From Bacteroidota bacterium (GTDB taxonomy: Bacteria; Bacteroidota; Bacteroidia; Flavobacteriales; Crocinitomicaceae): a stretch of 64,000 nucleotides of DNA. A model generated the notes under the pieces. The model made no database searches, had not been told where the DNA came from, and saw only the letters and a list, made by a program, of their open reading frames with translations. The stretch lies in contig JAKQEZ010000451.1 of the NCBI GenBank assembly GCA_029558435.1, positions 18,057 to 82,056 on the forward strand, read 5' to 3'. Below are positions 1 through 64,000 of this stretch, piece by piece. The position numbers were made by a program, and so were the translations under genes. Every line of letters begins with the position of its first letter. Within the stretch, counting starts at the first letter, position 1.

Positions 1-347
1 GGGTCTAGATACAATGTAGTATCCAACCAACCATCGTTTTTTTCAGCATAAAATAAAATGTAATCGCCAGAATCAAAAGTCCCATCACCATTGGTTTCAA
101 CCCAAATAGGCACTTGTTTTTCTCTTCCAAACAATTGAATGTTTTCGTGTGTAAATGTGCCTAGCGGTACGCCAGCTGTGTATAGGTCGTCGTAATTGAT
201 TCTTTTTAAGCCTGTTTGATAGATTTTAAAACTATAATAAGTTTGGTTATAATCTATCCATTCATTTCCATAAGTTTGCGCATTTGCCCAATTACCTAGC
301 AAAAATAAGTAGCAAACAATCAATAATATGTGGCGAGTTAATTTCAT
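1..347 (-). CDS. PorU2-like C25 peptidase, type IX secretion sortase (N-terminal part)
   Basis: Only the first 115 codons lie in the window; the gene runs off the left edge. The protein starts MKLTRHILLIVCYLF and has a Sec signal peptide ending near NWANAQ. The mature start (YGNEWIDYNQTYY, then RINYDDLYTAGV and IQLFGREKQVPIWVE, then GDGTFDSGDYILFYAEKNDG) resembles the N-terminal region of the second PorU-type gingipain-fold sortase of Bacteroidota. Such enzymes cleave C-terminal sorting signals from type IX secretion cargo at the outer membrane. The catalytic C25 domain is outside the window, so activity cannot be judged. It lies 12 bp upstream of nothing on its own strand but directly downstream of the PorV2-like gene, the usual pairing. 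Confidence 0.7.
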   Translation of the reverse strand, partial: MKLTRHILLIVCYLFLLGNWANAQTYGNEWIDYNQTYYSFKIYQTGLKRINYDDLYTAGVPLGTFTHENIQLFGREKQVPIWVETNGDGTFDSGDYILFYAEKNDGWLDTTLYLD

Positions 348-359
348 TTTATCTAATTT

Positions 360-1490
360 CTATTCAGATGTTTTTGGTTTCTCCGACTCCTTTGGTTTTT
401 TTACAGCATTTTTTGGTTTGTTTAAACCTACACGTAAAGATATGACGTGAGAATAGAGTGCAACGGATGCATCACCAATATCGGTAAATGCATAATCTAG
501 GCGCACACTTTTAAATCCAAGTCCAATTCCGATGTTGGGTTGAATATTAAATTTCTTTTTGTCGTTAAAATCTTTAGTAAATTGCATGTTGGTAATCCCC
601 GCTCGAATGGATACGAAGTGTTTGAAGCCAAATTCAATTCCAAATTTAGGGTCGATAGAAAACACTTTAGAGCGGATAAGGGTATTACGTTTTCCATCAG
701 TTGTGAAATCCAAATCCAGTTCACTTGCAAAATAAATTCCTTTTTTTCCAATAGGATATTTGGTGTATGCTCCTAAGATAATGCGAGGTAATGTTAATTC
801 CAGCCCATTTTTAGGGATTTCATTTCCTGTTTGTGTAAACACTTCCTTTGTTTGGTCGTCAAGAGTAAAAATCCAAGCGTTGAAAGTTGAAGTAACATCT
901 CTAACAACTGCTCCAAACTTCCAATGATCGTTGAGTTGGTATTGCAAACCGGCATCTAAACCAAATCCCCAACTTTTTGCAAATTTTCCAACTTGGCGGT
1001 AAATTACTTTAAAATTTCCACCAAAACTCAATCCTTTGATAGGTAATTTACGCGCATAGGAGAATAAAAAACCATAGTCGGCTGCCGTAAAAGTGGTAAT
1101 TCTATCGTAGTCAATATTTCCTTGGTTGTCGATTAATTGCGTAGTGTTTGGAATATCATCTACTCCAAAGCGAATAGCAGTGAAACCAAAGGCGCTTTTT
1201 TCATCAATTTTGTGAGACAAACCAAGGTAATCGTATTTAGCAATTCCAGCAAAATATTCACTGTGCATTAAGCCAATGTCCATCCATTTATCAGATTGCG
1301 TAAGTCCGGCAGGATTCCAATATCCCGACATAGCGCTTCCTGTATTGGCAACAACGGCATTTCCAAAACCAAGTGCATCGGCGCCAATACCAATTTGTAA
1401 AAATTCATTGGAATATTTGGGTGCAACTGTTTGTGCATAAACAGAAGAGGTAAAAAGAGCAATTGCAAGCGCAAAAATGTATTTTGTCAT
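360..1490 (-). CDS. PorV2-like outer-membrane protein of the type IX secretion system
   Basis: A 376-residue PorV/PorQ-family beta-barrel protein. It has a signal peptide (MTKYIFALAIALFTSSVYAQ) and the family signature SNEFLQIGIGADALGFGNA followed by YWNPAGL. Canonical PorV instead begins with a PFLxIxPDARAGGMG-like segment, so this looks like the second paralogue, PorV2. PorV proteins shuttle or attach type IX cargo at the outer membrane together with the PorU sortase. The frame is open seven codons further upstream, but the ATG at 1490 places the signal peptide at the N-terminus. It is followed 12 bp downstream by the PorU2-like gene, so the two are probably co-transcribed. Confidence 0.75.
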   Translation of the reverse strand: MTKYIFALAIALFTSSVYAQTVAPKYSNEFLQIGIGADALGFGNAVVANTGSAMSGYWNPAGLTQSDKWMDIGLMHSEYFAGIAKYDYLGLSHKIDEKSAFGFTAIRFGVDDIPNTTQLIDNQGNIDYDRITTFTAADYGFLFSYARKLPIKGLSFGGNFKVIYRQVGKFAKSWGFGLDAGLQYQLNDHWKFGAVVRDVTSTFNAWIFTLDDQTKEVFTQTGNEIPKNGLELTLPRIILGAYTKYPIGKKGIYFASELDLDFTTDGKRNTLIRSKVFSIDPKFGIEFGFKHFVSIRAGITNMQFTKDFNDKKKFNIQPNIGIGLGFKSVRLDYAFTDIGDASVALYSHVISLRVGLNKPKNAVKKPKESEKPKTSE

Positions 1491-1605
1491 AAGTGTTAAT
1501 TTCACAAACAATAACTGATTTGTGTCTTAAAAATTGTATAGCGGTTAAAAATATCCTCTATTAAAAAACAAAAATAAACGAAAATACTTAATTTAGGACA
1601 TCTAA

Positions 1606-2427
1606 ATGTGTATTTTAGTGCCCAGAATGTTTAATATACCCAATTTATTTACCGCAGGGAATTTATTGAGTGGTGTTTGCTCAATAATTCTAGCCTTTTC
1701 TGGACAGTTGGAATTGGCTTGTTTTCTTATTTATTTTGCTGCAATTCTTGATTTTTTTGATGGATTTTTAGCACGCTTATTGAATCAAAAAAGTGAATTA
1801 GGCAAGCAATTGGATTCGTTGGCCGATATGGTTACTTTTGGTGTTGCGCCAGGTATTTTAGTTTGTTTGGTGTTGGTAATTCAAACAACTGATTTGCGTT
1901 ACATTCCAGGGCTTACGTTTAATGAGTTTGTAGGAATGAAAATTGGGCAGTTTTTGCATTTACTCAGTTTTGGTCAGTGGGAAATGATTAATTGGATTTG
2001 CTTAGCTGGATTAATAATTCCATTTTTTTCCATGTTTCGATTAGCAAAATTCAATATTGATACCCGTCAATCTGAAAGTTTTATAGGTTTGCCAACACCA
2101 GCCAACACGATATTTTTTACAGCATTTCCGTTGTTATTGGCTTCAAATTATGAACAATCACCGAATGCAGTTTTAGATTTTTTAACTACACCTTGGGTTT
2201 TGGTTGTTATTACTGTTGTTATGTCGCTTTTGTTAGTGGCAGAATTACCACTCTTTTCTTTAAAATTCAAACATTTTAAATGGAAGGGTAATGAGGTAAA
2301 ATTTGTTTTTTTACTAACATGTTTAGTATTAATTCCACTTTTATTAGCGTGGTCTATTTTAATTATTATAACTTTGTACTTGATTTTATCGATAATAGAA
2401 AATAAACGACAAAAACTCACAACATGA
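1606..2427 (+). CDS. pssA: CDP-diacylglycerol-serine O-phosphatidyltransferase
   Basis: Makes phosphatidylserine from CDP-diacylglycerol and serine at the inner membrane, the step before Psd (7104-7775) in phosphatidylethanolamine synthesis. The CDP-alcohol phosphatidyltransferase motif is complete: D49xxDGxxAR (D49, D52, G53, A56, R57), G66, D70 and D74. Several hydrophobic membrane segments follow, and the length (273 residues) fits the type II enzymes. An alternative ATG at 1627 would give MFNIPNLFTAGN, which fits homologous N-termini slightly better. The last four bases overlap purS (ATGA). Confidence 0.93.
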   Translation: MCILVPRMFNIPNLFTAGNLLSGVCSIILAFSGQLELACFLIYFAAILDFFDGFLARLLNQKSELGKQLDSLADMVTFGVAPGILVCLVLVIQTTDLRYIPGLTFNEFVGMKIGQFLHLLSFGQWEMINWICLAGLIIPFFSMFRLAKFNIDTRQSESFIGLPTPANTIFFTAFPLLLASNYEQSPNAVLDFLTTPWVLVVITVVMSLLLVAELPLFSLKFKHFKWKGNEVKFVFLLTCLVLIPLLLAWSILIIITLYLILSIIENKRQKLTT

Positions 2428-2675
2428 GATTTAAAGCAGAAATAGATGTAATGCCATTAGATGCATTGTTAGACCCACAAGGAAAAGCTGTTTCAAACAG
2501 TATGAAAAGCATTGGATTGCCTGAAATTGAAGGAGTTCGAATTGGTCGCCACATTCGTTTGTTTGTTGAAGCGGCATCAAAAAGTGAAGCTGAAAGCAAA
2601 GTAGAAGAGGCTTGCAAAAAATTGTTAGCAAATCAAATTATGGAAAGCTACACATTTGTTGTAGTAGAAGCATAA
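2424..2675 (+). CDS. purS: Phosphoribosylformylglycinamidine synthase subunit PurS
   Basis: An 83-residue protein with the compact PurS pattern: a first strand FKAEIDVMP, LLDPQGKAVSNSMKSIG, then VRIGRHIRLFVEA and a C-terminal ESYTFVVVEA strand. PurS is the small scaffold subunit that joins PurQ and PurL to make formylglycinamidine ribonucleotide synthase in organisms with the split enzyme. Its presence suggests that this genome uses split PurL/PurQ/PurS, but purL and purQ are not in the window. It overlaps pssA by 4 bp and is closed by the terminator at 2692-2720. Confidence 0.88.
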   Translation: MRFKAEIDVMPLDALLDPQGKAVSNSMKSIGLPEIEGVRIGRHIRLFVEAASKSEAESKVEEACKKLLANQIMESYTFVVVEA

Positions 2676-2691
2676 ATTAAAAGCATATTTG

Positions 2692-2720
2692 AAAAGCTCG
2701 CTATTCTGGCGGGCTTTTTT
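2692..2720 (+). terminator. Rho-independent terminator after purS
   Basis: A 9-bp stem (AAAGCTCGC at 2693-2701 with GCGGGCTTT at 2709-2717, one G-T wobble), a 7-base loop and a run of six T. It ends the pssA-purS transcript and touches the stop codon of the convergent gene at 2719. Confidence 0.85.
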
Positions 2721-3588
2721 ATTTTACACACCTAAAACCTATGTGTTGAAAGGTTGTTTGTGAAGAAGATCGCATACGTTTTGAAGCTTTAAATCCTTCG
2801 CAATAATTGTTAGAGCATAAAAATGAACCGCCACGAATCACGTAGGTTGGTTCAGTTGGTGAAAATTCATCAAAATAGTTGGGAACTAGAGGTTGTGTGC
2901 TATTTACTTTCCAATTTCTGACATATTGATAAGCATTTTGGTGATAAGGATCCATGCACCATTCCCATACATTACCTTGTATGTCGTAAAGTCCCAATTG
3001 TCCTTTATCATAACTTTTAACAGGGGCAAGCAGTTCAAATCCATCCTCTAACAAATTGCTACTTGGAAAATCGCCTTGCCATGTATTTCTATTTTGGCTA
3101 GTTCCATTTTTTCTTCCAACATATTCACGTTCTATTTCGGTAGGTAGGCGCATTCCTAACCAATTGCAGTAACAACTTGCGTCCTGATGACTAATGTGCA
3201 CCACGGGAAGCTCCATAAAATTTCCAATAACAGTATCTTTTCCATACGGATTTTTCCAATTTGCAGTTTTGGAAAAATACCACCACGGAGCATTTTCAAG
3301 TGTAAGCGAGTCTGTTTTTCTTTTTGAATCAAATACATAAGAACCTCCATTTTTTTCAGCTAATGTTACATAATTGGTTTGCTCCACAAAGTTTGCAAAC
3401 TCTTGATTGGTGACTTCGTGTTCTTGCATCCAAAACGATTGAATACGTGCTTTAAATTCTGGTTGAATATCCGCATATTCATTCGACCCAATTTGTATAG
3501 TTCCGCCTTTTACAAACTTTAATGGATTGCTGTTTTGTGCAGAACTTAGCGAGCACGTGAACAGAAGCAAAAAGATTAAACAGCCCAT
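2719..3588 (-). CDS. Formylglycine-generating enzyme (SUMF1/FGE family)
   Basis: FGE converts the active-site cysteine of type I sulfatases to formylglycine. The fold markers are present: GGTIQIGSNEYADIQPEF, then HEVTNQEFANFVEQTNYVTLAEK, PVVHISHQDASCYCNW, LPTEIEREY, GNVWEWC, and a C-terminal RGGSFLCSNNYCEGF. The last segment holds the two copper/substrate cysteines with correct C-x4-C spacing (Cys258 and Cys263 counted from this start), so it is probably a true FGE rather than a generic member of the broad FGE-sulfatase fold. The start at 3588 (MGCLIFLLLFTCSLSSAQ) gives a signal peptide. A longer frame from 3666 would add 26 residues from the upstream gene's tail. It overlaps the sulfatase by 13 bp, indicating coupled expression. 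Confidence 0.85.
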   Translation of the reverse strand: MGCLIFLLLFTCSLSSAQNSNPLKFVKGGTIQIGSNEYADIQPEFKARIQSFWMQEHEVTNQEFANFVEQTNYVTLAEKNGGSYVFDSKRKTDSLTLENAPWWYFSKTANWKNPYGKDTVIGNFMELPVVHISHQDASCYCNWLGMRLPTEIEREYVGRKNGTSQNRNTWQGDFPSSNLLEDGFELLAPVKSYDKGQLGLYDIQGNVWEWCMDPYHQNAYQYVRNWKVNSTQPLVPNYFDEFSPTEPTYVIRGGSFLCSNNYCEGFKASKRMRSSSQTTFQHIGFRCVK

Positions 3589-5153
3589 CTGTATTTTTTC
3601 CCATTGATTATTAATTCGTAATTCATAATGCGTGGCCAATACATAGGGGGCATTTTTTTCATCCATTGCAATAGGTTGAGTTTTAGCGAGGTTGCATTTG
3701 GAGTGCTGATGTTGTTTAATTCATAAGGATCGGTTGCTAAATTGTAAAAATCGACGGTATTGTCTAAAGAATTGAGTATTAGTTTCTCATTTCCCTGACG
3801 GATAGCAGCATTGTAATCCGAATACCAATAAAGTGTATTTCTTTTTTCAAGAATTTTCTCGTTGGTGTTGTATTGGAGTAATGAAATTCCGTCGTATGTT
3901 CGGTCGGAGGGAAGAGGAATGTTGGCAGCGTCGGCAATGGTTGGGAATAAATCCAGGAGGCTGACGGGAGCGTTTATTTTCGTGATATCGAAATATGTCG
4001 ATATGTCGTTTTTGATGATTAAAGGCACATTTATTCCACCCTCAAAAAACGTAAATTTCCCTCCGTTAAGTGGTTTGTTATCAATTGTATTTGTGTATAA
4101 AGCAGCTCCGTTATCACTGGTGAAAATAATAAGTGTATTGTCATACAGATTGTTTGATTTTAAGTAAGTAATTAACTCTCCAATGGCGTTGTCGAGTGCT
4201 ATAATCATTGAGTAATAAACTCGTTTGTTGTGGTCGCTAATATGTGTTAACTGGTCATAAATTTCTTTAGGCGCTTGATAAGGTGTGTGGGGCGCAGTAA
4301 TAGGCAAGTAAACAAAAAACGGATTTGAAATGTTTTTGCCAATAAATTGCTTTGCTCGATTAAAAAAAGCATAGGTGATGTATTCTTTTTCATCAATGAT
4401 CACCTCATTTTCGCGAATGGCGCACGCATCTTTTCTCCCACCTTTCCAAATTACTTTATCTGTAAATTCTTTGATTTTTGCATTGACAATAGTTTTATCT
4501 TTCGGATTTGCAAAAAGTGTGTAAGCTTCTAAGCAACCATAGCGGTAGTCGAAACCAAAATTTTTGGGTAACAATGGTTCTGTATAACCAAGATGCCATT
4601 TTCCTATCCAAGCAGTTTTGTAGCCATTTGCTTTTAATAATTCAGAAATTGTTAGTTCAGATTGTGGTAAACCTGCCTTTGCAATGTTTTCTTTTGAAGG
4701 ATATTTAGCAAAATCTTCAGGGTGTAAATCGTTGGTGTTAATTAGGTGTTGAAATGCCCATAGTTCAAATTTATTTTTAGGATAACGTTGATGAGGTTGC
4801 ACATGATAACCAAAACGTTGCTGATAGCGTCCTGTCATAAATCCAGCTCTTGACGGGCTACAAACAGCAGCAGTGGCATAACTTTGATCGTATAAAACTC
4901 CATCTTTTGCTAGTTGGTCGATATGTGGAGTTTTTATAAAAGGATTGCCGTAACATGATAAGTCGTATTTCCCTAAATCATCAGCTACAATTAAAATTAT
5001 ATTTTTTGCATTCGCGTTTGGCTGTGTTGATTGCTGCAATAATTGTTGTTTATTTTGATACAAAGTTGAATCAAATGGAATGGGAGGGTAATGCTTTTCT
5101 GTTTGAGAAAACCCAATGGATGAAATAAGTGTAAAAATGATTAACGTTCTCAA
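3576..5153 (-). CDS. Secreted type I sulfatase (arylsulfatase family)
   Basis: A 525-residue sulfatase with a signal peptide (MRTLIIFTLISSIGFSQ). The metal-binding pair is ILIVADDLG (Asp58-Asp59). The modification motif is Cys98-Ser-Pro-Ser-Arg followed by GFMTGRYQ, so the nucleophile should be formylglycine made from Cys98. HIDQLAKDGV, IGKWHLG and FTSDNGA are further family landmarks. The substrate cannot be named; Bacteroidota sulfatases usually desulfate polysaccharides. The final ~15 residues (NYELIINGKKYRWAV) look unlike sulfatase and coincide with a short intergenic-type repeat. The adjacent FGE gene probably activates it. A palindrome copy lies inside the gene at 3984-4005. Confidence 0.9.
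   Translation of the reverse strand: MRTLIIFTLISSIGFSQTEKHYPPIPFDSTLYQNKQQLLQQSTQPNANAKNIILIVADDLGKYDLSCYGNPFIKTPHIDQLAKDGVLYDQSYATAAVCSPSRAGFMTGRYQQRFGYHVQPHQRYPKNKFELWAFQHLINTNDLHPEDFAKYPSKENIAKAGLPQSELTISELLKANGYKTAWIGKWHLGYTEPLLPKNFGFDYRYGCLEAYTLFANPKDKTIVNAKIKEFTDKVIWKGGRKDACAIRENEVIIDEKEYITYAFFNRAKQFIGKNISNPFFVYLPITAPHTPYQAPKEIYDQLTHISDHNKRVYYSMIIALDNAIGELITYLKSNNLYDNTLIIFTSDNGAALYTNTIDNKPLNGGKFTFFEGGINVPLIIKNDISTYFDITKINAPVSLLDLFPTIADAANIPLPSDRTYDGISLLQYNTNEKILEKRNTLYWYSDYNAAIRQGNEKLILNSLDNTVDFYNLATDPYELNNISTPNATSLKLNLLQWMKKMPPMYWPRIMNYELIINGKKYRWAV
3606..3630. repeat. Copy of an AATTCGTAATTCATAATT-type Bacteroidota repeat
   Basis: The stretch containing ATTAATTCGTAATTCATAAT resembles the short NYELRI-coding repeats often scattered in Bacteroidota intergenic DNA. 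It lies over the end of the sulfatase frame (read NYELIING) and before the FGE start (read HYELRINN in the other frame). Confidence 0.5.
3984..4005. repeat. Palindromic element, type B, inside the sulfatase gene
   Basis: Core CGAAATATGTCG flanked by GATAT and ATATG. This is the same off-centre mismatch variant as at 17234 and, inverted, at 34211. It is read in frame on the minus strand as DISTYFDIT, so it does not break the protein. Confidence 0.7.
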
Positions 5154-5204
5154 TTTGTTTGTTTTAAGTTGAAAGCAAAGATAAAATAAATCGAATTGAA
5201 TCGT

Positions 5205-5235
5205 GATATCGAAATAGTTCGATATTGCGATATGG
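5205..5235. repeat. Palindromic element, type B fused to a type A half
   Basis: Type B copy with core CGAAATAGTTCG at 5205-5226, running directly into a half type A arm (ATTGCGATATGG) ending at 5235. It lies between the divergent sulfatase and methyltransferase genes, 52 bp from the sulfatase start. The same B variant fused to a type A copy occurs at 7929-7965. Confidence 0.75.
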
Positions 5236-5302
5236 TATTATTTTACAGAAAAAAACAAATTAGATTTGAAACAAATCAGGTAGATTAACGTAATTGTATT
5301 CG

Positions 5303-6175
5303 ATGAATAATAGTGAGATTCTACATTGCATTGTGTGTGGACACAATGAGCTCATACCTTTGGACAGGTATAAGGATGCTCATTTATGTCAATGTTTAAA
5401 TTGCAGTTTGGTGTTTTCAACACAAAAGCCTAGTCACGAAGAGTTGGAAAACGAACAAAAAAAGTTGAAACGCAAGGATAGAATTACCAAGGATGCTATT
5501 AAACGCTACCATCACATTTTAGATCGATTTGAAGGTTATAGAAAAAACAATCGCTTGTTGGATTTAGATTGTAACCATGGTGAATTTTTGCAAATGGCAA
5601 AAGAGCGTGGGTGGTATGTTTATGGTACATCAGACACTGAAGAGTCTTACAATGAATGTGTAGCAAAGGGGTTAAATATGTTTAAAGGCTCTTTGAAATT
5701 AGATAATTTTGAAGACAATTATTTTGATGTTGTTTGTGCAAGAAATATTTTGGAACATCTAACCGAACCAAATGAAGAGATTAAAAAAATAAAGCGTATT
5801 ATTCGAAGAAAAGGTTTATTATATGCAACAACTCCCAATTTCAATTCATATTTGCGTTATCGGTTAAAAGAAAAATACAGTTTAATATCGTATCCACTTC
5901 GTTTGGTTTATTATTCCAGAAAACCTTTTAAGCGACTTTTTAGACAAAATGGATTTAAAGTATTAGAAACGGAAGCTCCATGGGTGAGTATTTCGAATAT
6001 ATTTGTTTCACGAGCTAAAACTCAAGTGCCTTTGACCGAAAAATCGGAGTTCAACGAAGAAGATAAAGATTTAATTGGAAAAAGATATCGCCGATTTATT
6101 AAGAGAACGTTAAATCCTGTTTTAGGGTTTTTAGGATTTGGTGATTATTTAAAGGGTTGGTTTGTGAAACTTTAG
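5303..6175 (+). CDS. Class I SAM-dependent methyltransferase with N-terminal zinc ribbon
   Basis: A 290-residue protein. The first 35 residues carry a Cys cluster (CIVCGH, then LCQCLNCSLVF) typical of the zinc ribbon found before Methyltransf_23-type domains. The SAM-binding region is LLDLDCNHGEFLQMA, a divergent motif I with His where a glycine is usual. It is followed by NYFDVVCARNILEHL, the usual motif after strand 4, and TTPNFNSY. Such proteins often act on cell-surface sugars or lipids, but the substrate is not visible here. The ATG at 5303 is chosen over an upstream TTG at 5294. It stands alone, with palindromes on both sides. Confidence 0.75.
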   Translation: MNNSEILHCIVCGHNELIPLDRYKDAHLCQCLNCSLVFSTQKPSHEELENEQKKLKRKDRITKDAIKRYHHILDRFEGYRKNNRLLDLDCNHGEFLQMAKERGWYVYGTSDTEESYNECVAKGLNMFKGSLKLDNFEDNYFDVVCARNILEHLTEPNEEIKKIKRIIRRKGLLYATTPNFNSYLRYRLKEKYSLISYPLRLVYYSRKPFKRLFRQNGFKVLETEAPWVSISNIFVSRAKTQVPLTEKSEFNEEDKDLIGKRYRRFIKRTLNPVLGFLGFGDYLKGWFVKL

Positions 6176-6188
6176 TTCTTTATTTTAC

Positions 6189-6210
6189 CATATCGTAATA
6201 TTGCGATATG
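6189..6210. repeat. Palindromic element, type A
   Basis: Inner 20 bases ATATCGTAATATTGCGATAT with flanking C and G. This is the type A consensus in inverted orientation (its complement has core CGCAATATTACG). It lies between the methyltransferase stop and cdsA. Confidence 0.75.
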
Positions 6211-6251
6211 CAAATATTTAGATAAATCATCTCAAATTCATATTTACCCAC

Positions 6252-6259
6252 TATCTTTA
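6252..6259 (+). promoter_or_regulatory. Possible -7 box for cdsA-psd
   Basis: TATCTTTA, one base off the Bacteroidota -7 consensus TAnnTTTG, 16 bp before the cdsA ATG. The -33 element is not obvious. Confidence 0.4.
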
Positions 6260-6275
6260 CCCCAAATTTTAATCT

Positions 6276-7097
6276 ATGAATAATATTCTAGTCAGAACAA
6301 TTTCTGGATCTATTTTCATTAGCTTAATACTTGTGCCTTTGTTTTTAGCAAATTACAACTATGCTATTCTTACATTGTGTGCATTTTTATTTTTGGGATT
6401 GGATGAATATGCAAATTTGTTTAAAAATTCTGCTTATATCTCAATAAACAAAACGTTGAACACTTTTTTTACTGCCATTATTGTTTCACTACTATTGTTA
6501 GTAATTGTTCCGAATCAGTTATTTGAATTTAATGCTTTAATAGCTCTGTTTCCTTTATTTTTTCTTTGGTTTTTAACAGAATTGTGGCGCAAAAAAGAAC
6601 ATCCATTGTTAAACATTGGTGTATCATTTTTTGGATTTATTTATTTGTGCATTCCATTTTTATTAGCAATTGATATCCATATTCAAGATACACATGCATT
6701 TCCAAAATTGGTTGGGATGTTTGTATTGATTTGGACCAACGATACCTTTGCATTTTTATCAGGTAAATTTTTTGGTAAACATAAATTATTTGAGCGCATT
6801 TCACCTAAAAAAACTTGGGAAGGAACTATAGGAGGAGTTTTACTAACCCTTTTAATGGCGTTTACTCTTACAGAGTTGTTTGATAAAGAAAATCAGTTGT
6901 TTTGGATGGTAAGTGCGGTTTTAATTTCAACAACTGCAATATTTGGTGATTTATTTGAATCGCTTTTCAAAAGAAGTTTAAACATAAAAGATACAGGCAA
7001 CATCATACCTGGACACGGTGGTATTTTGGATCGATTTGATGCATTTTTATTTACCGTTCCATTTTTTTATTTTTGGTGCCAAATATACTTTAACTAA
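6276..7097 (+). CDS. cdsA: Phosphatidate cytidylyltransferase
   Basis: Makes CDP-diacylglycerol from CTP and phosphatidic acid, the shared precursor for PssA (1606-2427). A 273-residue multi-pass membrane protein. The C-terminal family signature is intact: SLFKRSLNIKDTGNIIPGHGG followed by ILDRFDA. SPKKTWEGTIGG is the second conserved stretch. psd follows after 6 bp, so cdsA and psd form an operon. Confidence 0.94.
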   Translation: MNNILVRTISGSIFISLILVPLFLANYNYAILTLCAFLFLGLDEYANLFKNSAYISINKTLNTFFTAIIVSLLLLVIVPNQLFEFNALIALFPLFFLWFLTELWRKKEHPLLNIGVSFFGFIYLCIPFLLAIDIHIQDTHAFPKLVGMFVLIWTNDTFAFLSGKFFGKHKLFERISPKKTWEGTIGGVLLTLLMAFTLTELFDKENQLFWMVSAVLISTTAIFGDLFESLFKRSLNIKDTGNIIPGHGGILDRFDAFLFTVPFFYFWCQIYFN

Positions 7098-7103
7098 TAA
7101 ATT

Positions 7104-7775
7104 ATGACCATACATAGAGAAGGCTACACAATCATTTTGTCAGGATTAGTAATCACGGCATTGCTTCAATTTGGAAATTATAAATTGTATCAATTTTTAG
7201 GGTGGACGTGGTTATACATACTATTAACTCTTGGAATTTTAACACTGTTGTATTTAATAATTCAATTTTTTAGAGTTCCAAACCGTAAAGCAATTTATTA
7301 TAGCAACGATATATTATGTCCTGCCGATGGGAAAGTTGTAGTTATTGAAGAAGTTGAAGAAACAGAATATTTTAACGATAAACGTATTCAAATTTCAATT
7401 TTCATGTCGCCTTTAAATGTACATGCCAATTACAATCCAATTTCTGGAATTGTTAAATATGTAAAATACCACAAAGGTTTGTTTTTAGTAGCATGGCATC
7501 CAAAAAGTAGCACCGACAATGAACGCAGTACATTTGTTGTTCAACACGAAAGTGGACAAGAAGTATTGTTTAGACAAATTGCTGGAGCAGTTGCCCGAAG
7601 AATTTGTTACTACGCAAAAGAAAATCAGCAAGTAAAAACAGGAGAAGAGTTTGGATTTATAAAATTTGGTTCGCGCATTGATTTATTCTTGCCTTTGGGA
7701 ACCAAAATAGATGTAAATATTGGCGACGTTGTAAAAGCAAAACTGACAAAAATTGGTGAATTAAAAGTCGATTAA
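7104..7775 (+). CDS. psd: Phosphatidylserine decarboxylase family protein
   Basis: Converts phosphatidylserine to phosphatidylethanolamine. The short (223-residue) Psd type found in Bacteroidota has two membrane segments at residues ~10-55, then CPADGKVVVIEE, MSPLNVHANYNPISG and the self-cleavage site KFGSR (Gly189-Ser190). Ser190 would become the pyruvoyl cofactor after cleavage. With cdsA immediately upstream and pssA 5 kb away, the PE route is complete within the window. Confidence 0.92.
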   Translation: MTIHREGYTIILSGLVITALLQFGNYKLYQFLGWTWLYILLTLGILTLLYLIIQFFRVPNRKAIYYSNDILCPADGKVVVIEEVEETEYFNDKRIQISIFMSPLNVHANYNPISGIVKYVKYHKGLFLVAWHPKSSTDNERSTFVVQHESGQEVLFRQIAGAVARRICYYAKENQQVKTGEEFGFIKFGSRIDLFLPLGTKIDVNIGDVVKAKLTKIGELKVD

Positions 7776-7789
7776 TTACAATTTAATTA

Positions 7790-7863
7790 GGCTCCGTAGC
7801 TCAACTGTATAGAGCACTGGATTTCGGCTCCAGCGGTTGGGGGTTAGAATCCCTCCGGGGTCA
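7790..7863 (+). tRNA. tRNA-Arg (TCG) with unusual U19-A56 elbow pair
   Basis: Acceptor GGCTCCG pairs with CGGGGTC (two wobbles), discriminator A73, no encoded CCA. The anticodon stem CTGGA/TCCAG encloses TTTCGGC, giving anticodon TCG for CGA codons. The D-loop reads AACTGTATA where AACTGGATA is usual, so G19 is T. The T-loop reads TTAGAAT where TTCGAAT or similar is usual, so C56 is A. The two changes together keep a Watson-Crick pair. Confidence 0.93.
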
Positions 7864-7866
7864 CAT

Positions 7867-7903
7867 AAAAGTCAATCATTAAAGTGGTTGGCTTTTGTTT
7901 TTT
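7867..7903 (+). terminator. Terminator after tRNA-Arg
   Basis: Imperfect 12-bp stem (AAAAGTCAATCA with AGTGGTTGGCTTTT, including wobbles), a short AT loop, then GTTTTTTG. Placed to end the cdsA-psd-tRNA transcript. Confidence 0.7.
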
Positions 7904-7928
7904 GTATGATTTTTGACACAATATCGTT

Positions 7929-7965
7929 ATATCGCAATATTGCGATATCGAAATAGTTCGATATC
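7929..7965. repeat. Fused type A and type B palindromic elements
   Basis: A perfect 20-base palindrome ATATCGCAATATTGCGATAT (7929-7948) shares its last bases with a type B copy with core CGAAATAGTTCG (7944-7965). The order and B variant match the fused copy at 5205-5235. Located upstream of the K+ channel gene. Confidence 0.8.
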
Positions 7966-8031
7966 TCGATAACATAAATAAATTCAACGTTTAAAATTTA
8001 TTTATTACTTTTAGTAAGTTTTTAGCAAACC

Positions 8032-8892
8032 ATGGCATTTTCAAAAAAATACACATCAAAAGATAAAAGCCTTTTCAAACAACGGTTATACATCATCATG
8101 TTTGAAGCAAAAACAACTGCAGGTAAAAAGTTCGACTTATACCTCATGGGGTTAATTGTTTTTTCATTATTCATTTTAATGATTGAAAGCTTACCCTCCT
8201 TGTCACCAACAACTCGTTTGATTTTCTACGTTGCAGAATGGGTGTTGTCTAGCATCTTTTTTATTGAATATTTATTGCGCGTTTATGTTTCTCCCAAACC
8301 TTTAAAATACATACTAAGTGCTTGGGGAATAATAGATTTACTATCGGTTTTACCAATCTTCTTTTTGGCGTTTAATAATACGGCTCACTATTTTCGTATT
8401 ATTCGAATATTGCGATTGATTCGTGTTTTTAAAATCTTTAGATTAAGCCAGTTTACTAAAGAAGCATATTCATTATACCATTCATTGGTGGCGAGCTTGT
8501 ATAAAATTGCTGTGTTTATGTTTTTTGTGATTTTGATCGCAATTATTATGGGTGGATTAATGTTTATTGTTGAAGGTGGTGGAGAAAACGGATTTAACTC
8601 TGTTCCAGAAAGTATTTATTGGGCCATTGTAACAATAACAACAGTTGGTTTTGGTGATATTGCACCAGTAACAGATTTTGGTAAATTTCTAGCATCTATA
8701 ATGATGTTATTAGGTTATGCTATTATTGCAGTTCCAACAGGTATTGTATCGATGGAAATGTATAAAAATCAAGAAAAGGCTAATAATGAAATTGTAAGTT
8801 GCCCCAATTGTTCTAATGTTAATCCAAAACAAGCCAACTATTGCAACCATTGTGGTGCTAGCATAGATAAAAAACAAGAAGATGAAAAGTAA
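8032..8892 (+). CDS. Voltage-gated potassium channel with C-terminal zinc ribbon
   Basis: A 286-residue six-helix ion channel of the inner membrane. S4 is arginine-rich (FRIIRILRLIRVFKIFRL, residues 121-138). The pore helix and selectivity filter are TITTVGFGD (TVGFGD at 204-209), which indicates K+ selectivity. The cytoplasmic tail ends in a C4 zinc ribbon, CPNC (257-260) and CNHC (271-274), as in other prokaryotic Kv-like channels that carry a small regulatory ribbon. The ligand or trigger is unknown. The downstream lipoprotein overlaps by 11 bp, suggesting one transcript. Confidence 0.88.
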   Translation: MAFSKKYTSKDKSLFKQRLYIIMFEAKTTAGKKFDLYLMGLIVFSLFILMIESLPSLSPTTRLIFYVAEWVLSSIFFIEYLLRVYVSPKPLKYILSAWGIIDLLSVLPIFFLAFNNTAHYFRIIRILRLIRVFKIFRLSQFTKEAYSLYHSLVASLYKIAVFMFFVILIAIIMGGLMFIVEGGGENGFNSVPESIYWAIVTITTVGFGDIAPVTDFGKFLASIMMLLGYAIIAVPTGIVSMEMYKNQEKANNEIVSCPNCSNVNPKQANYCNHCGASIDKKQEDEK

Positions 8893-9814
8893 AGGATGGA
8901 TATTTATTTTGCTTATTGTTGCTTTTTCATGTTCTTCTGAAAATGACACAATTAAATTATTCAAAAAGGATAAGGTAAATAACAATTTGTTAAATCTGGC
9001 TATTTTTCAATCAGAATTAGAAAGTATGCTGGCTTTTCCTGTTCTGTTCAATGATTCAATTGTAAAAAAGAATAAAATAGCCACCATAAAAAGAAAACAA
9101 TTGTATAAGCACAATGAAAATGATGGTGAAGTATCTGAAGTTGAAACAGATAAAATAATTACCTACTTTTTTGATGAAAACGGACACAACTCAAAAATTA
9201 AAGTTGAAAGGTTTTACGATATTAAATCCATTGAAAAAAATATTATCCATTTTTCGGAATATGATCCCAATAAAGGGTATGCAAAATATCAAATCAACAA
9301 TTCCACACCAATGGATGAATCAACTTATGCCAATTATCAGCTGGCGAATAAGCAACAGAATTATATTAAATTCCACAATGATTTGAAAGGCAATAATTTA
9401 TATCTTATTCCTGCTTCAAAATTCTGGAAACCATTGGTAATTGATACCATGTGTAATCCTCAAAAACAAGACGTTATTGTTTTGGGAACCTTGCGCAAAC
9501 CTCATAAAATATACAGTGTAAAAGATTTAGTGAACGAAACCAATGTTCGCAAATTCACTTATAAGCACAATCTATTGAAAAAAATTGTTTGGGACGATCA
9601 ACCCTTTACTGTAAATAGAGAGTTTGAATACAACGATAAAGGAATTTGTATAGGTTTTACGGATAAAGTTTATAGCATTAAAGCATTGGTGAATAAAACG
9701 CATTACAGCATAACTTTGAAAGGTTCTCTCCCAATAAAAGTTACAAAAGAAATTCGTGTAGGAAATAAGTTGTTAACGATATACGAAGAAATGTTTACCT
9801 ATACGTATAATTAA
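8882..9814 (+). CDS. Lipoprotein of unknown function
   Basis: 310 residues with a lipoprotein signal peptide ending LIVAFSC (lipobox Cys17) and SSEND after it, without a strong inner-membrane retention signal. The body is charged, contains FEYNDKGICIGF-like strand segments reminiscent of YD/RHS-type beta strands, and has no domain I recognise. It overlaps the K+ channel gene, so an envelope role linked to that channel is possible but not shown. Confidence 0.7.
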   Translation: MKSKGWIFILLIVAFSCSSENDTIKLFKKDKVNNNLLNLAIFQSELESMLAFPVLFNDSIVKKNKIATIKRKQLYKHNENDGEVSEVETDKIITYFFDENGHNSKIKVERFYDIKSIEKNIIHFSEYDPNKGYAKYQINNSTPMDESTYANYQLANKQQNYIKFHNDLKGNNLYLIPASKFWKPLVIDTMCNPQKQDVIVLGTLRKPHKIYSVKDLVNETNVRKFTYKHNLLKKIVWDDQPFTVNREFEYNDKGICIGFTDKVYSIKALVNKTHYSITLKGSLPIKVTKEIRVGNKLLTIYEEMFTYTYN

Positions 9815-9816
9815 AA

Positions 9817-9845
9817 AAGACTGACCAGCATTGCCAATCAGTCTT
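9817..9845 (-). terminator. Terminator between convergent lipoprotein gene and serS
   Basis: 8-bp perfect stem AAGACTGA / TCAGTCTT with a 13-base loop. The A run at 9813-9818 becomes a T run on the minus strand, so it mainly ends serS. Readout on the plus strand has only a weak T tract. Confidence 0.75.
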
Positions 9846-9869
9846 AATTTATTTCAATTTTATGTTTTT

Positions 9870-11141
9870 TTAATCTATTTTATCGAACCCTGTAAATGGA
9901 CGTAAAACCTCTGGTATTACAATTCCATCTGCCGTTTGGTGATTTTCCAAAATAGATGCTAAAATTCGAGGTAAAGCCAATGCAGATCCATTGAGTGTAT
10001 GTGCTAATTGTGTTTTCTTATCAGCCGTTTTAAAACGTAATTTCAAACGGTTTGCTTGGAATGTATCAAATCTGGAAACAGACGAGACTTCTAACCATTT
10101 TTGTTGAGCAGCTGAGTACACTTCAAAATCATACGTCATTGCCGAAGCAAAACCAGTGTCACCACCACACAATCTTAAAATACGGTATTGTAACCCTAAT
10201 TTTTCTAATAAATTTTTCACATGCGCCAACATTTCTTCCAATGCTTTTGCTGTGTTGGATGGGTGTTCAATGCGCACAATTTCCACTTTATCAAATTGAT
10301 GCAAACGATTAAGTCCACGTACATCTTTACCGTAAGAACCAGCTTCACGTCTAAAACAAGGTGTATATCCAGTCATTTTTATAGAAAAATCTTCTGACGG
10401 AAGGATCACATCGCGATAAATATTGGTTAATGGTACTTCGGCTGTTGGAATCATGTATAGACCATCAATTGGAATTTGATACATTTGACCTTCTTTGTCA
10501 GGAAGCTGACCAGTTCCAATACCAGAAGCTTCATTTACAACGTGTGGAGAAATATATTCTGTATAACCCGCTTTTTCGGCTTCAGTTAAGAAAAAAGTAA
10601 TCAATGCGCGTTGTAATTTTGCACCTTTACCTTTGTAGAATGGAAAACCAGCGCCTGTAACTTTTACTCCCAATTCAAAATCGATGAGGTCGTATTTTTT
10701 AGCTAAATCCCAGTGTGCTTGTGCCTCAAAATTATAAGTTGGTGCCTGTCCCCACTCGTAAACGGTTTCATTATCCAATTCGTTCTTACCTGCCTTAACT
10801 TGTTCGTTGGGAACATTTGGAAGTAAGTACATCAATTGTTGAATTTCAGCATCCAAAGCATCAACTTTTACTTTTAGTTCAGCTTCATGTTCTTTGAGTT
10901 TGCTAACTTCAGCTTTTGCATTTTCTGCTTCCTCTTTTTTTCCTTCCTTCATTAATAGACCTATGTTTTTTGCATAAGCATTCATTTCGGAAAGAATTTG
11001 ATCCATCGAAGCTTTTAACGAACGCCATTGTTCATCTTTAGCTAAAATTTCATCAACAATTGGTTTGGCATCAAAATGTCTTTTCTTCAGACCTTCAATA
11101 ATTGCATCTTTCTCGGTGCGAATACGTGTAATTTCTAACAT
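9870..11141 (-). CDS. serS: Seryl-tRNA synthetase
   Basis: Charges tRNA-Ser. 423 residues, the normal length. The N-terminal ~100 residues form the long coiled-coil arm (MLEITRIRTEKDAIIEGLKK onward) that grips the tRNA-Ser variable arm. The class II core shows motif 2, TPCFRREAGSYGKDVRGLNR, then HQFDKVEIV, and motif 3, NGSALALPRILASILEN. A box similar to TACTTTCG on the minus strand, about 20-30 bp upstream, may be its promoter. Confidence 0.96.
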   Translation of the reverse strand: MLEITRIRTEKDAIIEGLKKRHFDAKPIVDEILAKDEQWRSLKASMDQILSEMNAYAKNIGLLMKEGKKEEAENAKAEVSKLKEHEAELKVKVDALDAEIQQLMYLLPNVPNEQVKAGKNELDNETVYEWGQAPTYNFEAQAHWDLAKKYDLIDFELGVKVTGAGFPFYKGKGAKLQRALITFFLTEAEKAGYTEYISPHVVNEASGIGTGQLPDKEGQMYQIPIDGLYMIPTAEVPLTNIYRDVILPSEDFSIKMTGYTPCFRREAGSYGKDVRGLNRLHQFDKVEIVRIEHPSNTAKALEEMLAHVKNLLEKLGLQYRILRLCGGDTGFASAMTYDFEVYSAAQQKWLEVSSVSRFDTFQANRLKLRFKTADKKTQLAHTLNGSALALPRILASILENHQTADGIVIPEVLRPFTGFDKID

Positions 11142-11245
11142 ATCTATTCTTTAATCTACTGCGAAAGTAAGGATAAAAAGAAAAAGAGCATAATAATCGA
11201 GAAAGATTTCTGATTAAAATGCTCTTAATTTTTATGAAATTAATA

Positions 11246-11452
11246 CTACTTTATTTTTACTAATGCATTTTTTCCAAATGCTTCTTTAAGGATGGAAGGG
11301 TAGATGGTGCCAAATTCAACGATGCACCATTTCTGAAAAGACTTAATTTCTTCAGTATCTTTCATCCACTTTAAGGCTTTGTATAGTTCCTTTTGAAAGA
11401 GTTTTGCATCAAAGCTCACTTTTTTCAAAACTTTTTTAGTGAGTTCTAACAT
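11246..11452 (-). CDS. Small conserved Bacteroidota protein of unknown function
   Basis: 68 residues, MLELTKKVLKKVSFDAKLFQ and so on, helical and basic, with a single Cys in QKWCIVEFG. I recognise the pattern (ELTKKVL-KVSFD-LF-KEL-KALKW) as a small protein common in Flavobacteriales, but no function is known to me. It is separately transcribed: the terminator at 11544-11574 precedes it and it lies 104 bp from serS. Confidence 0.7.
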   Translation of the reverse strand: MLELTKKVLKKVSFDAKLFQKELYKALKWMKDTEEIKSFQKWCIVEFGTIYPSILKEAFGKNALVKIK

Positions 11453-11543
11453 GATTTCTGTATTAAAATTATTACATTTTAAAATTAGAAATAAAGATGG
11501 ATTTTTGCTAATTTATTTCGTTAATTAATTCACAAAAAAACAC

Positions 11544-11574
11544 AAAAGAGTGGAAGGAAGCCAACCACTCTTTT
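11544..11574 (-). terminator. Terminator of the paaABCD operon
   Basis: 10-bp perfect stem AAAAGAGTGG / CCACTCTTTT with an 11-base loop. On the minus strand it is followed by TTTTGTGTTTTTTTG. It lies just after paaD. Confidence 0.88.
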
Positions 11575-11597
11575 AATAAAATATTGGATAATGAATT

Positions 11598-12083
11598 TTA
11601 TTTCAAACACTTGAAGTATTCAAAAGGCTCTAAACAATCCTTGCATCGAAATTGTGCTTTGCAAGAGGTGCTTCCGAATTGAGAAATCATGTGGGTGTTT
11701 GTTGAATTGCAACGCGGACATTCTACTGTTGGTTGTTTTCCAAATAATACACTCTTGTCTAACTCATCAGCTGGGGGTGCAATGCCGTATTCTTTAAGTT
11801 TAATTCGACCATTTTCGGATATCCAATCGGTTGTCCAAGCAGGCGCTAGCACCGTTTCAACCTCACAATTTTCAATTCCTTTTGAATGCAACAAAGCAAT
11901 GATGTCTTGCTCCATTACTCTCATAGCAGGGCAGCCAGAATAAGTTGGAGTGATGGTGATTTTTACTTTCTCACCATCAACATTAACTTTTCTTACAACA
12001 CCAAGGTCAACCAATGTTAAAACAGGTACTTCGGGGTCAAAAACCTCCTCCATAAAATCCCAAATCTCCTCTTCTGAGTACAT
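11598..12083 (-). CDS. paaD: Phenylacetyl-CoA epoxidase subunit PaaD
   Basis: 161 residues: an N-terminal MIP18/DUF59 domain (VFDPEVPVLTLVDLGVVR, then TPTYSGCPAMRVME) and a C-terminal zinc ribbon (CPRCNS, then FRCKDCLEPFEYFKC). PaaD is thought to help assemble or deliver the metal centre of the PaaABCE epoxidase. It is the last gene of the paaABCD operon. Confidence 0.92.
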   Translation of the reverse strand: MYSEEEIWDFMEEVFDPEVPVLTLVDLGVVRKVNVDGEKVKITITPTYSGCPAMRVMEQDIIALLHSKGIENCEVETVLAPAWTTDWISENGRIKLKEYGIAPPADELDKSVLFGKQPTVECPRCNSTNTHMISQFGSTSCKAQFRCKDCLEPFEYFKCLK

Positions 12084-12104
12084 GTTAAAACCTTTTGTTT
12101 TTTA

Positions 12105-12857
12105 TTACCAAGTTGCTCCAGGATATGCGCGTTGTAAATATTGCATATCAGCCAAGATGTATCCTAAGTTTTCTGAATGTAATCCAGTTCTACCTTTACC
12201 ATACGACCAGCCATTATCTGGAATTGTTAAAGTTGCTTCTTCCAATACAGCAGTTACAGTTTTTGACCATTCAGCTTTAATGTCAGCCATTTTAGGTATA
12301 ATACCAGCTGCTTGTAATTCTGCATCAACATTGTCTTCGTAGAACAATTCATCGGTATAGCGCCATAATTGATCCAACGCATCTTGCACACGAGAGTGAG
12401 ATTCTTCAGTACCATCACCCAAACGGATAACCCATTCAGAAGAATGTTTTAAATGGTAACGTGTTTCTTTTAATGATTTTTCAGCAATGGCTGCAATTTG
12501 TTCGTCTTTACTTTTTGTTAAAGCTTCAAACAAAGGTTTTCTGAATGCATCAAATAAAAATTGACGCATCATTGTTACTCCAAAATCACCATTGGGTTGT
12601 TCAACCAATAAAGCATTTCTAAACTCATGTTCGTAACGCAAATAAGCCAAATCATCAGCACTTTTTCCGTTTCCTTCAACTTTTCCTGCGTATTCTAAAA
12701 TAGATTGCGCCTGACCAATTAAATCCAATGCAAAATTAGTCAATGCAATATCTTCTTCCAAGATTGGACCGTGTCCACACCATTCAGAAAGACGATGTCC
12801 AAGAATAAGGCTATCATCGCCCAAACGGACTAAATAATTGTATAAATTTTGATTCAT
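12105..12857 (-). CDS. paaC: Phenylacetyl-CoA epoxidase subunit PaaC
   Basis: 250-residue ferritin-like structural partner of PaaA (LGDDSLILGHRLSEWCGHGP, EEDIALTNFALDLIGQA, RYHLKHSSEWVIRLGDGT). In the complex it supports the di-iron subunit and does not itself bind the iron pair. It sits 21 bp before paaD and 12 bp after paaB. Confidence 0.94.
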   Translation of the reverse strand: MNQNLYNYLVRLGDDSLILGHRLSEWCGHGPILEEDIALTNFALDLIGQAQSILEYAGKVEGNGKSADDLAYLRYEHEFRNALLVEQPNGDFGVTMMRQFLFDAFRKPLFEALTKSKDEQIAAIAEKSLKETRYHLKHSSEWVIRLGDGTEESHSRVQDALDQLWRYTDELFYEDNVDAELQAAGIIPKMADIKAEWSKTVTAVLEEATLTIPDNGWSYGKGRTGLHSENLGYILADMQYLQRAYPGATW

Positions 12858-12869
12858 TTTAGCCTTATT

Positions 12870-13160
12870 TTACATGTTTTTAACTCCGTCGGGGATAACA
12901 TAAAACGTAGGGTGACGGTATGGTTTTGTATTTGCAGGATCAAAGAATGCATCTGCATCATTTGGGTCAGAAGCAAAAACATCGTTTGATTTAGCAACCC
13001 AAATACTTGTTCCTTCCGAACGACGTGTATATACATCACGTGCATTTTCAATAGCCATTTTTGCATCGGCAGCTCTAAGACTTCCTGCATGTTTATGACT
13101 CATTCCTGCTTTACTACTAATAAAAACCTCCCATAAAGGCCAATTTGCATTTTCAGACAT
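12870..13160 (-). CDS. paaB: Phenylacetyl-CoA epoxidase subunit PaaB
   Basis: 96 residues: WPLWEVFISSKAGMSHKHAG, then SLRAADAKMAIENARDVYTRR and IWVAKSNDV are the conserved PaaB features. A small bridging subunit of the epoxidase. Second gene of the operon, 47 bp after paaA. Confidence 0.94.
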   Translation of the reverse strand: MSENANWPLWEVFISSKAGMSHKHAGSLRAADAKMAIENARDVYTRRSEGTSIWVAKSNDVFASDPNDADAFFDPANTKPYRHPTFYVIPDGVKNM

Positions 13161-13207
13161 ATAAATATTTTTTTATCGATTAAATAAATTCAATTTTCTA
13201 CTTAGGA

Positions 13208-14149
13208 TTAGGCAACAACAGCTTTTTCCTCTTGTTTTTTAGCATAAGCAGCAGCGGCTTCACGCACCCACATACCGTTTTCTTTTGCTTTTCTTCTTGC
13301 ATCCAAACGCTCTTTGTTGCACGGACCATTTCCGTTTACAACTTGCCAGAATTCGTCCCAGTTCATTTGTCCAAATTCATAATGACCTGTAGCCTCGTTG
13401 AATTTTAAATCTGGGTCTGGAACCGTTAAACCAATTAACGCTGCTTGAGGAGCTGTTGCATCTACAAATTGTTGACGTAATTCATCGTTAGAAAAACGTT
13501 TAATTTTCCATTTCATAGATTGTTGTGAGTGTTTAGAATCATTATCACTTGGTCCAAACATCATCATTGCAGGCCACCAAAAACGGTTCAAAGCATCTTG
13601 AGCCATTGCTTTTTGAGCAGGTGTTCCATTTGCCAAATGCGTCATAATTTCATATCCTTGACGTTGGTGAAAAGATTCTTCTTTACAAACTCTCACCATT
13701 GCACGAGCATAAGGTCCGTATGAACATCTAGAAAGTGGAATTTGGTTCATAATAGCAGCGCCATCAACCAACCAACCTATTGCTCCCATATCAGCCCATG
13801 TTAATGCAGGGTAGTTGAAAATAGAAGAATATTTTGCTTTTCCAGAGTGCATGTCATCAATTGTATCCTCTCTGTCAACACCTAAAGTTTCGCAAGCACT
13901 GTATAAATACAAACCATGACCAGCCTCATCTTGCACTTTAGCCAATAAAATTTGTTTTCTTCTTAAGCTTGGAGCTCGAGTAATCCAGTTACCTTCTGGC
14001 AACATCCCTACTGTTTCAGAATGTGCATGCTGAGAAATTTGACGAATCAATAAATTTCTGTAGGCATCTGGCATCCAGTCTTTAGGCTCAATTTTAATTT
14101 CATTATCAATTTTTTCTTGAAATTGACGTTCTAGTTCTTCAATGTTCAT
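13208..14149 (-). CDS. paaA: Phenylacetyl-CoA epoxidase catalytic subunit PaaA
   Basis: 313 residues. PaaA carries the di-iron centre that epoxidises the ring of phenylacetyl-CoA. The ferritin-like helices include [18 protein letters not shown] and [15 protein letters not shown], which provide the ExxH-type ligands. First gene of paaABCD, divergent from the reductase gene paaE. The shared 175-bp spacer holds a candidate operator. Downstream ring-opening and beta-oxidation genes (paaG, paaZ, paaJ, paaK) are not in the window. Confidence 0.95.
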
Positions 14150-14177
14150 AAATTTTACCTTTTTATCCTAATTACAA

Positions 14178-14185
14178 CAAAACTA
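14178..14185 (-). promoter_or_regulatory. Predicted -7 box for paaABCD
   Basis: TAGTTTTG on the minus strand matches TAnnTTTG, 29 bp upstream of the paaA ATG. No convincing -33 element. Confidence 0.45.
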
Positions 14186-14238
14186 TAAAAATAATTGTTT
14201 TTAATGTTTAAATATACAAACTTCATTAGGTTTTTAAC

Positions 14239-14299
14239 ACAAATAGTCAATATAGTTAGTTTTTATATTATTGAATAATTTGCATAAAATGACTATATT
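14239..14299. promoter_or_regulatory. Candidate operator: separated inverted repeat in the paaA/paaE spacer
   Basis: TAACTATATT on the minus strand (14239-14248) and TGACTATATT on the plus strand (14290-14299) agree in 9 of 10 bases and are 51 bp apart start to start. The plus-strand arm overlaps the paaE -7 box TATATTTG. No PaaR/PaaX-type regulator gene is in the window. Confidence 0.4.
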
Positions 14300-14301
14300 T
14301 G
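14294..14301 (+). promoter_or_regulatory. -7 promoter box of paaE
   Basis: TATATTTG, an exact TAnnTTTG match, 24 bp before the ATG, with ATTG about 20 bp upstream as a possible -33 element. Confidence 0.6.
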
Positions 14302-14324
14302 CCCCCTAAAACAATAGCTATAAA

Positions 14325-15404
14325 ATGGGATTTTTTGGAAATTTAATGAAGAAAGATACGGTTGATAAAACGCCTAAAGGGTTTCATCATTTAACCGTAA
14401 AAAAAATAAATAGATTAACACCCGATTCTGTTGAGGTGGTTTTTTCAATTCCAGACGATTTAAAAAATGAATATTCGTTTGTTCCTGGTCAATATGTTAC
14501 ACTTGACATAACAATTGATGGTAAGGAAGAAAGACGTTCTTATTCAATTTGCAGTAAAAAAGGAGAAGATTTAGCTATTGCAGTTAAAGAAGTGGAAGGT
14601 GGGAAAGTTTCTCCATTAATTAATAAAGAACTTTCAGAAGGACAAACTTTATTGGTTTCAAAACCAGAAGGGCGTTTCATGATGAAGGAAGTTAAAAATA
14701 TTGTTGGTATTGCAGCTGGTTCTGGAATTACGCCAATTATCAGTATGGCTTATGAAATTGAAGATTCTGAAGGATGTTCAATGAAATTATTATTTGCCAA
14801 CAAAACGGAAAATGACATTATTTTTAGAGATCGATTGGATCGTTTTCAAAAAACTCAAAAACGCTATTTCTTAACACAAGAGAAAAAAGAGGGATTTGAT
14901 TATGGTCGTATCACAAAAGATGCATTTGTCAATTTCATTAAAGAAGATTTAGATGTATTGAAATCTGATGGATTTTACATTTGTGGTCCCGAAGAAATGA
15001 TTAACAATGTTAAAGAAGCATTGGTTTTGTTTGGGGTTCCAGAATCTAAAATTCATTTTGAATTGTATGTTGTTAGCACAGAGTCAGATAAAAAAGCAAC
15101 TAAAGAAGTTGTCGGTTATCAAGGCATTGCCCAAGTAAAAGCAATAATTGACGATGATGTATATGAGTTTGAAATGGACGGTAGTAAAATGTCTGTTTTA
15201 GATGCAGCACTAGATGCAGATGCAGATGCTCCTTATTCTTGCAAAGGTGGGGTTTGTTGTACGTGTAGAGCAAAAGTATTAGAAGGAAATGCAATAATGA
15301 AACTCAATTATACATTAACTGAAGAGGAGGTTAACCAAGGTTATGTGCTTACATGTCAGGCAATTCCAACTACACCAACGTTGACAGTTTCCTACGATGA
15401 CTAA
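14325..15404 (+). CDS. paaE: Phenylacetyl-CoA epoxidase reductase subunit (ferredoxin-NADP reductase type)
   Basis: 359 residues in three domains: an FAD-binding barrel (PGQYVTLDITIDGKEERRSYSI), an NAD(P)-binding domain (GIAAGSGITPIISMAYEI, then FYICGPEEMI) and a C-terminal plant-type 2Fe-2S domain with ligands CKGGVCCTC (C-x4-C-x2-C) and a distal Cys in VLTCQA. It passes electrons from NADPH to the di-iron PaaA. Divergent from paaABCD rather than in the same operon. Co-transcribed with the SDR gene, which overlaps it by 8 bp. Confidence 0.93.
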   Translation: MGFFGNLMKKDTVDKTPKGFHHLTVKKINRLTPDSVEVVFSIPDDLKNEYSFVPGQYVTLDITIDGKEERRSYSICSKKGEDLAIAVKEVEGGKVSPLINKELSEGQTLLVSKPEGRFMMKEVKNIVGIAAGSGITPIISMAYEIEDSEGCSMKLLFANKTENDIIFRDRLDRFQKTQKRYFLTQEKKEGFDYGRITKDAFVNFIKEDLDVLKSDGFYICGPEEMINNVKEALVLFGVPESKIHFELYVVSTESDKKATKEVVGYQGIAQVKAIIDDDVYEFEMDGSKMSVLDAALDADADAPYSCKGGVCCTCRAKVLEGNAIMKLNYTLTEEEVNQGYVLTCQAIPTTPTLTVSYDD

Positions 15405-16086
15405 AACAATTGTAAATATTGGTTCTTCGCGAGGCATAGGTAAGTCACTTATAGATTATCTAGCAAAAAACGAAACGTATAAAATTTATGCGTTATCACG
15501 AAACGAAGAGCTGATGCGAAAACAATTTGCTAGTTATTCGAATGTAGAATGTAAGTTTTTCGACTTAAACGCCAACGATTTAACGTCACAATTGGATTAT
15601 ATTTTCTCACAGGTTGATAAAATTGATGTGCTCATCAATAATGCTGGATATTTGGTTAATCGTCCGTTTGAACAACTTTCTAGAAGAGATTTTGAATTGT
15701 CCTATCAAGTAAATGTTATTGGTGTGATGGAGACTATTCAGCATTTGCTTCCAAAGTTAGAACATGGAGCACATGTGGTGAATATTAGCTCAATGGGAGG
15801 TTTTCAAGGAACTGTAAAATTTGCAGGATTGGCCGCATATTCAACCTCTAAAGCTGCATTGGTTTGTTTTACTGAATTGTTTGCAGAGGAATTTAAAAAT
15901 TCTGCAATAAAAATGAATTGTTTGTGTTTGGGAGCTGTGCAAACTGAAATGTTGCAAGAAGCTTTTCCAGGTTATGAAGCTCTTGTTTCACCAGATAAAA
16001 TGGCGGAGTATGTTGGTAATTTTGCTTTGACTGCTCACCAATGGATGAATGGGAGAATTATACCGGTATCTTTATCTACACCATAA
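15397..16086 (+). CDS. SDR family oxidoreductase
   Basis: 229-residue short-chain dehydrogenase. The nucleotide loop is NIGSSRGIGKSL (GxxxGxG-like), followed by the structural NNAGYL motif and the catalytic NISSMGG...AAYSTSKAA residues (Ser, Tyr, Lys). The substrate is unknown. The 8-bp overlap with paaE suggests co-expression with the epoxidase, but no paa function for it is established. Confidence 0.85.
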   Translation: MTKTIVNIGSSRGIGKSLIDYLAKNETYKIYALSRNEELMRKQFASYSNVECKFFDLNANDLTSQLDYIFSQVDKIDVLINNAGYLVNRPFEQLSRRDFELSYQVNVIGVMETIQHLLPKLEHGAHVVNISSMGGFQGTVKFAGLAAYSTSKAALVCFTELFAEEFKNSAIKMNCLCLGAVQTEMLQEAFPGYEALVSPDKMAEYVGNFALTAHQWMNGRIIPVSLSTP

Positions 16087-16127
16087 ATATAAACTACTGA
16101 TTTATCACACTTTTGAGGAGTGTTGTT

Positions 16128-17210
16128 ATGCGTAAAATTATACATATTGACATGGATGCGTTTTTTGCATCGGTAGAGCAACGTGACGATAAATCATTAC
16201 AAGGAAAACCCATTGCAGTTGGTTCAAGTGGAAAACGAGGAGTTATTTCAACCGCTAGTTACGAAGCACGAAAGTATGGAATTCGCTCGGCAATGCCCTC
16301 TCAAATTGCCATCAAAAAATGTCCAGAACTGATATTTGTTCCACCACGTTACGATGTTTATAAATCGGTATCCAACCAAATTCGTCAAATTTTTTTGGAA
16401 TACACAGATTTAGTCGAGCCTTTATCACTAGATGAGGCATATTTGGATGTTACCACTAATTTTAAAAACATTCCTTTTGCAATTGATGTTGCAAAGGAAA
16501 TTAAAGATAGAATATTTCAAACTACTCAATTGACAGCATCTGCAGGTGTTTCTATCAATAAATTTTTAGCAAAAATTGCTTCGGATTACAATAAGCCCAA
16601 CGGACTTTTTATTATTGGCCCTAAAAAAGCAGAAAAATTTGTTGAATCGCTACCTATCGAGAAATTTTTTGGAATTGGAGAAAAAACGGCAATCAAGATG
16701 CATCAAATGAACATCTTTACAGGTAAAGATTTAAAAGAACGATCTGAAGAATTCTTGATTACTAATTTTGGGAAATCGGGTAAAACTTATTTCTTAAACG
16801 CAAGAGCAATAGATAATCGCGCAGTAGTTTCAAATAGACAAAGAAAATCTTTGGGTGTCGAGTGGACATTTACCGAGGATGTGTCTAGTTTGTTGCAGGT
16901 TGAAAATGAATTGATAGCAATATGTGAAGAATTAGCTAATCGAATAGCAAAAAGTAAATTTAAAGGACGAACGATTAGCTTGAAATTGAAGTTGGAAGAT
17001 TTTTCTATTCTTACAAGAAGTAAAACTTTACCAAACGATATTGAAGAATTTTCGGTGTTAGTTGAGAGTTCAAAGGAGATGTTAAACCAAATTGAATTAA
17101 AGCAAAAAATTAGGTTGATTGGTGTGAGTGTGAAGGCTAGTGAAAGTGTAGGAGAGGTGTATGAGGTTGATAGACAGATGATGATACCTTTTGAAGAAGA
17201 TAGGGGTTGA
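16128..17210 (+). CDS. dinB: DNA polymerase IV
   Basis: 360-residue Y-family translesion polymerase. Metal ligands are in HIDMDAFFASVEQRD (Asp8 and Asp10) and SLDEAYLDVT; CPELIFVPPRYDVYK and ASAGVSINKFLAKIASDYNKPNG are also typical. The ATG at 16128 is preceded by GAGGAG, one of the few Shine-Dalgarno-like sequences in the window; an upstream TTG at 16113 is less likely. No LexA-type box is evident. Confidence 0.94.
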   Translation: MRKIIHIDMDAFFASVEQRDDKSLQGKPIAVGSSGKRGVISTASYEARKYGIRSAMPSQIAIKKCPELIFVPPRYDVYKSVSNQIRQIFLEYTDLVEPLSLDEAYLDVTTNFKNIPFAIDVAKEIKDRIFQTTQLTASAGVSINKFLAKIASDYNKPNGLFIIGPKKAEKFVESLPIEKFFGIGEKTAIKMHQMNIFTGKDLKERSEEFLITNFGKSGKTYFLNARAIDNRAVVSNRQRKSLGVEWTFTEDVSSLLQVENELIAICEELANRIAKSKFKGRTISLKLKLEDFSILTRSKTLPNDIEEFSVLVESSKEMLNQIELKQKIRLIGVSVKASESVGEVYEVDRQMMIPFEEDRG

Positions 17211-17233
17211 TTGAAATATGTTGTTTTTATGTC

Positions 17234-17255
17234 AATATCGAAATATGTCGATATC
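17234..17255. repeat. Palindromic element, type B
   Basis: Core CGAAATATGTCG, identical to the copy inside the sulfatase gene (3984). It lies between dinB and tRNA-Leu. Confidence 0.75.
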
Positions 17256-17317
17256 AGTAAATTTCTAAAAAAATCAAATTTTTTATCAAATAGTATAAAT
17301 ATATATGATTTTTTACT

Positions 17318-17325
17318 TACATTTG
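17318..17325 (+). promoter_or_regulatory. -7 promoter box of tRNA-Leu(CAA)
   Basis: TACATTTG, an exact TAnnTTTG match, 17 bp before the tRNA 5' end. Confidence 0.6.
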
Positions 17326-17342
17326 CACCCAGATTTTGAAAA

Positions 17343-17424
17343 GCCCGAGTGGCGGAACTGGTAGACGCGCTGGATTCAAAATCCTGTTCTTTCGGGAGTG
17401 CCGGTTCGATTCCGGCCTCGGGTA
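17343..17424 (+). tRNA. tRNA-Leu (CAA)
   Basis: Class II tRNA with a long variable arm. Acceptor GCCCGAG pairs with CTCGGGT (G1-T72 wobble), discriminator A, no CCA. The anticodon loop TTCAAAA gives CAA. The anticodon stem CTGGA/TCCTG has a T28-T42 mismatch. T-arm GCCGG TTCGATT CCGGC is normal. Confidence 0.95.
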
Positions 17425-17425
17425 C

Positions 17426-17461
17426 AAAAAAGAGATTGTCATTTTGATAATCTCTTTTTTT
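17426..17461 (+). terminator. Terminator after tRNA-Leu(CAA)
   Basis: 15-bp stem (17426-17440 with 17446-17460, one G-T wobble), ATTTT loop, ending in a T run that continues past the stem. Confidence 0.85.
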
Positions 17462-17494
17462 ATTTTATATTGTGTCAACTTTTTTTGATTTTGT

Positions 17495-18211
17495 ATGAAA
17501 GTAGATATTTTGGCATTTGCAGCTCATCCTGATGATATTGAAATTTCAATGTCTGGTACTATTTTAAAACATATTGCAGCTGGTAAAACAGTTGGTATTG
17601 TAGATTTAACAAGGGGTGAACTTGGTACACGAGGAACAGTCAAAACAAGAGAGGAGGAGGCTCGACAAGCAACTAAATTAATGGGGTTGCATTATCGTAA
17701 TAATTTAGACTTAGGTGATGGGGTTTTTGAAAACAATTTAGAAGCTAGACTTTCAATAATTAGAGAGATTAGAAAGTGCCAGCCAGAAGTTGTCTTTGCT
17801 AACTCAATAACTGATAGACATCCTGATCACGGTAGAGCTTCAAAATTAGTATCAGAAGCATGTTTTTATTCTGGATTGGTAAAAATAGAAACTCAATATG
17901 ATGGTCAAATTCAAAAAGCTCATAGACCAAATGCTGTATACCACTATATTCAAGATCGGTATATTAAACCTGATTTTGTTGTAGATGTTACCCCTTTTGT
18001 TGATCAAAAAATTGATATTCTTAAAACTTATAGCACACAATTTTATAACCCTAATTCAGAAGAACCCTCAACACCTATTTCAGGAAAAGAGTTTTTTGAC
18101 TTTATAAAAGGTAGAATGTCTGAGTTTGGACGTCCAATTGGAGTGCCTTTTGCTGAAGGATTTACAGCTGAAAGACTAATTGGAGTGGAAGATATCTTTC
18201 AATTAAAATAA
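17495..18211 (+). CDS. bshB1: Bacillithiol biosynthesis deacetylase BshB1
   Basis: 238-residue PIG-L/LmbE-family zinc deacetylase that removes acetate from GlcNAc-malate in bacillithiol synthesis. Zinc motif AAHPDDIEIS at the N-terminus, with DLTRGELGTRGT and DRHPDHGRA typical of BshB1. bshA and bshC are not in the window. Its stop is directly followed by the stop of the convergent ArsR-like gene, leaving no spacer and no visible terminator. Confidence 0.92.
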   Translation: MKVDILAFAAHPDDIEISMSGTILKHIAAGKTVGIVDLTRGELGTRGTVKTREEEARQATKLMGLHYRNNLDLGDGVFENNLEARLSIIREIRKCQPEVVFANSITDRHPDHGRASKLVSEACFYSGLVKIETQYDGQIQKAHRPNAVYHYIQDRYIKPDFVVDVTPFVDQKIDILKTYSTQFYNPNSEEPSTPISGKEFFDFIKGRMSEFGRPIGVPFAEGFTAERLIGVEDIFQLK

Positions 18212-18610
18212 TTAGGTTTTAAATAATAAAGAAGTATTGAGGATATTTTTATATTTTGAATAAAAGTTATTTGTATTCCTGTTTCCACTCATTAGAGTAA
18301 TTTTAGAAATAACTTGCTGTAGAATTTGAATACCTTCATAGTTTAATTGATATGCTAAACAACTTTTTTTATTTCTTGTAATAATTTTAGTAGCAATTAA
18401 ACCAGAATCGGATAAGATATTTAAATGACGAGAAATTGAAGATTGTGATAATTCTATTTCATTTTGAAAATCTTCTGTTGTTACTGTTTTTTGCTCGCTT
18501 TCAGCAAGCATTAGTAATGCTTTAACTCTAGCAGGATTGGATAATGCTTTGAAAAGACTAGCTAGTTCATTAATTTCCGTAGAGTGAACTTCATGTTTAG
18601 TTGCTCCCAT
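18212..18610 (-). CDS. ArsR-family winged-helix regulator (MGATK paralogue 1)
   Basis: 132 residues. Starts MGATKHEVHSTEINELASLF, then a winged-helix domain (LFKALSNPARVKALLML, ELSQSSISRHLNILSDSGLI, wing NKKSCLAYQLN). No Cys pair that would indicate metal sensing in the usual ArsR position. A paralogue with the same MGATK start and NKKSCLKYRLN-type wing lies at 25831-26283. A 36-bp perfect palindrome begins 81 bp upstream of its start. The target is unknown. Confidence 0.82.
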   Translation of the reverse strand: MGATKHEVHSTEINELASLFKALSNPARVKALLMLAESEQKTVTTEDFQNEIELSQSSISRHLNILSDSGLIATKIITRNKKSCLAYQLNYEGIQILQQVISKITLMSGNRNTNNFYSKYKNILNTSLLFKT

Positions 18611-18690
18611 ATGTTGGATTGTAAAAGGTTAATAAAATATTACTATAAATCTAATAATAAAATTTACAATTTCAAAGAAAAAATGAGAGT

Positions 18691-18726
18691 TTTCGCAATA
18701 TCGAAATATTTCGATATTGCGAAAAC
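18691..18726. repeat. 36-bp perfect palindrome with type B core
   Basis: Each arm is 18 bases (TTTTCGCAATATCGAAAT and its exact complement), so the whole 36 bases are a perfect inverted repeat. The centre is the symmetric type B core CGAAATATTTCG, and the outer arm repeats the CGCAATAT of type A. It lies in the 127-bp gap between purF's stop and the first ArsR-like gene. It could also act as a weak bidirectional hairpin (A/T-rich ends). Confidence 0.85.
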
Positions 18727-18737
18727 ATCAGAAAATT

Positions 18738-20642
18738 CTATAAATAAGGTCTCTCATTAATACCCTCTACCCAATTAATAAAAGCTTTATTCACTACTTT
18801 ATTTCCACCTGGAGTAGGATAATTTCCAGTAAAATACCAATCACCTAAATCATTTGGACACGCTTTATTCAAATTTTCTACAGATTGATAAACAATATCA
18901 AAATCTGCTTTCAAATCATTTGGAGTTAGAATTTTTACAATTTTTTGTGTGATTTCATCATCTGTAAAAGGAGCATAAATTTCTTTTACATAATTTTTTA
19001 TTTGCTCTTTTGGTAGATGTTCTTGTTCTTTACACTTACGATATACGTCATCTATAACATGTTGACGACCAGATTCTTTTAATAATTCTATTGCAGCAAC
19101 AAAAGCAACAAACTCACTCATTTTGGTCATGTCTATTCCATAACAGTCAGGATATCTAACTTGTGGGGCAGATGAAACAACCACAATTTTTTTAGGATCA
19201 AGCCTATCTAATATTCTTAAAACAGATTGTTTTAAAGTTGTCCCTCTAACAATACTATCGTCAATCACCACCAAATTATCTTGTCCTCTTTTAACACTTC
19301 CATAAGTAATGTCATATGATGAAGAAACAAGGTCGTCTCTGGATTCGCTTTCAGAAATAAAAGTTCTTACTTTAGCATCTTTGTTGATAATTTTCTCAAT
19401 TCTAGCACGTTGAAAAAGAATTTCTTCTAGTTTTTCTTTTGATATATCATTTCCAAGAGCAGTGATTCTTTCTAACTTTTTGATGTTTAAGAAATCCTCA
19501 AGCCCTTTAATCATACCATAAAACGAAGTTTCTGCAGTGTTTGGAATAAATGAAAAGACGGTGTTATCTAAATCATAATCAATTGTTTTTAGGACTTGTG
19601 GAATAATTAAATTACCCAACAATTGACGTTCTTTATAAATATCAGCATCATTATTTCTAGCAAAGTAAATTCGTTCGAACGAACATTTTTTAGCTACTTT
19701 TGGTTCATTAATCAATACTTCACTTACTTTCCCAGATTTTTTAATAATTAAGGCATGACCTGGAGTTAACTCCTTAATTTGTTCGCTTTTTAATTTAAAC
19801 GTAGTTTGAATGACAGGTCTCTCAGATGCTACAACACAAATTTCATCATCTTCATACCAGAATGTCGGTCTAATTCCTGCAGGATCTCTTAATACAAAAG
19901 CATCTCCATGTCCCAAAAGACCTACCATAGCATAACCACCGTCCCAATCAGCAGATGAACGTTTTAAAATTCTTTCAATATTTAAGTTTTCGATGATTTT
20001 TTCGGTAATTTCAGGATTAACGTATCCTTTAGCCTTTAAATCATAATACAGTTCGTCGTTTTCTTCATCTAAAAAATGACCAATTTTCTCAAGAACTGTT
20101 ACAGTATCTGATTTTTCTTTTGGATGTTGCCCAATTGACGTTAACACATCAAACAATTCATCCACATTTGTTAAATTGAAATTTCCTGCTAAAACTAAAT
20201 TTCTAGTTATCCAGTTATTTTGACGTAAAAAAGGGTGGCAACTTTCAATAGAATTTTTCCCAGATGTTCCATATCTTAAATGCCCTAAGAATACCTCCCC
20301 TGTAAATCCAGCATTGCTTTTTAAATAGGAAATATCTTTTACATGATTAGGATTTTCGTTACTGATTTCCTTAAATCGTTTATTGACATGTTTAAAAATA
20401 TCTTCAACAGGCTTGCTATCTACAGAACGAAGCCGAGAGATATAACGTTCACCCGGCTTCATGTCTAATTTTATATTTGCTAATCCAGCACCATCTTGTC
20501 CACGATTTATTTGTTTCTTCATTAGAAGATTCATTTTGTTTAAACCATAAAATGCTGTGCCATATTTTTCTAAATAGAACTCAAGAGGTTTTTTTAGCCT
20601 CAATAGTGCGATTCCACACTCGTGTTTTATTGCATCACTCAT
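18738..20642 (-). CDS. purF: Amidophosphoribosyltransferase
   Basis: First committed step of purine synthesis. 634 residues, the long Bacteroidota form. The N-terminal nucleophile is Cys9 in MSDAIKHECGIALL, implying removal of an 8-residue propeptide. Glutaminase landmarks include GHLRYGTSG; the PRPP loop is VVIDDSIVRGTTL. It is isolated from purS, with its own predicted minus-strand -7 box at 20669-20676. Confidence 0.93.
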   Translation of the reverse strand: MSDAIKHECGIALLRLKKPLEFYLEKYGTAFYGLNKMNLLMKKQINRGQDGAGLANIKLDMKPGERYISRLRSVDSKPVEDIFKHVNKRFKEISNENPNHVKDISYLKSNAGFTGEVFLGHLRYGTSGKNSIESCHPFLRQNNWITRNLVLAGNFNLTNVDELFDVLTSIGQHPKEKSDTVTVLEKIGHFLDEENDELYYDLKAKGYVNPEITEKIIENLNIERILKRSSADWDGGYAMVGLLGHGDAFVLRDPAGIRPTFWYEDDEICVVASERPVIQTTFKLKSEQIKELTPGHALIIKKSGKVSEVLINEPKVAKKCSFERIYFARNNDADIYKERQLLGNLIIPQVLKTIDYDLDNTVFSFIPNTAETSFYGMIKGLEDFLNIKKLERITALGNDISKEKLEEILFQRARIEKIINKDAKVRTFISESESRDDLVSSSYDITYGSVKRGQDNLVVIDDSIVRGTTLKQSVLRILDRLDPKKIVVVSSAPQVRYPDCYGIDMTKMSEFVAFVAAIELLKESGRQHVIDDVYRKCKEQEHLPKEQIKNYVKEIYAPFTDDEITQKIVKILTPNDLKADFDIVYQSVENLNKACPNDLGDWYFTGNYPTPGGNKVVNKAFINWVEGINERPYL

Positions 20643-20668
20643 TGGATATTTGCGTATTTTTTAGAATG

Positions 20669-20676
20669 CAAATTTA
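20669..20676 (-). promoter_or_regulatory. Predicted -7 box for purF
   Basis: TAAATTTG on the minus strand, exact TAnnTTTG, 27 bp upstream of the purF ATG. No clear -33. Confidence 0.5.
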
Positions 20677-20740
20677 TAGATTTATTATCTTTTATTAAAA
20701 CGATTACTAAAAAAGTTTAAGTTAATCAAGGATGCAATTT

Positions 20741-20748
20741 TACTTTTG
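20741..20748 (+). promoter_or_regulatory. Possible -7 box upstream of the barrel protein/waaA operon
   Basis: TACTTTTG, an exact TAnnTTTG match, 98 bp before the ATG at 20846. The rest of the 203-bp purF/barrel-protein gap shows nothing else I can name. Confidence 0.35.
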
Positions 20749-20845
20749 AAAATTGGATGTGTTTTATGGCTTTATGAAAAATTAGTAAATATATTCTACT
20801 TGAATACGGCAATAGATTGTATTTTTGAGCGTTGAAATATTTTGA

Positions 20846-21610
20846 ATGAGAACAAAATTACTTTTTCTATTGATTATGTTAATCCCTGCCGTTGCATTAT
20901 CACAACGGAATATGATGGATTCAATAATTCCAACACCTCTTTTAGGTGTTCAATATGGTGGAACTTGGAGTGGTGGAGATTTAAAAGCTCGCTATGGATA
21001 TTTTAACCAAGTAGGTGGAACAATAGGTTATAAATTCAATAAAAATTGGTATCTTGGTGTTGAGGGTGATTTTCTTTTTGGGAACAAAATAAAAATTTCT
21101 GATTACGATTTGTTTCACAATTTTGTTGATAGCTATGGCAATATAACCGACCAAAATGGAGATATTGGATCTGTGTTAACATTCTCAAGAGGGTTTCATG
21201 TAAATGTTGAAGGGGGTAAGGTTATAAATAAAGCGGGACATAACAAAAACTCTGGTTTATTTTTAAAAATAGGAGTTGGTTATTTAAGTCATAAAATTCG
21301 AATCGAAACTAATAATAACGTGATACCTTTGTTGGAGAAAGATTACCGTAAAGGGTATGATCGGTTAACAACTGGTGTAAATTTAAGTCAGTTTGTTGGT
21401 TATTTGTTTATGTCCGGTAATAACTTCTTAAACTTTTATGCTGGCTTTTATATTCAAGAAGGCTTTACAAAAAATAGAAGAACACTATTTTGGGATCAAC
21501 CAAATGAACCTGTTTCAACAAAAACGAGATTGGATTTATTGTACGGATTCAAAGTTGGTTGGTTAATTCCAGTATATAAACGAGCCCCAAAATCTTTTTA
21601 CTTTGATTGA
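20846..21610 (+). CDS. Predicted outer-membrane beta-barrel protein
   Basis: 254 residues with a signal peptide (MRTKLLFLLIMLIPAVALSQ). Alternating strands such as LLGVQYGGTWSGGDL, GGTIGYKFNKNWYLGVEGDF, LFLKIGVGYLSHKI and FLNFYAGFYIQEGF indicate an eight- to ten-strand barrel ending LLYGFKVGWLIPVY. Function unknown. The stop TGA shares a base with the waaA ATG, so it is translationally coupled to lipopolysaccharide synthesis. Confidence 0.75.
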   Translation: MRTKLLFLLIMLIPAVALSQRNMMDSIIPTPLLGVQYGGTWSGGDLKARYGYFNQVGGTIGYKFNKNWYLGVEGDFLFGNKIKISDYDLFHNFVDSYGNITDQNGDIGSVLTFSRGFHVNVEGGKVINKAGHNKNSGLFLKIGVGYLSHKIRIETNNNVIPLLEKDYRKGYDRLTTGVNLSQFVGYLFMSGNNFLNFYAGFYIQEGFTKNRRTLFWDQPNEPVSTKTRLDLLYGFKVGWLIPVYKRAPKSFYFD

Positions 21611-22824
21611 TGAGATTTATCTACACATTAGGAGTTGTATTGTATGCTTTAGGTGTTAGAGTAGCATCTATTTTTCTTCCAAAAGCAAAGGAATGGGTAG
21701 ATGGTAGAAATAATTTTTGGAATCAACTTCCAGATATTTCTAATAAAAAAGTTTATTGGTTCCATTGTGCATCATTAGGAGAGTTTGACCAAGGATTGCC
21801 GGTAATGAACCTAATTAGAAAAAATGACCCTGAAATTTTTATCTTAGTTACGTTCTTTTCGCCTTCAGGATATAAACATTACAATAAAAGAAAAAATCCG
21901 GTAGATTATGCTTGTTATCTGCCGATTGATACAAAAGCAAATGCACAAAAGTTTGTAAAGCACTTTCAACCAAAAACTGTTTTTTTTGTGAAATATGAAT
22001 TTTGGGCAAATTATATTTTTGAAATTAAAAAGCAGAAGTGTCAATTATATTCTTTAAGTACTTTATTGCGACCAAAACACCATTTTTTTAAATGGTATGG
22101 AAGCTTTTTTAGAGAAATACTACATCAATTTGATTACTTTTTTGTGCAAGACCAACAAACATTTGATTTGCTAAGGTCAATAAACATCAACAAAGCAATA
22201 ATAACTGGAGATACGAGGTTTGATCGGGTTATTGAGAATAAAAACAATCTTGTTCTGGATGAGATAATAAGTGATTTTGTAGGTGAAAGTAAATCAGTTT
22301 TTATTGCAGGTAGTACATGGCAGAAAGATGTGGAGTTAATAAAGCCTATAATTGGGAGTAGTATGTTTGAAAAGTATATTATAGTTCCGCATAATGTAGA
22401 TGAGGTATCAATTAAATCATTAACTAGTTTTCTTGATATCGTAATATTGCGATATAGCGATTTAAAGGATCATTCTAGCACAATTTCAAATGTATTAATT
22501 GTTGACACCATTGGTCTTTTAGCATCTGCTTATTCTTTTGGAACTATAGCTTATGTAGGAGGTGGTTTTTCAAAAAGTTTACATAATATTCTAGAACCAG
22601 CTGTGTTCGGATTGCCTGTAATTTTTGGTCCTGTTTACAACAGGTTTCCAGAAGCTCAGGCATTTATTGATAACGGTATTGGGTTTTCTGTGAAAGAATC
22701 AGATGAACTATCACAAACAATAGAATCAATTAAGATGAAAATTGATGAAATTCAAAGTAAAAGCAGTCAATTTATTGAAAGTAACAAAGGGGCGTCACAA
22801 AAAATAATAGCTTATTTAAGCTAA
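21610..22824 (+). CDS. waaA: 3-deoxy-D-manno-octulosonic acid (Kdo) transferase
   Basis: 404-residue GT30 glycosyltransferase that adds Kdo to lipid A at the inner membrane. N-terminal anchor followed by WFHCASLGEFDQGLPVMN, FVKYEFWANYIFEI, GDTRFDRV, FIAGSTWQKD and the C-terminal AYVGGGFSKSLHNILEPAVFG. ATG at 21610 rather than the TTG one codon upstream. A type A palindrome is embedded in frame at 22436-22455, read as IVILRYSD. Its end overlaps the convergent YihY gene by 9 bp. Confidence 0.92.
   Translation: MRFIYTLGVVLYALGVRVASIFLPKAKEWVDGRNNFWNQLPDISNKKVYWFHCASLGEFDQGLPVMNLIRKNDPEIFILVTFFSPSGYKHYNKRKNPVDYACYLPIDTKANAQKFVKHFQPKTVFFVKYEFWANYIFEIKKQKCQLYSLSTLLRPKHHFFKWYGSFFREILHQFDYFFVQDQQTFDLLRSININKAIITGDTRFDRVIENKNNLVLDEIISDFVGESKSVFIAGSTWQKDVELIKPIIGSSMFEKYIIVPHNVDEVSIKSLTSFLDIVILRYSDLKDHSSTISNVLIVDTIGLLASAYSFGTIAYVGGGFSKSLHNILEPAVFGLPVIFGPVYNRFPEAQAFIDNGIGFSVKESDELSQTIESIKMKIDEIQSKSSQFIESNKGASQKIIAYLS
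22436..22455. repeat. Palindromic element, type A, inside waaA
   Basis: ATATCGTAATATTGCGATAT, identical to the inner 20 bases of the intergenic copy at 6189. It encodes IVILRYS in a segment between the two Rossmann halves' conserved motifs. Confidence 0.8.
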
Positions 22825-23748
22825 ATTGCTTTTCTTCTTGAATTTTAAATAGCTTGATTTTATAGGTTCACCAATCATTTTAGAATATATTTTTACAAAC
22901 TTAGCACCTAAGAAAATGATTTGACCTGTATAAAATATCCAGGCGAGAATAACTAAGATTGAACCTATAACTCCACCATTTGCACCCATAAAATAGTGTG
23001 TTAAGTAAAATTTAATAATTATTTGTCCAAAGTAAACTAACAAAGCAGTTAGAATTGCACCATACATTGCAGGTTTCCATTTTACTATGCCATCATGTAC
23101 ATATTTAAACAAGAGGGTGAAAATTAAAAAATTAGAAAATATACTTGCAACGTGCGTTAAACCATTTTGAATCAAGAATTGTAATGTTGGGTTTTCAATG
23201 AAATCTTTACCGATTGATATTAAAACCGTTTGACTAAAATAAATCACAATGATAATTGTTCCAAAAAAACCAATAAATGCAATCGATAATAATCGAGCAA
23301 TAATGGATTTAAAAATTAAATGTTTTGCAGCAACTTTTACTTTTCTTATCCCCATAAATTCATTGATACTCTTTCTTAATGTAGTTATGAATGCTGTGCT
23401 AACAAAAAGTAAAACAACAATACCAATAAACTCCATCAAAGGTTGTCTTTTCTCTACATCATACATGCTTATGACTTCCATAATTCCTGAAGAATCTTTC
23501 ATGCCAACTTGATTTTGAAAAAAATCGTTTGTTAGCTGATATACAGTATCGTTACCTAAGAATCGGCCAAAAAAATAAACAGCTAAGTAAAGTAATGGAA
23601 CTAATGAGAAAATAGCATAATATGCCAAAGCAGCAGCATGACGAAATGATGACTCAGAAAAGTATTCCTTAAAAATTGTTTTGGTTAAGCCCCAGGCTTC
23701 AGACCAACTTATTTCTTTCTTTTTTTCTAATTGTAATTCCTTCGACAT
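22816..23748 (-). CDS. YihY/BrkB family membrane protein
   Basis: 310 residues, about six membrane segments (RHAAALAYYAIFSLVPLLYLAVYFFG, FIGIVVLLFVSTAFITTLRKSINEFMGIRK, GSILVILAWIFYTGQIIFLGAKF). Family function is unclear. Its start lies 50 bp inside the upstream ABC ATPase gene; the N-terminus MSKELQLEKKKEISWSEAWG is plausible, and no better downstream ATG is seen. Confidence 0.85.
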   Translation of the reverse strand: MSKELQLEKKKEISWSEAWGLTKTIFKEYFSESSFRHAAALAYYAIFSLVPLLYLAVYFFGRFLGNDTVYQLTNDFFQNQVGMKDSSGIMEVISMYDVEKRQPLMEFIGIVVLLFVSTAFITTLRKSINEFMGIRKVKVAAKHLIFKSIIARLLSIAFIGFFGTIIIVIYFSQTVLISIGKDFIENPTLQFLIQNGLTHVASIFSNFLIFTLLFKYVHDGIVKWKPAMYGAILTALLVYFGQIIIKFYLTHYFMGANGGVIGSILVILAWIFYTGQIIFLGAKFVKIYSKMIGEPIKSSYLKFKKKSNLA

Positions 23749-24640
23749 TAGTCATTTTATTTTGGTTAAATAAAATAATTTTTTTGCTATTTGGCATGCT
23801 AAATTCATTCAAATAATAACCACCCATAAACATAGAACGTTCAAATTTTAAAGTAATTTCAGGATTATCAGAACAAATTTCATATTCATCTGGTCTAAAG
23901 TGAATAGATTTATTTAAAACTGTTGCTTGATTTAATATGCCAAACATTTTACCTTCTTTAACCGACTTGTAATTGTAGTAGAAATCATGTGGAGAAGCAA
24001 CGCGCTTAATTTTTCCTTCATTCAAATAAATAATTTTATCAGCCAAATTGAGCAATTCTTCACTGTTATGAGTAACAATTACCACACACATTTTACGAAT
24101 TTTTATAAGTTGTTCTAAATAACTAATAAGCTTAATTCTGAGTGTTGTGTCCAAGTGTACAAATGGTTCGTCAAGTAGCAAAACTTTTGATTCTAGTGAT
24201 AGTGCTCTTGCAATTGCCAGTCGTTGCTGCTCTCCTCCAGATAATGTTTGCGTTTGATGATGTTTTAAATCAGAAAGTTCAATCAAGTCTAAAAGCTCAT
24301 CAATGAATTGGTTTTGAACATCTCTTGGTAAATGAAGTATTTTGTTTCGTAAATTTTCTTCAACTGTTTGGTAATAATCTAAATTAAAGTCTTGATTCAC
24401 TAATTGAATTTCTGAGTGACCTGGAATTAATTTCTGTGAAGGGCCGACCATTAATTTGTTATCTAACATAATCTCACCCTTGTCGGCATCAGCTAAGCCT
24501 GCAATTACCTTCAATAAACTTGTTTTTCCTGCTCCACTTTTTCCTGCAATTCCAATTATTTCTCCTTCATGCACATCAAATGAAATATTTTTTAATAGCT
24601 CACTATCAAACGAAAGACAAATATTGTGAATAGACAGCAT
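23699..24640 (-). CDS. ABC transporter ATP-binding protein with C-terminal accessory domain
   Basis: 313 residues. Walker A GKSGAGKT (33-40), Q-loop Gln83, signature LSGGE (133-137), Walker B VLLLDEP (153-159), H-loop VTHNSEE. After residue ~240 there is a TOBE-like beta-rich region (FRPDEYEICSDNPEITLKF) as in importer ATPases of the molybdate/Fe type. No permease or binding protein gene is nearby. It overlaps YihY by 50 bp, so they share a transcript. Confidence 0.88.
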   Translation of the reverse strand: MLSIHNICLSFDSELLKNISFDVHEGEIIGIAGKSGAGKTSLLKVIAGLADADKGEIMLDNKLMVGPSQKLIPGHSEIQLVNQDFNLDYYQTVEENLRNKILHLPRDVQNQFIDELLDLIELSDLKHHQTQTLSGGEQQRLAIARALSLESKVLLLDEPFVHLDTTLRIKLISYLEQLIKIRKMCVVIVTHNSEELLNLADKIIYLNEGKIKRVASPHDFYYNYKSVKEGKMFGILNQATVLNKSIHFRPDEYEICSDNPEITLKFERSMFMGGYYLNEFSMPNSKKIILFNQNKMTNVEGITIRKKERNKLV

Positions 24641-24642
24641 GA

Positions 24643-25071
24643 TTAAAAAATTAATTCTTTTGGAAATTCCTTAGAAGCAATGTAAATACCCGGAATAGGA
24701 TTAGCATATGCTTCATAATCTTTTAAATAAATTGATAAAAATATAGTTTCACCATCTGTTGATTGCGAAAAATCACTTAATATACTTTCAGAACATCCAA
24801 TATATGTTGTTGGTGAATCAACTGATTGCACTTCAAACAAAAACATGTTTTTAACCTCAAAATTAAAAGGTTTGCCATCAGGCATTTCTCCTTGAAGTGG
24901 AAAGGCAACATTTCTTAGTTCTTCAACTTTAATTACAGAAGATGTTATTCTCAGGTCATCTTCCCAATCATATTTTCTATTGTTTTCAGAGGGCAAACCA
25001 TTATGGTTAGCATCAGCATGCTCTTGAGAAAAATGCTCATTCAGCATGTAAACATTAATTTGACATTTCAT
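24643..25071 (-). CDS. Protein of unknown function
   Basis: 142 residues from the ATG at 25071 (MKCQINVYMLNEHFSQEHAD). In-frame ATGs at 25128 and 25152 would overlap radC by up to 41 bp. Soluble, acidic, beta-rich (MFLFEVQSVDSPTTYIGCSESILSD is in it), no signal peptide and no family I recognise. It is squeezed between radC and the ABC ATPase (2-bp gap), so it probably belongs to one operon with the ATPase and the YihY protein. Confidence 0.65.
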   Translation of the reverse strand: MKCQINVYMLNEHFSQEHADANHNGLPSENNRKYDWEDDLRITSSVIKVEELRNVAFPLQGEMPDGKPFNFEVKNMFLFEVQSVDSPTTYIGCSESILSDFSQSTDGETIFLSIYLKDYEAYANPIPGIYIASKEFPKELIF

Positions 25072-25111
25072 ATCAACAAAATTAATTGAAATAATAGATA
25101 AATGATGCTTT

Positions 25112-25801
25112 TTAAAGAATTCCTTCATCAGCAAAACTATAATAACCAGCATCTGTTATTATCAAATGATCCAATATGTCAATTTCAATAAATTTACCAA
25201 ATTCAACTAAATTTTTTGTGATTTTAATATCAGATTCACTAGGTTTTAGTCTGCCACTTGGATGGTTGTGTGCTAAAATAATTGCAGCCGCATTTAGTTC
25301 AATTGCTGTTTTATATAAAATTTTGCCATCTACAACAGTACCAGCTGTTCCACCAATAGAAAGTCTTTTTTTCTGAATTACGCAATTTCCTCTGTTCAAG
25401 TATAATGCATAAAATTCTTCGTGAATTAAATCTTGTAAATCAAAAGATAATAAATCAAAAGCGCTTTTAGACGAAATGATGCGTTGTTTTTCTTTGCTAT
25501 TAGATAGTTGTCGACGCTTTCCAAGCTCAATTGCAGCACTCAAAGTAACAGCTTTTGCCATTCCAATTCCTTTTATTTGCTGTAAATCATAAAGGCTTAA
25601 TTTTCCAAGTTGAAATAAATCGTTTTCACTTTTTTGAAGTAAGTCTTTTGCAATATCAACAGCAGAACGAGTATGTGTCCCTGTCCCCAATAATATGGCA
25701 ATTAGCTCTGCATCAGATAGAACACTTTTGCCTTTTAATAACATTTTTTCTCTAGGGCGATCATCTTCTGCCCAACATTTTATTGAACGGTTTGTTTCCA
25801 T
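25112..25801 (-). CDS. radC: RadC/JAB domain protein
   Basis: 229 residues: N-terminal helix-hairpin-helix region (DLLQKSENDLFQLGKLSLYDL, then KGIGMAKAVTLSAAIELGKR) and a C-terminal JAMM metalloprotease-like domain with HNHPSGRLKPSESD. The name DNA repair protein is historical; its biochemical role is uncertain. Confidence 0.9.
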   Translation of the reverse strand: METNRSIKCWAEDDRPREKMLLKGKSVLSDAELIAILLGTGTHTRSAVDIAKDLLQKSENDLFQLGKLSLYDLQQIKGIGMAKAVTLSAAIELGKRRQLSNSKEKQRIISSKSAFDLLSFDLQDLIHEEFYALYLNRGNCVIQKKRLSIGGTAGTVVDGKILYKTAIELNAAAIILAHNHPSGRLKPSESDIKITKNLVEFGKFIEIDILDHLIITDAGYYSFADEGIL

Positions 25802-25830
25802 TTTGATAGGTTATTTTTATATTTTAATGT

Positions 25831-26283
25831 TTAGTTGCTTTCTGAGGAATTTATTTGATATGTGTTAGGGCTTAACTTAAATAAATTTAACCTATATAGA
25901 TTAATGTTATTTTGATAGAATCCCTTCAGTGCACTTAATCGTTCATTTTCATTTAAATCAACTTTATCGTTTATGTGGTTGATAAGTTTTTCAAGAAACT
26001 CAAATGCTGTTTTGTTAAGACGATATTTTAAACAGCTTTTATTTCTATTTTTTGTTAGCTTAGTTTTTATAATGCCAGCTTCTATCAGCTGCTTTAAATG
26101 AACAGATTTTGTAGATTGTGCGAGGTTAATATTTTTGAAAATTTCATCAAAAGTTAATTCATCTCCCCCAGCTTCGATGAGACTTTCAATAGCAGCGAAT
26201 CTTGCAGGATGAGCAATTGACTTAAAAAAGTTTGCGAATTGAATCTGACGTTCTGTATACGCCTCATATTTTGTGGCTCCCAT
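25831..26283 (-). CDS. ArsR-family winged-helix regulator (MGATK paralogue 2)
   Basis: 150 residues. Begins MGATKYEAYTERQIQFANFF, then SIAHPARFAAIESLI, NLAQSTKSVHLKQLIEAGII and wing NRNKSCLKYRLN. It is homologous along its length to the protein at 18212-18610. First gene in the minus-strand run to radC (29-bp gap). A type A palindrome begins 76 bp upstream. The regulated genes are unknown. Confidence 0.82.
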   Translation of the reverse strand: MGATKYEAYTERQIQFANFFKSIAHPARFAAIESLIEAGGDELTFDEIFKNINLAQSTKSVHLKQLIEAGIIKTKLTKNRNKSCLKYRLNKTAFEFLEKLINHINDKVDLNENERLSALKGFYQNNINLYRLNLFKLSPNTYQINSSESN

Positions 26284-26358
26284 ATTGTAAAAAGTTTAAG
26301 GTTTAACACTAAGATAGTTAATTTTATTAGTTTTCCAAAATATTTTTAGAAATTATCT

Positions 26359-26378
26359 ATATCGCTATATTACGATAT
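26359..26378. repeat. Palindromic element, type A variant
   Basis: ATATCGCTATATTACGATAT, one base different from the type A consensus, followed by GG as in other A copies. It lies in the divergent region between the second ArsR-like gene and dut. Confidence 0.7.
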
Positions 26379-26468
26379 GGTGATTTTTACGATTTATTTT
26401 AACTTTTTCAACAACACACCCCTCACAACTTTCAATATTAACCCCAATTTTACATCACCATATTTTCC

Positions 26469-26476
26469 TAAATTTG
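26469..26476 (+). promoter_or_regulatory. -7 promoter box of the dut operon
   Basis: TAAATTTG, exact TAnnTTTG match, 25 bp upstream of the dut ATG. Confidence 0.5.
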
Positions 26477-26501
26477 TTTGTTATTGTAAATAATCATAAT
26501 C

Positions 26502-26936
26502 ATGAAAGTTAAAATAATCAATCAGTCCAAGCATTCTATTCCTAAATATGAAACAATTTTCTCTGCTGGTATGGATGTTAGGGCAAATTTGAATGAGCCA
26601 ATTACTCTAGAACCATTTCAACGAGCATTGATTAAAACTGGATTGTTTATTGAGTTGCCACAAGGTTATGAGTGTCAAGTTCGCCCAAGAAGTGGCTTAG
26701 CGTTTAAAAATGGAATTACGGTTTTAAACTCACCGGGTACAATAGATGCGGATTATAGAGGAGAAATTGGAGTAATATTAATTAATTTATCCAATGAAGC
26801 TTTTGTAGTAAATGACGGTGAAAGAGTAGCTCAGTTGGTGTTTGCAAAATACGAACAAGCAGAATTTGTTGAAGTAGATGTGCTTTCAGATACACAACGT
26901 GGAACTGGTGGGTTTGGAAGTACAGGTGTTAAATAA
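26502..26936 (+). CDS. dut: dUTP diphosphatase
   Basis: Hydrolyses dUTP to dUMP. 144 residues with all five trimeric dUTPase motifs in order: [36 protein letters not shown] and the C-terminal [10 protein letters not shown] arm. First gene of a conserved Bacteroidota cluster with the nucleotidyltransferase, TPR, DUF4292 and EnvC-like genes. Confidence 0.96.
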
Positions 26937-26948
26937 AAAATTAGAAAA

Positions 26949-27959
26949 ATGAATATTATTATTCCAATGGCAGGAAGAGGTAGTAGATTGAGACCTCATA
27001 CATTAACAATTCCTAAACCATTAGTTCCCGTTGGGGGAAAACCAATTGTTCACCGATTGGTTGAAAGTATTGCTGAAGTTTTAAATAATAAAATTGATAC
27101 TATTTCTTTCGTGATTGGTGACTTTGGACAAGAAATAGAAGAAGAGTTAATAAAAGTTGCTGAAAAATTAGGAGCAAAAGGGTCTATACATTACCAAACC
27201 GAACCATTAGGGACTGCACATGCAGTTTTGTGTGCAAAAGAAAATTTAGTTGGACCAACAGTAGTTGCTTTTGCTGATACATTATTCAAAGCAGATTTTA
27301 AAATCAACCCAGAAGATGATGGTATTTTATGGGTCAAACAAATAGAAGACCCTTCGGCATTTGGGGTGGTGAAATTAAATGATAAGTTTGAGATTACTGA
27401 TTTTGTTGAAAAACCTAAAGAATTTGTGTCCGATCTTGCAATGATTGGGATTTATTATTTTAGAGAAGGTGAAAAATTAAGAACAGAATTAGAATATTTG
27501 ATAGACAATAACGTTATAAAAAGTGGTGAATATCAATTGCCAGATGCTTTGAGAAGATTGACAGAAGCAGGATATAAATTTAAGCCAGGCAAAGTTATTG
27601 AATGGTTGGATTGTGGAAACAAAGAAGTAACAGTTTTTACCAATCAACGTGTGTTAGAGTACGATAAAGAAGATGGAAAATTATATTATGCTTCGAATGC
27701 TAAAATTGATAATTCAACGATAATTCAACCTTGCTTTATTGGCGATAATGTGGTGATAGATAATTGTATAATTGGACCACATGTATCAATTGGAGCAAAT
27801 AGTAATATTGCGAATTCGATAATTAAAAACACCATTATTCAAGATAGTTCATCTGTTAAAAATGCAATAGTTGCAAATTCAATGATTGGATCGCATGCGC
27901 ATTATCAAGCATCATCAAAAGATTTAAGTATAGGTGATTATACAACAATAAAAGAATGA
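26949..27959 (+). CDS. Sugar-phosphate nucleotidyltransferase with left-handed beta-helix tail
   Basis: 336 residues. The N-terminal nucleotidyltransferase domain (IIPMAGRGSRLRPHT, IPKPLVPVGGKPIV) activates a sugar 1-phosphate. The C-terminal part has hexapeptide repeats (IQPCFIGDNVVIDNCIIGPH, VSIGANSNIANSIIKNTII). This resembles GlmU/RmlA-like enzymes, but the exact sugar and nucleotide cannot be read from the sequence. It overlaps the TPR gene by ATGA. Confidence 0.88.
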   Translation: MNIIIPMAGRGSRLRPHTLTIPKPLVPVGGKPIVHRLVESIAEVLNNKIDTISFVIGDFGQEIEEELIKVAEKLGAKGSIHYQTEPLGTAHAVLCAKENLVGPTVVAFADTLFKADFKINPEDDGILWVKQIEDPSAFGVVKLNDKFEITDFVEKPKEFVSDLAMIGIYYFREGEKLRTELEYLIDNNVIKSGEYQLPDALRRLTEAGYKFKPGKVIEWLDCGNKEVTVFTNQRVLEYDKEDGKLYYASNAKIDNSTIIQPCFIGDNVVIDNCIIGPHVSIGANSNIANSIIKNTIIQDSSSVKNAIVANSMIGSHAHYQASSKDLSIGDYTTIKE

Positions 27960-29659
27960 AAAAAATACTTCTAATAGCTTTAATTGGGATAATATCTGTG
28001 GCTTGTGCAACTAAAAAAAATAGTAATCAAGCAAGCATACATTCACAAGCAAGTTTTTCCTATATTGAGGCATTTCATAAAGGGATGCGCTTAAAAATAA
28101 AAGGAGATTCTGATGCTGCAATTGAAGCATTTCAGAAGTGTTTAAATATGCGTAAAGATGATGATGCTGTTTTTTATGCGTTATCTCAGCTGTATGTTGC
28201 TAAAAAAGATTATCAGCAGGCAGTATCCATGATTGAGTCAGCTAATAAAATAGATCCAAAAAATATTTGGTATACTGAACAATTGGCAAATTTGAATTAT
28301 GGACTAAAACAATACGATAAAGCTGCTATTTACTTCAAAAAATTAGTAGAATATGAGCCTAAGAATATCGATTGGTTATATGGCTATGGTGATTGTTTGT
28401 TGAAAAATGGTAAAGTTGAGGAGGCAATTTCAATTATTAATAAAGCTGAGGTTGTTTTAGGAAAAAATCCAAGTCTGTCAATTGAAAAGTTTAATTTATA
28501 CAAGTCAATTAAGAAAGATAAAGAAGCAATTGCTGAATTAGAATCTATTTTAAAAGAATACCCTCAAGAACCTCAGGTTATTGCAACACTGGCAGATTAT
28601 TATTTTAGTAAAGGAAATGTTGAAAAAGGAGTTGGTTACTTAACTCAATTAGTTGCAGCTGATCCTGAAAATGGCAGAGCTCACTTAGCTTTAGGAGAAA
28701 TTTATAGAAAACAAAAAAAGGTAGATGAAGCTTTTGAACAATTTTTAGCAGCTTTTAAATGCGAAGATGTTGATGTAGACACGAAAATGAGTTTATTGAT
28801 AGAACTACAAGAAAGCCCTTTGTCATCACATCCAAAAACATTAGAATTAGTTGATTTAATGGTTGACTTACATCCAGAAAGTGCTAAATCCAATTCAATA
28901 AAAGGAGATTATTTATTGGCAAAAGGTCAAGAAAAAGAAGCATTGGTTTATTATAAAAAAGCATTAGATACTGAAAAATCTCAATTTCCTATTTGGAATC
29001 AAGTAATGGTTTTAGAGTACCAATATCTAATGTGGAATGATTTGTTTGAAGATAGCAAGCAATGTTTAAACTATTTCCCGAATTTACCTATTGTTTATTT
29101 ACTTAATGGAACGAGTAGTATAGAGCTCAATAAACCTAATGAAGCAATTGATGTATTGACTACAGGAAAAGCATTTGTTATCAACAACAAAGGGATGGAA
29201 GCTGAATTTATGGCTCAAATTGGGGAAGCAAATTTTATGCTTAAAAATATTAAAGAAGGTAAAAAGTGGTATGAAGATGCGATTAAACTTGATCCATCAA
29301 GCAATCATCTGAAAAACAACTATGCTAATCGTTTAGCAATTGCAAAGATTGATTTTGATTTGGCTTTTAGCTTAATAAATCAGTCAATTTCTAACTCTCC
29401 CACCATATCGCAATATTACGATACGAGAGGATGGATTTATTTTCAACAAGCCAAGTATTCTCAAGCCCTTGAAGACTATTTAAAAGCTTTTGAATTGGAA
29501 AGCACCAATGCGCTATACATTGAACACCTTGGAGATGTATACAGCAAATTAAACCAAAAAGATAAAGCTCTTCAATATTGGCAAAAAGCTGTTGAATTGG
29601 GTGTTGAAAAGGATGTTTTGAAGAAAAAAATTGCAACGGGCACCTATCATGAAGAGTAG
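27956..29659 (+). CDS. TPR-repeat lipoprotein
   Basis: 567 residues: lipoprotein signal (LIGIISVACATKKN, Cys18) followed by about twelve tetratricopeptide repeats, e.g. ALSQLYVAKKDYQQAVSMIE and WIYFQQAKYSQALEDYLKAF. An envelope scaffold protein; its exact role is unknown. It overlaps the next gene by 11 bp. A type A palindrome at 29405-29424 lies in frame and encodes ISQYYDT at the start of a late repeat. Confidence 0.85.
   Translation: MKKILLIALIGIISVACATKKNSNQASIHSQASFSYIEAFHKGMRLKIKGDSDAAIEAFQKCLNMRKDDDAVFYALSQLYVAKKDYQQAVSMIESANKIDPKNIWYTEQLANLNYGLKQYDKAAIYFKKLVEYEPKNIDWLYGYGDCLLKNGKVEEAISIINKAEVVLGKNPSLSIEKFNLYKSIKKDKEAIAELESILKEYPQEPQVIATLADYYFSKGNVEKGVGYLTQLVAADPENGRAHLALGEIYRKQKKVDEAFEQFLAAFKCEDVDVDTKMSLLIELQESPLSSHPKTLELVDLMVDLHPESAKSNSIKGDYLLAKGQEKEALVYYKKALDTEKSQFPIWNQVMVLEYQYLMWNDLFEDSKQCLNYFPNLPIVYLLNGTSSIELNKPNEAIDVLTTGKAFVINNKGMEAEFMAQIGEANFMLKNIKEGKKWYEDAIKLDPSSNHLKNNYANRLAIAKIDFDLAFSLINQSISNSPTISQYYDTRGWIYFQQAKYSQALEDYLKAFELESTNALYIEHLGDVYSKLNQKDKALQYWQKAVELGVEKDVLKKKIATGTYHEE
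29405..29424. repeat. Palindromic element, type A, inside the TPR gene
   Basis: ATATCGCAATATTACGATAC, type A consensus except for the last base, preceded by CC. It is read in frame as ISQYYDT, where the Tyr and Asp fit ordinary TPR helix A positions. Confidence 0.75.
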
Positions 29660-30416
29660 GGTTTACATATTATTTGCCCTTAGTGCAGCATTGTTTGGTC
29701 AGTCTTGTGCAAAAAAAATGACCGAAGGCACTGTTATTTTACCAGGACATAATAGCGAAGATGCTGTTGAAGTATTAGATAGTATTCAAAAAAACACACC
29801 TTATTTCCTTTCTTCAAAAATTGATACAAGATACACAGATAATAAACAGAATATAAGCTTTAAAACTTCTTTACGCATGAGTAAAGACACATCTATTTGG
29901 GCTTTGTTTACTTATGCTGGAGTTCCTTTGATTACAAATTATATAACAAAAGATTCTATTCAAATTTCCAATAAAAAAGAAAAGTGTTATATCAAAGATA
30001 GTCGCAATTTTATTGCCCGAAATTTTAAGATTGATTTGAGTTTGGGTGACTTACAAAGCGTATTTTTAGGTCAACCATTGAAATATAATAAGTTACTTAA
30101 TTATAATTTGAATTCAACTAGTAATCAAATTATCATATCGAATGTTGAGAATAAACGCTATTTCCTTACTTATTTCATTGATAAAGTAAGTAAGCGTATA
30201 AATTCAATAGAATATACCGATCAAGAAATTAAACTAAAAATAAGCTATTTAGATTATTGGATTCAAGATCAATACAGTATTCCCAAAAACATTAAAATTG
30301 AAATAAATAAATCCAATAATAATATTACAGTTGATTTAAACGTTGAAAAAATAGAAATAAACCAACCAAAAGAAATGGTTGTTGTTATACCAGAGTCCTA
30401 TGAAAAATGTAATTAG
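29649..30416 (+). CDS. DUF4292 lipoprotein
   Basis: 255 residues from the ATG at 29649 (an upstream TTG at 29631 is unlikely). Lipoprotein signal MKSRVYILFALSAALFGQSC. The body resembles DUF4292: KIDTRYTDNKQNISFKTSLRMSKD, then WALFTYAGVPLITNYIT and FNARNF-like segments, a LolA/LolB-like curved beta sheet. Overlaps the TPR gene (11 bp) and the EnvC-like gene (17 bp), so these proteins probably act together at the envelope. Confidence 0.82.
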   Translation: MKSRVYILFALSAALFGQSCAKKMTEGTVILPGHNSEDAVEVLDSIQKNTPYFLSSKIDTRYTDNKQNISFKTSLRMSKDTSIWALFTYAGVPLITNYITKDSIQISNKKEKCYIKDSRNFIARNFKIDLSLGDLQSVFLGQPLKYNKLLNYNLNSTSNQIIISNVENKRYFLTYFIDKVSKRINSIEYTDQEIKLKISYLDYWIQDQYSIPKNIKIEINKSNNNITVDLNVEKIEINQPKEMVVVIPESYEKCN

Positions 30417-31713
30417 TTGTTTAATATTTATTATTGTTTCGGTTTTTGCAAGTGCTCAATCAAAGAGTGAAAAGTTGAAAAATGAACAAAAGCAATTAGA
30501 AAAAAATATTGCTAATACTAAATTGTTGCTTGAAAAAACAAAATCAAGTAAAGCATCATCATTTAATGAATTACAACTATTAAACAATCAAATTGCATAT
30601 CGCGAACAGTTGGTAAGTAATTACGATAACCAAATTAGAGGAGCTGAGTATAAAATTAAAGAAAAGCAAGCGCAAGTTGACCGTTTAAATGACGAAATGC
30701 AAGAGTTAAAAGATCAATACAAAAAATTATTGCTTTATGCCTATAAACATCGTAATAAATATGGAAAAATGATGTTTATTTTTTCTTCAGATTCGTATTA
30801 TGAGGCTGTAAAAAGGTCAAAATACCTTGAAAAAATTCAAGATTTAGTGCAAAAACAATTTTTAGTTATAGAGCAACATAAAAAGATGATTGCAAGCGAG
30901 GTGAAAGCTATTGAAACAGAACGCAATCATAAGATGGTCATGCTAGATGAGAAAAAAGCTGAACGAGAAAAAATACTTATTGATCAACAAAAGCAGCAGC
31001 AAGTTTATCAGAATCTTAAGTCTCAAGAAGCTCAAATATTAGCAAAATTAAGAGAAGAAGAACAAAGAAAGATAAACCTAAAAGCACAAATTAATGCGGC
31101 CATAAAAAAAGAAATTGCAGAGGCAGAAGCAAAAAGGTTGAAGGCTGAGAAAGAGGCTAAGAAAAAAGAAAGTGCAACAAAGTCTAAAACTTCCACAGGA
31201 ACTTCTACAGCACCTGTAAAAGAAACACCATCTACACCTTCAAAATCAGTTGAATCGTTACCTGAAACAAAAGAAAGTATCGCTTTAAGCAAAAGTTTTG
31301 AAGGAAACAGAGGTAAATTACCTTGGCCTGTTGAAAAAGGTTCAATTACTGAAGGTTATGGGAAAAATCCGCATCCATCAATACCTGGGGTTTTTACTAA
31401 TAACAATGGTGTTGATATATCAGCCCCAAAAAATGCACAAGTGCGAGCAGTATTTAGCGGTGAAGTTACTTCAATAATAAATATACCTGGATCTGGAAAA
31501 GTTGTAATTATAAAACATGGAAACTATAGAACTGTTTATAGTAACTTGAATAGTACTTTTGTTAGTGTTGGTTCAATTGTTTCAACTAAGCAAGTGATTG
31601 GTTCTCTGGTGGGTAGTGATGGCCAATCTTTATCAACTTCTCATTTTGAAATTCACCAAGTTGTTGATAATAGTGTTACCAGTTTAAATCCTAGTTTATG
31701 GTTGAGTCGCTAA
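30400..31713 (+). CDS. EnvC-like murein hydrolase activator (degenerate LytM/M23)
   Basis: 437 residues: signal peptide (CLIFIIVSVFASAQ), a long coiled coil to about residue 245, a Lys/Ser/Thr-rich linker and a C-terminal LytM domain (PWPVEKGSITEGYG onward). The zinc ligands are partly lost: the first HxxxD is NNNGVD, and the HxH is SHFEIH with Ser in place of the first His. It is probably not a peptidase and more likely activates an amidase, as EnvC does in division. Last gene of the dut cluster. Confidence 0.87.
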   Translation: MKNVISCLIFIIVSVFASAQSKSEKLKNEQKQLEKNIANTKLLLEKTKSSKASSFNELQLLNNQIAYREQLVSNYDNQIRGAEYKIKEKQAQVDRLNDEMQELKDQYKKLLLYAYKHRNKYGKMMFIFSSDSYYEAVKRSKYLEKIQDLVQKQFLVIEQHKKMIASEVKAIETERNHKMVMLDEKKAEREKILIDQQKQQQVYQNLKSQEAQILAKLREEEQRKINLKAQINAAIKKEIAEAEAKRLKAEKEAKKKESATKSKTSTGTSTAPVKETPSTPSKSVESLPETKESIALSKSFEGNRGKLPWPVEKGSITEGYGKNPHPSIPGVFTNNNGVDISAPKNAQVRAVFSGEVTSIINIPGSGKVVIIKHGNYRTVYSNLNSTFVSVGSIVSTKQVIGSLVGSDGQSLSTSHFEIHQVVDNSVTSLNPSLWLSR

Positions 31714-31761
31714 ATAATTTATATTCTTTCTAAATAACTTTCAATTGGCTTAAAAAAATAT

Positions 31762-31769
31762 TATTTTTG
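31762..31769 (+). promoter_or_regulatory. -7 promoter box of feoAB
   Basis: TATTTTTG, exact TAnnTTTG match, 25 bp before the feoA ATG. No Fur box was recognised. Confidence 0.5.
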
Positions 31770-31793
31770 TGCTAAATTTTTAGAAGGGTATAA

Positions 31794-32027
31794 ATGGCTA
31801 GTGATTTCATTAAACTATCAAAAGCTAAAATTGGCGATAATCTAGTTGTTCATTCAGTATGTGGTGATGACTTAAGAGCTCAATTGTTGGAAATGGGTTT
31901 GACAATGGGAAGTAAAGTTCAAAAATTATATACTGCGCCTTTTGGTGATCCTATTGCTATTGATGTTGAAGGGTTTGTACTTTCATTACGAAAATCAGAA
32001 GCAGATTTAATTCTAGTTACCAATTAA
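31794..32027 (+). CDS. feoA: Ferrous iron transport protein A
   Basis: 77-residue SH3-like protein (LSKAKIGDNLVVHSV, LLEMGLTMGSKVQKL, GDPIAIDVEGFVLSLRKSEAD). An accessory of FeoB at the inner face of the membrane. feoB follows after 11 bp. Confidence 0.93.
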   Translation: MASDFIKLSKAKIGDNLVVHSVCGDDLRAQLLEMGLTMGSKVQKLYTAPFGDPIAIDVEGFVLSLRKSEADLILVTN

Positions 32028-32038
32028 TCTTTTAGTTA

Positions 32039-34006
32039 ATGAAAATTGCACTCCTTGGAAATCCAAATACGGGCAAGAGTTCCATATTTAATTTACTTAC
32101 AGGACTAAGACAACAAGTAGGTAATTTTGCTGGTGTTACTGTAGAAAAACGTCAAGGAATACTAAATATTGACGGAGAAGAACATCAAGTAATTGATTTT
32201 CCAGGAACTTATAGTATTTATCCACATTCAGAAGATGAAAGAATCGTATATAATGTGCTCTCCAATAAAAATAATGCACATCATCCAGATTTATGTATTG
32301 TAGTTTTAGATGCATCTAACCTAAGAAGAAATTTGTTTTTGTTTACTCAAGTCTATGATTTAGGTTTTTCTACAATTATGGTTTTAAACATGATGGATAT
32401 AGCTGAAAAAAATAGAATTGGCATATCTATCGATGAATTAAAAAAACAATTTCCAAATACACAAATTGTTACTACAAATGCCCGTGTTAAAATGGGTAAA
32501 ATGAGAATATTTGATGCAATTAAAAAAGTAACTAAATCTGAAAATAAACACCACTTTTTAGAACCAATCTCAATTTCTACTGCTGATGATGTAGAAAAAC
32601 AAGAAGTTGAAGCCGAAGCACGATATTCAAAAATTGATGAAGTATTACCATCAATTTTAACTAAAAAGCAAGACAAAATAACTAATGAAACTAGAAGCAA
32701 TAAGGTGGATAAGATTTTAACTCATCCGTTCTGGGGATATTTTATCTTTTCACTCATTTTATTAGTAATATTTCAATTTATTTTTTCTTTTGCATCCGTC
32801 CCAATGGACTTCATTGAAGAACAATTTGGTAATTTATCTATATGGATGTCAGAATTACTTCCAGCAGGTATTTTCAATGATTTGTTAACTAAAGGCATCA
32901 TACCTGGAATTGGTGGAGTTGCTGTTTTTGTACCTCAAATTGCTATTTTATTTTTCTTTTTAACAGTATTAGAGGAAACAGGTTATATGGCACGGGTGGT
33001 CTTTATTATGGATCGCCTCATGCGCCCTTTTGGATTGAACGGAAAAAGCGTAGTTCCACTTATATCCGGTGCAGCATGTGCAATTCCGGCTGTTATGGCA
33101 ACAAGAACCATATCTGATTGGAAAGAAAGAATGACAACAATTATGGTTACCCCTTTAATTAGTTGCTCTGCTAGAATTCCTGTTTATACTCTTTTAATAT
33201 CATTAGTAATTCCAGAAAAAACAGTGTTAGGGTTCATAAATCTTCAAGGATTAGTATTGTTCGGATTGTATGCGCTTGGTGTTGTTTCTGCTCTTGGTGT
33301 GGCTTTTTTACTAAAATTTATAATTAAAGCTAAAGAAAAAAAGAAAAGCTATTTATTAATGGAGATTCCTGCATATAAACAACCTCGTTGGGGTAATGTG
33401 GGTATTACTGTTTTTGAAAAAGTTAAATTATTCATCTTAGATGCGGGAAAAATAATTTTAGCTATTTCAATTATTTTATGGGCGTTGGCTTCTTATGGTC
33501 CTGGCGAGAGGATGGAACAAGCGGTTGCTAAAACAGAAGTTTATGCACATAAAAACAACATTGATGAAGATGCAAAAGCAGATATGATAGCTAGTGCACA
33601 ACTAGAAAATTCATACATCGGTATAATGGGTAAATTTATTGAACCAGCCATTGCTCCACTTGGTTATGACTGGAAAATGGGGATTTCTTTAATTACCTCA
33701 TTTGCTGCTCGAGAAATTTTTGTTGGTTCATTAGCTACCATCTATTCAACACATGATGACGGTGGTGAAAACATTCCACTAAAACAAAAATTATTGAAAG
33801 AAAAACATGCTGATGGAACTCCCGTTTACTCTTTAGCTTCTGGTATGTCATTACTCATCTTCTATGTATTTGCAATGCAATGTATGGCTACTATGGCTGT
33901 TGTTAAACGTGAAACTGGAAGTTGGAAATGGACACTAGGACAGCTCGTGCTATTCGATTTTATTGCCTATGTTGGTGCTTTTGTTACATTTCATTTATTA
34001 AAATAA
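32039..34006 (+). CDS. feoB: Ferrous iron transporter B
   Basis: 655 residues. GTPase domain: G1 GNPNTGKSSIFN, G3 DFPGTYS, G4 LNMMD. Then a helical domain and the membrane region with the Gate motifs (GYMARVVFIMDRLMRPFGL..., SGAACAIPAVMATRT, and SCSARIPVYTLL). Takes up Fe2+ across the inner membrane. Co-transcribed with feoA and the small protein directly after it. Confidence 0.95.
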   Translation: MKIALLGNPNTGKSSIFNLLTGLRQQVGNFAGVTVEKRQGILNIDGEEHQVIDFPGTYSIYPHSEDERIVYNVLSNKNNAHHPDLCIVVLDASNLRRNLFLFTQVYDLGFSTIMVLNMMDIAEKNRIGISIDELKKQFPNTQIVTTNARVKMGKMRIFDAIKKVTKSENKHHFLEPISISTADDVEKQEVEAEARYSKIDEVLPSILTKKQDKITNETRSNKVDKILTHPFWGYFIFSLILLVIFQFIFSFASVPMDFIEEQFGNLSIWMSELLPAGIFNDLLTKGIIPGIGGVAVFVPQIAILFFFLTVLEETGYMARVVFIMDRLMRPFGLNGKSVVPLISGAACAIPAVMATRTISDWKERMTTIMVTPLISCSARIPVYTLLISLVIPEKTVLGFINLQGLVLFGLYALGVVSALGVAFLLKFIIKAKEKKKSYLLMEIPAYKQPRWGNVGITVFEKVKLFILDAGKIILAISIILWALASYGPGERMEQAVAKTEVYAHKNNIDEDAKADMIASAQLENSYIGIMGKFIEPAIAPLGYDWKMGISLITSFAAREIFVGSLATIYSTHDDGGENIPLKQKLLKEKHADGTPVYSLASGMSLLIFYVFAMQCMATMAVVKRETGSWKWTLGQLVLFDFIAYVGAFVTFHLLK

Positions 34007-34007
34007 A

Positions 34008-34124
34008 ATGCAAGTAGTCTTAGTTATATCATGTATCGCCTTAGCAGTTTTCTTTATTGGAAGAAAGCTGTACCGAGAATGGAAAGGGGAAAACCCAGGA
34101 GGTGGCTGTAATAAATGTCATTAA
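34008..34124 (+). CDS. FeoB-associated Cys-rich membrane protein (38 residues)
   Basis: ATG one base after the feoB stop. The protein has one membrane helix (VVLVISCIALAVFFIG), then RKLYREWKGENPGGGC and a final CNKCH. The pattern of one helix plus a terminal C-x2-C matches the small FeoB-associated proteins that stand where FeoC stands in other phyla. Possible roles are iron-sulfur or redox sensing on the FeoB complex; this is inference. Confidence 0.8.
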   Translation: MQVVLVISCIALAVFFIGRKLYREWKGENPGGGCNKCH

Positions 34125-34138
34125 TTTTAAATATCGTC

Positions 34139-34158
34139 ATATCGCAATATTACGATAT
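34139..34158. repeat. Palindromic element, type A
   Basis: ATATCGCAATATTACGATAT followed by GG, preceded by a further ATATCGTC. The first of three copies in the 280-bp gap between the feo operon and tRNA-Leu, which otherwise shows no gene. Confidence 0.8.
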
Positions 34159-34210
34159 GGTGTTTTTTATATTTTAAAAAGTGGGATGTATCACTTTAAG
34201 AAATATCATT

Positions 34211-34232
34211 GATATCGACATATTTCGATATT
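34211..34232. repeat. Palindromic element, type B (inverted)
   Basis: Core CGACATATTTCG, the reverse complement of the CGAAATATGTCG variant at 3984 and 17234. Second copy in the feo/tRNA gap. Confidence 0.75.
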
Positions 34233-34315
34233 GAAAATTGAAAATTTTTTCAGATTAAATATTATCTAAAACATTTAGTATCAAAACAAAATAACCATTT
34301 TTCGATTATATCTTC

Positions 34316-34335
34316 ATATCGCAATATTACGATAT
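34316..34335. repeat. Palindromic element, type A
   Basis: ATATCGCAATATTACGATAT, identical to the copy at 34139. This is the last copy in the window; none was seen in the following 29.6 kb. Confidence 0.8.
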
Positions 34336-34404
34336 AATAAAATCACTAATTCCAAAACGATGTAAAACAAAAAACCCTCATAATCAAAGATTACAAGGGT
34401 TTTG

Positions 34405-34489
34405 TACTCGAGGCGGGACTTGAACCCGCACGGGCAAAGCGCCCACAGGATTTTAAGTCCGGCGTGTCTACCGATTCCACCACTCGAGC
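34405..34489 (-). tRNA. tRNA-Leu (TAA)
   Basis: Class II tRNA. Acceptor GCTCGAG with CTCGAGT (G1-T72 wobble, as in the other tRNA-Leu), discriminator A, no CCA. The loop CTTAAAA gives anticodon TAA. The stem CCGGA/TCCTG has a C28-T42 mismatch, parallel to T28-T42 in tRNA-Leu(CAA). Long variable arm GGGCGCTTTGCCC. Confidence 0.95.
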
Positions 34490-34498
34490 ATCCTGTTG

Positions 34499-34571
<73 letters not shown>

Positions 34572-34672
34572 AAATTATATTTCAATTGCCGTACATCGTG
34601 TTGTAACGGGCGACAAATGTATAAAGTTTTTTTGAAACTCCACACATCTTTTTAGAAAAAAATAAAATATTT

Positions 34673-35104
34673 TTAGCAAAAAGGAATTTTGTCAATTCGT
34701 TTTTGATGTCTTCCGCCCTCAAAAGGCGTGTCTAAAAAGTTGTTTACCATTTCAATAGCCGTTTCCGTGCTCACAAATCTTGCAGGCATAGCAATAATGT
34801 TGGCATCATTGTGCTCTCTTGCTAATTTTGAAATTTCTGGGGTCCAACACAATGCTGAGCGAATTCCTTGGTGCTTGTTAACCGTCATGTTAATACCGTT
34901 TCCACTTCCACAAATAACAATCCCCAACATGCCTTTGTTTTGTTCCACCATCTCTGCAACAGGATGTCCATAATCAGGGTAGTCAATACTCTCTTCAGAA
35001 TAGCAACCAAAATCCTTTACTTCATAACCTCTTGATTGAAGGTGTTTTATTATCTCTTGTTTTAACTGGAAACCTGCGTGATCGCAACCTATTGGAATTA
35101 TCAT
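34673..35104 (-). CDS. rpiB: Ribose 5-phosphate isomerase B
   Basis: Interconverts ribose 5-phosphate and ribulose 5-phosphate. 143 residues: IPIGCDHAGFQLKQEI, ESIDYPDYGHPVAE, GIVICGSGNGINMTVNKH, and RAALCW-like IRSALCWTP followed by HNDANIIAMPARF. Cys in the GICGSG-type loop is the expected catalytic residue. Confidence 0.94.
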   Translation of the reverse strand: MIIPIGCDHAGFQLKQEIIKHLQSRGYEVKDFGCYSEESIDYPDYGHPVAEMVEQNKGMLGIVICGSGNGINMTVNKHQGIRSALCWTPEISKLAREHNDANIIAMPARFVSTETAIEMVNNFLDTPFEGGRHQKRIDKIPFC

Positions 35105-35123
35105 ACTTCTTGTTTTACTACCG

Positions 35124-35131
35124 CAAAATTA
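35124..35131 (-). promoter_or_regulatory. Predicted -7 box of rpiB
   Basis: TAATTTTG on the minus strand, exact TAnnTTTG, 20 bp upstream of the rpiB ATG. Confidence 0.5.
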
Positions 35132-35225
35132 GTGAAATCATTCAAAAAAAAATTACTATTTGATAAATTCCTGTATTTCCTGTTAAATATATTTTGGAAT
35201 ATGTGTATTTTACAGTCTATTTACC

Positions 35226-35233
35226 TAAATTTG
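35226..35233 (+). promoter_or_regulatory. -7 promoter box of lysS
   Basis: TAAATTTG, exact TAnnTTTG, 30 bp upstream of the lysS ATG. No -33 element at the expected distance. Confidence 0.5.
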
Positions 35234-35262
35234 CTGTCCCCAATTAAATTATAGAGAAAAAT

Positions 35263-36963
35263 ATGAGTTTTATTGAGTTGTCCGAGCAAGAATTACAGCG
35301 TAGAGAAACATTGAATCAAATCCGTCAAATGGGTATTGATCCCTATCCTGCAGCTTTGTATCCTGTTGATGATTATGCTAAAAATATAAAAGAAAATTTT
35401 GAAGATAAAAAGCAGGTTTGCATTGCAGGTAGAATGTTGAGCCAACGAATTATGGGGAAGGCCTCTTTTGTGGAGTTGCAAGACTCAACAGGTAGAATTC
35501 AAGTGTATTTTAACCGTGATGAAATTTGTCCGGGCGATGATAAATCACTCTACAACGATTTGTTTAAACGTTTTTTAGATCTTGGCGATTTTGTAGGTGT
35601 AAAAGGTTACGTGTTTAAAACACAAGTTGGCGAGATTTCTGTGCATGTACAAGAATTTACATTGCTAAGTAAATCACTTAAACCACTTCCTTTGCCAAAA
35701 ATTGATGCCGAAGGAAAAGTTTACGATGCACTAACAGATCCAGAAACACGCTATCGTCAACGATATGCTGATTTAGTGGTTAACCCACACGTAAAAGAAG
35801 TTTTCGTAAAACGTACAAAATTATTCAACGCCATGCGCCAATTCTTTAATGATGCAGGTTATATGGAGGTTGAAACACCAATATTGCAATCAATTCCTGG
35901 TGGAGCTGCTGCACGACCGTTTATCACACATCACAATGCGTTGGATATTCCTCTTTATATGCGTATTGCAAATGAGTTATATTTAAAACGACTAATTGTT
36001 GGTGGATTTGATGGCGTGTATGAATTTTCCAAAAACTTCCGCAACGAAGGAATGGATAGAACACACAATCCCGAATTTACAGCAATGGAAATCTATGTGG
36101 CCTACAAAGATTACAACTGGATGATGGATTTTACAGAACGCTTGTTGGAACACTGTGCAATGGCGGTAAACGGAACAACAAAAGCAACTTTTGGTGAACA
36201 TACGGTTGATTTTAAAGCACCTTATGCACGTGTTACCATGCGTCAAGCAATTATCGATTTCACAGGATTTGATATTAAAGGTAAATCCGAAGACGAATTG
36301 CGCCAAGCTGCTAAGTCAATGGGAATTGAAGTTAATGAAACCATGGGTAAAGGCAAGTTGATTGATGAAATTTTTGGAGAAAAATGTGAAGGCAACTACA
36401 TTCAACCAACATTCATTACCGATTACCCTAAAGAAATGTCGCCTTTGTGTAAATCACACCGAAACGATCCAGAATTAACAGAACGTTTTGAGTTGATGGT
36501 GTGTGGAAAAGAAATTGCTAATGCTTATTCAGAACTAAACGATCCAATTGATCAGCGTGAACGCTTTGAAGAACAAGTGAGATTGGCAGAAAGAGGTGAT
36601 GATGAGGCAGGACAGTTTATTGACCAAGATTTCTTGCGTGCATTGGAATATGGAATGCCACCAACATCTGGTTTAGGAATCGGAATGGACCGCTTAATCA
36701 TGTTTTTAACAAACAACCCATCAATCCAAGAAGTGTTGTTCTTTCCACAAATGCGACCAGAAGTAAAAAAAGTGGCGCTTTCTGAAAATGAAAAAATTAT
36801 CTTCTCTATTTTAGAGAAAGCTAAAGAAATAGATTTGAATGAGCTAAAATCACAAGCTGGGTTAAGTAACAAGCAATGGGATATTAGCATCAAAGCCTTG
36901 ACAAAAATGGGAGTGGCTTCCGTTACTAAAGAAAATGATTTGTTAACCGTTCGTTTGAAATAA
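35263..36963 (+). CDS. lysS: Lysyl-tRNA synthetase (class II)
   Basis: 566 residues. N-terminal OB anticodon-binding domain (VCIAGRMLSQRIMGKASFVE), class II core with motif 2 FRNEGMDRTHNPEFT and motif 3 GLGIGMDRLIMFL. After about residue 500 there is an extra ~65-residue helical/winged tail (ENEKIIFSILEKAKEIDLNE), seen in Bacteroidota LysS and of unknown use. speA follows after 24 bp and may be co-transcribed. Confidence 0.96.
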   Translation: MSFIELSEQELQRRETLNQIRQMGIDPYPAALYPVDDYAKNIKENFEDKKQVCIAGRMLSQRIMGKASFVELQDSTGRIQVYFNRDEICPGDDKSLYNDLFKRFLDLGDFVGVKGYVFKTQVGEISVHVQEFTLLSKSLKPLPLPKIDAEGKVYDALTDPETRYRQRYADLVVNPHVKEVFVKRTKLFNAMRQFFNDAGYMEVETPILQSIPGGAAARPFITHHNALDIPLYMRIANELYLKRLIVGGFDGVYEFSKNFRNEGMDRTHNPEFTAMEIYVAYKDYNWMMDFTERLLEHCAMAVNGTTKATFGEHTVDFKAPYARVTMRQAIIDFTGFDIKGKSEDELRQAAKSMGIEVNETMGKGKLIDEIFGEKCEGNYIQPTFITDYPKEMSPLCKSHRNDPELTERFELMVCGKEIANAYSELNDPIDQRERFEEQVRLAERGDDEAGQFIDQDFLRALEYGMPPTSGLGIGMDRLIMFLTNNPSIQEVLFFPQMRPEVKKVALSENEKIIFSILEKAKEIDLNELKSQAGLSNKQWDISIKALTKMGVASVTKENDLLTVRLK

Positions 36964-36987
36964 CGAGTTTTTTTATTGATTGGTGGA

Positions 36988-38379
36988 ATGAGAACAAAGT
37001 ACATTGATTTAATTGATCAAACTTTTGATTTTCCTCAAGATGAATTTAGCTTGATTGAAGATCGCTTATTGTTTCATGGTATCGACTTAATGCGTTTGGT
37101 TGAAAAATACGGAACTCCGTTAAAATTCAATTACCTTCCGCAAATTTCGCACAACATTCAACGTGCCAAAGGATGGTTTCGTGAAACGATGAATAACATT
37201 GGTTATCAAGGTAATTATCACTATTCCTATTGTACCAAAAGTTCACATTTCTCTTTTGTGTTGGATGAAGTAATGAAAAACGATGTGCACATCGAAACAT
37301 CATCTGCTTTTGATATTGATATTGTTAAGAAATTACAAGAAAAAGGGAAGCTAAAAGACGGTCAATTCGTTATTTGCAACGGGTTTAAGCCAAAACATTA
37401 TATAGAAAACATTGCCAATCTTATCGAAGAAGATAAATTGCGCGTTATTCCAATTGTTGATAATACACAAGAAGTACAAGATTTATTGGCAAGAACCGAT
37501 AAAGACATAAACATTGGTATTCGTATTGCTTCCGAAGAAGATCCAAAATTTGAGTTCTATACCTCGCGTTTAGGAATTCGCTACCGTGAAATAGTTCCTT
37601 TCTACAAAGCAATTTTGGAGAATAACCCACGTGTAAAAGTGAAAATGTTGCACTTTTTCATCAACACAGGGATTACAGATAATGCCTATTATTGGAACGA
37701 GTTAACTAAATGTTTGCGCGTTTATTGCGATTTGAAAAAAGTATGTCCAACACTCGATTCACTTAACATTGGTGGAGGTTTTCCAATCAAACAATCGCTT
37801 GCATTTGATTACGATTACGCCTATATGGTGCGCGAAATTTTGATGCAGGTCAAAAAAGTATGTTCCGATAACGAAATTCCAGAACCAAACATCTTCTCAG
37901 AATTTGGATCCTTTACAGTTGGTGAAAGTGGAGGAGCAATTTTTCGTGTGTTGCACCAAAAACAACAAAATGACCGTGAGAAATGGAACATGATTGACTC
38001 TTCGTTCATGACCAATCTGCCTGATACTTGGGCAATTAACAAGCGTTTTATTATGTTGCCAATAAACCGTTGGAACGATGATTATGAACGAGTTTTGCTC
38101 GGTGGTTTAACATGTGATTCAGACGATTATTACAATTCTGAACAACACGCCAATGCCATTTATTTGCCTCGTTTTGATAGAAATAACCCACTTTATATAG
38201 GTTTCTTCAATACAGGTGCTTACCAAGAAACGGTAGGAGGTTTTGGAGGGTTAAAACACTGCTTGATTCCCGAACCAAAGCACGTACTCATTCAGCGCGA
38301 TGAAGATGGAAAAATCAATACAGAAATCTTTAGCGAAGAACAAACAGCCAACGATTTTTTAAAAATTTTAGGATATTAA
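36988..38379 (+). CDS. speA: Arginine decarboxylase (PLP, alanine-racemase fold)
   Basis: 463 residues, the compact Bacteroidota type. Makes agmatine for polyamine synthesis. The PLP lysine is in HYSYCTKSSHFSFV; other landmarks are HIETSSAFDIDIV, ICNGFKPKHYIE, HFFINTGITDN, LNIGGGFPIK and EFGSFTVGESGG. ATG at 36988; a TTG at 36976 is unlikely. speB-type genes are not in the window. Confidence 0.88.
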   Translation: MRTKYIDLIDQTFDFPQDEFSLIEDRLLFHGIDLMRLVEKYGTPLKFNYLPQISHNIQRAKGWFRETMNNIGYQGNYHYSYCTKSSHFSFVLDEVMKNDVHIETSSAFDIDIVKKLQEKGKLKDGQFVICNGFKPKHYIENIANLIEEDKLRVIPIVDNTQEVQDLLARTDKDINIGIRIASEEDPKFEFYTSRLGIRYREIVPFYKAILENNPRVKVKMLHFFINTGITDNAYYWNELTKCLRVYCDLKKVCPTLDSLNIGGGFPIKQSLAFDYDYAYMVREILMQVKKVCSDNEIPEPNIFSEFGSFTVGESGGAIFRVLHQKQQNDREKWNMIDSSFMTNLPDTWAINKRFIMLPINRWNDDYERVLLGGLTCDSDDYYNSEQHANAIYLPRFDRNNPLYIGFFNTGAYQETVGGFGGLKHCLIPEPKHVLIQRDEDGKINTEIFSEEQTANDFLKILGY

Positions 38380-38401
38380 TTTATTTTTGAAATCAATTCA
38401 T

Positions 38402-38409
38402 TACTTTTG
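38402..38409 (+). promoter_or_regulatory. Predicted -7 box of the 124-residue hypothetical gene
   Basis: TACTTTTG, exact TAnnTTTG, 33 bp before the ATG. Confidence 0.45.
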
Positions 38410-38441
38410 CACCCCGATTCAAATGTGAATCCACTAGAAAT

Positions 38442-38816
38442 ATGAAGCTTAAACAAGTATATATCAAGCCTGGAGGCTATTTTAGCTCGGTTATTAACGA
38501 ATGGGCAACAACAAATAATGTTGAAACCATTGAAGCATCTTTAGCCGAAGGATTTGAAGAAAATATTGACGGTTTGGTGATTTTTAATCAAAACTCTGAC
38601 GAAAGCAAAGAAATCCTTGACATCAGAAAAATATTTGATAAAAAATTAAAACCAGTACACAGAATTGATATCAACGGAACATTGATGGTGGGAGTTTCTA
38701 ACTTCTCACTTTGGTTAGAAAGAAATGCTTGCGGTAGCGTATTGTTTCTAGGTGATGATGTGTTGAAAGAAAACGCCAATCTTTCCCGTTACCTCGAATC
38801 ATTTAAAGTTCAATAA
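38442..38816 (+). CDS. Conserved hypothetical protein
   Basis: 124 residues, soluble, no signal peptide: MKLKQVYIKPGGYFSSVINE, then DGLVIFNQNSDESKEI, PVHRIDINGTLMVGVSNFSLWLE. The pattern suggests an alpha/beta domain, but I do not recognise the family. Its own -7-like box TACTTTTG lies at 38402-38409, so it is probably separately transcribed from speA. Confidence 0.65.
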   Translation: MKLKQVYIKPGGYFSSVINEWATTNNVETIEASLAEGFEENIDGLVIFNQNSDESKEILDIRKIFDKKLKPVHRIDINGTLMVGVSNFSLWLERNACGSVLFLGDDVLKENANLSRYLESFKVQ

Positions 38817-38832
38817 TTTTACTTTCTATACT

Positions 38833-38860
38833 TTTGGTTGGATTTTTGATTATATATTTG
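38833..38860 (+). promoter_or_regulatory. Promoter of the DUF6438 gene
   Basis: TTTG (38833-38836), a 16-base spacer and TATATTTG (38853-38860): both elements of the Bacteroidota sigma-ABfr promoter, 23 bp upstream of the ATG. Confidence 0.6.
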
Positions 38861-38882
38861 TTGTAATCAAAAATTGAATAAA

Positions 38883-39407
38883 ATGAAATCCCTGTTTTTA
38901 GCACTTGTAAGCTTATTCCTAACCATTGGAATCTATTCTTGTGCGTCCAAAAAAAATACAACTACAGATGTTGTTAAAACAGAAACAGCTAACAATCCTT
39001 CTTCCGGAGATACATTATTTGCTTCATTGCAAAGAGGCTACTGTTTTGGTAGATGCCCTGTTTATACCCTAGAAATCTACAAATCGGGATATGCTGTATA
39101 TGAAGGAAAAGCCAATGTGGAAATGTTAGGGAAATACAGCACACGTTTTACTAAAGAACAAATGAACTCATTGGTTAAAGTTGCCAACGAAATCAATTAT
39201 GCTTCACTTGAAGATAAATACGACGGCAATATTACCGATATACCAAGTCATACCACCTCCATTGTATTAAACGGAAAACGTAAACAAGTGATGCGACGAT
39301 ACGATTATCCGCGCTCTATCCTCGAATTTGAAAACCAATTTGATACACTCATCAAGGAGGCAAAGTGGACACTTTTAGAAAAATATATTGACCCAAACAA
39401 TCGTTAA
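38883..39407 (+). CDS. DUF6438 lipoprotein
   Basis: 174 residues with a lipoprotein signal (LFLTIGIYSC). The domain signature is ASLQRGYCFGRCPVYTLEIY with two close Cys, then YSTRFTKEQMNSLV and DIPSHTTSIVLNGKRKQV, as in the DUF6438 family of small envelope proteins with unknown function. The ATG at 38883 is preferred over a TTG three codons upstream. Confidence 0.78.
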   Translation: MKSLFLALVSLFLTIGIYSCASKKNTTTDVVKTETANNPSSGDTLFASLQRGYCFGRCPVYTLEIYKSGYAVYEGKANVEMLGKYSTRFTKEQMNSLVKVANEINYASLEDKYDGNITDIPSHTTSIVLNGKRKQVMRRYDYPRSILEFENQFDTLIKEAKWTLLEKYIDPNNR

Positions 39408-39421
39408 TACAACAAAAAAAC

Positions 39422-40183
39422 ATGTCAAAACCGCTTATTTTAGTAACCAACGACGACGGAATTAACGCAAAAGGTATAGAAACCTTAATCAGAACCATGC
39501 AGCAATATGGCGATGTGGTAGTGGTGGCACCAGATTCTGCACAATCAGGTATGGGACACGCAATTACTGTTAATCATCCGTTGAGAATTCATCGCTCTAA
39601 ATTGTTTCACGATGTTGAAGCGTATTCTACTACAGGTACGCCCGTTGATTGTGTGAAAATAGGTATTTACGAAATTTTAAACAGAAAACCCGACTTGCTA
39701 GTTTCTGGTATCAATCATGGAGCCAATTTTTCAACCAATGTGTTGTATTCTGGAACCATGTCGGCAGCCGTTGAAGGAGCAATGGAGAATATTCCATCCA
39801 TCGGTTTTTCTCTTTGCGATTTTTCTGCCGATGCCGATTTCACAGGCGCAAAAAAAGTGGTAGAAGAAGTAACCGAAATGGTGTTGCGCAATGATTTTCC
39901 TCCGCACATTTGCTTAAATGTCAATATTCCGAAGGTGAATGCTGAAGAAATTAAAGGCATACAAGTGTGTAAACAAGCCGCTGCTTTTTGGGATGATCGC
40001 TTGGAAAAACGACAAGATGCGATGGGGAACGATTATTACTGGTTGACAGGTAAATTCCAAGAAATTGAAGTAGAAAAAAATACCGACTTGTATTACATCA
40101 AACATAATTATGCTACTATCGTACCTACACAATTTGATATGACAGCTTATAATGTGATTGACGAACTTAAAAATTGGAAATAA
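39422..40183 (+). CDS. surE: 5'/3'-nucleotidase SurE
   Basis: 253 residues. Metal motif LVTNDDGINAKGIETL, then VVAPDSAQSGMGHAIT, TGTPVDCVKIG, SGINHGANFSTNVLYSGTMSAA. Dephosphorylates nucleoside monophosphates. Its TAA overlaps the ATG of the next gene by one base; the order surE-lpxB is common in Bacteroidota. Confidence 0.95.
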   Translation: MSKPLILVTNDDGINAKGIETLIRTMQQYGDVVVVAPDSAQSGMGHAITVNHPLRIHRSKLFHDVEAYSTTGTPVDCVKIGIYEILNRKPDLLVSGINHGANFSTNVLYSGTMSAAVEGAMENIPSIGFSLCDFSADADFTGAKKVVEEVTEMVLRNDFPPHICLNVNIPKVNAEEIKGIQVCKQAAAFWDDRLEKRQDAMGNDYYWLTGKFQEIEVEKNTDLYYIKHNYATIVPTQFDMTAYNVIDELKNWK

Positions 40184-40494
40184 TGAATCTTAGAAACTGG
40201 TCAAAAGAACATACAAAAGGATTAATAGTGGGGATTCTCACCATCGCTGTCAGCATTTTTATTGTATTATTTATCCTTTCAGCAATAAATGGCGTACCTT
40301 TTTCTGAAAGTTATAATCGCTTTACATATAAGCACGATTATATTGCCAAAGTTATTTCGTTAGCAGCCATTGGAAATCTGCCTTGGTTTCATTTTGCTTC
40401 GTTGAGAACGAGTAATTGGGCATTTGGTCAAGGTATCATCATTGCAACTGTTTTGGATTTATTGGTAATGATATTCTTTAAATTCATTATCTGA
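40183..40494 (+). CDS. Small membrane protein between surE and lpxB
   Basis: 103 residues with two membrane segments (GLIVGILTIAVSIFIVLFILSA-like segment and the C-terminal ATVLDLLVMIFFKFII). Function unknown. One-base overlaps with both surE and lpxB (TAATG and TGATG) show tight translational coupling. Confidence 0.78.
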   Translation: MNLRNWSKEHTKGLIVGILTIAVSIFIVLFILSAINGVPFSESYNRFTYKHDYIAKVISLAAIGNLPWFHFASLRTSNWAFGQGIIIATVLDLLVMIFFKFII

Positions 40495-41627
40495 TGCAAA
40501 AACAAAAATTTTATGTCATAGCTGGAGAAGCTTCAGGAGATTTACATGCAAGCAACCTAATGCGTGCCATGTTGCAAGAAAATCCCAATTGCGATTTTAG
40601 ATTTTGGGGCGGAGATGAAATGCTAAAAGTGCAAAACAATTGCGTTAAGCACATCAAAGATCTTGCATTCATGGGGTTTGTGGAAGTGTTGCTCAACCTT
40701 AAAACCATTCTTGGCAACATAAAATTTTGTAAAAACGATATTCTAAATTACCAACCCGATACGCTGATTTTGGTAGATTATCCCGGTTTCAACTTGCGAA
40801 TAGCAGAATGGGCACACCAACAAAACATCAAAGTGGTGTATTATATTTCGCCACAAGTGTGGGCTTGGAAACAAAACAGAGTGCATACTATCAAAAAAGT
40901 GGTGGATGAAATGTATGTCATTCTCCCGTTTGAAAAAGATTTTTACCAAAAATTTGATTTTAACGTAACCTACGTAGGTCACCCCTTGTTGGATGCAATA
41001 GAAAACTACAAACAATCAAAAAGCGATGATTCTGTTTCATTTCTTCAAAAAAATCAGTTGACTGAGCAACCAATTATTGCTGTTTTGCCTGGAAGTAGAA
41101 AGCAAGAAGTGTCTAAAAAACTTCCAATCATGTTAGAGGCAGTTCAATCATTTACCAATTATCAAATTGTAATTGCCGGAGCGCCAAGTTTAGATGCCGC
41201 GTTTTACCATCCTTTAATTGAAAAATATAAAAATGTGCACTTGGTTCACGGTCAAACCTATGATTTACTTGCCCAAGCCGAAGCTGCAGTTGTAACATCG
41301 GGAACAGCTACCTTAGAAACGGCTCTTTTTCAAGTTCCAGAAGTAGTGTGTTATATCGGTTCGCCAATTTCATACATCATTGCTAAGCAATTGATAAAAA
41401 TTAAATTCATCTCTTTGGTGAACCTCATTATGGATAGAGAAGTGGTGAAAGAATTGATTCAAAACGAATGCAATCCATCAATCATTAAAGCTGAGTTGAG
41501 TCAACTAATCAAAGGTGGAAACAAACGAGAGGCAATGCTTGAAGATTACCAAAAATTAAAAGAAATCTTAGGCGGAGGAGGTGCAAGCAAAAAAATTGCA
41601 CAATCCTTGTTGAAAACTAATGAGTGA
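40494..41627 (+). CDS. lpxB: Lipid-A-disaccharide synthase
   Basis: 377-residue GT19 enzyme that joins UDP-diacylglucosamine and lipid X. Landmarks: VIAGEASGDLHASNLM, LILVDYPGFNLRIAEWA, YYISPQVWAWKQNRV, YVGHPLLDAI, VLPGSRKQEV and VTSGTATLETALF. With waaA, it shows that the organism makes lipid A. Confidence 0.95.
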   Translation: MQKQKFYVIAGEASGDLHASNLMRAMLQENPNCDFRFWGGDEMLKVQNNCVKHIKDLAFMGFVEVLLNLKTILGNIKFCKNDILNYQPDTLILVDYPGFNLRIAEWAHQQNIKVVYYISPQVWAWKQNRVHTIKKVVDEMYVILPFEKDFYQKFDFNVTYVGHPLLDAIENYKQSKSDDSVSFLQKNQLTEQPIIAVLPGSRKQEVSKKLPIMLEAVQSFTNYQIVIAGAPSLDAAFYHPLIEKYKNVHLVHGQTYDLLAQAEAAVVTSGTATLETALFQVPEVVCYIGSPISYIIAKQLIKIKFISLVNLIMDREVVKELIQNECNPSIIKAELSQLIKGGNKREAMLEDYQKLKEILGGGGASKKIAQSLLKTNE

Positions 41628-41649
41628 AGCATAAAATCGTATGTTTCAC
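41624..41649 (+). other. Hairpin over the lpxB stop codon
   Basis: 10-bp stem GTGAAGCATA / TATGTTTCAC (one wobble) with a 6-base loop. No T tract follows, so it is not a standard terminator; it may affect mRNA stability between lpxB and the SpoIID gene. Confidence 0.45.
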
Positions 41650-41654
41650 CTGAT

Positions 41655-41662
41655 TAAATTTG
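41655..41662 (+). promoter_or_regulatory. -7 box immediately before the SpoIID-like gene
   Basis: TAAATTTG, exact TAnnTTTG, ending 4 bp before the GTG start codon, which would make the transcript nearly leaderless. Confidence 0.4.
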
Positions 41663-41666
41663 TAAA

Positions 41667-42854
41667 GTGAAGCAATTAATTCTGATAGCTATTTTACTGA
41701 ATTGTTCTTTTTTTGCATTTAGCCAACAGATGCAAATAGGACTTTTTCGTGATTATAAAATCAATCGATTGGTTGCCGCCTATAATTCTGGAAGCTATTC
41801 CATATATGCCGATACAACCAATTTAGGTTCCATTTTACCCAATGAATTTGTTGATGTAACGGCTGAAGGAAATTTATTGCGCTTAAAAGTTGGTGTCATT
41901 GACAAAGGTTTGTTTTCTACCATTTTATTAATCCAAAACAATTTAGGTTCGTCCATAACCCTTGACCCCAAATCTAGTCAAACAATAAAATCAAGAAAAT
42001 ACGAAGAAAATATATCGCTAACAGCAACTAAAAATATCATTACCATTGTCAATTTAGTGGATATTGATAATTATTTATCGGGAGTTGTAGAATCCGAAGG
42101 AGGAGGTAGCCAAACCATCGAATATTACAAAGTTCAAGCGCTGATTAGTCGCACCTATGCATTAAAATACGTTGGTCGCCATTCCAAAGAAGGTTTTTCA
42201 CTCTGCGATGGCGTTCATTGCCAAGCCTATCACAGCATGTTGCGCTTTACACCCATCATACGCGAAGCCGTTCATTCCACTACAGGTAGTGTGTTGTTGG
42301 ACGAAAACAATCAATTAATCGATGCGTATTTTCATGCCAATTGTGGCGGGCAAACGTGTGAACCCGATTATGTGTGGAACAATTCAGTGCCCTATTTAAC
42401 TACATTTATTGATACATTTTGTATTTATACCAAACAAGCAAAGTGGGAAAAAAGAATTGCAAAACCAATTTGGGACAATTATTTCGTTTCGCAGTTTAAC
42501 TATCCCATCCAAGATAGCATTTGGAAAGAAAAATTGTATTCATTTACACAAGATATTCGAAAAGCATTTTATTTGACGCCAGCTTTGGGAATTCCTTTGA
42601 GGGATATTCGAACAAAATTCGGGTTAAAATCAACGTTTTTTTCTACGCATTTGGAAGGGGAAGAAGTGGTTATTGAAGGGAGAGGCTATGGTCATGGTGT
42701 AGGTTTGTGTCAAGAAGGAGCGATGAAAATGTCGCGTTTAGGTTACGATTACAAACAAATTGCAAAGTTTTATTTTCCAGGCGCTAAAGTTATCGATTTA
42801 CCAGAAAGTGATTTTTTCAAACAATTGGCAAGAAAAGGTCCTTTTAAACTATAA
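41667..42854 (+). CDS. SpoIID/LytB-domain protein
   Basis: 395 residues with a signal peptide (LILIAILLNCSFFAFSQ). The SpoIID domain shows YLSGVVESEGGGSQTIEYYK, VQALISRTYALKYVG, HCQAYHSM, AYFHANCGGQT and RGYGHGVGLCQEGAMKMS. In sporulators such proteins cut peptidoglycan glycan strands; here it is probably a cell-wall lytic transglycosylase-like enzyme. GTG start at 41667: no ATG precedes the signal peptide. Confidence 0.85.
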   Translation: MKQLILIAILLNCSFFAFSQQMQIGLFRDYKINRLVAAYNSGSYSIYADTTNLGSILPNEFVDVTAEGNLLRLKVGVIDKGLFSTILLIQNNLGSSITLDPKSSQTIKSRKYEENISLTATKNIITIVNLVDIDNYLSGVVESEGGGSQTIEYYKVQALISRTYALKYVGRHSKEGFSLCDGVHCQAYHSMLRFTPIIREAVHSTTGSVLLDENNQLIDAYFHANCGGQTCEPDYVWNNSVPYLTTFIDTFCIYTKQAKWEKRIAKPIWDNYFVSQFNYPIQDSIWKEKLYSFTQDIRKAFYLTPALGIPLRDIRTKFGLKSTFFSTHLEGEEVVIEGRGYGHGVGLCQEGAMKMSRLGYDYKQIAKFYFPGAKVIDLPESDFFKQLARKGPFKL

Positions 42855-42902
42855 AAATCCTTAATTAAACCAAATTTCGTATTGCTGTTTCATTATAAAT
42901 GT

Positions 42903-42910
42903 TATTTTTG
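42903..42910 (+). promoter_or_regulatory. -7 promoter box of the DksA-like gene
   Basis: TATTTTTG, exact TAnnTTTG, with ATTG 18 bp upstream (42881-42884) as a -33 element and 46 bp to the ATG. Confidence 0.5.
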
Positions 42911-42956
42911 CTGACTTATAAAATTGAAAGATATAATCAAAACTAAATACAAAGCT

Positions 42957-43337
42957 ATGAGTGAAACAGTAAGATATTCAGATGCAGAATTAGAAGAATT
43001 CAGAGTGTTAATTGAACAAAAATTGGCAGAAGCGAAAGAACATTTAAAAATGTTGAAAGGAACCTTGTCTCACTCAGATGATCACGGAACAAACGATACC
43101 GGACGTACCTTCAACATGATGGAAGATGGTTCTGATACCTTATCGCGCGAAGAAGTAGCTCAATTGGCTGCTCGTCAAGAAAAATTTATTCAGAATTTAC
43201 AAAGTGCTTTGATTCGAATTGAGAATAAAACCTATGGAATTTGTAGAGTAACTGGCAAAAAAATTCAAAAAGAACGTTTGATGTTGGTACCTCACGCAAC
43301 TTTAAGTATCGAAGCAAAAAACAATGAACAAAAATAA
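42957..43337 (+). CDS. TraR/DksA-family protein with degenerate zinc finger
   Basis: 126 residues. Coiled-coil arm (SDAELEEFRVLIEQKLAEAK onward) with DTGRTFNMMEDGSD at the tip, then YGICRVTGKKIQKERLMLVP. Only one Cys of the C4 zinc finger remains, as is usual for the Bacteroidota version. DksA proteins bind the RNA polymerase secondary channel. The ATG at 42957 fits homologues; a TTG at 42924 is unlikely. It overlaps lspA by 14 bp. Confidence 0.85.
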   Translation: MSETVRYSDAELEEFRVLIEQKLAEAKEHLKMLKGTLSHSDDHGTNDTGRTFNMMEDGSDTLSREEVAQLAARQEKFIQNLQSALIRIENKTYGICRVTGKKIQKERLMLVPHATLSIEAKNNEQK

Positions 43338-44010
43338 TTCTTCGGCTAAACGCAATATTTTGATTGTTGGTGGAATGATTGCACTCATTCTACTGCTCGA
43401 TCAATTATTAAAAATTTATGTAAAAACGCATTTCCAATTGGGTGCAACTCATCCTATTATTGGCGATTGGTTTGTAATGGAATACATTGAAAACCGAGGG
43501 ATGGCTTTCGGAACTTCTTTCGGAAACAAAGCGTGGCATAAATTAGCGTTGAGCATTTTTAGAATTATTGCAGTTACTGCGTTAATTTATTATTGGATAA
43601 AAAAAGCCAAAGAAGGAATGAAATTAACCTTTCTAATTCCTTTAGGACTAATTATTGCTGGTGCAATGGGAAATTTACTCGACTCAATGTATTTCGACTA
43701 TTATTTCCCTTATGACCCATGTTTCCCATACAATATACAAGAAGGTTCAGGTATTTGGACAGATTGTAATATTTGGGGCTTTACAGAAAGAATTGAAACA
43801 AAACCAAGAGGATTTTTATTTGGAAATGTGGTAGATATGTTCAAATTTGACGCCACTTGGCCAAAAAGCATCCCTTTTGTTGGTGGAACTGCTGTTTTTC
43901 CTGCTATATGGAACCTTGCAGATGCAGCAATTACTGTAGGAATCATCATTATTTTAATTTGGAATAAAACCTTTTTTCCAAAAACAACAACACCTAAATC
44001 AGATAACTAA
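43324..44010 (+). CDS. lspA: Lipoprotein signal peptidase
   Basis: 228 residues, the long Bacteroidota form. Motifs: LLDQLLKIYVKTH, YIENRGMAFGTSFG, and the catalytic Asp pair in GNVVDMF and IWNLADAAITVG. A periplasmic insert (YYFPYDPCFPYNIQEGSG) contains three Cys. Processes the many lipoproteins in this window. The 3' end overlaps the convergent UbiA-like gene by 17 bp. Confidence 0.95.
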   Translation: MNKNNSSAKRNILIVGGMIALILLLDQLLKIYVKTHFQLGATHPIIGDWFVMEYIENRGMAFGTSFGNKAWHKLALSIFRIIAVTALIYYWIKKAKEGMKLTFLIPLGLIIAGAMGNLLDSMYFDYYFPYDPCFPYNIQEGSGIWTDCNIWGFTERIETKPRGFLFGNVVDMFKFDATWPKSIPFVGGTAVFPAIWNLADAAITVGIIIILIWNKTFFPKTTTPKSDN

Positions 44011-44806
44011 TTCCCAATAAAACGATTGAAAAATCAATCAAAGTGAAATAGTAAAATGGACGTTTTTGATTTGCAAAAACTAAAAAGAGCAATTGCACTA
44101 ATACGGCCAAATAAAACAAAAGATTATCAGGTTCCATAAAACCTAAATACAGATTGCCAATTATAAAAATTAATAGAAAAGCAATTCCAACCAATTTAGA
44201 ATATTCAACACCTAACAATTGAGGTAGAGTGCTGTTCTTTAGATTGTCTATCGGCATATCGCGAATGTCAAACGGAATAATGATGGCAACAAAGTAGTTG
44301 TAAATCAACAACATAAATAATCCTGAAGTTCCAATAAACAAACCTTCATTTACCAATGGGAAAAATGCACTAGCATATCCCCAAGTAAGCGCTGTAATCA
44401 CAATTTTAAAGCCGGGTATTTCACGCAATTTTAAACCAAAAATGGGTGTTGTGTACCACATACTTATAAATGCAAATGTCACTGAAAGTAACAGTAACCA
44501 CCAACTGAAATAAAATAATTTTAACCCAATTGTAAACGCAATTAATAAAGATATGATGCTCAAAATTAAGGGAAGATAAATGTATTTTCCCCATAAAGGT
44601 GGTTCTGAAAGTGCAAATCCACGTTTATCTACTAATCGTTGTAAATTATAAATTGAAAAAGTTAGAAAAAATACAATTAATGCATATTCCAAAGCATGTT
44701 CCATCAAAAAATGCGAAACTATTCCGTAGGTCAAAACAGCACCTGAAAAGCTTATATTGAGATTGGAGGAGTCAAGAAAATATACTATTTTTTTGAATGT
44801 TGCCAT
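43994..44806 (-). CDS. UbiA-like prenyltransferase family protein
   Basis: 270 residues, eight to nine membrane helices. The second Asp-rich motif is kept (FDIRDMPID), but the first, usually NDxxDxxxD, is reduced to YNLQRLVDKRG. Canonical UbiA enzymes need both to bind Mg-prenyl diphosphate, so activity is doubtful or altered. Function unknown. Confidence 0.7.
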   Translation of the reverse strand: MATFKKIVYFLDSSNLNISFSGAVLTYGIVSHFLMEHALEYALIVFFLTFSIYNLQRLVDKRGFALSEPPLWGKYIYLPLILSIISLLIAFTIGLKLFYFSWWLLLLSVTFAFISMWYTTPIFGLKLREIPGFKIVITALTWGYASAFFPLVNEGLFIGTSGLFMLLIYNYFVAIIIPFDIRDMPIDNLKNSTLPQLLGVEYSKLVGIAFLLIFIIGNLYLGFMEPDNLLFYLAVLVQLLFLVFANQKRPFYYFTLIDFSIVLLGISYLI

Positions 44807-44942
44807 GTACTTTAACTTTCACAAAAATAAACATAACTAATAGTTTCATTGAATTTCTTAGACATAACTTCGGTTGAATTTTAAATTTCATTTTTTAATA
44901 AACAATTTATTTTTTTATTTATCTCATTTTGTTAGCCTTTAT

Positions 44943-44950
44943 TATCTTTG
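44943..44950 (+). promoter_or_regulatory. -7 promoter box of the mreCD-mrdA-rodA operon
   Basis: TATCTTTG, exact TAnnTTTG, ending 7 bp before the mreC ATG. A nearby TTTG lies only 11 bases upstream, too close for a standard -33. Confidence 0.55.
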
Positions 44951-44957
44951 CAAGCTT

Positions 44958-45794
44958 ATGCGTAATCTCATTGCTTTTTTAAGACGTTTTCAAGTATTTT
45001 TGGTATTTGCTTTATTGCAAGTGGTGGCGCTTACATTGTATTTTTCTTTTTTCTTTTATCCACGATCACAATACCTTACAACTGCAGCTGGATTTAATGC
45101 AAAAATTTGGGAATTGAGTAATGGAATAACAGAACATCTCAAATTAAAGAAAACCAATGTTGCATTGCAGCAAAAGAATAAAGAATTAATGGAAAAAATA
45201 CCATCAAGTTACACTCGAATCAATAATTCCACAGTAAAAGTTGATGATACTATTTACCAACAAAAATATGAGTTTATACCAGGAGAAATCATAAATTCAA
45301 CTGTTACAAATAGAAACAATTATTTCACAATCAACATCGGAACACTAAATGGCGTTGAACGCGGTTTAGGTGTAATTTCTGATAATGGCGTAGTAGGGGT
45401 GATTCATAAATGTAGCGACCATTATTCTATTGTTAAGTCTGTACTTACTGAAAACATTAATATTAGTGTGGTTGTTGATAAAGTGGGTTTGTTTGGTTTA
45501 CTTAAATGGGATGGAGTTGACCCTAGAAGAGGTACTGTTGCTGGAATTTCAAATGATATCCGTATTAAAAAATGGTCAACTATTGTAACGAGAGAAGGAA
45601 CTGGGCTTTTTCCAAAAGGTATTCCAGTTGGTAAAGTTGAAAAATTGAAAAAAGTTGAAGGTGAAGCATTTTGGGATGTTTCCATCGTGTTTTCTGAAGA
45701 TTATCGAAAGTTGCAAAAAATATATGTTGTTAAAAATATTTTGGCGCAAGAACAAGAAAAACTTGAATCACTAATACCTCAAAACAAAAATTAA
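44958..45794 (+). CDS. mreC: Rod shape-determining protein MreC
   Basis: 278 residues from the ATG at 44958, which places the membrane anchor (FLVFALLQVVALTLYFSFFF) near the N-terminus; an in-frame start at 44874 would add an unlikely leader and precede the promoter. Coiled coil (LKLKKTNVALQQKNKELMEK), then the MreC beta domain with NYFTINIGTLNGVERGLGV and GLLKWDGVDPRRGTV. Part of the elongasome in the periplasm. mreB is not adjacent in this window. One-base overlap with mreD. Confidence 0.92.
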   Translation: MRNLIAFLRRFQVFLVFALLQVVALTLYFSFFFYPRSQYLTTAAGFNAKIWELSNGITEHLKLKKTNVALQQKNKELMEKIPSSYTRINNSTVKVDDTIYQQKYEFIPGEIINSTVTNRNNYFTINIGTLNGVERGLGVISDNGVVGVIHKCSDHYSIVKSVLTENINISVVVDKVGLFGLLKWDGVDPRRGTVAGISNDIRIKKWSTIVTREGTGLFPKGIPVGKVEKLKKVEGEAFWDVSIVFSEDYRKLQKIYVVKNILAQEQEKLESLIPQNKN

Positions 45795-46309
45795 TGAAAC
45801 TCATCATTACACATAGTATAAGATTTGTATTATTTGTTTTTATTCAAGTATTAGTCTTTAACCAATTGGAGATAGGATGGGGTATTCATCCTATGGTGTA
45901 TCCTTTGTTTATCATGCTGCTTCCTTTTGGAATTTCTTCCATTACAATGTTTTTTATAGCATTTTTCATGGGCTTCTTTATTGATATTCTTTCAAATACA
46001 GGTGGATTGCACGCTTCTTCTTTATTGATACTTGCTTTCTTCCGTCCTATTATATTTAAAGCATTTAGCCCTAGAGATGGTTATGATACTAATAAAGAAC
46101 CATCCATTTATGAAATGGGTAACCGCTGGTTTATTAATTGTTTTGGTATATTGTTGATTTTACACCATTCTTGGTTTTTTGTTTTAGAAGTATTTAAGTT
46201 TAGTGAATTCCTTTTTGTGCTTAAAAAAATTGTTTTGAGCGTACCAGTTTCCTACTTAATGGCATTACTTCTTCAGTTTTTATTCATCCGTGTTAAGCCA
46301 ACAAAATGA
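45794..46309 (+). CDS. mreD: Rod shape-determining protein MreD
   Basis: 171 residues, about five membrane helices (FVLFVFIQVLVFNQLEIG, FFIAFFMGFFIDILSNTGGLH). Little conserved sequence, but its length and position between mreC and mrdA identify it. Overlaps mrdA by ATGA. Confidence 0.88.
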   Translation: MKLIITHSIRFVLFVFIQVLVFNQLEIGWGIHPMVYPLFIMLLPFGISSITMFFIAFFMGFFIDILSNTGGLHASSLLILAFFRPIIFKAFSPRDGYDTNKEPSIYEMGNRWFINCFGILLILHHSWFFVLEVFKFSEFLFVLKKIVLSVPVSYLMALLLQFLFIRVKPTK

Positions 46310-48177
46310 CATTTGACGGTAGAAAATATATTGTCATTTTTTTCATCTCAATAGTCGGTATTATTTACGTATTCCGATTGTTTCACATGCAAGTGGTTGA
46401 TGATCAATGGAAATTAAGGGCACAAGAAATTGCAGAAAAAAGAAAATACATTGTTCCTCCACGTGCTGCAATGTTTGATAGAAACGGAAAAAAAGTCGTT
46501 TCCAATAAAGCATACTACAACTTGATGTTTGTTGAAAACGATATTAAAGATTTGGACACAGCTGCCTTTGGTAAGTTGGTTGGAATGACGGTTGAAGAAG
46601 TGCGTAATCGTTTTAAAGAAATTCGCGAGAAAGAAGGTTATTTTAAACGTAAAGACGGAAAACGAGTTCCCAATTACCAACCTGTTCGCCCTTATGCTTT
46701 TCTAAAAGAGTTAACAGCAGATGAAATTTCTAAAATTGCGCCAAATTTGGATAAATTCCCTGGTTTTTACGAACAAGTTACCAGCATGCGCTCTTATCCC
46801 TATGCCGGTGGAGCAAATATCTTAGGTTATTTATCCGAAGTCAACCAACAAGAAATTGATGAAGACCGTTTTTACCGTTCTGGAGATAATATCGGTAAGG
46901 CGGGAGTTGAAAAATATTACGAAAAAGAATTAAGAGGGCGCAAAGGTGTTAAATACATCGTTACTTCTGCCTTAAACAATGTAATTGAATCATACGCCAA
47001 CGGAAAATACGATACTTTAGCATTGCAAGCCGAACCTTTGAAATTAGGGATGGATATTGATTTGCAAGTATATGGCGAACAATTGATGCAAAATAAAATG
47101 GGATGTATTGTCGCAATTGATCCTAACTCTGGAGAAATTCTAGCGATGGTTTCCTCTCCATCCTACGACCCTAATTTATTTGTTGGAAGATCCAATATTT
47201 CAAAAAATTATCCACGGTTGTTAATGGATCCCAAAAAACCATTGTTTCCACGTCCATTGCAAGCGGAATACCCTCCTGGTTCAATTTTTAAGTTAACCCA
47301 AGCATTAATTGGTTTGCAAGAAGGAGTCATTACTCCCAATACCTCATTTCCTTGTAATCAAAGTCAAGTTGGTTGCCATAACCACCCTACGGCTCAAAAC
47401 GTAGCACAAGCAGTGCAGATGTCGTGTAACCCTTATTTTTATGGGGTAACTCGCAAAATAATTCAACAAGGTAAGAGTAAAAATGCATTTAAAGATGCCG
47501 AAATAGGACTCGGATTGTGGGCAGAATATCTACATTCTTTTGGTCTTGGAATCAAGTTGGATGTTGATGTAACAGGACTGCGTTCTGGTTTAATTCCAGA
47601 CCCCAACTATTACAATAATTTATTCCCGTCAAAACGTAATCCATACGGAAAACACCGTTGGGCATTTTCAACCATTCGATCCAACTCTATTGGGCAAGGA
47701 GAAGTAAAGCTAACACCCTTACAAATGGCTAATTTAGCAGTGATTATGGCCAATAGAGGTTGGTTTTATACACCACATATTGTTAAATCAGTTGGAGGAA
47801 AAGGTCCTCTTCCTCAATTCAGCATCAAGCACAAAACAATGGTAGATGCCAAGCATTTTGCACCTGTAATTGAAGGAATGAGAATGGCTGTAAATGAAGG
47901 TGGAGGTACTGCTAGGATGGCACGTATAAATGGGATAACAGTATGTGGTAAAACGGGTACGGCACAAAACCCTCACGGAAAAGACCACTCTGTATTCATT
48001 GCTTTTGCACCGATGGATAAGCCTAAAATTGCAATTGCCGTTTTTATTGAAAATTCTGGTTTTGGTGGAACTTGGGCAGCTCCAATTGCTAGTTTAATGA
48101 TGGAAAAATACATCAATGGAGTAGTAAAAGACAAAGAAAAAGAAAAATACATTCTAGAAGCAGTGTTAGAAAAATGA
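46306..48177 (+). CDS. mrdA: Penicillin-binding protein 2 (elongasome transpeptidase)
   Basis: 623 residues: membrane anchor, PBP dimerisation region (YIVPPRAAMFDRNGKKV, YPYAGGANILGYLSEV) and transpeptidase domain with the active-site Ser in PPGSIFKLTQA (SxxK), SCN in QMSCNPYF and KTGT in VCGKTGTAQN. Cross-links peptidoglycan during lateral growth with RodA. Overlaps rodA by 4 bp. Confidence 0.95.
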   Translation: MTFDGRKYIVIFFISIVGIIYVFRLFHMQVVDDQWKLRAQEIAEKRKYIVPPRAAMFDRNGKKVVSNKAYYNLMFVENDIKDLDTAAFGKLVGMTVEEVRNRFKEIREKEGYFKRKDGKRVPNYQPVRPYAFLKELTADEISKIAPNLDKFPGFYEQVTSMRSYPYAGGANILGYLSEVNQQEIDEDRFYRSGDNIGKAGVEKYYEKELRGRKGVKYIVTSALNNVIESYANGKYDTLALQAEPLKLGMDIDLQVYGEQLMQNKMGCIVAIDPNSGEILAMVSSPSYDPNLFVGRSNISKNYPRLLMDPKKPLFPRPLQAEYPPGSIFKLTQALIGLQEGVITPNTSFPCNQSQVGCHNHPTAQNVAQAVQMSCNPYFYGVTRKIIQQGKSKNAFKDAEIGLGLWAEYLHSFGLGIKLDVDVTGLRSGLIPDPNYYNNLFPSKRNPYGKHRWAFSTIRSNSIGQGEVKLTPLQMANLAVIMANRGWFYTPHIVKSVGGKGPLPQFSIKHKTMVDAKHFAPVIEGMRMAVNEGGGTARMARINGITVCGKTGTAQNPHGKDHSVFIAFAPMDKPKIAIAVFIENSGFGGTWAAPIASLMMEKYINGVVKDKEKEKYILEAVLEK

Positions 48178-49580
48178 TGAGAGAAAATGAGAAAATAACA
48201 AGTTATATTGATTGGCCTTTGCTAATCACCTATTTTCTTATCATGTCTTTGGGTTTGATGACAGTATATTCTGTAGGGTATGATGAAGAAACCAACATGT
48301 CTTTTAGTTTTTCAACCTTGTTTGGGCGTCAATTAATTTGGGTTGGAGTCAGTTTGTTCCTTGGATTACTCGTGTTTCTAATCGACTCTGAGATTTACCG
48401 CAAATTCTCCATCCCTATATATGCAGGTACTTTGTTTCTATTGGTTGTTGTTTTGTTTACACCTCCAATTAATGGTGCTAGAGCTTGGTTAGGAATCGGT
48501 CCTTTTGGTATCCAGCCCGCTGAGTTTGCGAAAATTGGTACAGCGATTCTTTTGGCTAGTTACATTGATAAAATCAATATTCGCTTACAAACCATTCCTA
48601 ATATTTTGTATTGTTTGGCAATTATTGCCATTCCAATGGTGTTGATTATGTTGCAACCCGATGCGGGAACGTTTGTTGTTTTTACATCGTTTTTCTTTAT
48701 CCTTTATCGTGAAGGAATTACATTTGATCCAATTGTACTGTCAATTATTAATTCATTTCCAGGAATGAAATTTAAACAAACATGGATTGGTACTCACTTT
48801 ATTCCTATTCTATTTGTAGTTGTTTTTATCTCTGTTGTTACTCTTTTTATGAGTAAAACAACATTTGATTTTGAAATTTTAGGGTTGTATGAAGTGCCTT
48901 CTATTGCTGTAATTATCGCAGTTTATTTTCTTTTTGCAATATTGTTTTATCTAATTGGGAGAAATTTTATTAGTAGTAGAAATAGAAAACAGTTTTTAAT
49001 TGTAATCTCCTTAACTTTTATAATTTTTTCAACGCTTTCTGCATCGGTTTCAACAGCTTTCAACTCTTTAAAACAGCACCAAAAAAATCGAATTGAATTA
49101 TTGCTTGGTCTCAATGAAGATGATCAACGGGATGGAGAAGATTACAACCGTAATAGGGCTATGACGGCTGTAGGATCAGGAGGGTTTTTAGGGAAAGGAT
49201 ATACGAAAGCAACTTTATCATCAATTAAATCCAATCACGTCCCAGAAAGTGATACCGACTTCATTTTTTGCCCCTTTGCAGAAGAATGGGGGTTTGTTGG
49301 TGCATTGATTATTGTTGGGTTGTATATATTTTTCTTATTGCGAATCATCACAATTGCAGAACGCCAACGCTCCACTTATAACCGGGTTTACGCTTATTCG
49401 GTGGGAATGATTTTATTTTACCACTTTGCAATTAACATTGGGATGAACATCGGATTAGTGCCAATTATTGGTATTCCACTGCCATTTTTCAGCTATGGAG
49501 GCTCATCCATGATGTCCTTCTCAGTAATGTTTTTTATCCTTCTAAAATTAGATAGTCAGCGAAGAGATACTTTATTCTAA
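48174..49580 (+). CDS. rodA: Peptidoglycan glycosyltransferase RodA
   Basis: 468-residue SEDS polymerase. Features: NGARAWLGIGPFGIQPAEFAK, MLQPDAGTFVVF, HVPESDTDFIF, FAINIGMNIGLVPIIGIPLP, FFSYGGSSMMSF. The Asp of PESDTDFIF region is near the family's catalytic Asp. Starts ATGATG; either codon is possible. Last gene of the mreCD-mrdA-rodA operon. Confidence 0.95.
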   Translation: MMRENEKITSYIDWPLLITYFLIMSLGLMTVYSVGYDEETNMSFSFSTLFGRQLIWVGVSLFLGLLVFLIDSEIYRKFSIPIYAGTLFLLVVVLFTPPINGARAWLGIGPFGIQPAEFAKIGTAILLASYIDKINIRLQTIPNILYCLAIIAIPMVLIMLQPDAGTFVVFTSFFFILYREGITFDPIVLSIINSFPGMKFKQTWIGTHFIPILFVVVFISVVTLFMSKTTFDFEILGLYEVPSIAVIIAVYFLFAILFYLIGRNFISSRNRKQFLIVISLTFIIFSTLSASVSTAFNSLKQHQKNRIELLLGLNEDDQRDGEDYNRNRAMTAVGSGGFLGKGYTKATLSSIKSNHVPESDTDFIFCPFAEEWGFVGALIIVGLYIFFLLRIITIAERQRSTYNRVYAYSVGMILFYHFAINIGMNIGLVPIIGIPLPFFSYGGSSMMSFSVMFFILLKLDSQRRDTLF

Positions 49581-49680
49581 TCGTCTCATAATAGAATTAT
49601 TCAACTTTTAGTGTTAACAAGTAATTGAATGTTGAATTTTTTTCATTTAAAAAGTAGCGAATTTTGTAAAAAACGTGAAA

Positions 49681-50643
49681 ATGAAAAAAAGCATTCTAAT
49701 TATTTCCATTTCTCTTATTGCAGCTAGCTGTGTGCCTGCAAAAAAATACAATGATTTATTAGCAAGCAATAAAGAATGCAACGATGAATTGGCATTGTAT
49801 AAAAGTAAAGCACTTTCTTTTGAAGGAAAATCGACTGAATTGGAGGCACAACAAGCTGTGCTAACAAAAGAATTAGATCAACTCAAAAGCGATACAACGC
49901 GTTTAGGAAATGAATTTAGAAGTTTACAAGCACAATACGATAAATTAACAGAACGAGTTGAAACACTTGAAACTTCATTCGATAAATACAGATTATCGGG
50001 CGAAAAAAAATCAGCATTACTTCAAGCCGACTTAGATGCAAAGAGTCTTGAATTACAAAGAAAGCAAGATGAGTTATCAGAATTAGAGGCAGAATTAAAA
50101 AACAAACAGCAGTTGTTGGCAGAACGTGAACGTAGAGTAAATGAATTGGAAGAAATGATTGCAAAGCAAGAGCAAGCAACCAAAGCATTAAAACAAAAAA
50201 TTGCTGATGCATTAAAAGGATATTCTAACCAAGGTTTATCGGTTTATGAGAAAAACGGAAAACTATATGTTAGTCTTGAAGCCAAACTATTATTTGCTTC
50301 TGGTAGCGTTGTAGTTGATGGTGCAGGTAAAAAAGCACTGGTTGATTTATCAAAAATCATTGAAAATGAAAAAAACATTGAAATTATTGTAGAAGGACAT
50401 ACAGATACTGATAAATTGGCTAGTGGTAGCCATCCCAAAAATAATTGGGAGTTATCTGTATTGCGTTCAACAGCAGTAATTGATATTTTATTAGCAAATT
50501 CTAAAATCGATCCAAAAATCTTAGTAGCATCAGGCAGATCAGAATACCTGCCAGTTGACATTGCTGATAAATCAAAAAACAGAAGAATTGAAATTATTAT
50601 TGCTCCGAACTTGAATGAATTATTCGATTTAATCAATAAATAA
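49681..50643 (+). CDS. OmpA-family lipoprotein with coiled coil
   Basis: 320 residues. Lipoprotein signal ending LIAASC (then VPAKKYNDLL), a coiled coil over residues ~30-175, and an OmpA-like peptidoglycan-binding domain (LLFASGSVVVDGAGKKALVDL, IIVEGHTDTDKL, NWELSVLRSTAVIDIL, GRSEYLPV, NRRIEIII). Likely ties the outer membrane to the cell wall. ATG at 49681; GTG at 49675 also possible. Confidence 0.9.
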   Translation: MKKSILIISISLIAASCVPAKKYNDLLASNKECNDELALYKSKALSFEGKSTELEAQQAVLTKELDQLKSDTTRLGNEFRSLQAQYDKLTERVETLETSFDKYRLSGEKKSALLQADLDAKSLELQRKQDELSELEAELKNKQQLLAERERRVNELEEMIAKQEQATKALKQKIADALKGYSNQGLSVYEKNGKLYVSLEAKLLFASGSVVVDGAGKKALVDLSKIIENEKNIEIIVEGHTDTDKLASGSHPKNNWELSVLRSTAVIDILLANSKIDPKILVASGRSEYLPVDIADKSKNRRIEIIIAPNLNELFDLINK

Positions 50644-50740
50644 AAGAAGTTGAGGTTTAAAAAGAGCTTTTTTAACTACCTGATTCAGAACCAAATTAAA
50701 ATTATTTTTAAAAAAAGTTCAAAAAAAAACCAGAATCTAT

Positions 50741-50769
50741 TTTGAATAAAGAATTTTTGTATATCTTTG
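50741..50769 (+). promoter_or_regulatory. Strong promoter of the tRNA-tuf-rpoBC block
   Basis: TTTG (50741-50744), 17-base spacer, TATCTTTG (50762-50769): an exact Bacteroidota -33/-7 pair, followed about 65 bp later by tRNA-Thr. The best promoter in the window. Confidence 0.75.
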
Positions 50770-50834
50770 CAATCCAATTTTGAAAGAGTTGGTTTTTCAA
50801 AAGTTCTTTTATTTATTGATGTACCATCAAGTAC

Positions 50835-50911
50835 GCCGATGTAGCTCAGTTGGCTAGAGCAGCTGATTTGTAATCAGCAGGTCGTGGGTTCGAATCCCTC
50901 CATCGGCTCCA
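50835..50911 (+). tRNA. tRNA-Thr (TGT)
   Basis: Acceptor GCCGATG/CATCGGC, discriminator T followed by an encoded CCA, the only one of the window's tRNAs with CCA. Anticodon arm GCTGA TTTGTAA TCAGC gives TGT. First of four tRNAs before tuf. Confidence 0.96.
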
Positions 50912-50922
50912 AGAATATAGAT

Positions 50923-51004
50923 GGGAGTGTCGCATAGTGGCTATTGCAGCAGACTGTAAATCTGTCACCTCACGGTATCGCTGGTTCGAGTCCAGCCACT
51001 CCCA
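50923..51004 (+). tRNA. tRNA-Tyr (GTA)
   Basis: Class II tRNA. Acceptor GGGAGTG/CACTCCC, discriminator A. Anticodon arm GCAGA CTGTAAA TCTGT gives GTA. Long variable arm. Confidence 0.96.
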
Positions 51005-51019
51005 CTTTTTTCTTATTTT

Positions 51020-51092
51020 GCGGGAGTAGCTCAGTTGGTAGAGCGTCAGCCTTCCAAGCTGAGGGTCGCGAGTTCGAATCTCGTCTCCCGCT
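51020..51092 (+). tRNA. tRNA-Gly (TCC)
   Basis: Acceptor GCGGGAG/CTCCCGC, discriminator T. Anticodon arm TCAGC CTTCCAA GCTGA gives TCC. Confidence 0.96.
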
Positions 51093-51114
51093 CAAATAAA
51101 TAAAAGAGCTTTTT

Positions 51115-51186
51115 GCCGGTGTAGCTCAGGGGTAGAGTGCTTCCTTGGTAAGGAAGAGGTCACGAGTTCAAATCTCGTCATTGGCT
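51115..51186 (+). tRNA. tRNA-Thr (GGT)
   Basis: Acceptor GCCGGTG/CATTGGC with two wobbles, discriminator T. Anticodon arm CTTCC TTGGTAA GGAAG gives GGT. Short 7-base D-loop (AGGGGTA). Confidence 0.95.
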
Positions 51187-51245
51187 CGAAAAGTTAGTTG
51201 TGACTTTAATTTTCACTCAGAGATGGGTGAAATTTAGTGTATATA

Positions 51246-51253
51246 TAAATTTG
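51246..51253 (+). promoter_or_regulatory. Possible tuf-proximal -7 box
   Basis: TAAATTTG, exact TAnnTTTG, 33 bp before the tuf ATG. It could let tuf be transcribed separately from the tRNAs. No -33 element was seen. Confidence 0.4.
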
Positions 51254-51286
51254 TATTTTTATTAACTAAGTAAACAAGAATAAAAG

Positions 51287-52474
51287 ATGGCTAAGGAAAA
51301 TTTCGACCGTTCCAAACCACACGTAAACATTGGAACAATTGGTCACGTTGACCACGGAAAAACAACTTTGACAGCAGCTATTTCATCAGTATTAGCTAAT
51401 CAAGGTTTGGCAGAGAAACGCGATTTCTCTTCTATTGATAACGCTCCAGAAGAAAAAGAGCGTGGTATTACAATCAACACTTCACACGTTGAGTACCAAA
51501 CAAAAAATCGTCACTATGCACACGTTGACTGTCCAGGACACGCCGACTACGTTAAAAACATGGTTACTGGTGCTGCGCAAATGGACGGAGCTATCTTGGT
51601 TGTAGCTGCAACAGACGGACCAATGCCTCAAACTCGTGAGCACATCCTTTTAGGTCGCCAAGTTGGTGTTCCAAGAATGGTTGTATTCATGAATAAAGTG
51701 GATATGGTTGACGACGCTGAGTTGTTAGAATTAGTTGAGATGGAAATCAGAGAGTTGCTTTCTTTCTACGATTACGATGGTGACAATACTCCAGTTATCA
51801 AAGGTTCTGCTTTAGGAGCTTTGAACGGTGAAGAGCAATGGGTAAACACAGTAAACGAATTGATGGATGCAGTAGATTCATGGATTGAATTACCAAAACG
51901 TGATGTTGATAAACCTTTCTTGATGCCAATCGAAGACGTTTTCACAATTACAGGTCGTGGAACAGTTGCTACAGGACGTATCGAAACAGGTGTAATCAAC
52001 TCAGGTGAAGCTGTTGATATCTTAGGTATGGGTGAAGAAAAATTATCTTCTACTGTAACTGGGGTTGAGATGTTCCGTAAAATCTTGGATAGAGGTGAAG
52101 CTGGTGACAACGTAGGTTTATTGTTACGTGGTATCGACAAGTCTCAAATCCGTCGTGGTATGGTTATCTGTAAACCAGGTTCAACAAAACCACACAAAAC
52201 TTTCAAAGCTGAGATTTACGTTTTGAAAAAAGAAGAAGGTGGACGTCACACTCCATTCCACAACAAATACCGTCCTCAATTCTATTTCCGTACAACTGAC
52301 GTTACAGGTGAAATCATCTTAACTGACGGACGTGAAATGGTTATGCCAGGTGATAACGTTACAATCCAAGTTAACTTGATCGTACCAGTTGCGATTGACA
52401 AAGGATTACGTTTCGCTATCCGTGAAGGTGGTAGAACTGTAGGTGCGGGTCAGGTAACTGATATCGTAGAATAA
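51287..52474 (+). CDS. tuf: Elongation factor Tu
   Basis: 395 residues. G1 [11 protein letters not shown], switch [18 protein letters not shown] region, G3 [13 protein letters not shown]4 NKVD, G5 SALGAL-like. Domains 2 and 3 follow ([20 protein letters not shown]). Codon use is strongly biased, as expected for a highly expressed gene. Confidence 0.99.
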
Positions 52475-52483
52475 TAAATACTT

Positions 52484-52512
52484 TAAGAGGAAGTTTTTTA
52501 AGCTTCCTCTTA
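52484..52512 (+). terminator. Hairpin between tuf and tRNA-Trp (partial terminator)
   Basis: 10-bp perfect stem TAAGAGGAAG / CTTCCTCTTA with a 9-base loop, followed by only TTTATA. It may reduce read-through from tuf to secE-nusG or be an RNA processing site. Confidence 0.6.
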
Positions 52513-52519
52513 TTTATAC

Positions 52520-52592
52520 ACGGGCTTAGCTCAGCTGGTAGAGTAGTGGTCTCCAAAACCATTGGTCGTGGGTTCGAATCCTACAGCCCGTG
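52520..52592 (+). tRNA. tRNA-Trp (CCA)
   Basis: Acceptor ACGGGCT/AGCCCGT, discriminator G. Anticodon arm GTGGT CTCCAAA ACCAT gives CCA. Lies in the standard place between tuf and secE. Confidence 0.96.
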
Positions 52593-52613
52593 CAAACTTA
52601 AAAAAACATTAAA

Positions 52614-52835
52614 GTGGCAAATTTTATTAACTATATCAACGAAACTATTGAAGAGTTAGTCCACAGAGTTTCTTGGCCTACTTGGAAAGAATTGCAAAAC
52701 AATACTATCATTGTAGTTGTAGCATCTATTTTGATTTCATTAATTATATTTGTTATGGACTATGTTGCTGGTATCGTGCCATCTAATGGAGGATTCTGGA
52801 AAGGAGTTCTTGGTTTCATTTATAGTGGATTTTAA
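52614..52835 (+). CDS. secE: Preprotein translocase subunit SecE
   Basis: 73 residues from a GTG start: NFINYINETIEELVHRVSWP, TWKELQNNT and one membrane helix (IIVVVASILISLIIFVMDYV). Single-helix SecE of the SecYEG channel. nusG follows after 13 bp. Confidence 0.95.
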   Translation: MANFINYINETIEELVHRVSWPTWKELQNNTIIVVVASILISLIIFVMDYVAGIVPSNGGFWKGVLGFIYSGF

Positions 52836-52848
52836 TTTGTGATTAGTG

Positions 52849-53400
52849 ATGAGTGAAATCAAAAAATTATGGTATGTAGTTAGAGCCATTAGCGGCAAAG
52901 AGAAAAAAGTGAAAGAATATCTTGAACTTGAAATCTCTCGCATGAAATTGGACGATTACATCGGGCAAGTATTGATTCCTACTGAAAAAGTTTTCCAAAT
53001 GAAAAATGGAAAAAAAGTAAGTAAGGAAAAAGCATATTTACCGGGATACGTTTTAGTAGAAGCTGCACTTGTTGGTGAGGTTTCTCACGTTATTAAAGGT
53101 ATTCCTAATGTTATTGGCTTCTTAGGGGCAGAAAAAGGTGGAGAACCTGTTCCAATGCGTCTTTCAGAAGTGAATAGAATTTTAGGAAAAGTTGATGAAC
53201 TTTTAGAAACTGAAGAAGAAATGAAAATTCCATTTATTGTTGGAGAATCTGTTAAGGTTATTGACGGTCCATTCAACAACTTCTCTGGTACAATTGAAGA
53301 AATCAACGAAGAAAAGAAAAAACTGAAAGTAATGGTGAAGATTTTTGGAAGAAAAAATCTTTTGGAATTAAGTTACTTACAGGTAGAAAAAGAAGTGTAA
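52849..53400 (+). CDS. nusG: Transcription termination/antitermination factor NusG
   Basis: 183 residues. NGN domain (LWYVVRAISGKEKKVKEYLE, AYLPGYVLVEA, IKGIPNVIGFLG) and C-terminal KOW domain (GESVKVIDGPFNNFSGTIEE). The ATG at 52849 is one codon after a GTG. The 81-bp gap to rplK holds no gene; a leader for ribosomal protein autoregulation is possible but not shown. Confidence 0.96.
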   Translation: MSEIKKLWYVVRAISGKEKKVKEYLELEISRMKLDDYIGQVLIPTEKVFQMKNGKKVSKEKAYLPGYVLVEAALVGEVSHVIKGIPNVIGFLGAEKGGEPVPMRLSEVNRILGKVDELLETEEEMKIPFIVGESVKVIDGPFNNFSGTIEEINEEKKKLKVMVKIFGRKNLLELSYLQVEKEV

Positions 53401-53481
53401 ATTTTTAACCGTAGGAGTGAGTTAGACGAATAAAGCTTCCCGTCGCTTGAGCTCATGTTTGACTACATAATTTAAATACAA

Positions 53482-53931
53482 ATGGCAAAAGAAGTATCAG
53501 GCTTGATTAAATTGCAAATCAAAGGTGGTGCTGCTAATCCTGCACCTCCAGTAGGACCTGCTTTGGGTTCTAAAGGGGTGAACATCATGGAGTTCTGTAA
53601 GCAATTCAATGCTAGAACACAAGATAAAGCAGGAAAAGTTGTTCCAGTTGTTATCACTGTGTACAGTGATAAATCTTTTGATTTTATTCTAAAAACAGCT
53701 CCAGCTGCTTCGCAAATCTTGGAAATTGGTAAATTCAAAAAAGGATCTGGTGAGCCTAACCGCTCTAAAGTAGGTTCTTTAACTTGGGACCAAGTTCGTA
53801 CGATTGCAGAAGATAAGCTAGCAGATTTGAACTGTTTTACTGTTGACGCAGCTATGACTATGGTTGCAGGTACTGCACGTAGTATGGGTGTTACAGTTAA
53901 AGGTGGAGAAGAACCTAAATCTAAAAATTAA
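53482..53931 (+). CDS. rplK: 50S ribosomal protein L11
   Basis: 149 residues: [38 protein letters not shown], then [20 protein letters not shown] and [10 protein letters not shown]. Part of the GTPase-associated centre. rplA follows after 5 bp. Confidence 0.98.
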
Positions 53932-53936
53932 TAGTT

Positions 53937-54632
53937 ATGGCAAGAGTATCTAAGAAAAGAAAGGAGATTTTGGCGAAATACGATTTCACAAAATCATACA
54001 GCTTGGCAGAAGCTAGTAAATTAGTTAGAGAAATCTCTACAACTAAGTTTGATGCATCTATTGATGTTTCAGTTCGTTTAGGTGTTGACCCTCGCAAAGC
54101 AAACCAAATGGTGCGTGGAACGGTGGCATTGCCTCATGGTACTGGTAAAGATGTTCGTGTATTGGTTTTATGTACTCCTGACAAAGAAGCGGAAGCTAAA
54201 GCGGCAGGTGCAGATCACGTAGGTTTGGACGATTATATCGAAAAAATCAAAGGTGGTTGGACTGATATCGATGTTATCATTACATTACCTTCTGTTATGG
54301 GTAAAGTTGGTGCTTTAGGTCGTGTTTTAGGACCAAGAGGATTGATGCCTAACCCTAAAACAGGAACTGTAACAATGGATGTTGCAAAAGCTGTGGAAGA
54401 AGTAAAAGCGGGTAAAATTGATTTCAAAGTTGATAAATTTGGTAATATCCACGCAGGTATAGCAAGAGCTAGCTTTGACGGAGATAAAATCAAAGACAAC
54501 GTGAATGAATTAATTCAAACGCTTATTAAATTAAAACCGTCTGCTGCAAAAGGGACTTATATCAAAAGTATTTTCTTGAGTGCTACAATGAGCCCAAGTG
54601 TACAAGTTGATACAAAGTCTGTTGTTGCTTAA
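53937..54632 (+). CDS. rplA: 50S ribosomal protein L1
   Basis: 231 residues: [71 protein letters not shown]1 stalk protein; often an autoregulator of rplKA. Confidence 0.98.
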
Positions 54633-54644
54633 AACTGATTTATA

Positions 54645-55166
54645 ATGAATAGAGAAGAAAAAGCAAAGTATATAGACGATTTAGCAGCTCAATTAAATGA
54701 GGCAAATGTTGTCTATCTGGCAGATACAGCAGATTTAACTGTAGAAGTAATCAATCAGTTGAGAAGAAAATGTTTTCAAAATAACATCAGTATTCGTGTA
54801 GTAAAGAATACATTGTTAGCGAAAGCAATTGAAAAAGTTGATAGCAAAAACTTTGGTGATTTACCAACTGTTTTGGCAGGGTCAACTTCTATCATGTTCT
54901 CAGAAGTAGGTAACGCTCCTGCTAAATTAATTAAAGACTTTAGAGCTAAAAATGCGAAACCAATTTTAAAAGGTGCTTATATTGAAGAAGCAGTTTTTAT
55001 TGGTGACAATCAATTAGATGCTTTAGTTGCAATTAAAAGTAAGGAAGAAGTTATTGGTGATATCATCGGATTGCTTCAAAGTCCTGCTAAAAATGTTATC
55101 TCTGCTCTTAAAGGGCAAGGAGGTAAGATTGCCGGAATCCTTAAAACGCTCGAAGAAAGAGCATAA
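54645..55166 (+). CDS. rplJ: 50S ribosomal protein L10
   Basis: 173 residues: MNREEKAKYIDDLAAQLNEA, RVVKNTLLAKAIEK, GSTSIMFSE, and C-terminal helix (SALKGQGGKIAGILKTLEER) that carries L7/L12 dimers. rplL follows after 45 bp. Confidence 0.97.
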   Translation: MNREEKAKYIDDLAAQLNEANVVYLADTADLTVEVINQLRRKCFQNNISIRVVKNTLLAKAIEKVDSKNFGDLPTVLAGSTSIMFSEVGNAPAKLIKDFRAKNAKPILKGAYIEEAVFIGDNQLDALVAIKSKEEVIGDIIGLLQSPAKNVISALKGQGGKIAGILKTLEERA

Positions 55167-55211
55167 TATTTTAGAAATAATTATTTTTGAACCTTTTTAA
55201 ATTTTAATAAA

Positions 55212-55592
55212 ATGGCAGATTTAAAACAAATCGCGGAAACATTAGTTAACTTAACAGTTAAAGAAGTAAATGAATTAGCTGCAATCTTAAAAGATGAGTA
55301 TGGTATCGAGCCAGCAGCAGCAGCAGTAGCAGTAGCAGCAGTAGGTGGTGGTGCTGGAGCAGGAGAAGCAGCAGCAGAACAAACTGAGTTCACTGTAATC
55401 TTGAAATCAGCAGGAGCTAACAAATTAGCTGTTGTTAAATTGGTGAAAGAATTGACAGGTCAAGGATTGAAAGAATCTAAAGACATCGTTGATGGTGCAC
55501 CTGCAACATTGAAAGAAGGCGTTTCTAAAGACGAGGCTGAAGGTCTTAAAAAATCTTTAGAAGAAGCTGGAGCTGAAGTTGAAATTAAGTAA
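55212..55592 (+). CDS. rplL: 50S ribosomal protein L7/L12
   Basis: 126 residues: N-terminal dimer domain ([20 protein letters not shown]), an Ala/Gly hinge encoded by a GCA/GTA triplet run, and the C-terminal factor-binding domain ([33 protein letters not shown]). Confidence 0.98.
55312..55380 (+). repeat. GCA/GTA triplet run in the rplL hinge
   Basis: The hinge codons are almost all GCA with some GTA, forming a near-perfect 3-base tandem repeat in two blocks (55312-55352 and 55365-55380) separated by GGT/GGA codons. Confidence 0.7.
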
Positions 55593-55612
55593 TTTTACTT
55601 TATACTAAGGAA

Positions 55613-55637
55613 GGCGTCCCGAAATTTTCGGGATGCC
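55613..55637 (+). terminator. rplL-rpoB attenuator hairpin
   Basis: Near-perfect 25-base inverted repeat (GGCGTCCCGAAA with TTTCGGGATGCC around one T, one G-T wobble), followed after 8 bases by a T run. Placed where bacteria often attenuate or process the stalk-rpoBC transcript. Confidence 0.7.
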
Positions 55638-55694
55638 TATTCCTGTTTTTAGGCCTAAACACGCTAGAATGCCCATAATCATAAACAAAAACGT

Positions 55695-58600
55695 TTGACA
55701 TTGGCAACAAATAATAAGACAACAAGAATAAGCTTTGCAACGGGTAAAGCACAGTTTGATTATCCAGATTTCTTGGATATTCAATTAAAATCCTTTCAAG
55801 AATTTTTCCAGTTAGAAACTACTCCGGAAAATCGTGAAAGTGAAGGATTGTATAAAGTTTTTGCTGAAAACTTTCCAATATCTGATACGAGAAATCAATT
55901 CGTGTTGGAGTTTTTGGATTACTTCATCGATCCACCAAGATACACCATCGAAGAGTGTATTGAAAGAGGTTTAACTTATAGTGTGCCGTTAAAGGCTAAA
56001 TTAAAACTGTATTGTACAGACCCTGAACACGAAGATTTTGAAACTATCGTACAGGATGTGTATTTGGGAACTATCCCATACATGACTCCAAAAGGTTCAT
56101 TTGTTGTAAATGGTGCTGAACGTGTTATCGTTTCTCAATTGCACCGTTCTCCAGGTGTTTTCTTTGGACAAAGTCGCCATGCAAATGGTGTTAAGTTGTA
56201 TTCAGCTCGTGTAATTCCTTTCAAAGGTTCATGGATTGAGTTTGCAACGGATATTAATAATGTAATGTACGCTTATATTGATCGTAAGAAAAAGTTGCCT
56301 GTTACAACTCTTTTCCGTGCAATCGGTTATGAAAGCGATAAAGATATTTTAGAAATTTTCGGATTGGCTGATGAAGTGAAAGTTTCAAAAGCTGCTTTGA
56401 AAAAAATAGTAGGCCGTCAATTGGCTGCTCGTGTGTTAAAATCATGGGTTGAAGATTTCGTAGATGAAGATACAGGAGAAGTTGTATCTATCGAACGTAA
56501 CGAAATTTTATTAGATCGTGAAACTTTCCTTGAAGAAGAACACATTGACTTAATTGTTGATGCGGGTGTTAAAACAATTATTCTTCATAAAGAAAATGCC
56601 AACTCTGCTGATTATGGCATTATTTACAACACACTTCAAAAAGATATTTCCAACTCTGAAAAAGAGGCTGTAGAACATATTTACCGTCAATTGCGTAACG
56701 CTGAACCACCTGATTATGAAACAGCAAAATCTGTATTTGAGAAATTATTCTTCTCAGATACACGCTATGATTTAGGTGAAGTAGGTCGTTTCAGATTGAA
56801 TAAAAAATTAGGAATTGATAATTCTGAAGAATCACGCGTTTTAACGAAAGAAGATATCATTTTAATCATTAAATATTTGATTGAATTGATTAACTCAAAA
56901 GCGGATGTGGATGATATTGACCACTTGTCAAACCGTCGTGTTAGAACGGTAGGTGAACAATTATATGCTCAATTTGGTGTTGGTTTGGCTCGTATGGCAA
57001 GAACTATCCGTGAGCGTATGAACGTGCGCGATAATGAGGTCTTTACTCCAATTGACTTGATTAACGCTAAAACACTTTCTTCTGTTATCAACTCATTCTT
57101 TGGTACTAACCAGTTATCTCAGTTCATGGACCAAACAAACCCATTGGCAGAGGTAACTCACAAACGTCGTTTGTCGGCATTAGGACCTGGTGGACTTTCT
57201 CGCGATCGTGCAGGGTTTGAGGTGCGTGACGTTCACTATACACACTACGGACGTTTGTGTACAATTGAAACACCAGAGGGACCAAACATCGGTTTGATTT
57301 CTTCACTTTGTGTGTTTGCAAAAATCAATAAATTAGGTTTCATTGAAACGCCATATAGAAATGTAGAAAATGGTGTGGTGAATTTAAAAGATGAACCAGT
57401 TTATTTAACAGCAGAAGAAGAAGAAGCAAAAACTATTGCACAAGCTAATGCTAAGATTGACGATAAGGGTAACTTCTTAACGGAGTATGTAAAAGCACGA
57501 TATGAAGGAGATTTCCCTGTAGTTAATCCTACAGAATTAAGCTTGATGGACGTAGGTGCAAACCAAATTGCATCCATTGCGGCATCTTCTATTCCTTTCT
57601 TGGAAAATGACGACGCCAACCGTGCATTGATGGGATCGAACATGCAACGTCAAGCTGTTCCATTGTTAAAACCATCTGCTCCAATTGTTGGTACTGGTAT
57701 CGAACGTTTGGTAGCAAGAGATTCACGTGTTTTAATTAATGCTGAAGGAGCTGGTGTTGTAACTTATGTGGATGCAGATGAAATTGTAATTACATACGAC
57801 TGGAACGAAGACGATAAATTGGTAAGCTTCGAGACAGAAGAAAAACGTTACATGTTAACGAAGTTCAAGAAAACTAACCAAAATATGTGTATCAACCTAA
57901 AACCAATTGTTACTGTTGGTGATAGAGTTGAAAAAGGTCAAGTTCTTTGTGAAGGTTATGCAACACAACAAGGTGAATTGGCTTTAGGTCAAAACTTGAA
58001 AGTAGCATTCATGCCTTGGAAAGGATATAACTTTGAGGATGCGATTGTAATTTCTGAAAAAGTGGTACGCGATGACATGTTTACATCTATCCACATTGAT
58101 GAATATACATTAGAAGTACGTGATACAAAACGTGGTATGGAAGAGTTAACTTCTGACATTCCAAACGTTTCTGAAGAGGCAACAAAAGACTTGGATGAAA
58201 ACGGTTTGATTCGTATCGGTGCTGAAATCAAAGAAGGCGACATCTTAATTGGTAAGATTACTCCAAAAGGAGAAACTGATCCAACGCCAGAAGAAAAATT
58301 GTTAAGAGCTATCTTCGGTGATAAAGCAGGTGATGTGAAAGATGCATCATTAAAAGCTGGACCATCATTGAGAGGGGTAGTGATTGACAAAAAATTGTTC
58401 TCAAGAGCAGTTAAAGATAGAAAAGCGAAAGCACAAGATAAACCAATTTTGGAAGGATTAGATGCTGAATATGAAAAAGATTATGCAGTATTGAAAAAAC
58501 AATTGGTAGATAAATTATTGAAAATTATCGGTGAAGAAAAATCTGCTGGTGTTTTCAATAACTTCCGTGAAGAAATCATTAAAAAAGGTTCTAAATTCAC

Positions 58601-59510
58601 AGAAAAGAATTTATTTGCAATTGATTATACAATTGTTAACCCTACAAATTGGACAAGTGATACACGTTTGAATACGTTAATTGGACGCGTTTTACATAAT
58701 TTCACAATTAAGTCAAACGATGTGCTTGGAGCATATAAACGTAAAAAATTCCATATCTCTGTAGGTGATGAATTGCCAGCAGGAATTATCAAAATGGCAA
58801 AAGTTTATGTTGCTAAAAAACGTAAATTAAGAGTCGGTGATAAAATGGCTGGACGTCACGGTAACAAAGGTATCGTTGCCAACATCGTTCGTCAAGAAGA
58901 TATGCCATTCTTAGAAGATGGAACGCCAGTAGATATCGTGTTGAACCCACTTGGGGTACCTTCACGTATGAACCTTGGACAGATTTACGAAACTGTATTA
59001 GGTTGGGCAGGACAAAAACTAGGAGTGAAGTTTGCTACACCAATTTTTGATGGAGCTCAACCAGAACATATCGATGAGTGGTGTGATAAAGCTGGAATTC
59101 CAAGATCAGGTAAAACGTATTTATACGATGGAGGAACGGGAGAACGTTTCCACCAACCTGCAACTGTTGGGGTAATTTACATGTTGAAATTATCACACAT
59201 GGTGGATGACAAAATGCACGCTCGTTCTATCGGACCATACTCGTTGATTACACAACAACCATTGGGTGGTAAAGCTCAGTTTGGTGGTCAGCGTTTTGGT
59301 GAGATGGAGGTTTGGGCATTGGAAGCATTTGGTGCAGCCAACATTCTACAAGAGATTTTGACGGTTAAATCAGATGACGTGATGGGTCGTGCAAAAGCTT
59401 ACGAAGCAATTGTTAAAGGAGACAACATTCCAGAACCTGGAATTCCTGAATCATTTAACGTATTGTTACATGAGTTGAGAGGACTTTGTCTAAATGTGTC
59501 ATTGGATTAA
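55695..59510 (+). CDS. rpoB: DNA-directed RNA polymerase subunit beta
   Basis: 1271 residues. [20 protein letters not shown], the rifampicin-pocket region ([40 protein letters not shown]), MAGRHGNKG, and C-terminal [19 protein letters not shown]. There is no ATG: translation must start at the TTG at 55695 or the TTG at 55701 (the second giving [12 protein letters not shown]). Transcribed with rpoC, 27 bp away. Confidence 0.97.
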
Positions 59511-59537
59511 TTTTGAATTAAAGAAACAAGCAATAGT

Positions 59538-62500
59538 ATGGGTTTTAGAAAAGAAACACCAAAAAAACAAAGCAGCTTTAATAAGTTGACTATTTCCTTA
59601 GCTTCTCCAGAGCAAATCTTGGAGCAATCAAGCGGGGAGGTTTTAAAGCCAGAAACGATTAACTATCGTACTTATAAACCTGAACGTGATGGTCTTTTCT
59701 GTGAGCGTATTTTCGGTCCAGTTAAAGATTACGAATGTCACTGTGGTAAATACAAACGTATTCGCTACAAAGGGATTGTTTGTGACCGTTGTGGTGTTGA
59801 AGTAACAGAGAAAAAAGTGCGCCGTGAAAGAATGGGACACATTTCTTTGGTAGTTCCTGTTGCACACATCTGGTATTTCCGTTCACTTCCAAATAAAATT
59901 GGTTATCTTTTAGGATTGCCAACGAAAAAATTGGATCAAATTATTTATTACGAGCGTTATGTAGTAATCCAATCAGGTATTGCTGTTAATGTTGATGGTA
60001 AAGAATTAAAACGTTTAGATTTCTTAACAGAAGAGGAATACTTAAATATTTTAGAGTCATTACCAGTAGAAAATCAATATTTAGAAGATACAGACCCTAA
60101 TAAGTTTATCGCGAAAATGGGTGCTGAAGCTATTTATGATTTGTTACGTGGTTTGGATTTGGAATCAACTTCATACGATTTACGTCACCAAGCAAATACA
60201 GAAACTTCTGTTCAAAGAAAACACGAAGCACTAAAACGTTTGCAAGTTGTTGAGGCAATGCGTGAATCGCAAGAGCATATTGATAACCGCCCAGAATGGA
60301 TGGTTGTTAAAGTTGTTCCAGTTATTCCACCAGAATTGCGTCCGTTAGTTCCTTTAGATGGTGGACGTTTTGCTACTTCTGACTTGAATGACTTGTATCG
60401 TCGTGTAATTATCAGAAACAACCGTTTGAAGCGTTTGATTGAAATCAAAGCTCCGGAAGTGATTTTGCGCAACGAAAAACGTATGTTGCAAGAAGCGGTA
60501 GATTCATTGTTTGATAACTCAAGAAAATCATCTGCAGTTAAAACAGAATCCAACCGTCCATTAAAATCGTTGTCTGACTCGTTGAAAGGAAAACAAGGTC
60601 GTTTCCGTCAAAACTTGTTGGGTAAACGTGTGGATTATTCAGCACGTTCGGTAATTGTTGTTGGACCAACATTAAAATTACACGAATGTGGTTTGCCAAA
60701 AGACATGGCAGCTGAGTTATACAAACCGTTCATCATTCGTAAGATGATTGAGCGTGGAATTGTAAAAACAGTTAAATCCGCTAAGAAAATTGTTGATAGA
60801 AAAGAGCCTGTTGTTTGGGATATTTTGGAGAATGTATTGAAAGGACACCCAGTATTATTGAACCGTGCTCCTACTTTGCACCGTTTGGGTATCCAAGCAT
60901 TCCAACCAAAATTAATTGAAGGAAAAGCAATTCGTCTTCACCCATTGGTTACAACAGCGTTCAACGCCGACTTTGACGGTGACCAAATGGCGGTTCACTT
61001 ACCTTTGGGTAACGCTGCAATTTTGGAAGCTCAGTTATTGATGTTGGCTTCGCACAATATTTTGAACCCTGCAAATGGTGCACCTATTGCCGTTCCTTCT
61101 CAGGACATGGTGTTGGGTCTTTACTACATCACAAAATCGAAAAAATCTACAGCAGATGAAATCGTGAAAGGTGAAGGGGGGATTTTCTATTCTGCAGAAG
61201 AAGTTATCATTGCATACAACGAGCGTAAATTAGATTTACATGCCGAAATCAAAGTAAAAGACTATGATTTGAATTTCAATGGTGAACCTGAATTGATGAT
61301 GATTGAAACAACTTGTGGACGTGTGTTATTTAACCAAATTGCACCAAGAGAAGCAGGTTTCATCAACGAGGTTATCACTAAAAAATCAATGCGTGATATT
61401 ATTGGTAACGTATTGAAAGTTTGTGGTACTGCTCGTACAGCTAAATTCTTAGATGATATCAAAGAATTGGGTTATGAAATGGCATTCAAAGGAGGTTTAT
61501 CTTTCAACTTAGACGACATTATCATTCCGAAAGAAAAAGCTATTTTGGTTGGTAAAGCTGAAGAAGAAGTGAAAGAGGTAATGATGAACTATAACATGGG
61601 TCTTATTACCAACAACGAGCGCTACAACCAAATTATTGATATTTGGACACATACCAACTCACGTTTAACACAAACGTTGATGGATCAATTGAAAAACGAC
61701 CGTCAAGGATTCAACTCTATTTACATGATGTTTGACTCTGGGGCGCGTGGTTCGAAAGAACAGATTCGTCAGTTGTCTGGTATGCGTGGATTGATGGCGA
61801 AACCGCAAAAATCGGGTGCTACAACACAAGAAATTATTGAAAACCCAATTTTATCGAACTTTAAAGAAGGGTTATCTATCTTGGAGTACTTTATTTCTAC
61901 GCACGGTGCGCGTAAAGGTTTGGCCGATACAGCGTTAAAAACAGCCGATGCAGGTTATTTGACTCGTCGTTTGGTGGACGTTGCACAAGACGTTGTTATC
62001 AATGCCGATGACTGTGGAACATTGAGAGGATTACATGCAACTGCTTTGCGTAAAAATGATGAAATTGTTGAACCATTGTATGACCGTATTTTAGGACGTA
62101 CATCTGTTCATGATGTTTACCATCCAGATACAGAAGAATTAATTGTTGCTGGTGGTGAAATTATTTCTGAAGAAATTGCAGCTGCTATTGACAATGCAGG
62201 AATTGAAGAAGTTGAAATTCGTTCTGTATTGACATGTGAAATGAGAAGAGGTGTTTGTGCTAAATGTTACGGACGTAACTTGTCGAACCACCGCTTGGCA
62301 CAAATTGGTGATTCTGTTGGTGTAATTGCGGCACAATCCATTGGTGAGCCTGGTACACAGTTGACACTACGTACATTCCACGTTGGGGGTACTGCGTCAA
62401 ACATTGCAGGTGAATCTGATATCAAAGCAAAAACAGCTGGTAGATTGGAGATTGAAGAGTTGAGAACAGTTGTTTCTAAAGATGCTAATGGTAGCGAAGT

Positions 62501-63824
62501 AGAAGTAGTTGTTGGACGTTCAGCTGAATTGAAAGTAATTGACGAAAAAACAGGTGTAGTTGCAATGATTGCAAACATTCCTTATGGTGCTGAAATGAAA
62601 GCGAAAAACGGTTCTAAAGTTGCCAAAGGTGATGTAATTTGTAAATGGGACCCGTATAATGCCGTAATCTTGTCAGAAGTTTCTGGTAAGGCTGTATTTG
62701 ACAGTGTTATTGATGGTATCACTTACCGTGAAGAAGTCGATGAGCAAACAGGATTTACAGAAAAGGTTATTATCGAGTCGCGTGATAAGAAAAAGAACCC
62801 TGCAATTCATATCATTGATCCTAAAACAAAAGAAGTTTTAAGAGAATATTCATTGCCTGTTGATGCACACATTTCTATTAAAGAAGGTGAAGTGTTAGAA
62901 GCAGGTAAAGTATTAGCAAAAATCCCACGTAAGTCTGGTAAGTCTGGGGATATCACCGGAGGTTTACCACGTGTAACAGAGTTATTCGAAGCACGTAACC
63001 CTTCTAACCCAGCGGTAGTATCAGAAATTGATGGTATTGCAGAATACGGTAAAGTGAAGAGAGGTAACAGAGAAATTTCGATTACATCTAAATCAGGTGA
63101 AGTTCGTAAATACTTAGTTCCACTTTCTAAACACATCTTGGTACAAGAAAATGACTTTGTTCGTGCTGGACAACCATTATCAGACGGAGCAATTACTCCA
63201 AACGATATTTTGAACATCCAAGGACCTACAAAAGTGCAAGAATACATTGTAAATGAAATCCAAGAGGTTTACCGTTTACAAGGGGTAAAAATTAACGACA
63301 AACACTTCGAGGTTATTGTACGTCAGATGATGTTGAAAGCCGAAGTTGTTGATGCGGGAGATACTCGTTTCTTGGAAGGACAATCTGTTCACAAAGCAGA
63401 TATCATGGAAGAAAACGATGAAATCTTTGGTAAGAAAGTAGTAGTTGACGCTGGAGATTCAACTGTGTTGAAACCAGGACAAATTGTTACCGCTCGTAAA
63501 TTGAGAGATGAAAACTCACAATTGAGACGTGCTGACAAGAAATTGGTTGAAGCAAGAGAAGCTATCCCTGCAACATCTACTCAGTTGTTACAAGGTATCA
63601 CAAGAGCATCATTGCAAACACAATCGTTTATTTCTGCGGCATCGTTCCAGGAAACAACGAAAGTATTGAATGAAGCTGCTGTTGCTGGTAAACAAGATTT
63701 CTTGTTAGGATTAAAAGAAAACGTTATCGTTGGTCACTTAATCCCTGCTGGTACAGGTGTTCGCAATTTCCAAAAAGTAATTGTTGGAGACAAAGAACAA
63801 ATGGAAGAAATTTCAAAAAAATAA
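59538..63824 (+). CDS. rpoC: DNA-directed RNA polymerase subunit beta'
   Basis: 1428 residues. N-terminal zinc finger ([20 protein letters not shown]), catalytic [17 protein letters not shown], bridge/trigger regions ([20 protein letters not shown]), second zinc site ([13 protein letters not shown]) and [16 protein letters not shown]. Ends the block; no ribosomal protein genes follow before the terminator. Confidence 0.98.
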
Positions 63825-63869
63825 TCTTTCAGATAGGCATAAAGAAAGGCGCTCAATTGAGCACGAATG

Positions 63870-63897
63870 GTCGGAAGAAATTTCTTCCGACTTTTTT
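63870..63897 (+). terminator. Strong terminator after rpoC
   Basis: Perfect 22-base inverted repeat (GTCGGAAGAAA / TTTCTTCCGAC) followed by six T. A smaller palindrome (GCTCAATTGAGC, 63851-63862) precedes it. It closes the tuf-rpoC region. Confidence 0.9.
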
Positions 63898-63974
63898 GTA
63901 TTTATTAACCTTTAAATGTTGATATAAACAACTGATTATCAATAAAATAACTTGTTTTTAAGCTTTATTTTACT

Positions 63975-63982
63975 TATCTTTA
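63975..63982 (+). promoter_or_regulatory. Possible -7 box for a gene beyond the window
   Basis: TATCTTTA, the same near-consensus variant as upstream of cdsA. The last 100 bp after the rpoC terminator hold no other feature I can name. Confidence 0.3.
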
Positions 63983-64000
63983 ATGCTGATAATCAATATA

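What the first reader, a model, noticed from the sequence alone, without database searches (positions are those of the whole stretch)
3984..34335. Dispersed family of two related AT-rich palindromes, 12 loci in 30 kb
Seen: type A (core ATATCGCAATATTACGATAT) at 6189, 7929, 22436, 26359, 29405, 34139, 34316 and half a copy at 5222; type B (core ATATCGAAATATTTCGATAT) at 3984, 5205, 7944, 17234, 18691, 34211. The same imperfect cores recur: CGAAATATGTCG three times (once inverted), CGAAATAGTTCG twice, CGCAATATTACG in both orientations. Shared mismatches point to copying, not to chance or convergent selection for perfect hairpins. Two loci carry A and B fused end to end. None was seen from 34.34 to 64 kb, the highly expressed half. 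I do not know this family; it resembles REP/RPE-type elements in kind but not in sequence. Possible roles: a non-autonomous mobile palindrome, a regulator site, or a nucleoid/methylation site.
Basis: partly seen in the sequence, partly recalled or inferred. Interest (0 to 1): 0.72.

Follow-up and report, generated by a model that had tools for sequence, protein, structure and literature searches.

The report
Regulator-centred clusters of ArsR operators
The repeated palindromes look like binding sites for two small DNA-binding proteins encoded among them; in related Bacteroidota several such proteins each seem to have their own version of the site, scattered mainly around their own gene and often away from promoters.

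Summary
The palindromes are real: 13 sites in 3.98-34.34 kb, about 0 expected. Two ArsR-type genes lie among them, each with a site about 100 bp upstream. Of 21 testable derived regulators read (the window's two included), 16 have such a site with at most one mismatch, 94-148 bp upstream. The ordinary ArsR of the family has a related operator: 41 of 43 matches in 41 of 100 genomes lie just upstream of it. Derived genomes have several paralogues and up to 34 sites, concentrated within 25 kb of regulator genes in 6 of 7 genomes, not in G062. Cores are more alike within than between territories (pooled p 2e-4; alone clear in 2 of 5 genomes). Of 11 assessable window sites, relative G001 keeps 3 in place, has 1 altered and lacks 7; the four it has carry another core. 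Of 77 non-own sites, 25 lie in coding sequence and 20 between convergent genes (7.9 expected). Best reading: autoregulated, territory-specific chromosome-binding proteins descended from an ArsR repressor. The site-regulator link is strong by comparison; the architectural role is inferred.

The parts
18212..18610 (-). ArsR-type (HTH_5) regulator 'B', 132 aa, MGATKHEVHST..., no CxC pair, extended C-terminal tail
   Evidence: translation; HTH_5, 36.3 bits, cut-off 22
18698..18717 (.). perfect type-B palindrome, putative operator of regulator B (TATCG starts 106 bp before its ATG)
25831..26283 (-). ArsR-type (HTH_5) regulator 'A', 150 aa, MGATKYEAYTE...
   Evidence: (29.1 bits, cut-off 22); AlphaFold model
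26359..26378 (.). type-A palindrome, putative operator of regulator A (94 bp before its ATG); the same place in G001 has core GGATATTCC
3985..4004 (.). type-B site inside a sulfatase-like CDS; G001 has a one-mismatch site of another core at the same offset
5206..5225 (.). type-B site (divergent intergenic), followed by half a type-A copy to 5233; absent in G001
6190..6209 (.). type-A site 15 bp after a methyltransferase-like gene; a site follows the orthologous gene in G001, G014 and G034
7929..7948 (.). type-A site after tRNA-Arg; no site after the corresponding tRNA gene in G001
7945..7964 (.). type-B site overlapping the previous one by 4 bases (16-bp offset); absent in G001
17235..17254 (.). 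type-B site 25 bp after a dinB-like gene, before tRNA-Leu; absent beside both flanks in G001
22436..22455 (.). type-A site inside a CDS; no orthologous DNA fetched
29405..29424 (.). type-A site inside a TPR-like CDS; orthologues lack the left half, difference by substitutions
34139..34158 (.). type-A site in the convergent gap after a feoB-like gene; a site follows feoB also in G001, G014 and G034 with other cores
34212..34231 (.). type-B site, same gap; lies in a stretch that is shorter in G001, absent there
34316..34335 (.). type-A site, same gap, 69 bp from tRNA-Leu(-); absent in G001

Best explanation
The palindromes are binding sites of two paralogous ArsR-type winged-helix proteins encoded at 18212-18610 (type B) and 25831-26283 (type A). 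Each binds ATATCG-NNNTANNN-CGATAT as a dimer and controls its own gene. It also binds further copies scattered over tens of kilobases around its own gene, most of them not at promoters. The family arose when the ordinary ArsR repressor of these Bacteroidota, which has one operator, was duplicated, lost its cysteine pair, gained a C-terminal tail and diverged in core specificity. The likely job is regional chromosome binding (local compaction, anchoring or shielding through the tail), working like MatP or SlmA but with several proteins, each with a territory around its gene. Shown by comparison: the site-regulator link, the concentration around regulator genes, territory-specific cores (clear in two genomes and pooled), half-site conservation between close species, and placement biased away from promoters. 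Inferred: dimer binding, own-gene control, the tail as a docking peptide, the architectural role.
For: Upstream sites: of 22 derived regulators read, 1 (G001:C5) is cut by its contig end; of the other 21, 12 have an exact TATCG-N8-CGATA 94-148 bp before the start, 4 one with a single mismatch, 5 only 2-3 mismatch resemblances. Ancestral state: TATCGTAATATTGCAATA has 43 matches in 41 of 100 family genomes, 41 of them at most 200 bp upstream of an ArsR hit. Concentration, non-own sites within 25 kb of a derived regulator: G001 7 of 17 (0.69 expected), G014 17 of 31 (2.4), G034 12 of 32 (1.4), G050 5 of 10 (0.14), G016 4 of 8 (0.25), G036 4 of 6 (0.18), p 1e-11 to 6e-5. Core similarity within territories 0.823, between 0.690, permutation p 2e-4 over 5 genomes. 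Half-sites 264 of 270 letters identical between G014 and G034, non-coding flanks 77.5%. Context with ORFs under 300 bp ignored: 25 CDS, 25 tandem, 7 divergent, 20 convergent; expected 30.6, 13.4, 7.9 for the last three, 18 of 25 tandem sites are nearer the upstream gene's end (p 0.04). Sites stay after the methyltransferase and feoB genes in four genomes, although the gene beyond the site differs between window/G001 and G014/G034. The orthologous A regulators form one clade (98/95) while territory cores differ: window CAATATTAC, G001 GGATATTCC, G014/G034 mostly CAATAATGC. G001 keeps 3 of 6 assessable A sites but none of 5 B sites as type B, and there the B regulator lies on another contig. Further half-sites stand in 8-bp register: TATCG at -8 in 30 and CGATA at -3 in 15 of 176 oriented flanks, 0-7 elsewhere in the flank.
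Against: No binding or expression was measured. Of 11 assessable window sites, 7 are absent in G001 (5206, 7929, 7945, 17235, 29405, 34212, 34316), so single sites turn over fast. G062 has 0 of 6 exact sites near its one regulator counted (a second hit, C16, was left out, and no exact site is on that contig). In G014 14 of 31 and in G034 20 of 32 non-own sites are not within 25 kb of a found regulator (contig breaks explain some). Within-territory similarity alone is not significant in G034 (p 0.12), G016 (0.31) and G036 (0.058). Five of 21 derived regulators lack a good upstream site. Recognition-helix residue 61 tracks the core only loosely. The G014-G034 count is biased: G034 DNA was fetched around its sites, 6 of 33 G014 sites found no counterpart, one aligned pair (G014:C48:83545 with G034:C27) is between paralogous regulators. 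Sites avoid coding sequence overall (25 of 77, about 68 expected from 88% coding). Gene calls come from a simple ORF picker that misplaced at least two sites (G016:C7:57070, an own-promoter site; G001:C1:222600, in the feoB gap).
Confidence: 0.53

Rival explanations
1. Local regulon: the ArsR proteins are plain transcription regulators whose targets lie close to the regulator gene; sites in CDS and at gene ends act as roadblocks or on antisense and internal promoters.
For: Own-promoter sites and the ancestral single operator show repressor descent. 32 of 77 non-own sites (25 tandem, 7 divergent) lie in gaps upstream of at least one gene. Several window sites neighbour tRNA genes. Fast turnover of single sites is common for operators (general knowledge).
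Against: Convergent gaps are enriched (20 against 7.9) and divergent ones depleted (7 against 13.4); 25 of 77 in CDS. The window neighbours share no obvious pathway (by eye). Two sites present in four genomes stay with a gene's 3' end while the gene beyond differs.
Confidence: 0.3
2. Transcription-end elements: the palindromes, bare or protein-bound, stop transcription at gene 3' ends.
For: 3'-end and convergent bias; three window sites overlap terminator-like patterns.
Against: Only 6 of 31 site-gene-end pairs have TTTTT within 20 nt downstream; terminator-like patterns in 3500-36000 are no more frequent than in shuffles; many cores are imperfect palindromes; sites in CDS.
Confidence: 0.1
3. 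A non-autonomous mobile palindrome of the REP/RPE/MITE kind.
For: Dispersed short palindromes with shared imperfect cores; 7 of 11 assessable window sites absent in G001, two of them in a stretch of 204 bases that is 51 bases in G001; one Y1 transposase gene in each of 3 relatives.
Against: Concentration around ArsR genes and presence upstream of them; kept sites have cores changed in concert; 29405 differs by substitutions; no site in L156 or L157.
Confidence: 0.05

Closest known systems
ArsR/SmtB family repressors (HTH_5), including the CICG-type ArsR of the same bacteria
   Same: Domain and fold (BigR 3pqj, NolR 4omz, CzrA), palindromic AT-rich operator, own-promoter site
   Different: No CIC/CVC pair in the derived regulators looked at, longer C-terminal tail, several paralogues per genome, dozens of sites, over half of them in CDS or convergent gaps, grouped around the regulator genes
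MatP/matS and SlmA (macrodomain-specific proteins of E. coli)
   Same: Short motif repeated within one chromosome region, in coding and intergenic DNA, and a transcription-factor relative in SlmA (passages of PMC3116907 seen: matS 23 times within Ter; SlmA sites mainly in coding regions, SlmA related to TetR)
   Different: ArsR domain and another motif; several paralogues, each with sites around its own gene; relation to ter or division untested
REP/RAYT and Rickettsia palindromic elements (recalled)
   Same: Dispersed short palindromes, some inside genes
   Different: No sites beside the two Y1 genes read; link to ArsR genes; cores changed in concert at kept places

Membership tests
ArsR/SmtB (HTH_5) regulators | HTH_5 domain above the Pfam cut-off | tested here: met
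   36.3 and 29.1 bits, cut-off 22
ArsR/SmtB (HTH_5) regulators | winged-helix ArsR fold | tested here: met
   (regulator A only): mean pLDDT 75.9, residues 127-150 under 50; best PDB matches BigR and other ArsR proteins, E from 1.4e-5
metal-sensing ArsR (NCBIfam HTH_metalloreg) | score over the curated cut-off of 55 | tested here: not met
   50.1 and 38.5 bits
metal-sensing ArsR (NCBIfam HTH_metalloreg) | CIC/CVC cysteine pair | tested here: not met
   absent in the two window translations and in the derived loci L041-L046, L048, L050 (text search)
MatP/matS | MatP domain and matS motif | tested here: not met
   no MatP family among hits up to 1e-3; matS as quoted differs from ATATCGNNNTANNNCGATAT
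macrodomain-type proteins (works like) | sites concentrated in a chromosome region | tested here: met
   6 of 7 genomes at 25 kb; G062 not
macrodomain-type proteins (works like) | effect on chromosome compaction, segregation or division | not testable with these tools
   needs experiments
REP/RAYT | Y1 transposase gene flanked by the palindromes | tested here: not met
   one Y1 gene in each of 3 genomes; no exact site in the 3345 bases of L156 or L157; the G001 copy was not read
RPE / mobile palindrome | site present as an insertion relative to empty orthologous loci | tested here: inconclusive
   29405 aligns without a site-sized gap in G001 (not an insertion); 5206 lies in a gapped non-coding stretch; 34212 and 34316 lie in a stretch that G001 lacks in part

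The most novel reading that the evidence does not exclude
A bacterial chromosome with addressed territories: a set of paralogous ArsR-derived proteins, each encoded inside the stretch it marks, reads its own version of one palindrome there, shares a docking tail for a common partner, and can have its set of addresses rewritten in concert with its recognition helix.
Probability: 0.3. Interest if true: 0.92.

Novelty: new variant of a known kind. Interest (0 to 1): 0.75.

Why it matters
It offers a natural series in which a DNA-binding protein and many of its sites changed specificity together, so the coevolution of a regulator with dozens of sites becomes testable. If the sites organise the chromosome, it would be the first system known to me in which several paralogues each bind around their own gene (recalled; the searches listed no paper on one, in an open-access library only), and it would bear on why a DNA-binding protein is encoded next to its sites.

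Tried and rejected
Mobile palindrome: disfavoured, not excluded. RNA element: Rfam finds only four tRNAs in 1-40000. Terminator: weak. A one-residue specificity code at position 61 of the recognition helix: E goes with G-first cores in G001:C1 and G016:C11, but less in G016:C7, G036:C13 and G062:C57, and Q regulators at G014:C8 and G034:C24 also have G-first cores, so it is only suggestive. A promoter box shared by the own-promoter regions: none (TANNTTTG scan). Origin: dnaA is on G001:C1 at 470 kb, 196-307 kb from that contig's exact sites, and on contigs C3 (G014) and C33 (G034), which bear no exact site; the place relative to ori and ter stays unknown. Virus scan for the exact type-A core: 0. 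PADLOC hits are to Csa3, CARF and one PDC model, over the winged-helix part. Literature: listings; passages of PMC3116907 and PMC3985651 (not useful); no paper was read in full.

For this I lowered the best explanation from 0.55 to 0.53 and raised the mobile element from 0.03 to 0.05.
Full report
OBSERVATION. At up to 3 mismatches the type-B core finds 13 places between 3985 and 34335 and nothing after; the type-A core finds the same 13 and two overlapping ones shifted by 8 bases. Shuffles give 0.00 and 0.01. The window is 34% GC, with four tRNA genes among the sites; ribosomal-protein-like and rpoBC-like genes at its end are named by eye. Its nearest named relative by synteny is the Crocinitomicaceae MAG JAMLHA (G001): 52 reciprocal best protein pairs, median identity 83%.

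THE REGULATORS. Two proteins in the site region, 18212-18610 and 25831-26283, both on the minus strand, begin MGATK and carry an HTH_5 (ArsR) domain over the Pfam cut-off; they are 37% identical over 104 residues. The perfect type-B site lies 106 bp before the start of the first, a type-A site 94 bp before the second. An AlphaFold model of the second (mean pLDDT 75.9, residues 127-150 under 50) matches BigR, NolR and CzrA in the PDB; helix 56-68 is the likely recognition helix (inference from the fold).

THE LINK IN RELATIVES. G001 has three hits to the B regulator at E 0.01 or better and 19 sites of TATCGNNNTANNNCGATA; the two others of its genus held here have 34 and 33; the reversed control has 0 in all three. 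Of 24 regulators read from fetched DNA and the window, 22 are of the derived kind. One is cut by a contig end. Of the other 21, 12 have an exact site and 4 a one-mismatch site 94-148 bp upstream; 5 have only 2-3 mismatch resemblances (G034:C41, G034:C6, G014:C51, G014:C34, G034:C24). The CICG-type ArsR of the family has TATCGTAATATTGCAATA mostly 27-37 bp upstream: 14 of the 28 loci read have the exact string, one of them at -174. In 100 family genomes the string has 43 matches in 41 genomes; 41 lie at most 200 bp upstream of an ArsR hit, the other two in genomes without a hit there (the pairing was done on positions copied from those answers). So one operator for one repressor looks ancestral and the many-site state derived. 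Any exact 20-mer site occurs in 11 of 100 family genomes and 15 of 249 sampled from the order, five or more in 6 of those 249.

TERRITORIES. Leaving out own-promoter sites (under 200 bp), sites within 25 kb of a derived regulator are 7 of 17 in G001 (0.69 expected), 17 of 31 in G014 (2.4), 12 of 32 in G034 (1.4), 5 of 10 in G050 (0.14), 4 of 8 in G016 (0.25), 4 of 6 in G036 (0.18) and 0 of 6 in G062 (0.04) (other radii are in the same calls). The last four genomes were counted with the 20-mer. Expected values take a uniform genome. Cores are more alike within than between territories (0.823 against 0.690, p 2e-4 over five genomes; alone: G001 0.001, G014 0.0002, G036 0.058, G034 0.12, G016 0.31). 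In G001 the G-first sites lie on C1 at 163-274 kb around the regulator at 214 kb, plus one each on C15 and C22 and a poorer one on C3; A- and B-type sites lie on C5, C8 and C12; the other two regulators are on C5 and C12.

CONSERVATION AND REWRITING. The window is syntenic with G001 C1 172-252 kb. Three sites (6190, 26359, 34139) keep all half-site letters in G001, the last at the end of an alignment; one (3985, inside a sulfatase-like gene) has a one-mismatch site at the same offset; seven are absent: 5206 and 29405 by alignment, 7929, 7945 and 17235 by their flanks, 34212 and 34316 because G001 has 51 bases where the window has 204; 18698 and 22436 could not be assessed. By type, 3 of 6 assessable A sites are kept and 0 of 5 B sites as type B; the B regulator of G001 lies on another contig, so the sites seem to follow the regulator. 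In all four kept or altered sites the core differs. The first core letter is G in 9 of 10 half-sites on G001 C1 and 0 of 26 in the window (Fisher p 1e-7; half-sites are not independent). The orthologous A regulators of window, G001, G014 and G034 form one clade (98/95). Sites after the methyltransferase-like gene and after feoB are present in all four genomes while the gene beyond differs between window/G001 and G014/G034. Between G014 and G034, 27 of 33 fetched sites aligned (one with a paralogous locus); half-site letters 264 of 270 identical, core 184 of 216, non-coding flanks 2985 of 3853, coding flanks 1012 of 1188. This count is biased upward because G034 DNA was fetched around its own sites. 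In G016-G036 the half-sites are 71 of 80, in G016-G062 45 of 50.

PLACEMENT. In WIN, G001, G014, G016 and G050 (near relatives G034, G036, G062 left out), the count with ORFs of 210 bp and more gave 27 CDS, 25 tandem, 7 divergent, 19 convergent, 9 own-promoter and 1 contig-edge site, with 30.6, 13.1 and 7.3 expected for the intergenic classes; 18 of the 25 tandem sites are nearer the upstream gene's end (p 0.04). Two sites were misplaced by spurious ORFs. With ORFs under 300 bp ignored and the known own-promoter site moved: 25 CDS, 25 tandem, 7 divergent, 20 convergent (expected 30.6, 13.4, 7.9), 10 own-promoter, 1 edge; with ORFs under 450 bp ignored, convergent 21 against 10.2. About 88% of the sequence counts as CDS, so sites avoid genes but not gene ends. 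Flanks carry further half-sites in 8-bp register, which suits side-by-side dimers.

MECHANISM. Shown by comparison: the palindromes belong to these regulators, gather near them, are under constraint between close species, and are biased away from promoters. Inferred: dimer binding, own-gene control, a shared tail (FYS...W...F.T in most derived paralogues of G014 and G034, and in several of the homologues) as a docking peptide, and regional chromosome binding as the main task. MatP and SlmA are the nearest working analogues, not relatives. A local regulon remains the main rival.

LIMITS. No genome is held for the window, all relatives but one are unnamed, and most are fragmented. Gene names such as feoB, dinB and sulfatase are mine by eye from the translations.

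Noticed in passing
window 7790-7964, 17235-17425, 34139-34571: Three of the site groups lie beside tRNA genes (Arg; Leu; Leu-Gly).
   Followed up: partly
window 6190, 7929, 17235, 34139: Synteny breaks next to these sites: at 7929 and 17235 against G001 (about 20 kb lie in G001 between the tRNA-Arg and the ion-channel-like gene), at 6190 and 34139 against G014/G034.
   Followed up: no
window 34160-34363: 204 bases with two sites where G001 has 51; the type-A copies at 34139 and 34316 could have served as repeats for a loss or gain.
   Followed up: partly
G014:C4:13924 and 13932; G011:C1:852439 and 852447: The CICG-type ArsR can have two overlapping operators shifted by 8 bases.
   Followed up: partly
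G288: A further genome of the order with five exact 20-mer sites on five contigs; its regulators were not looked at.
   Followed up: no
G207:C13:107817 and 533204: Two identical perfect palindromes ATATCGGTATATACCGATAT 425 kb apart, with another core.
   Followed up: no
window 25831-26283: Regulator A is 70% identical to its G001 orthologue, against a median of 83% for the 52 pairs, so it changes faster than most neighbours.
   Followed up: partly
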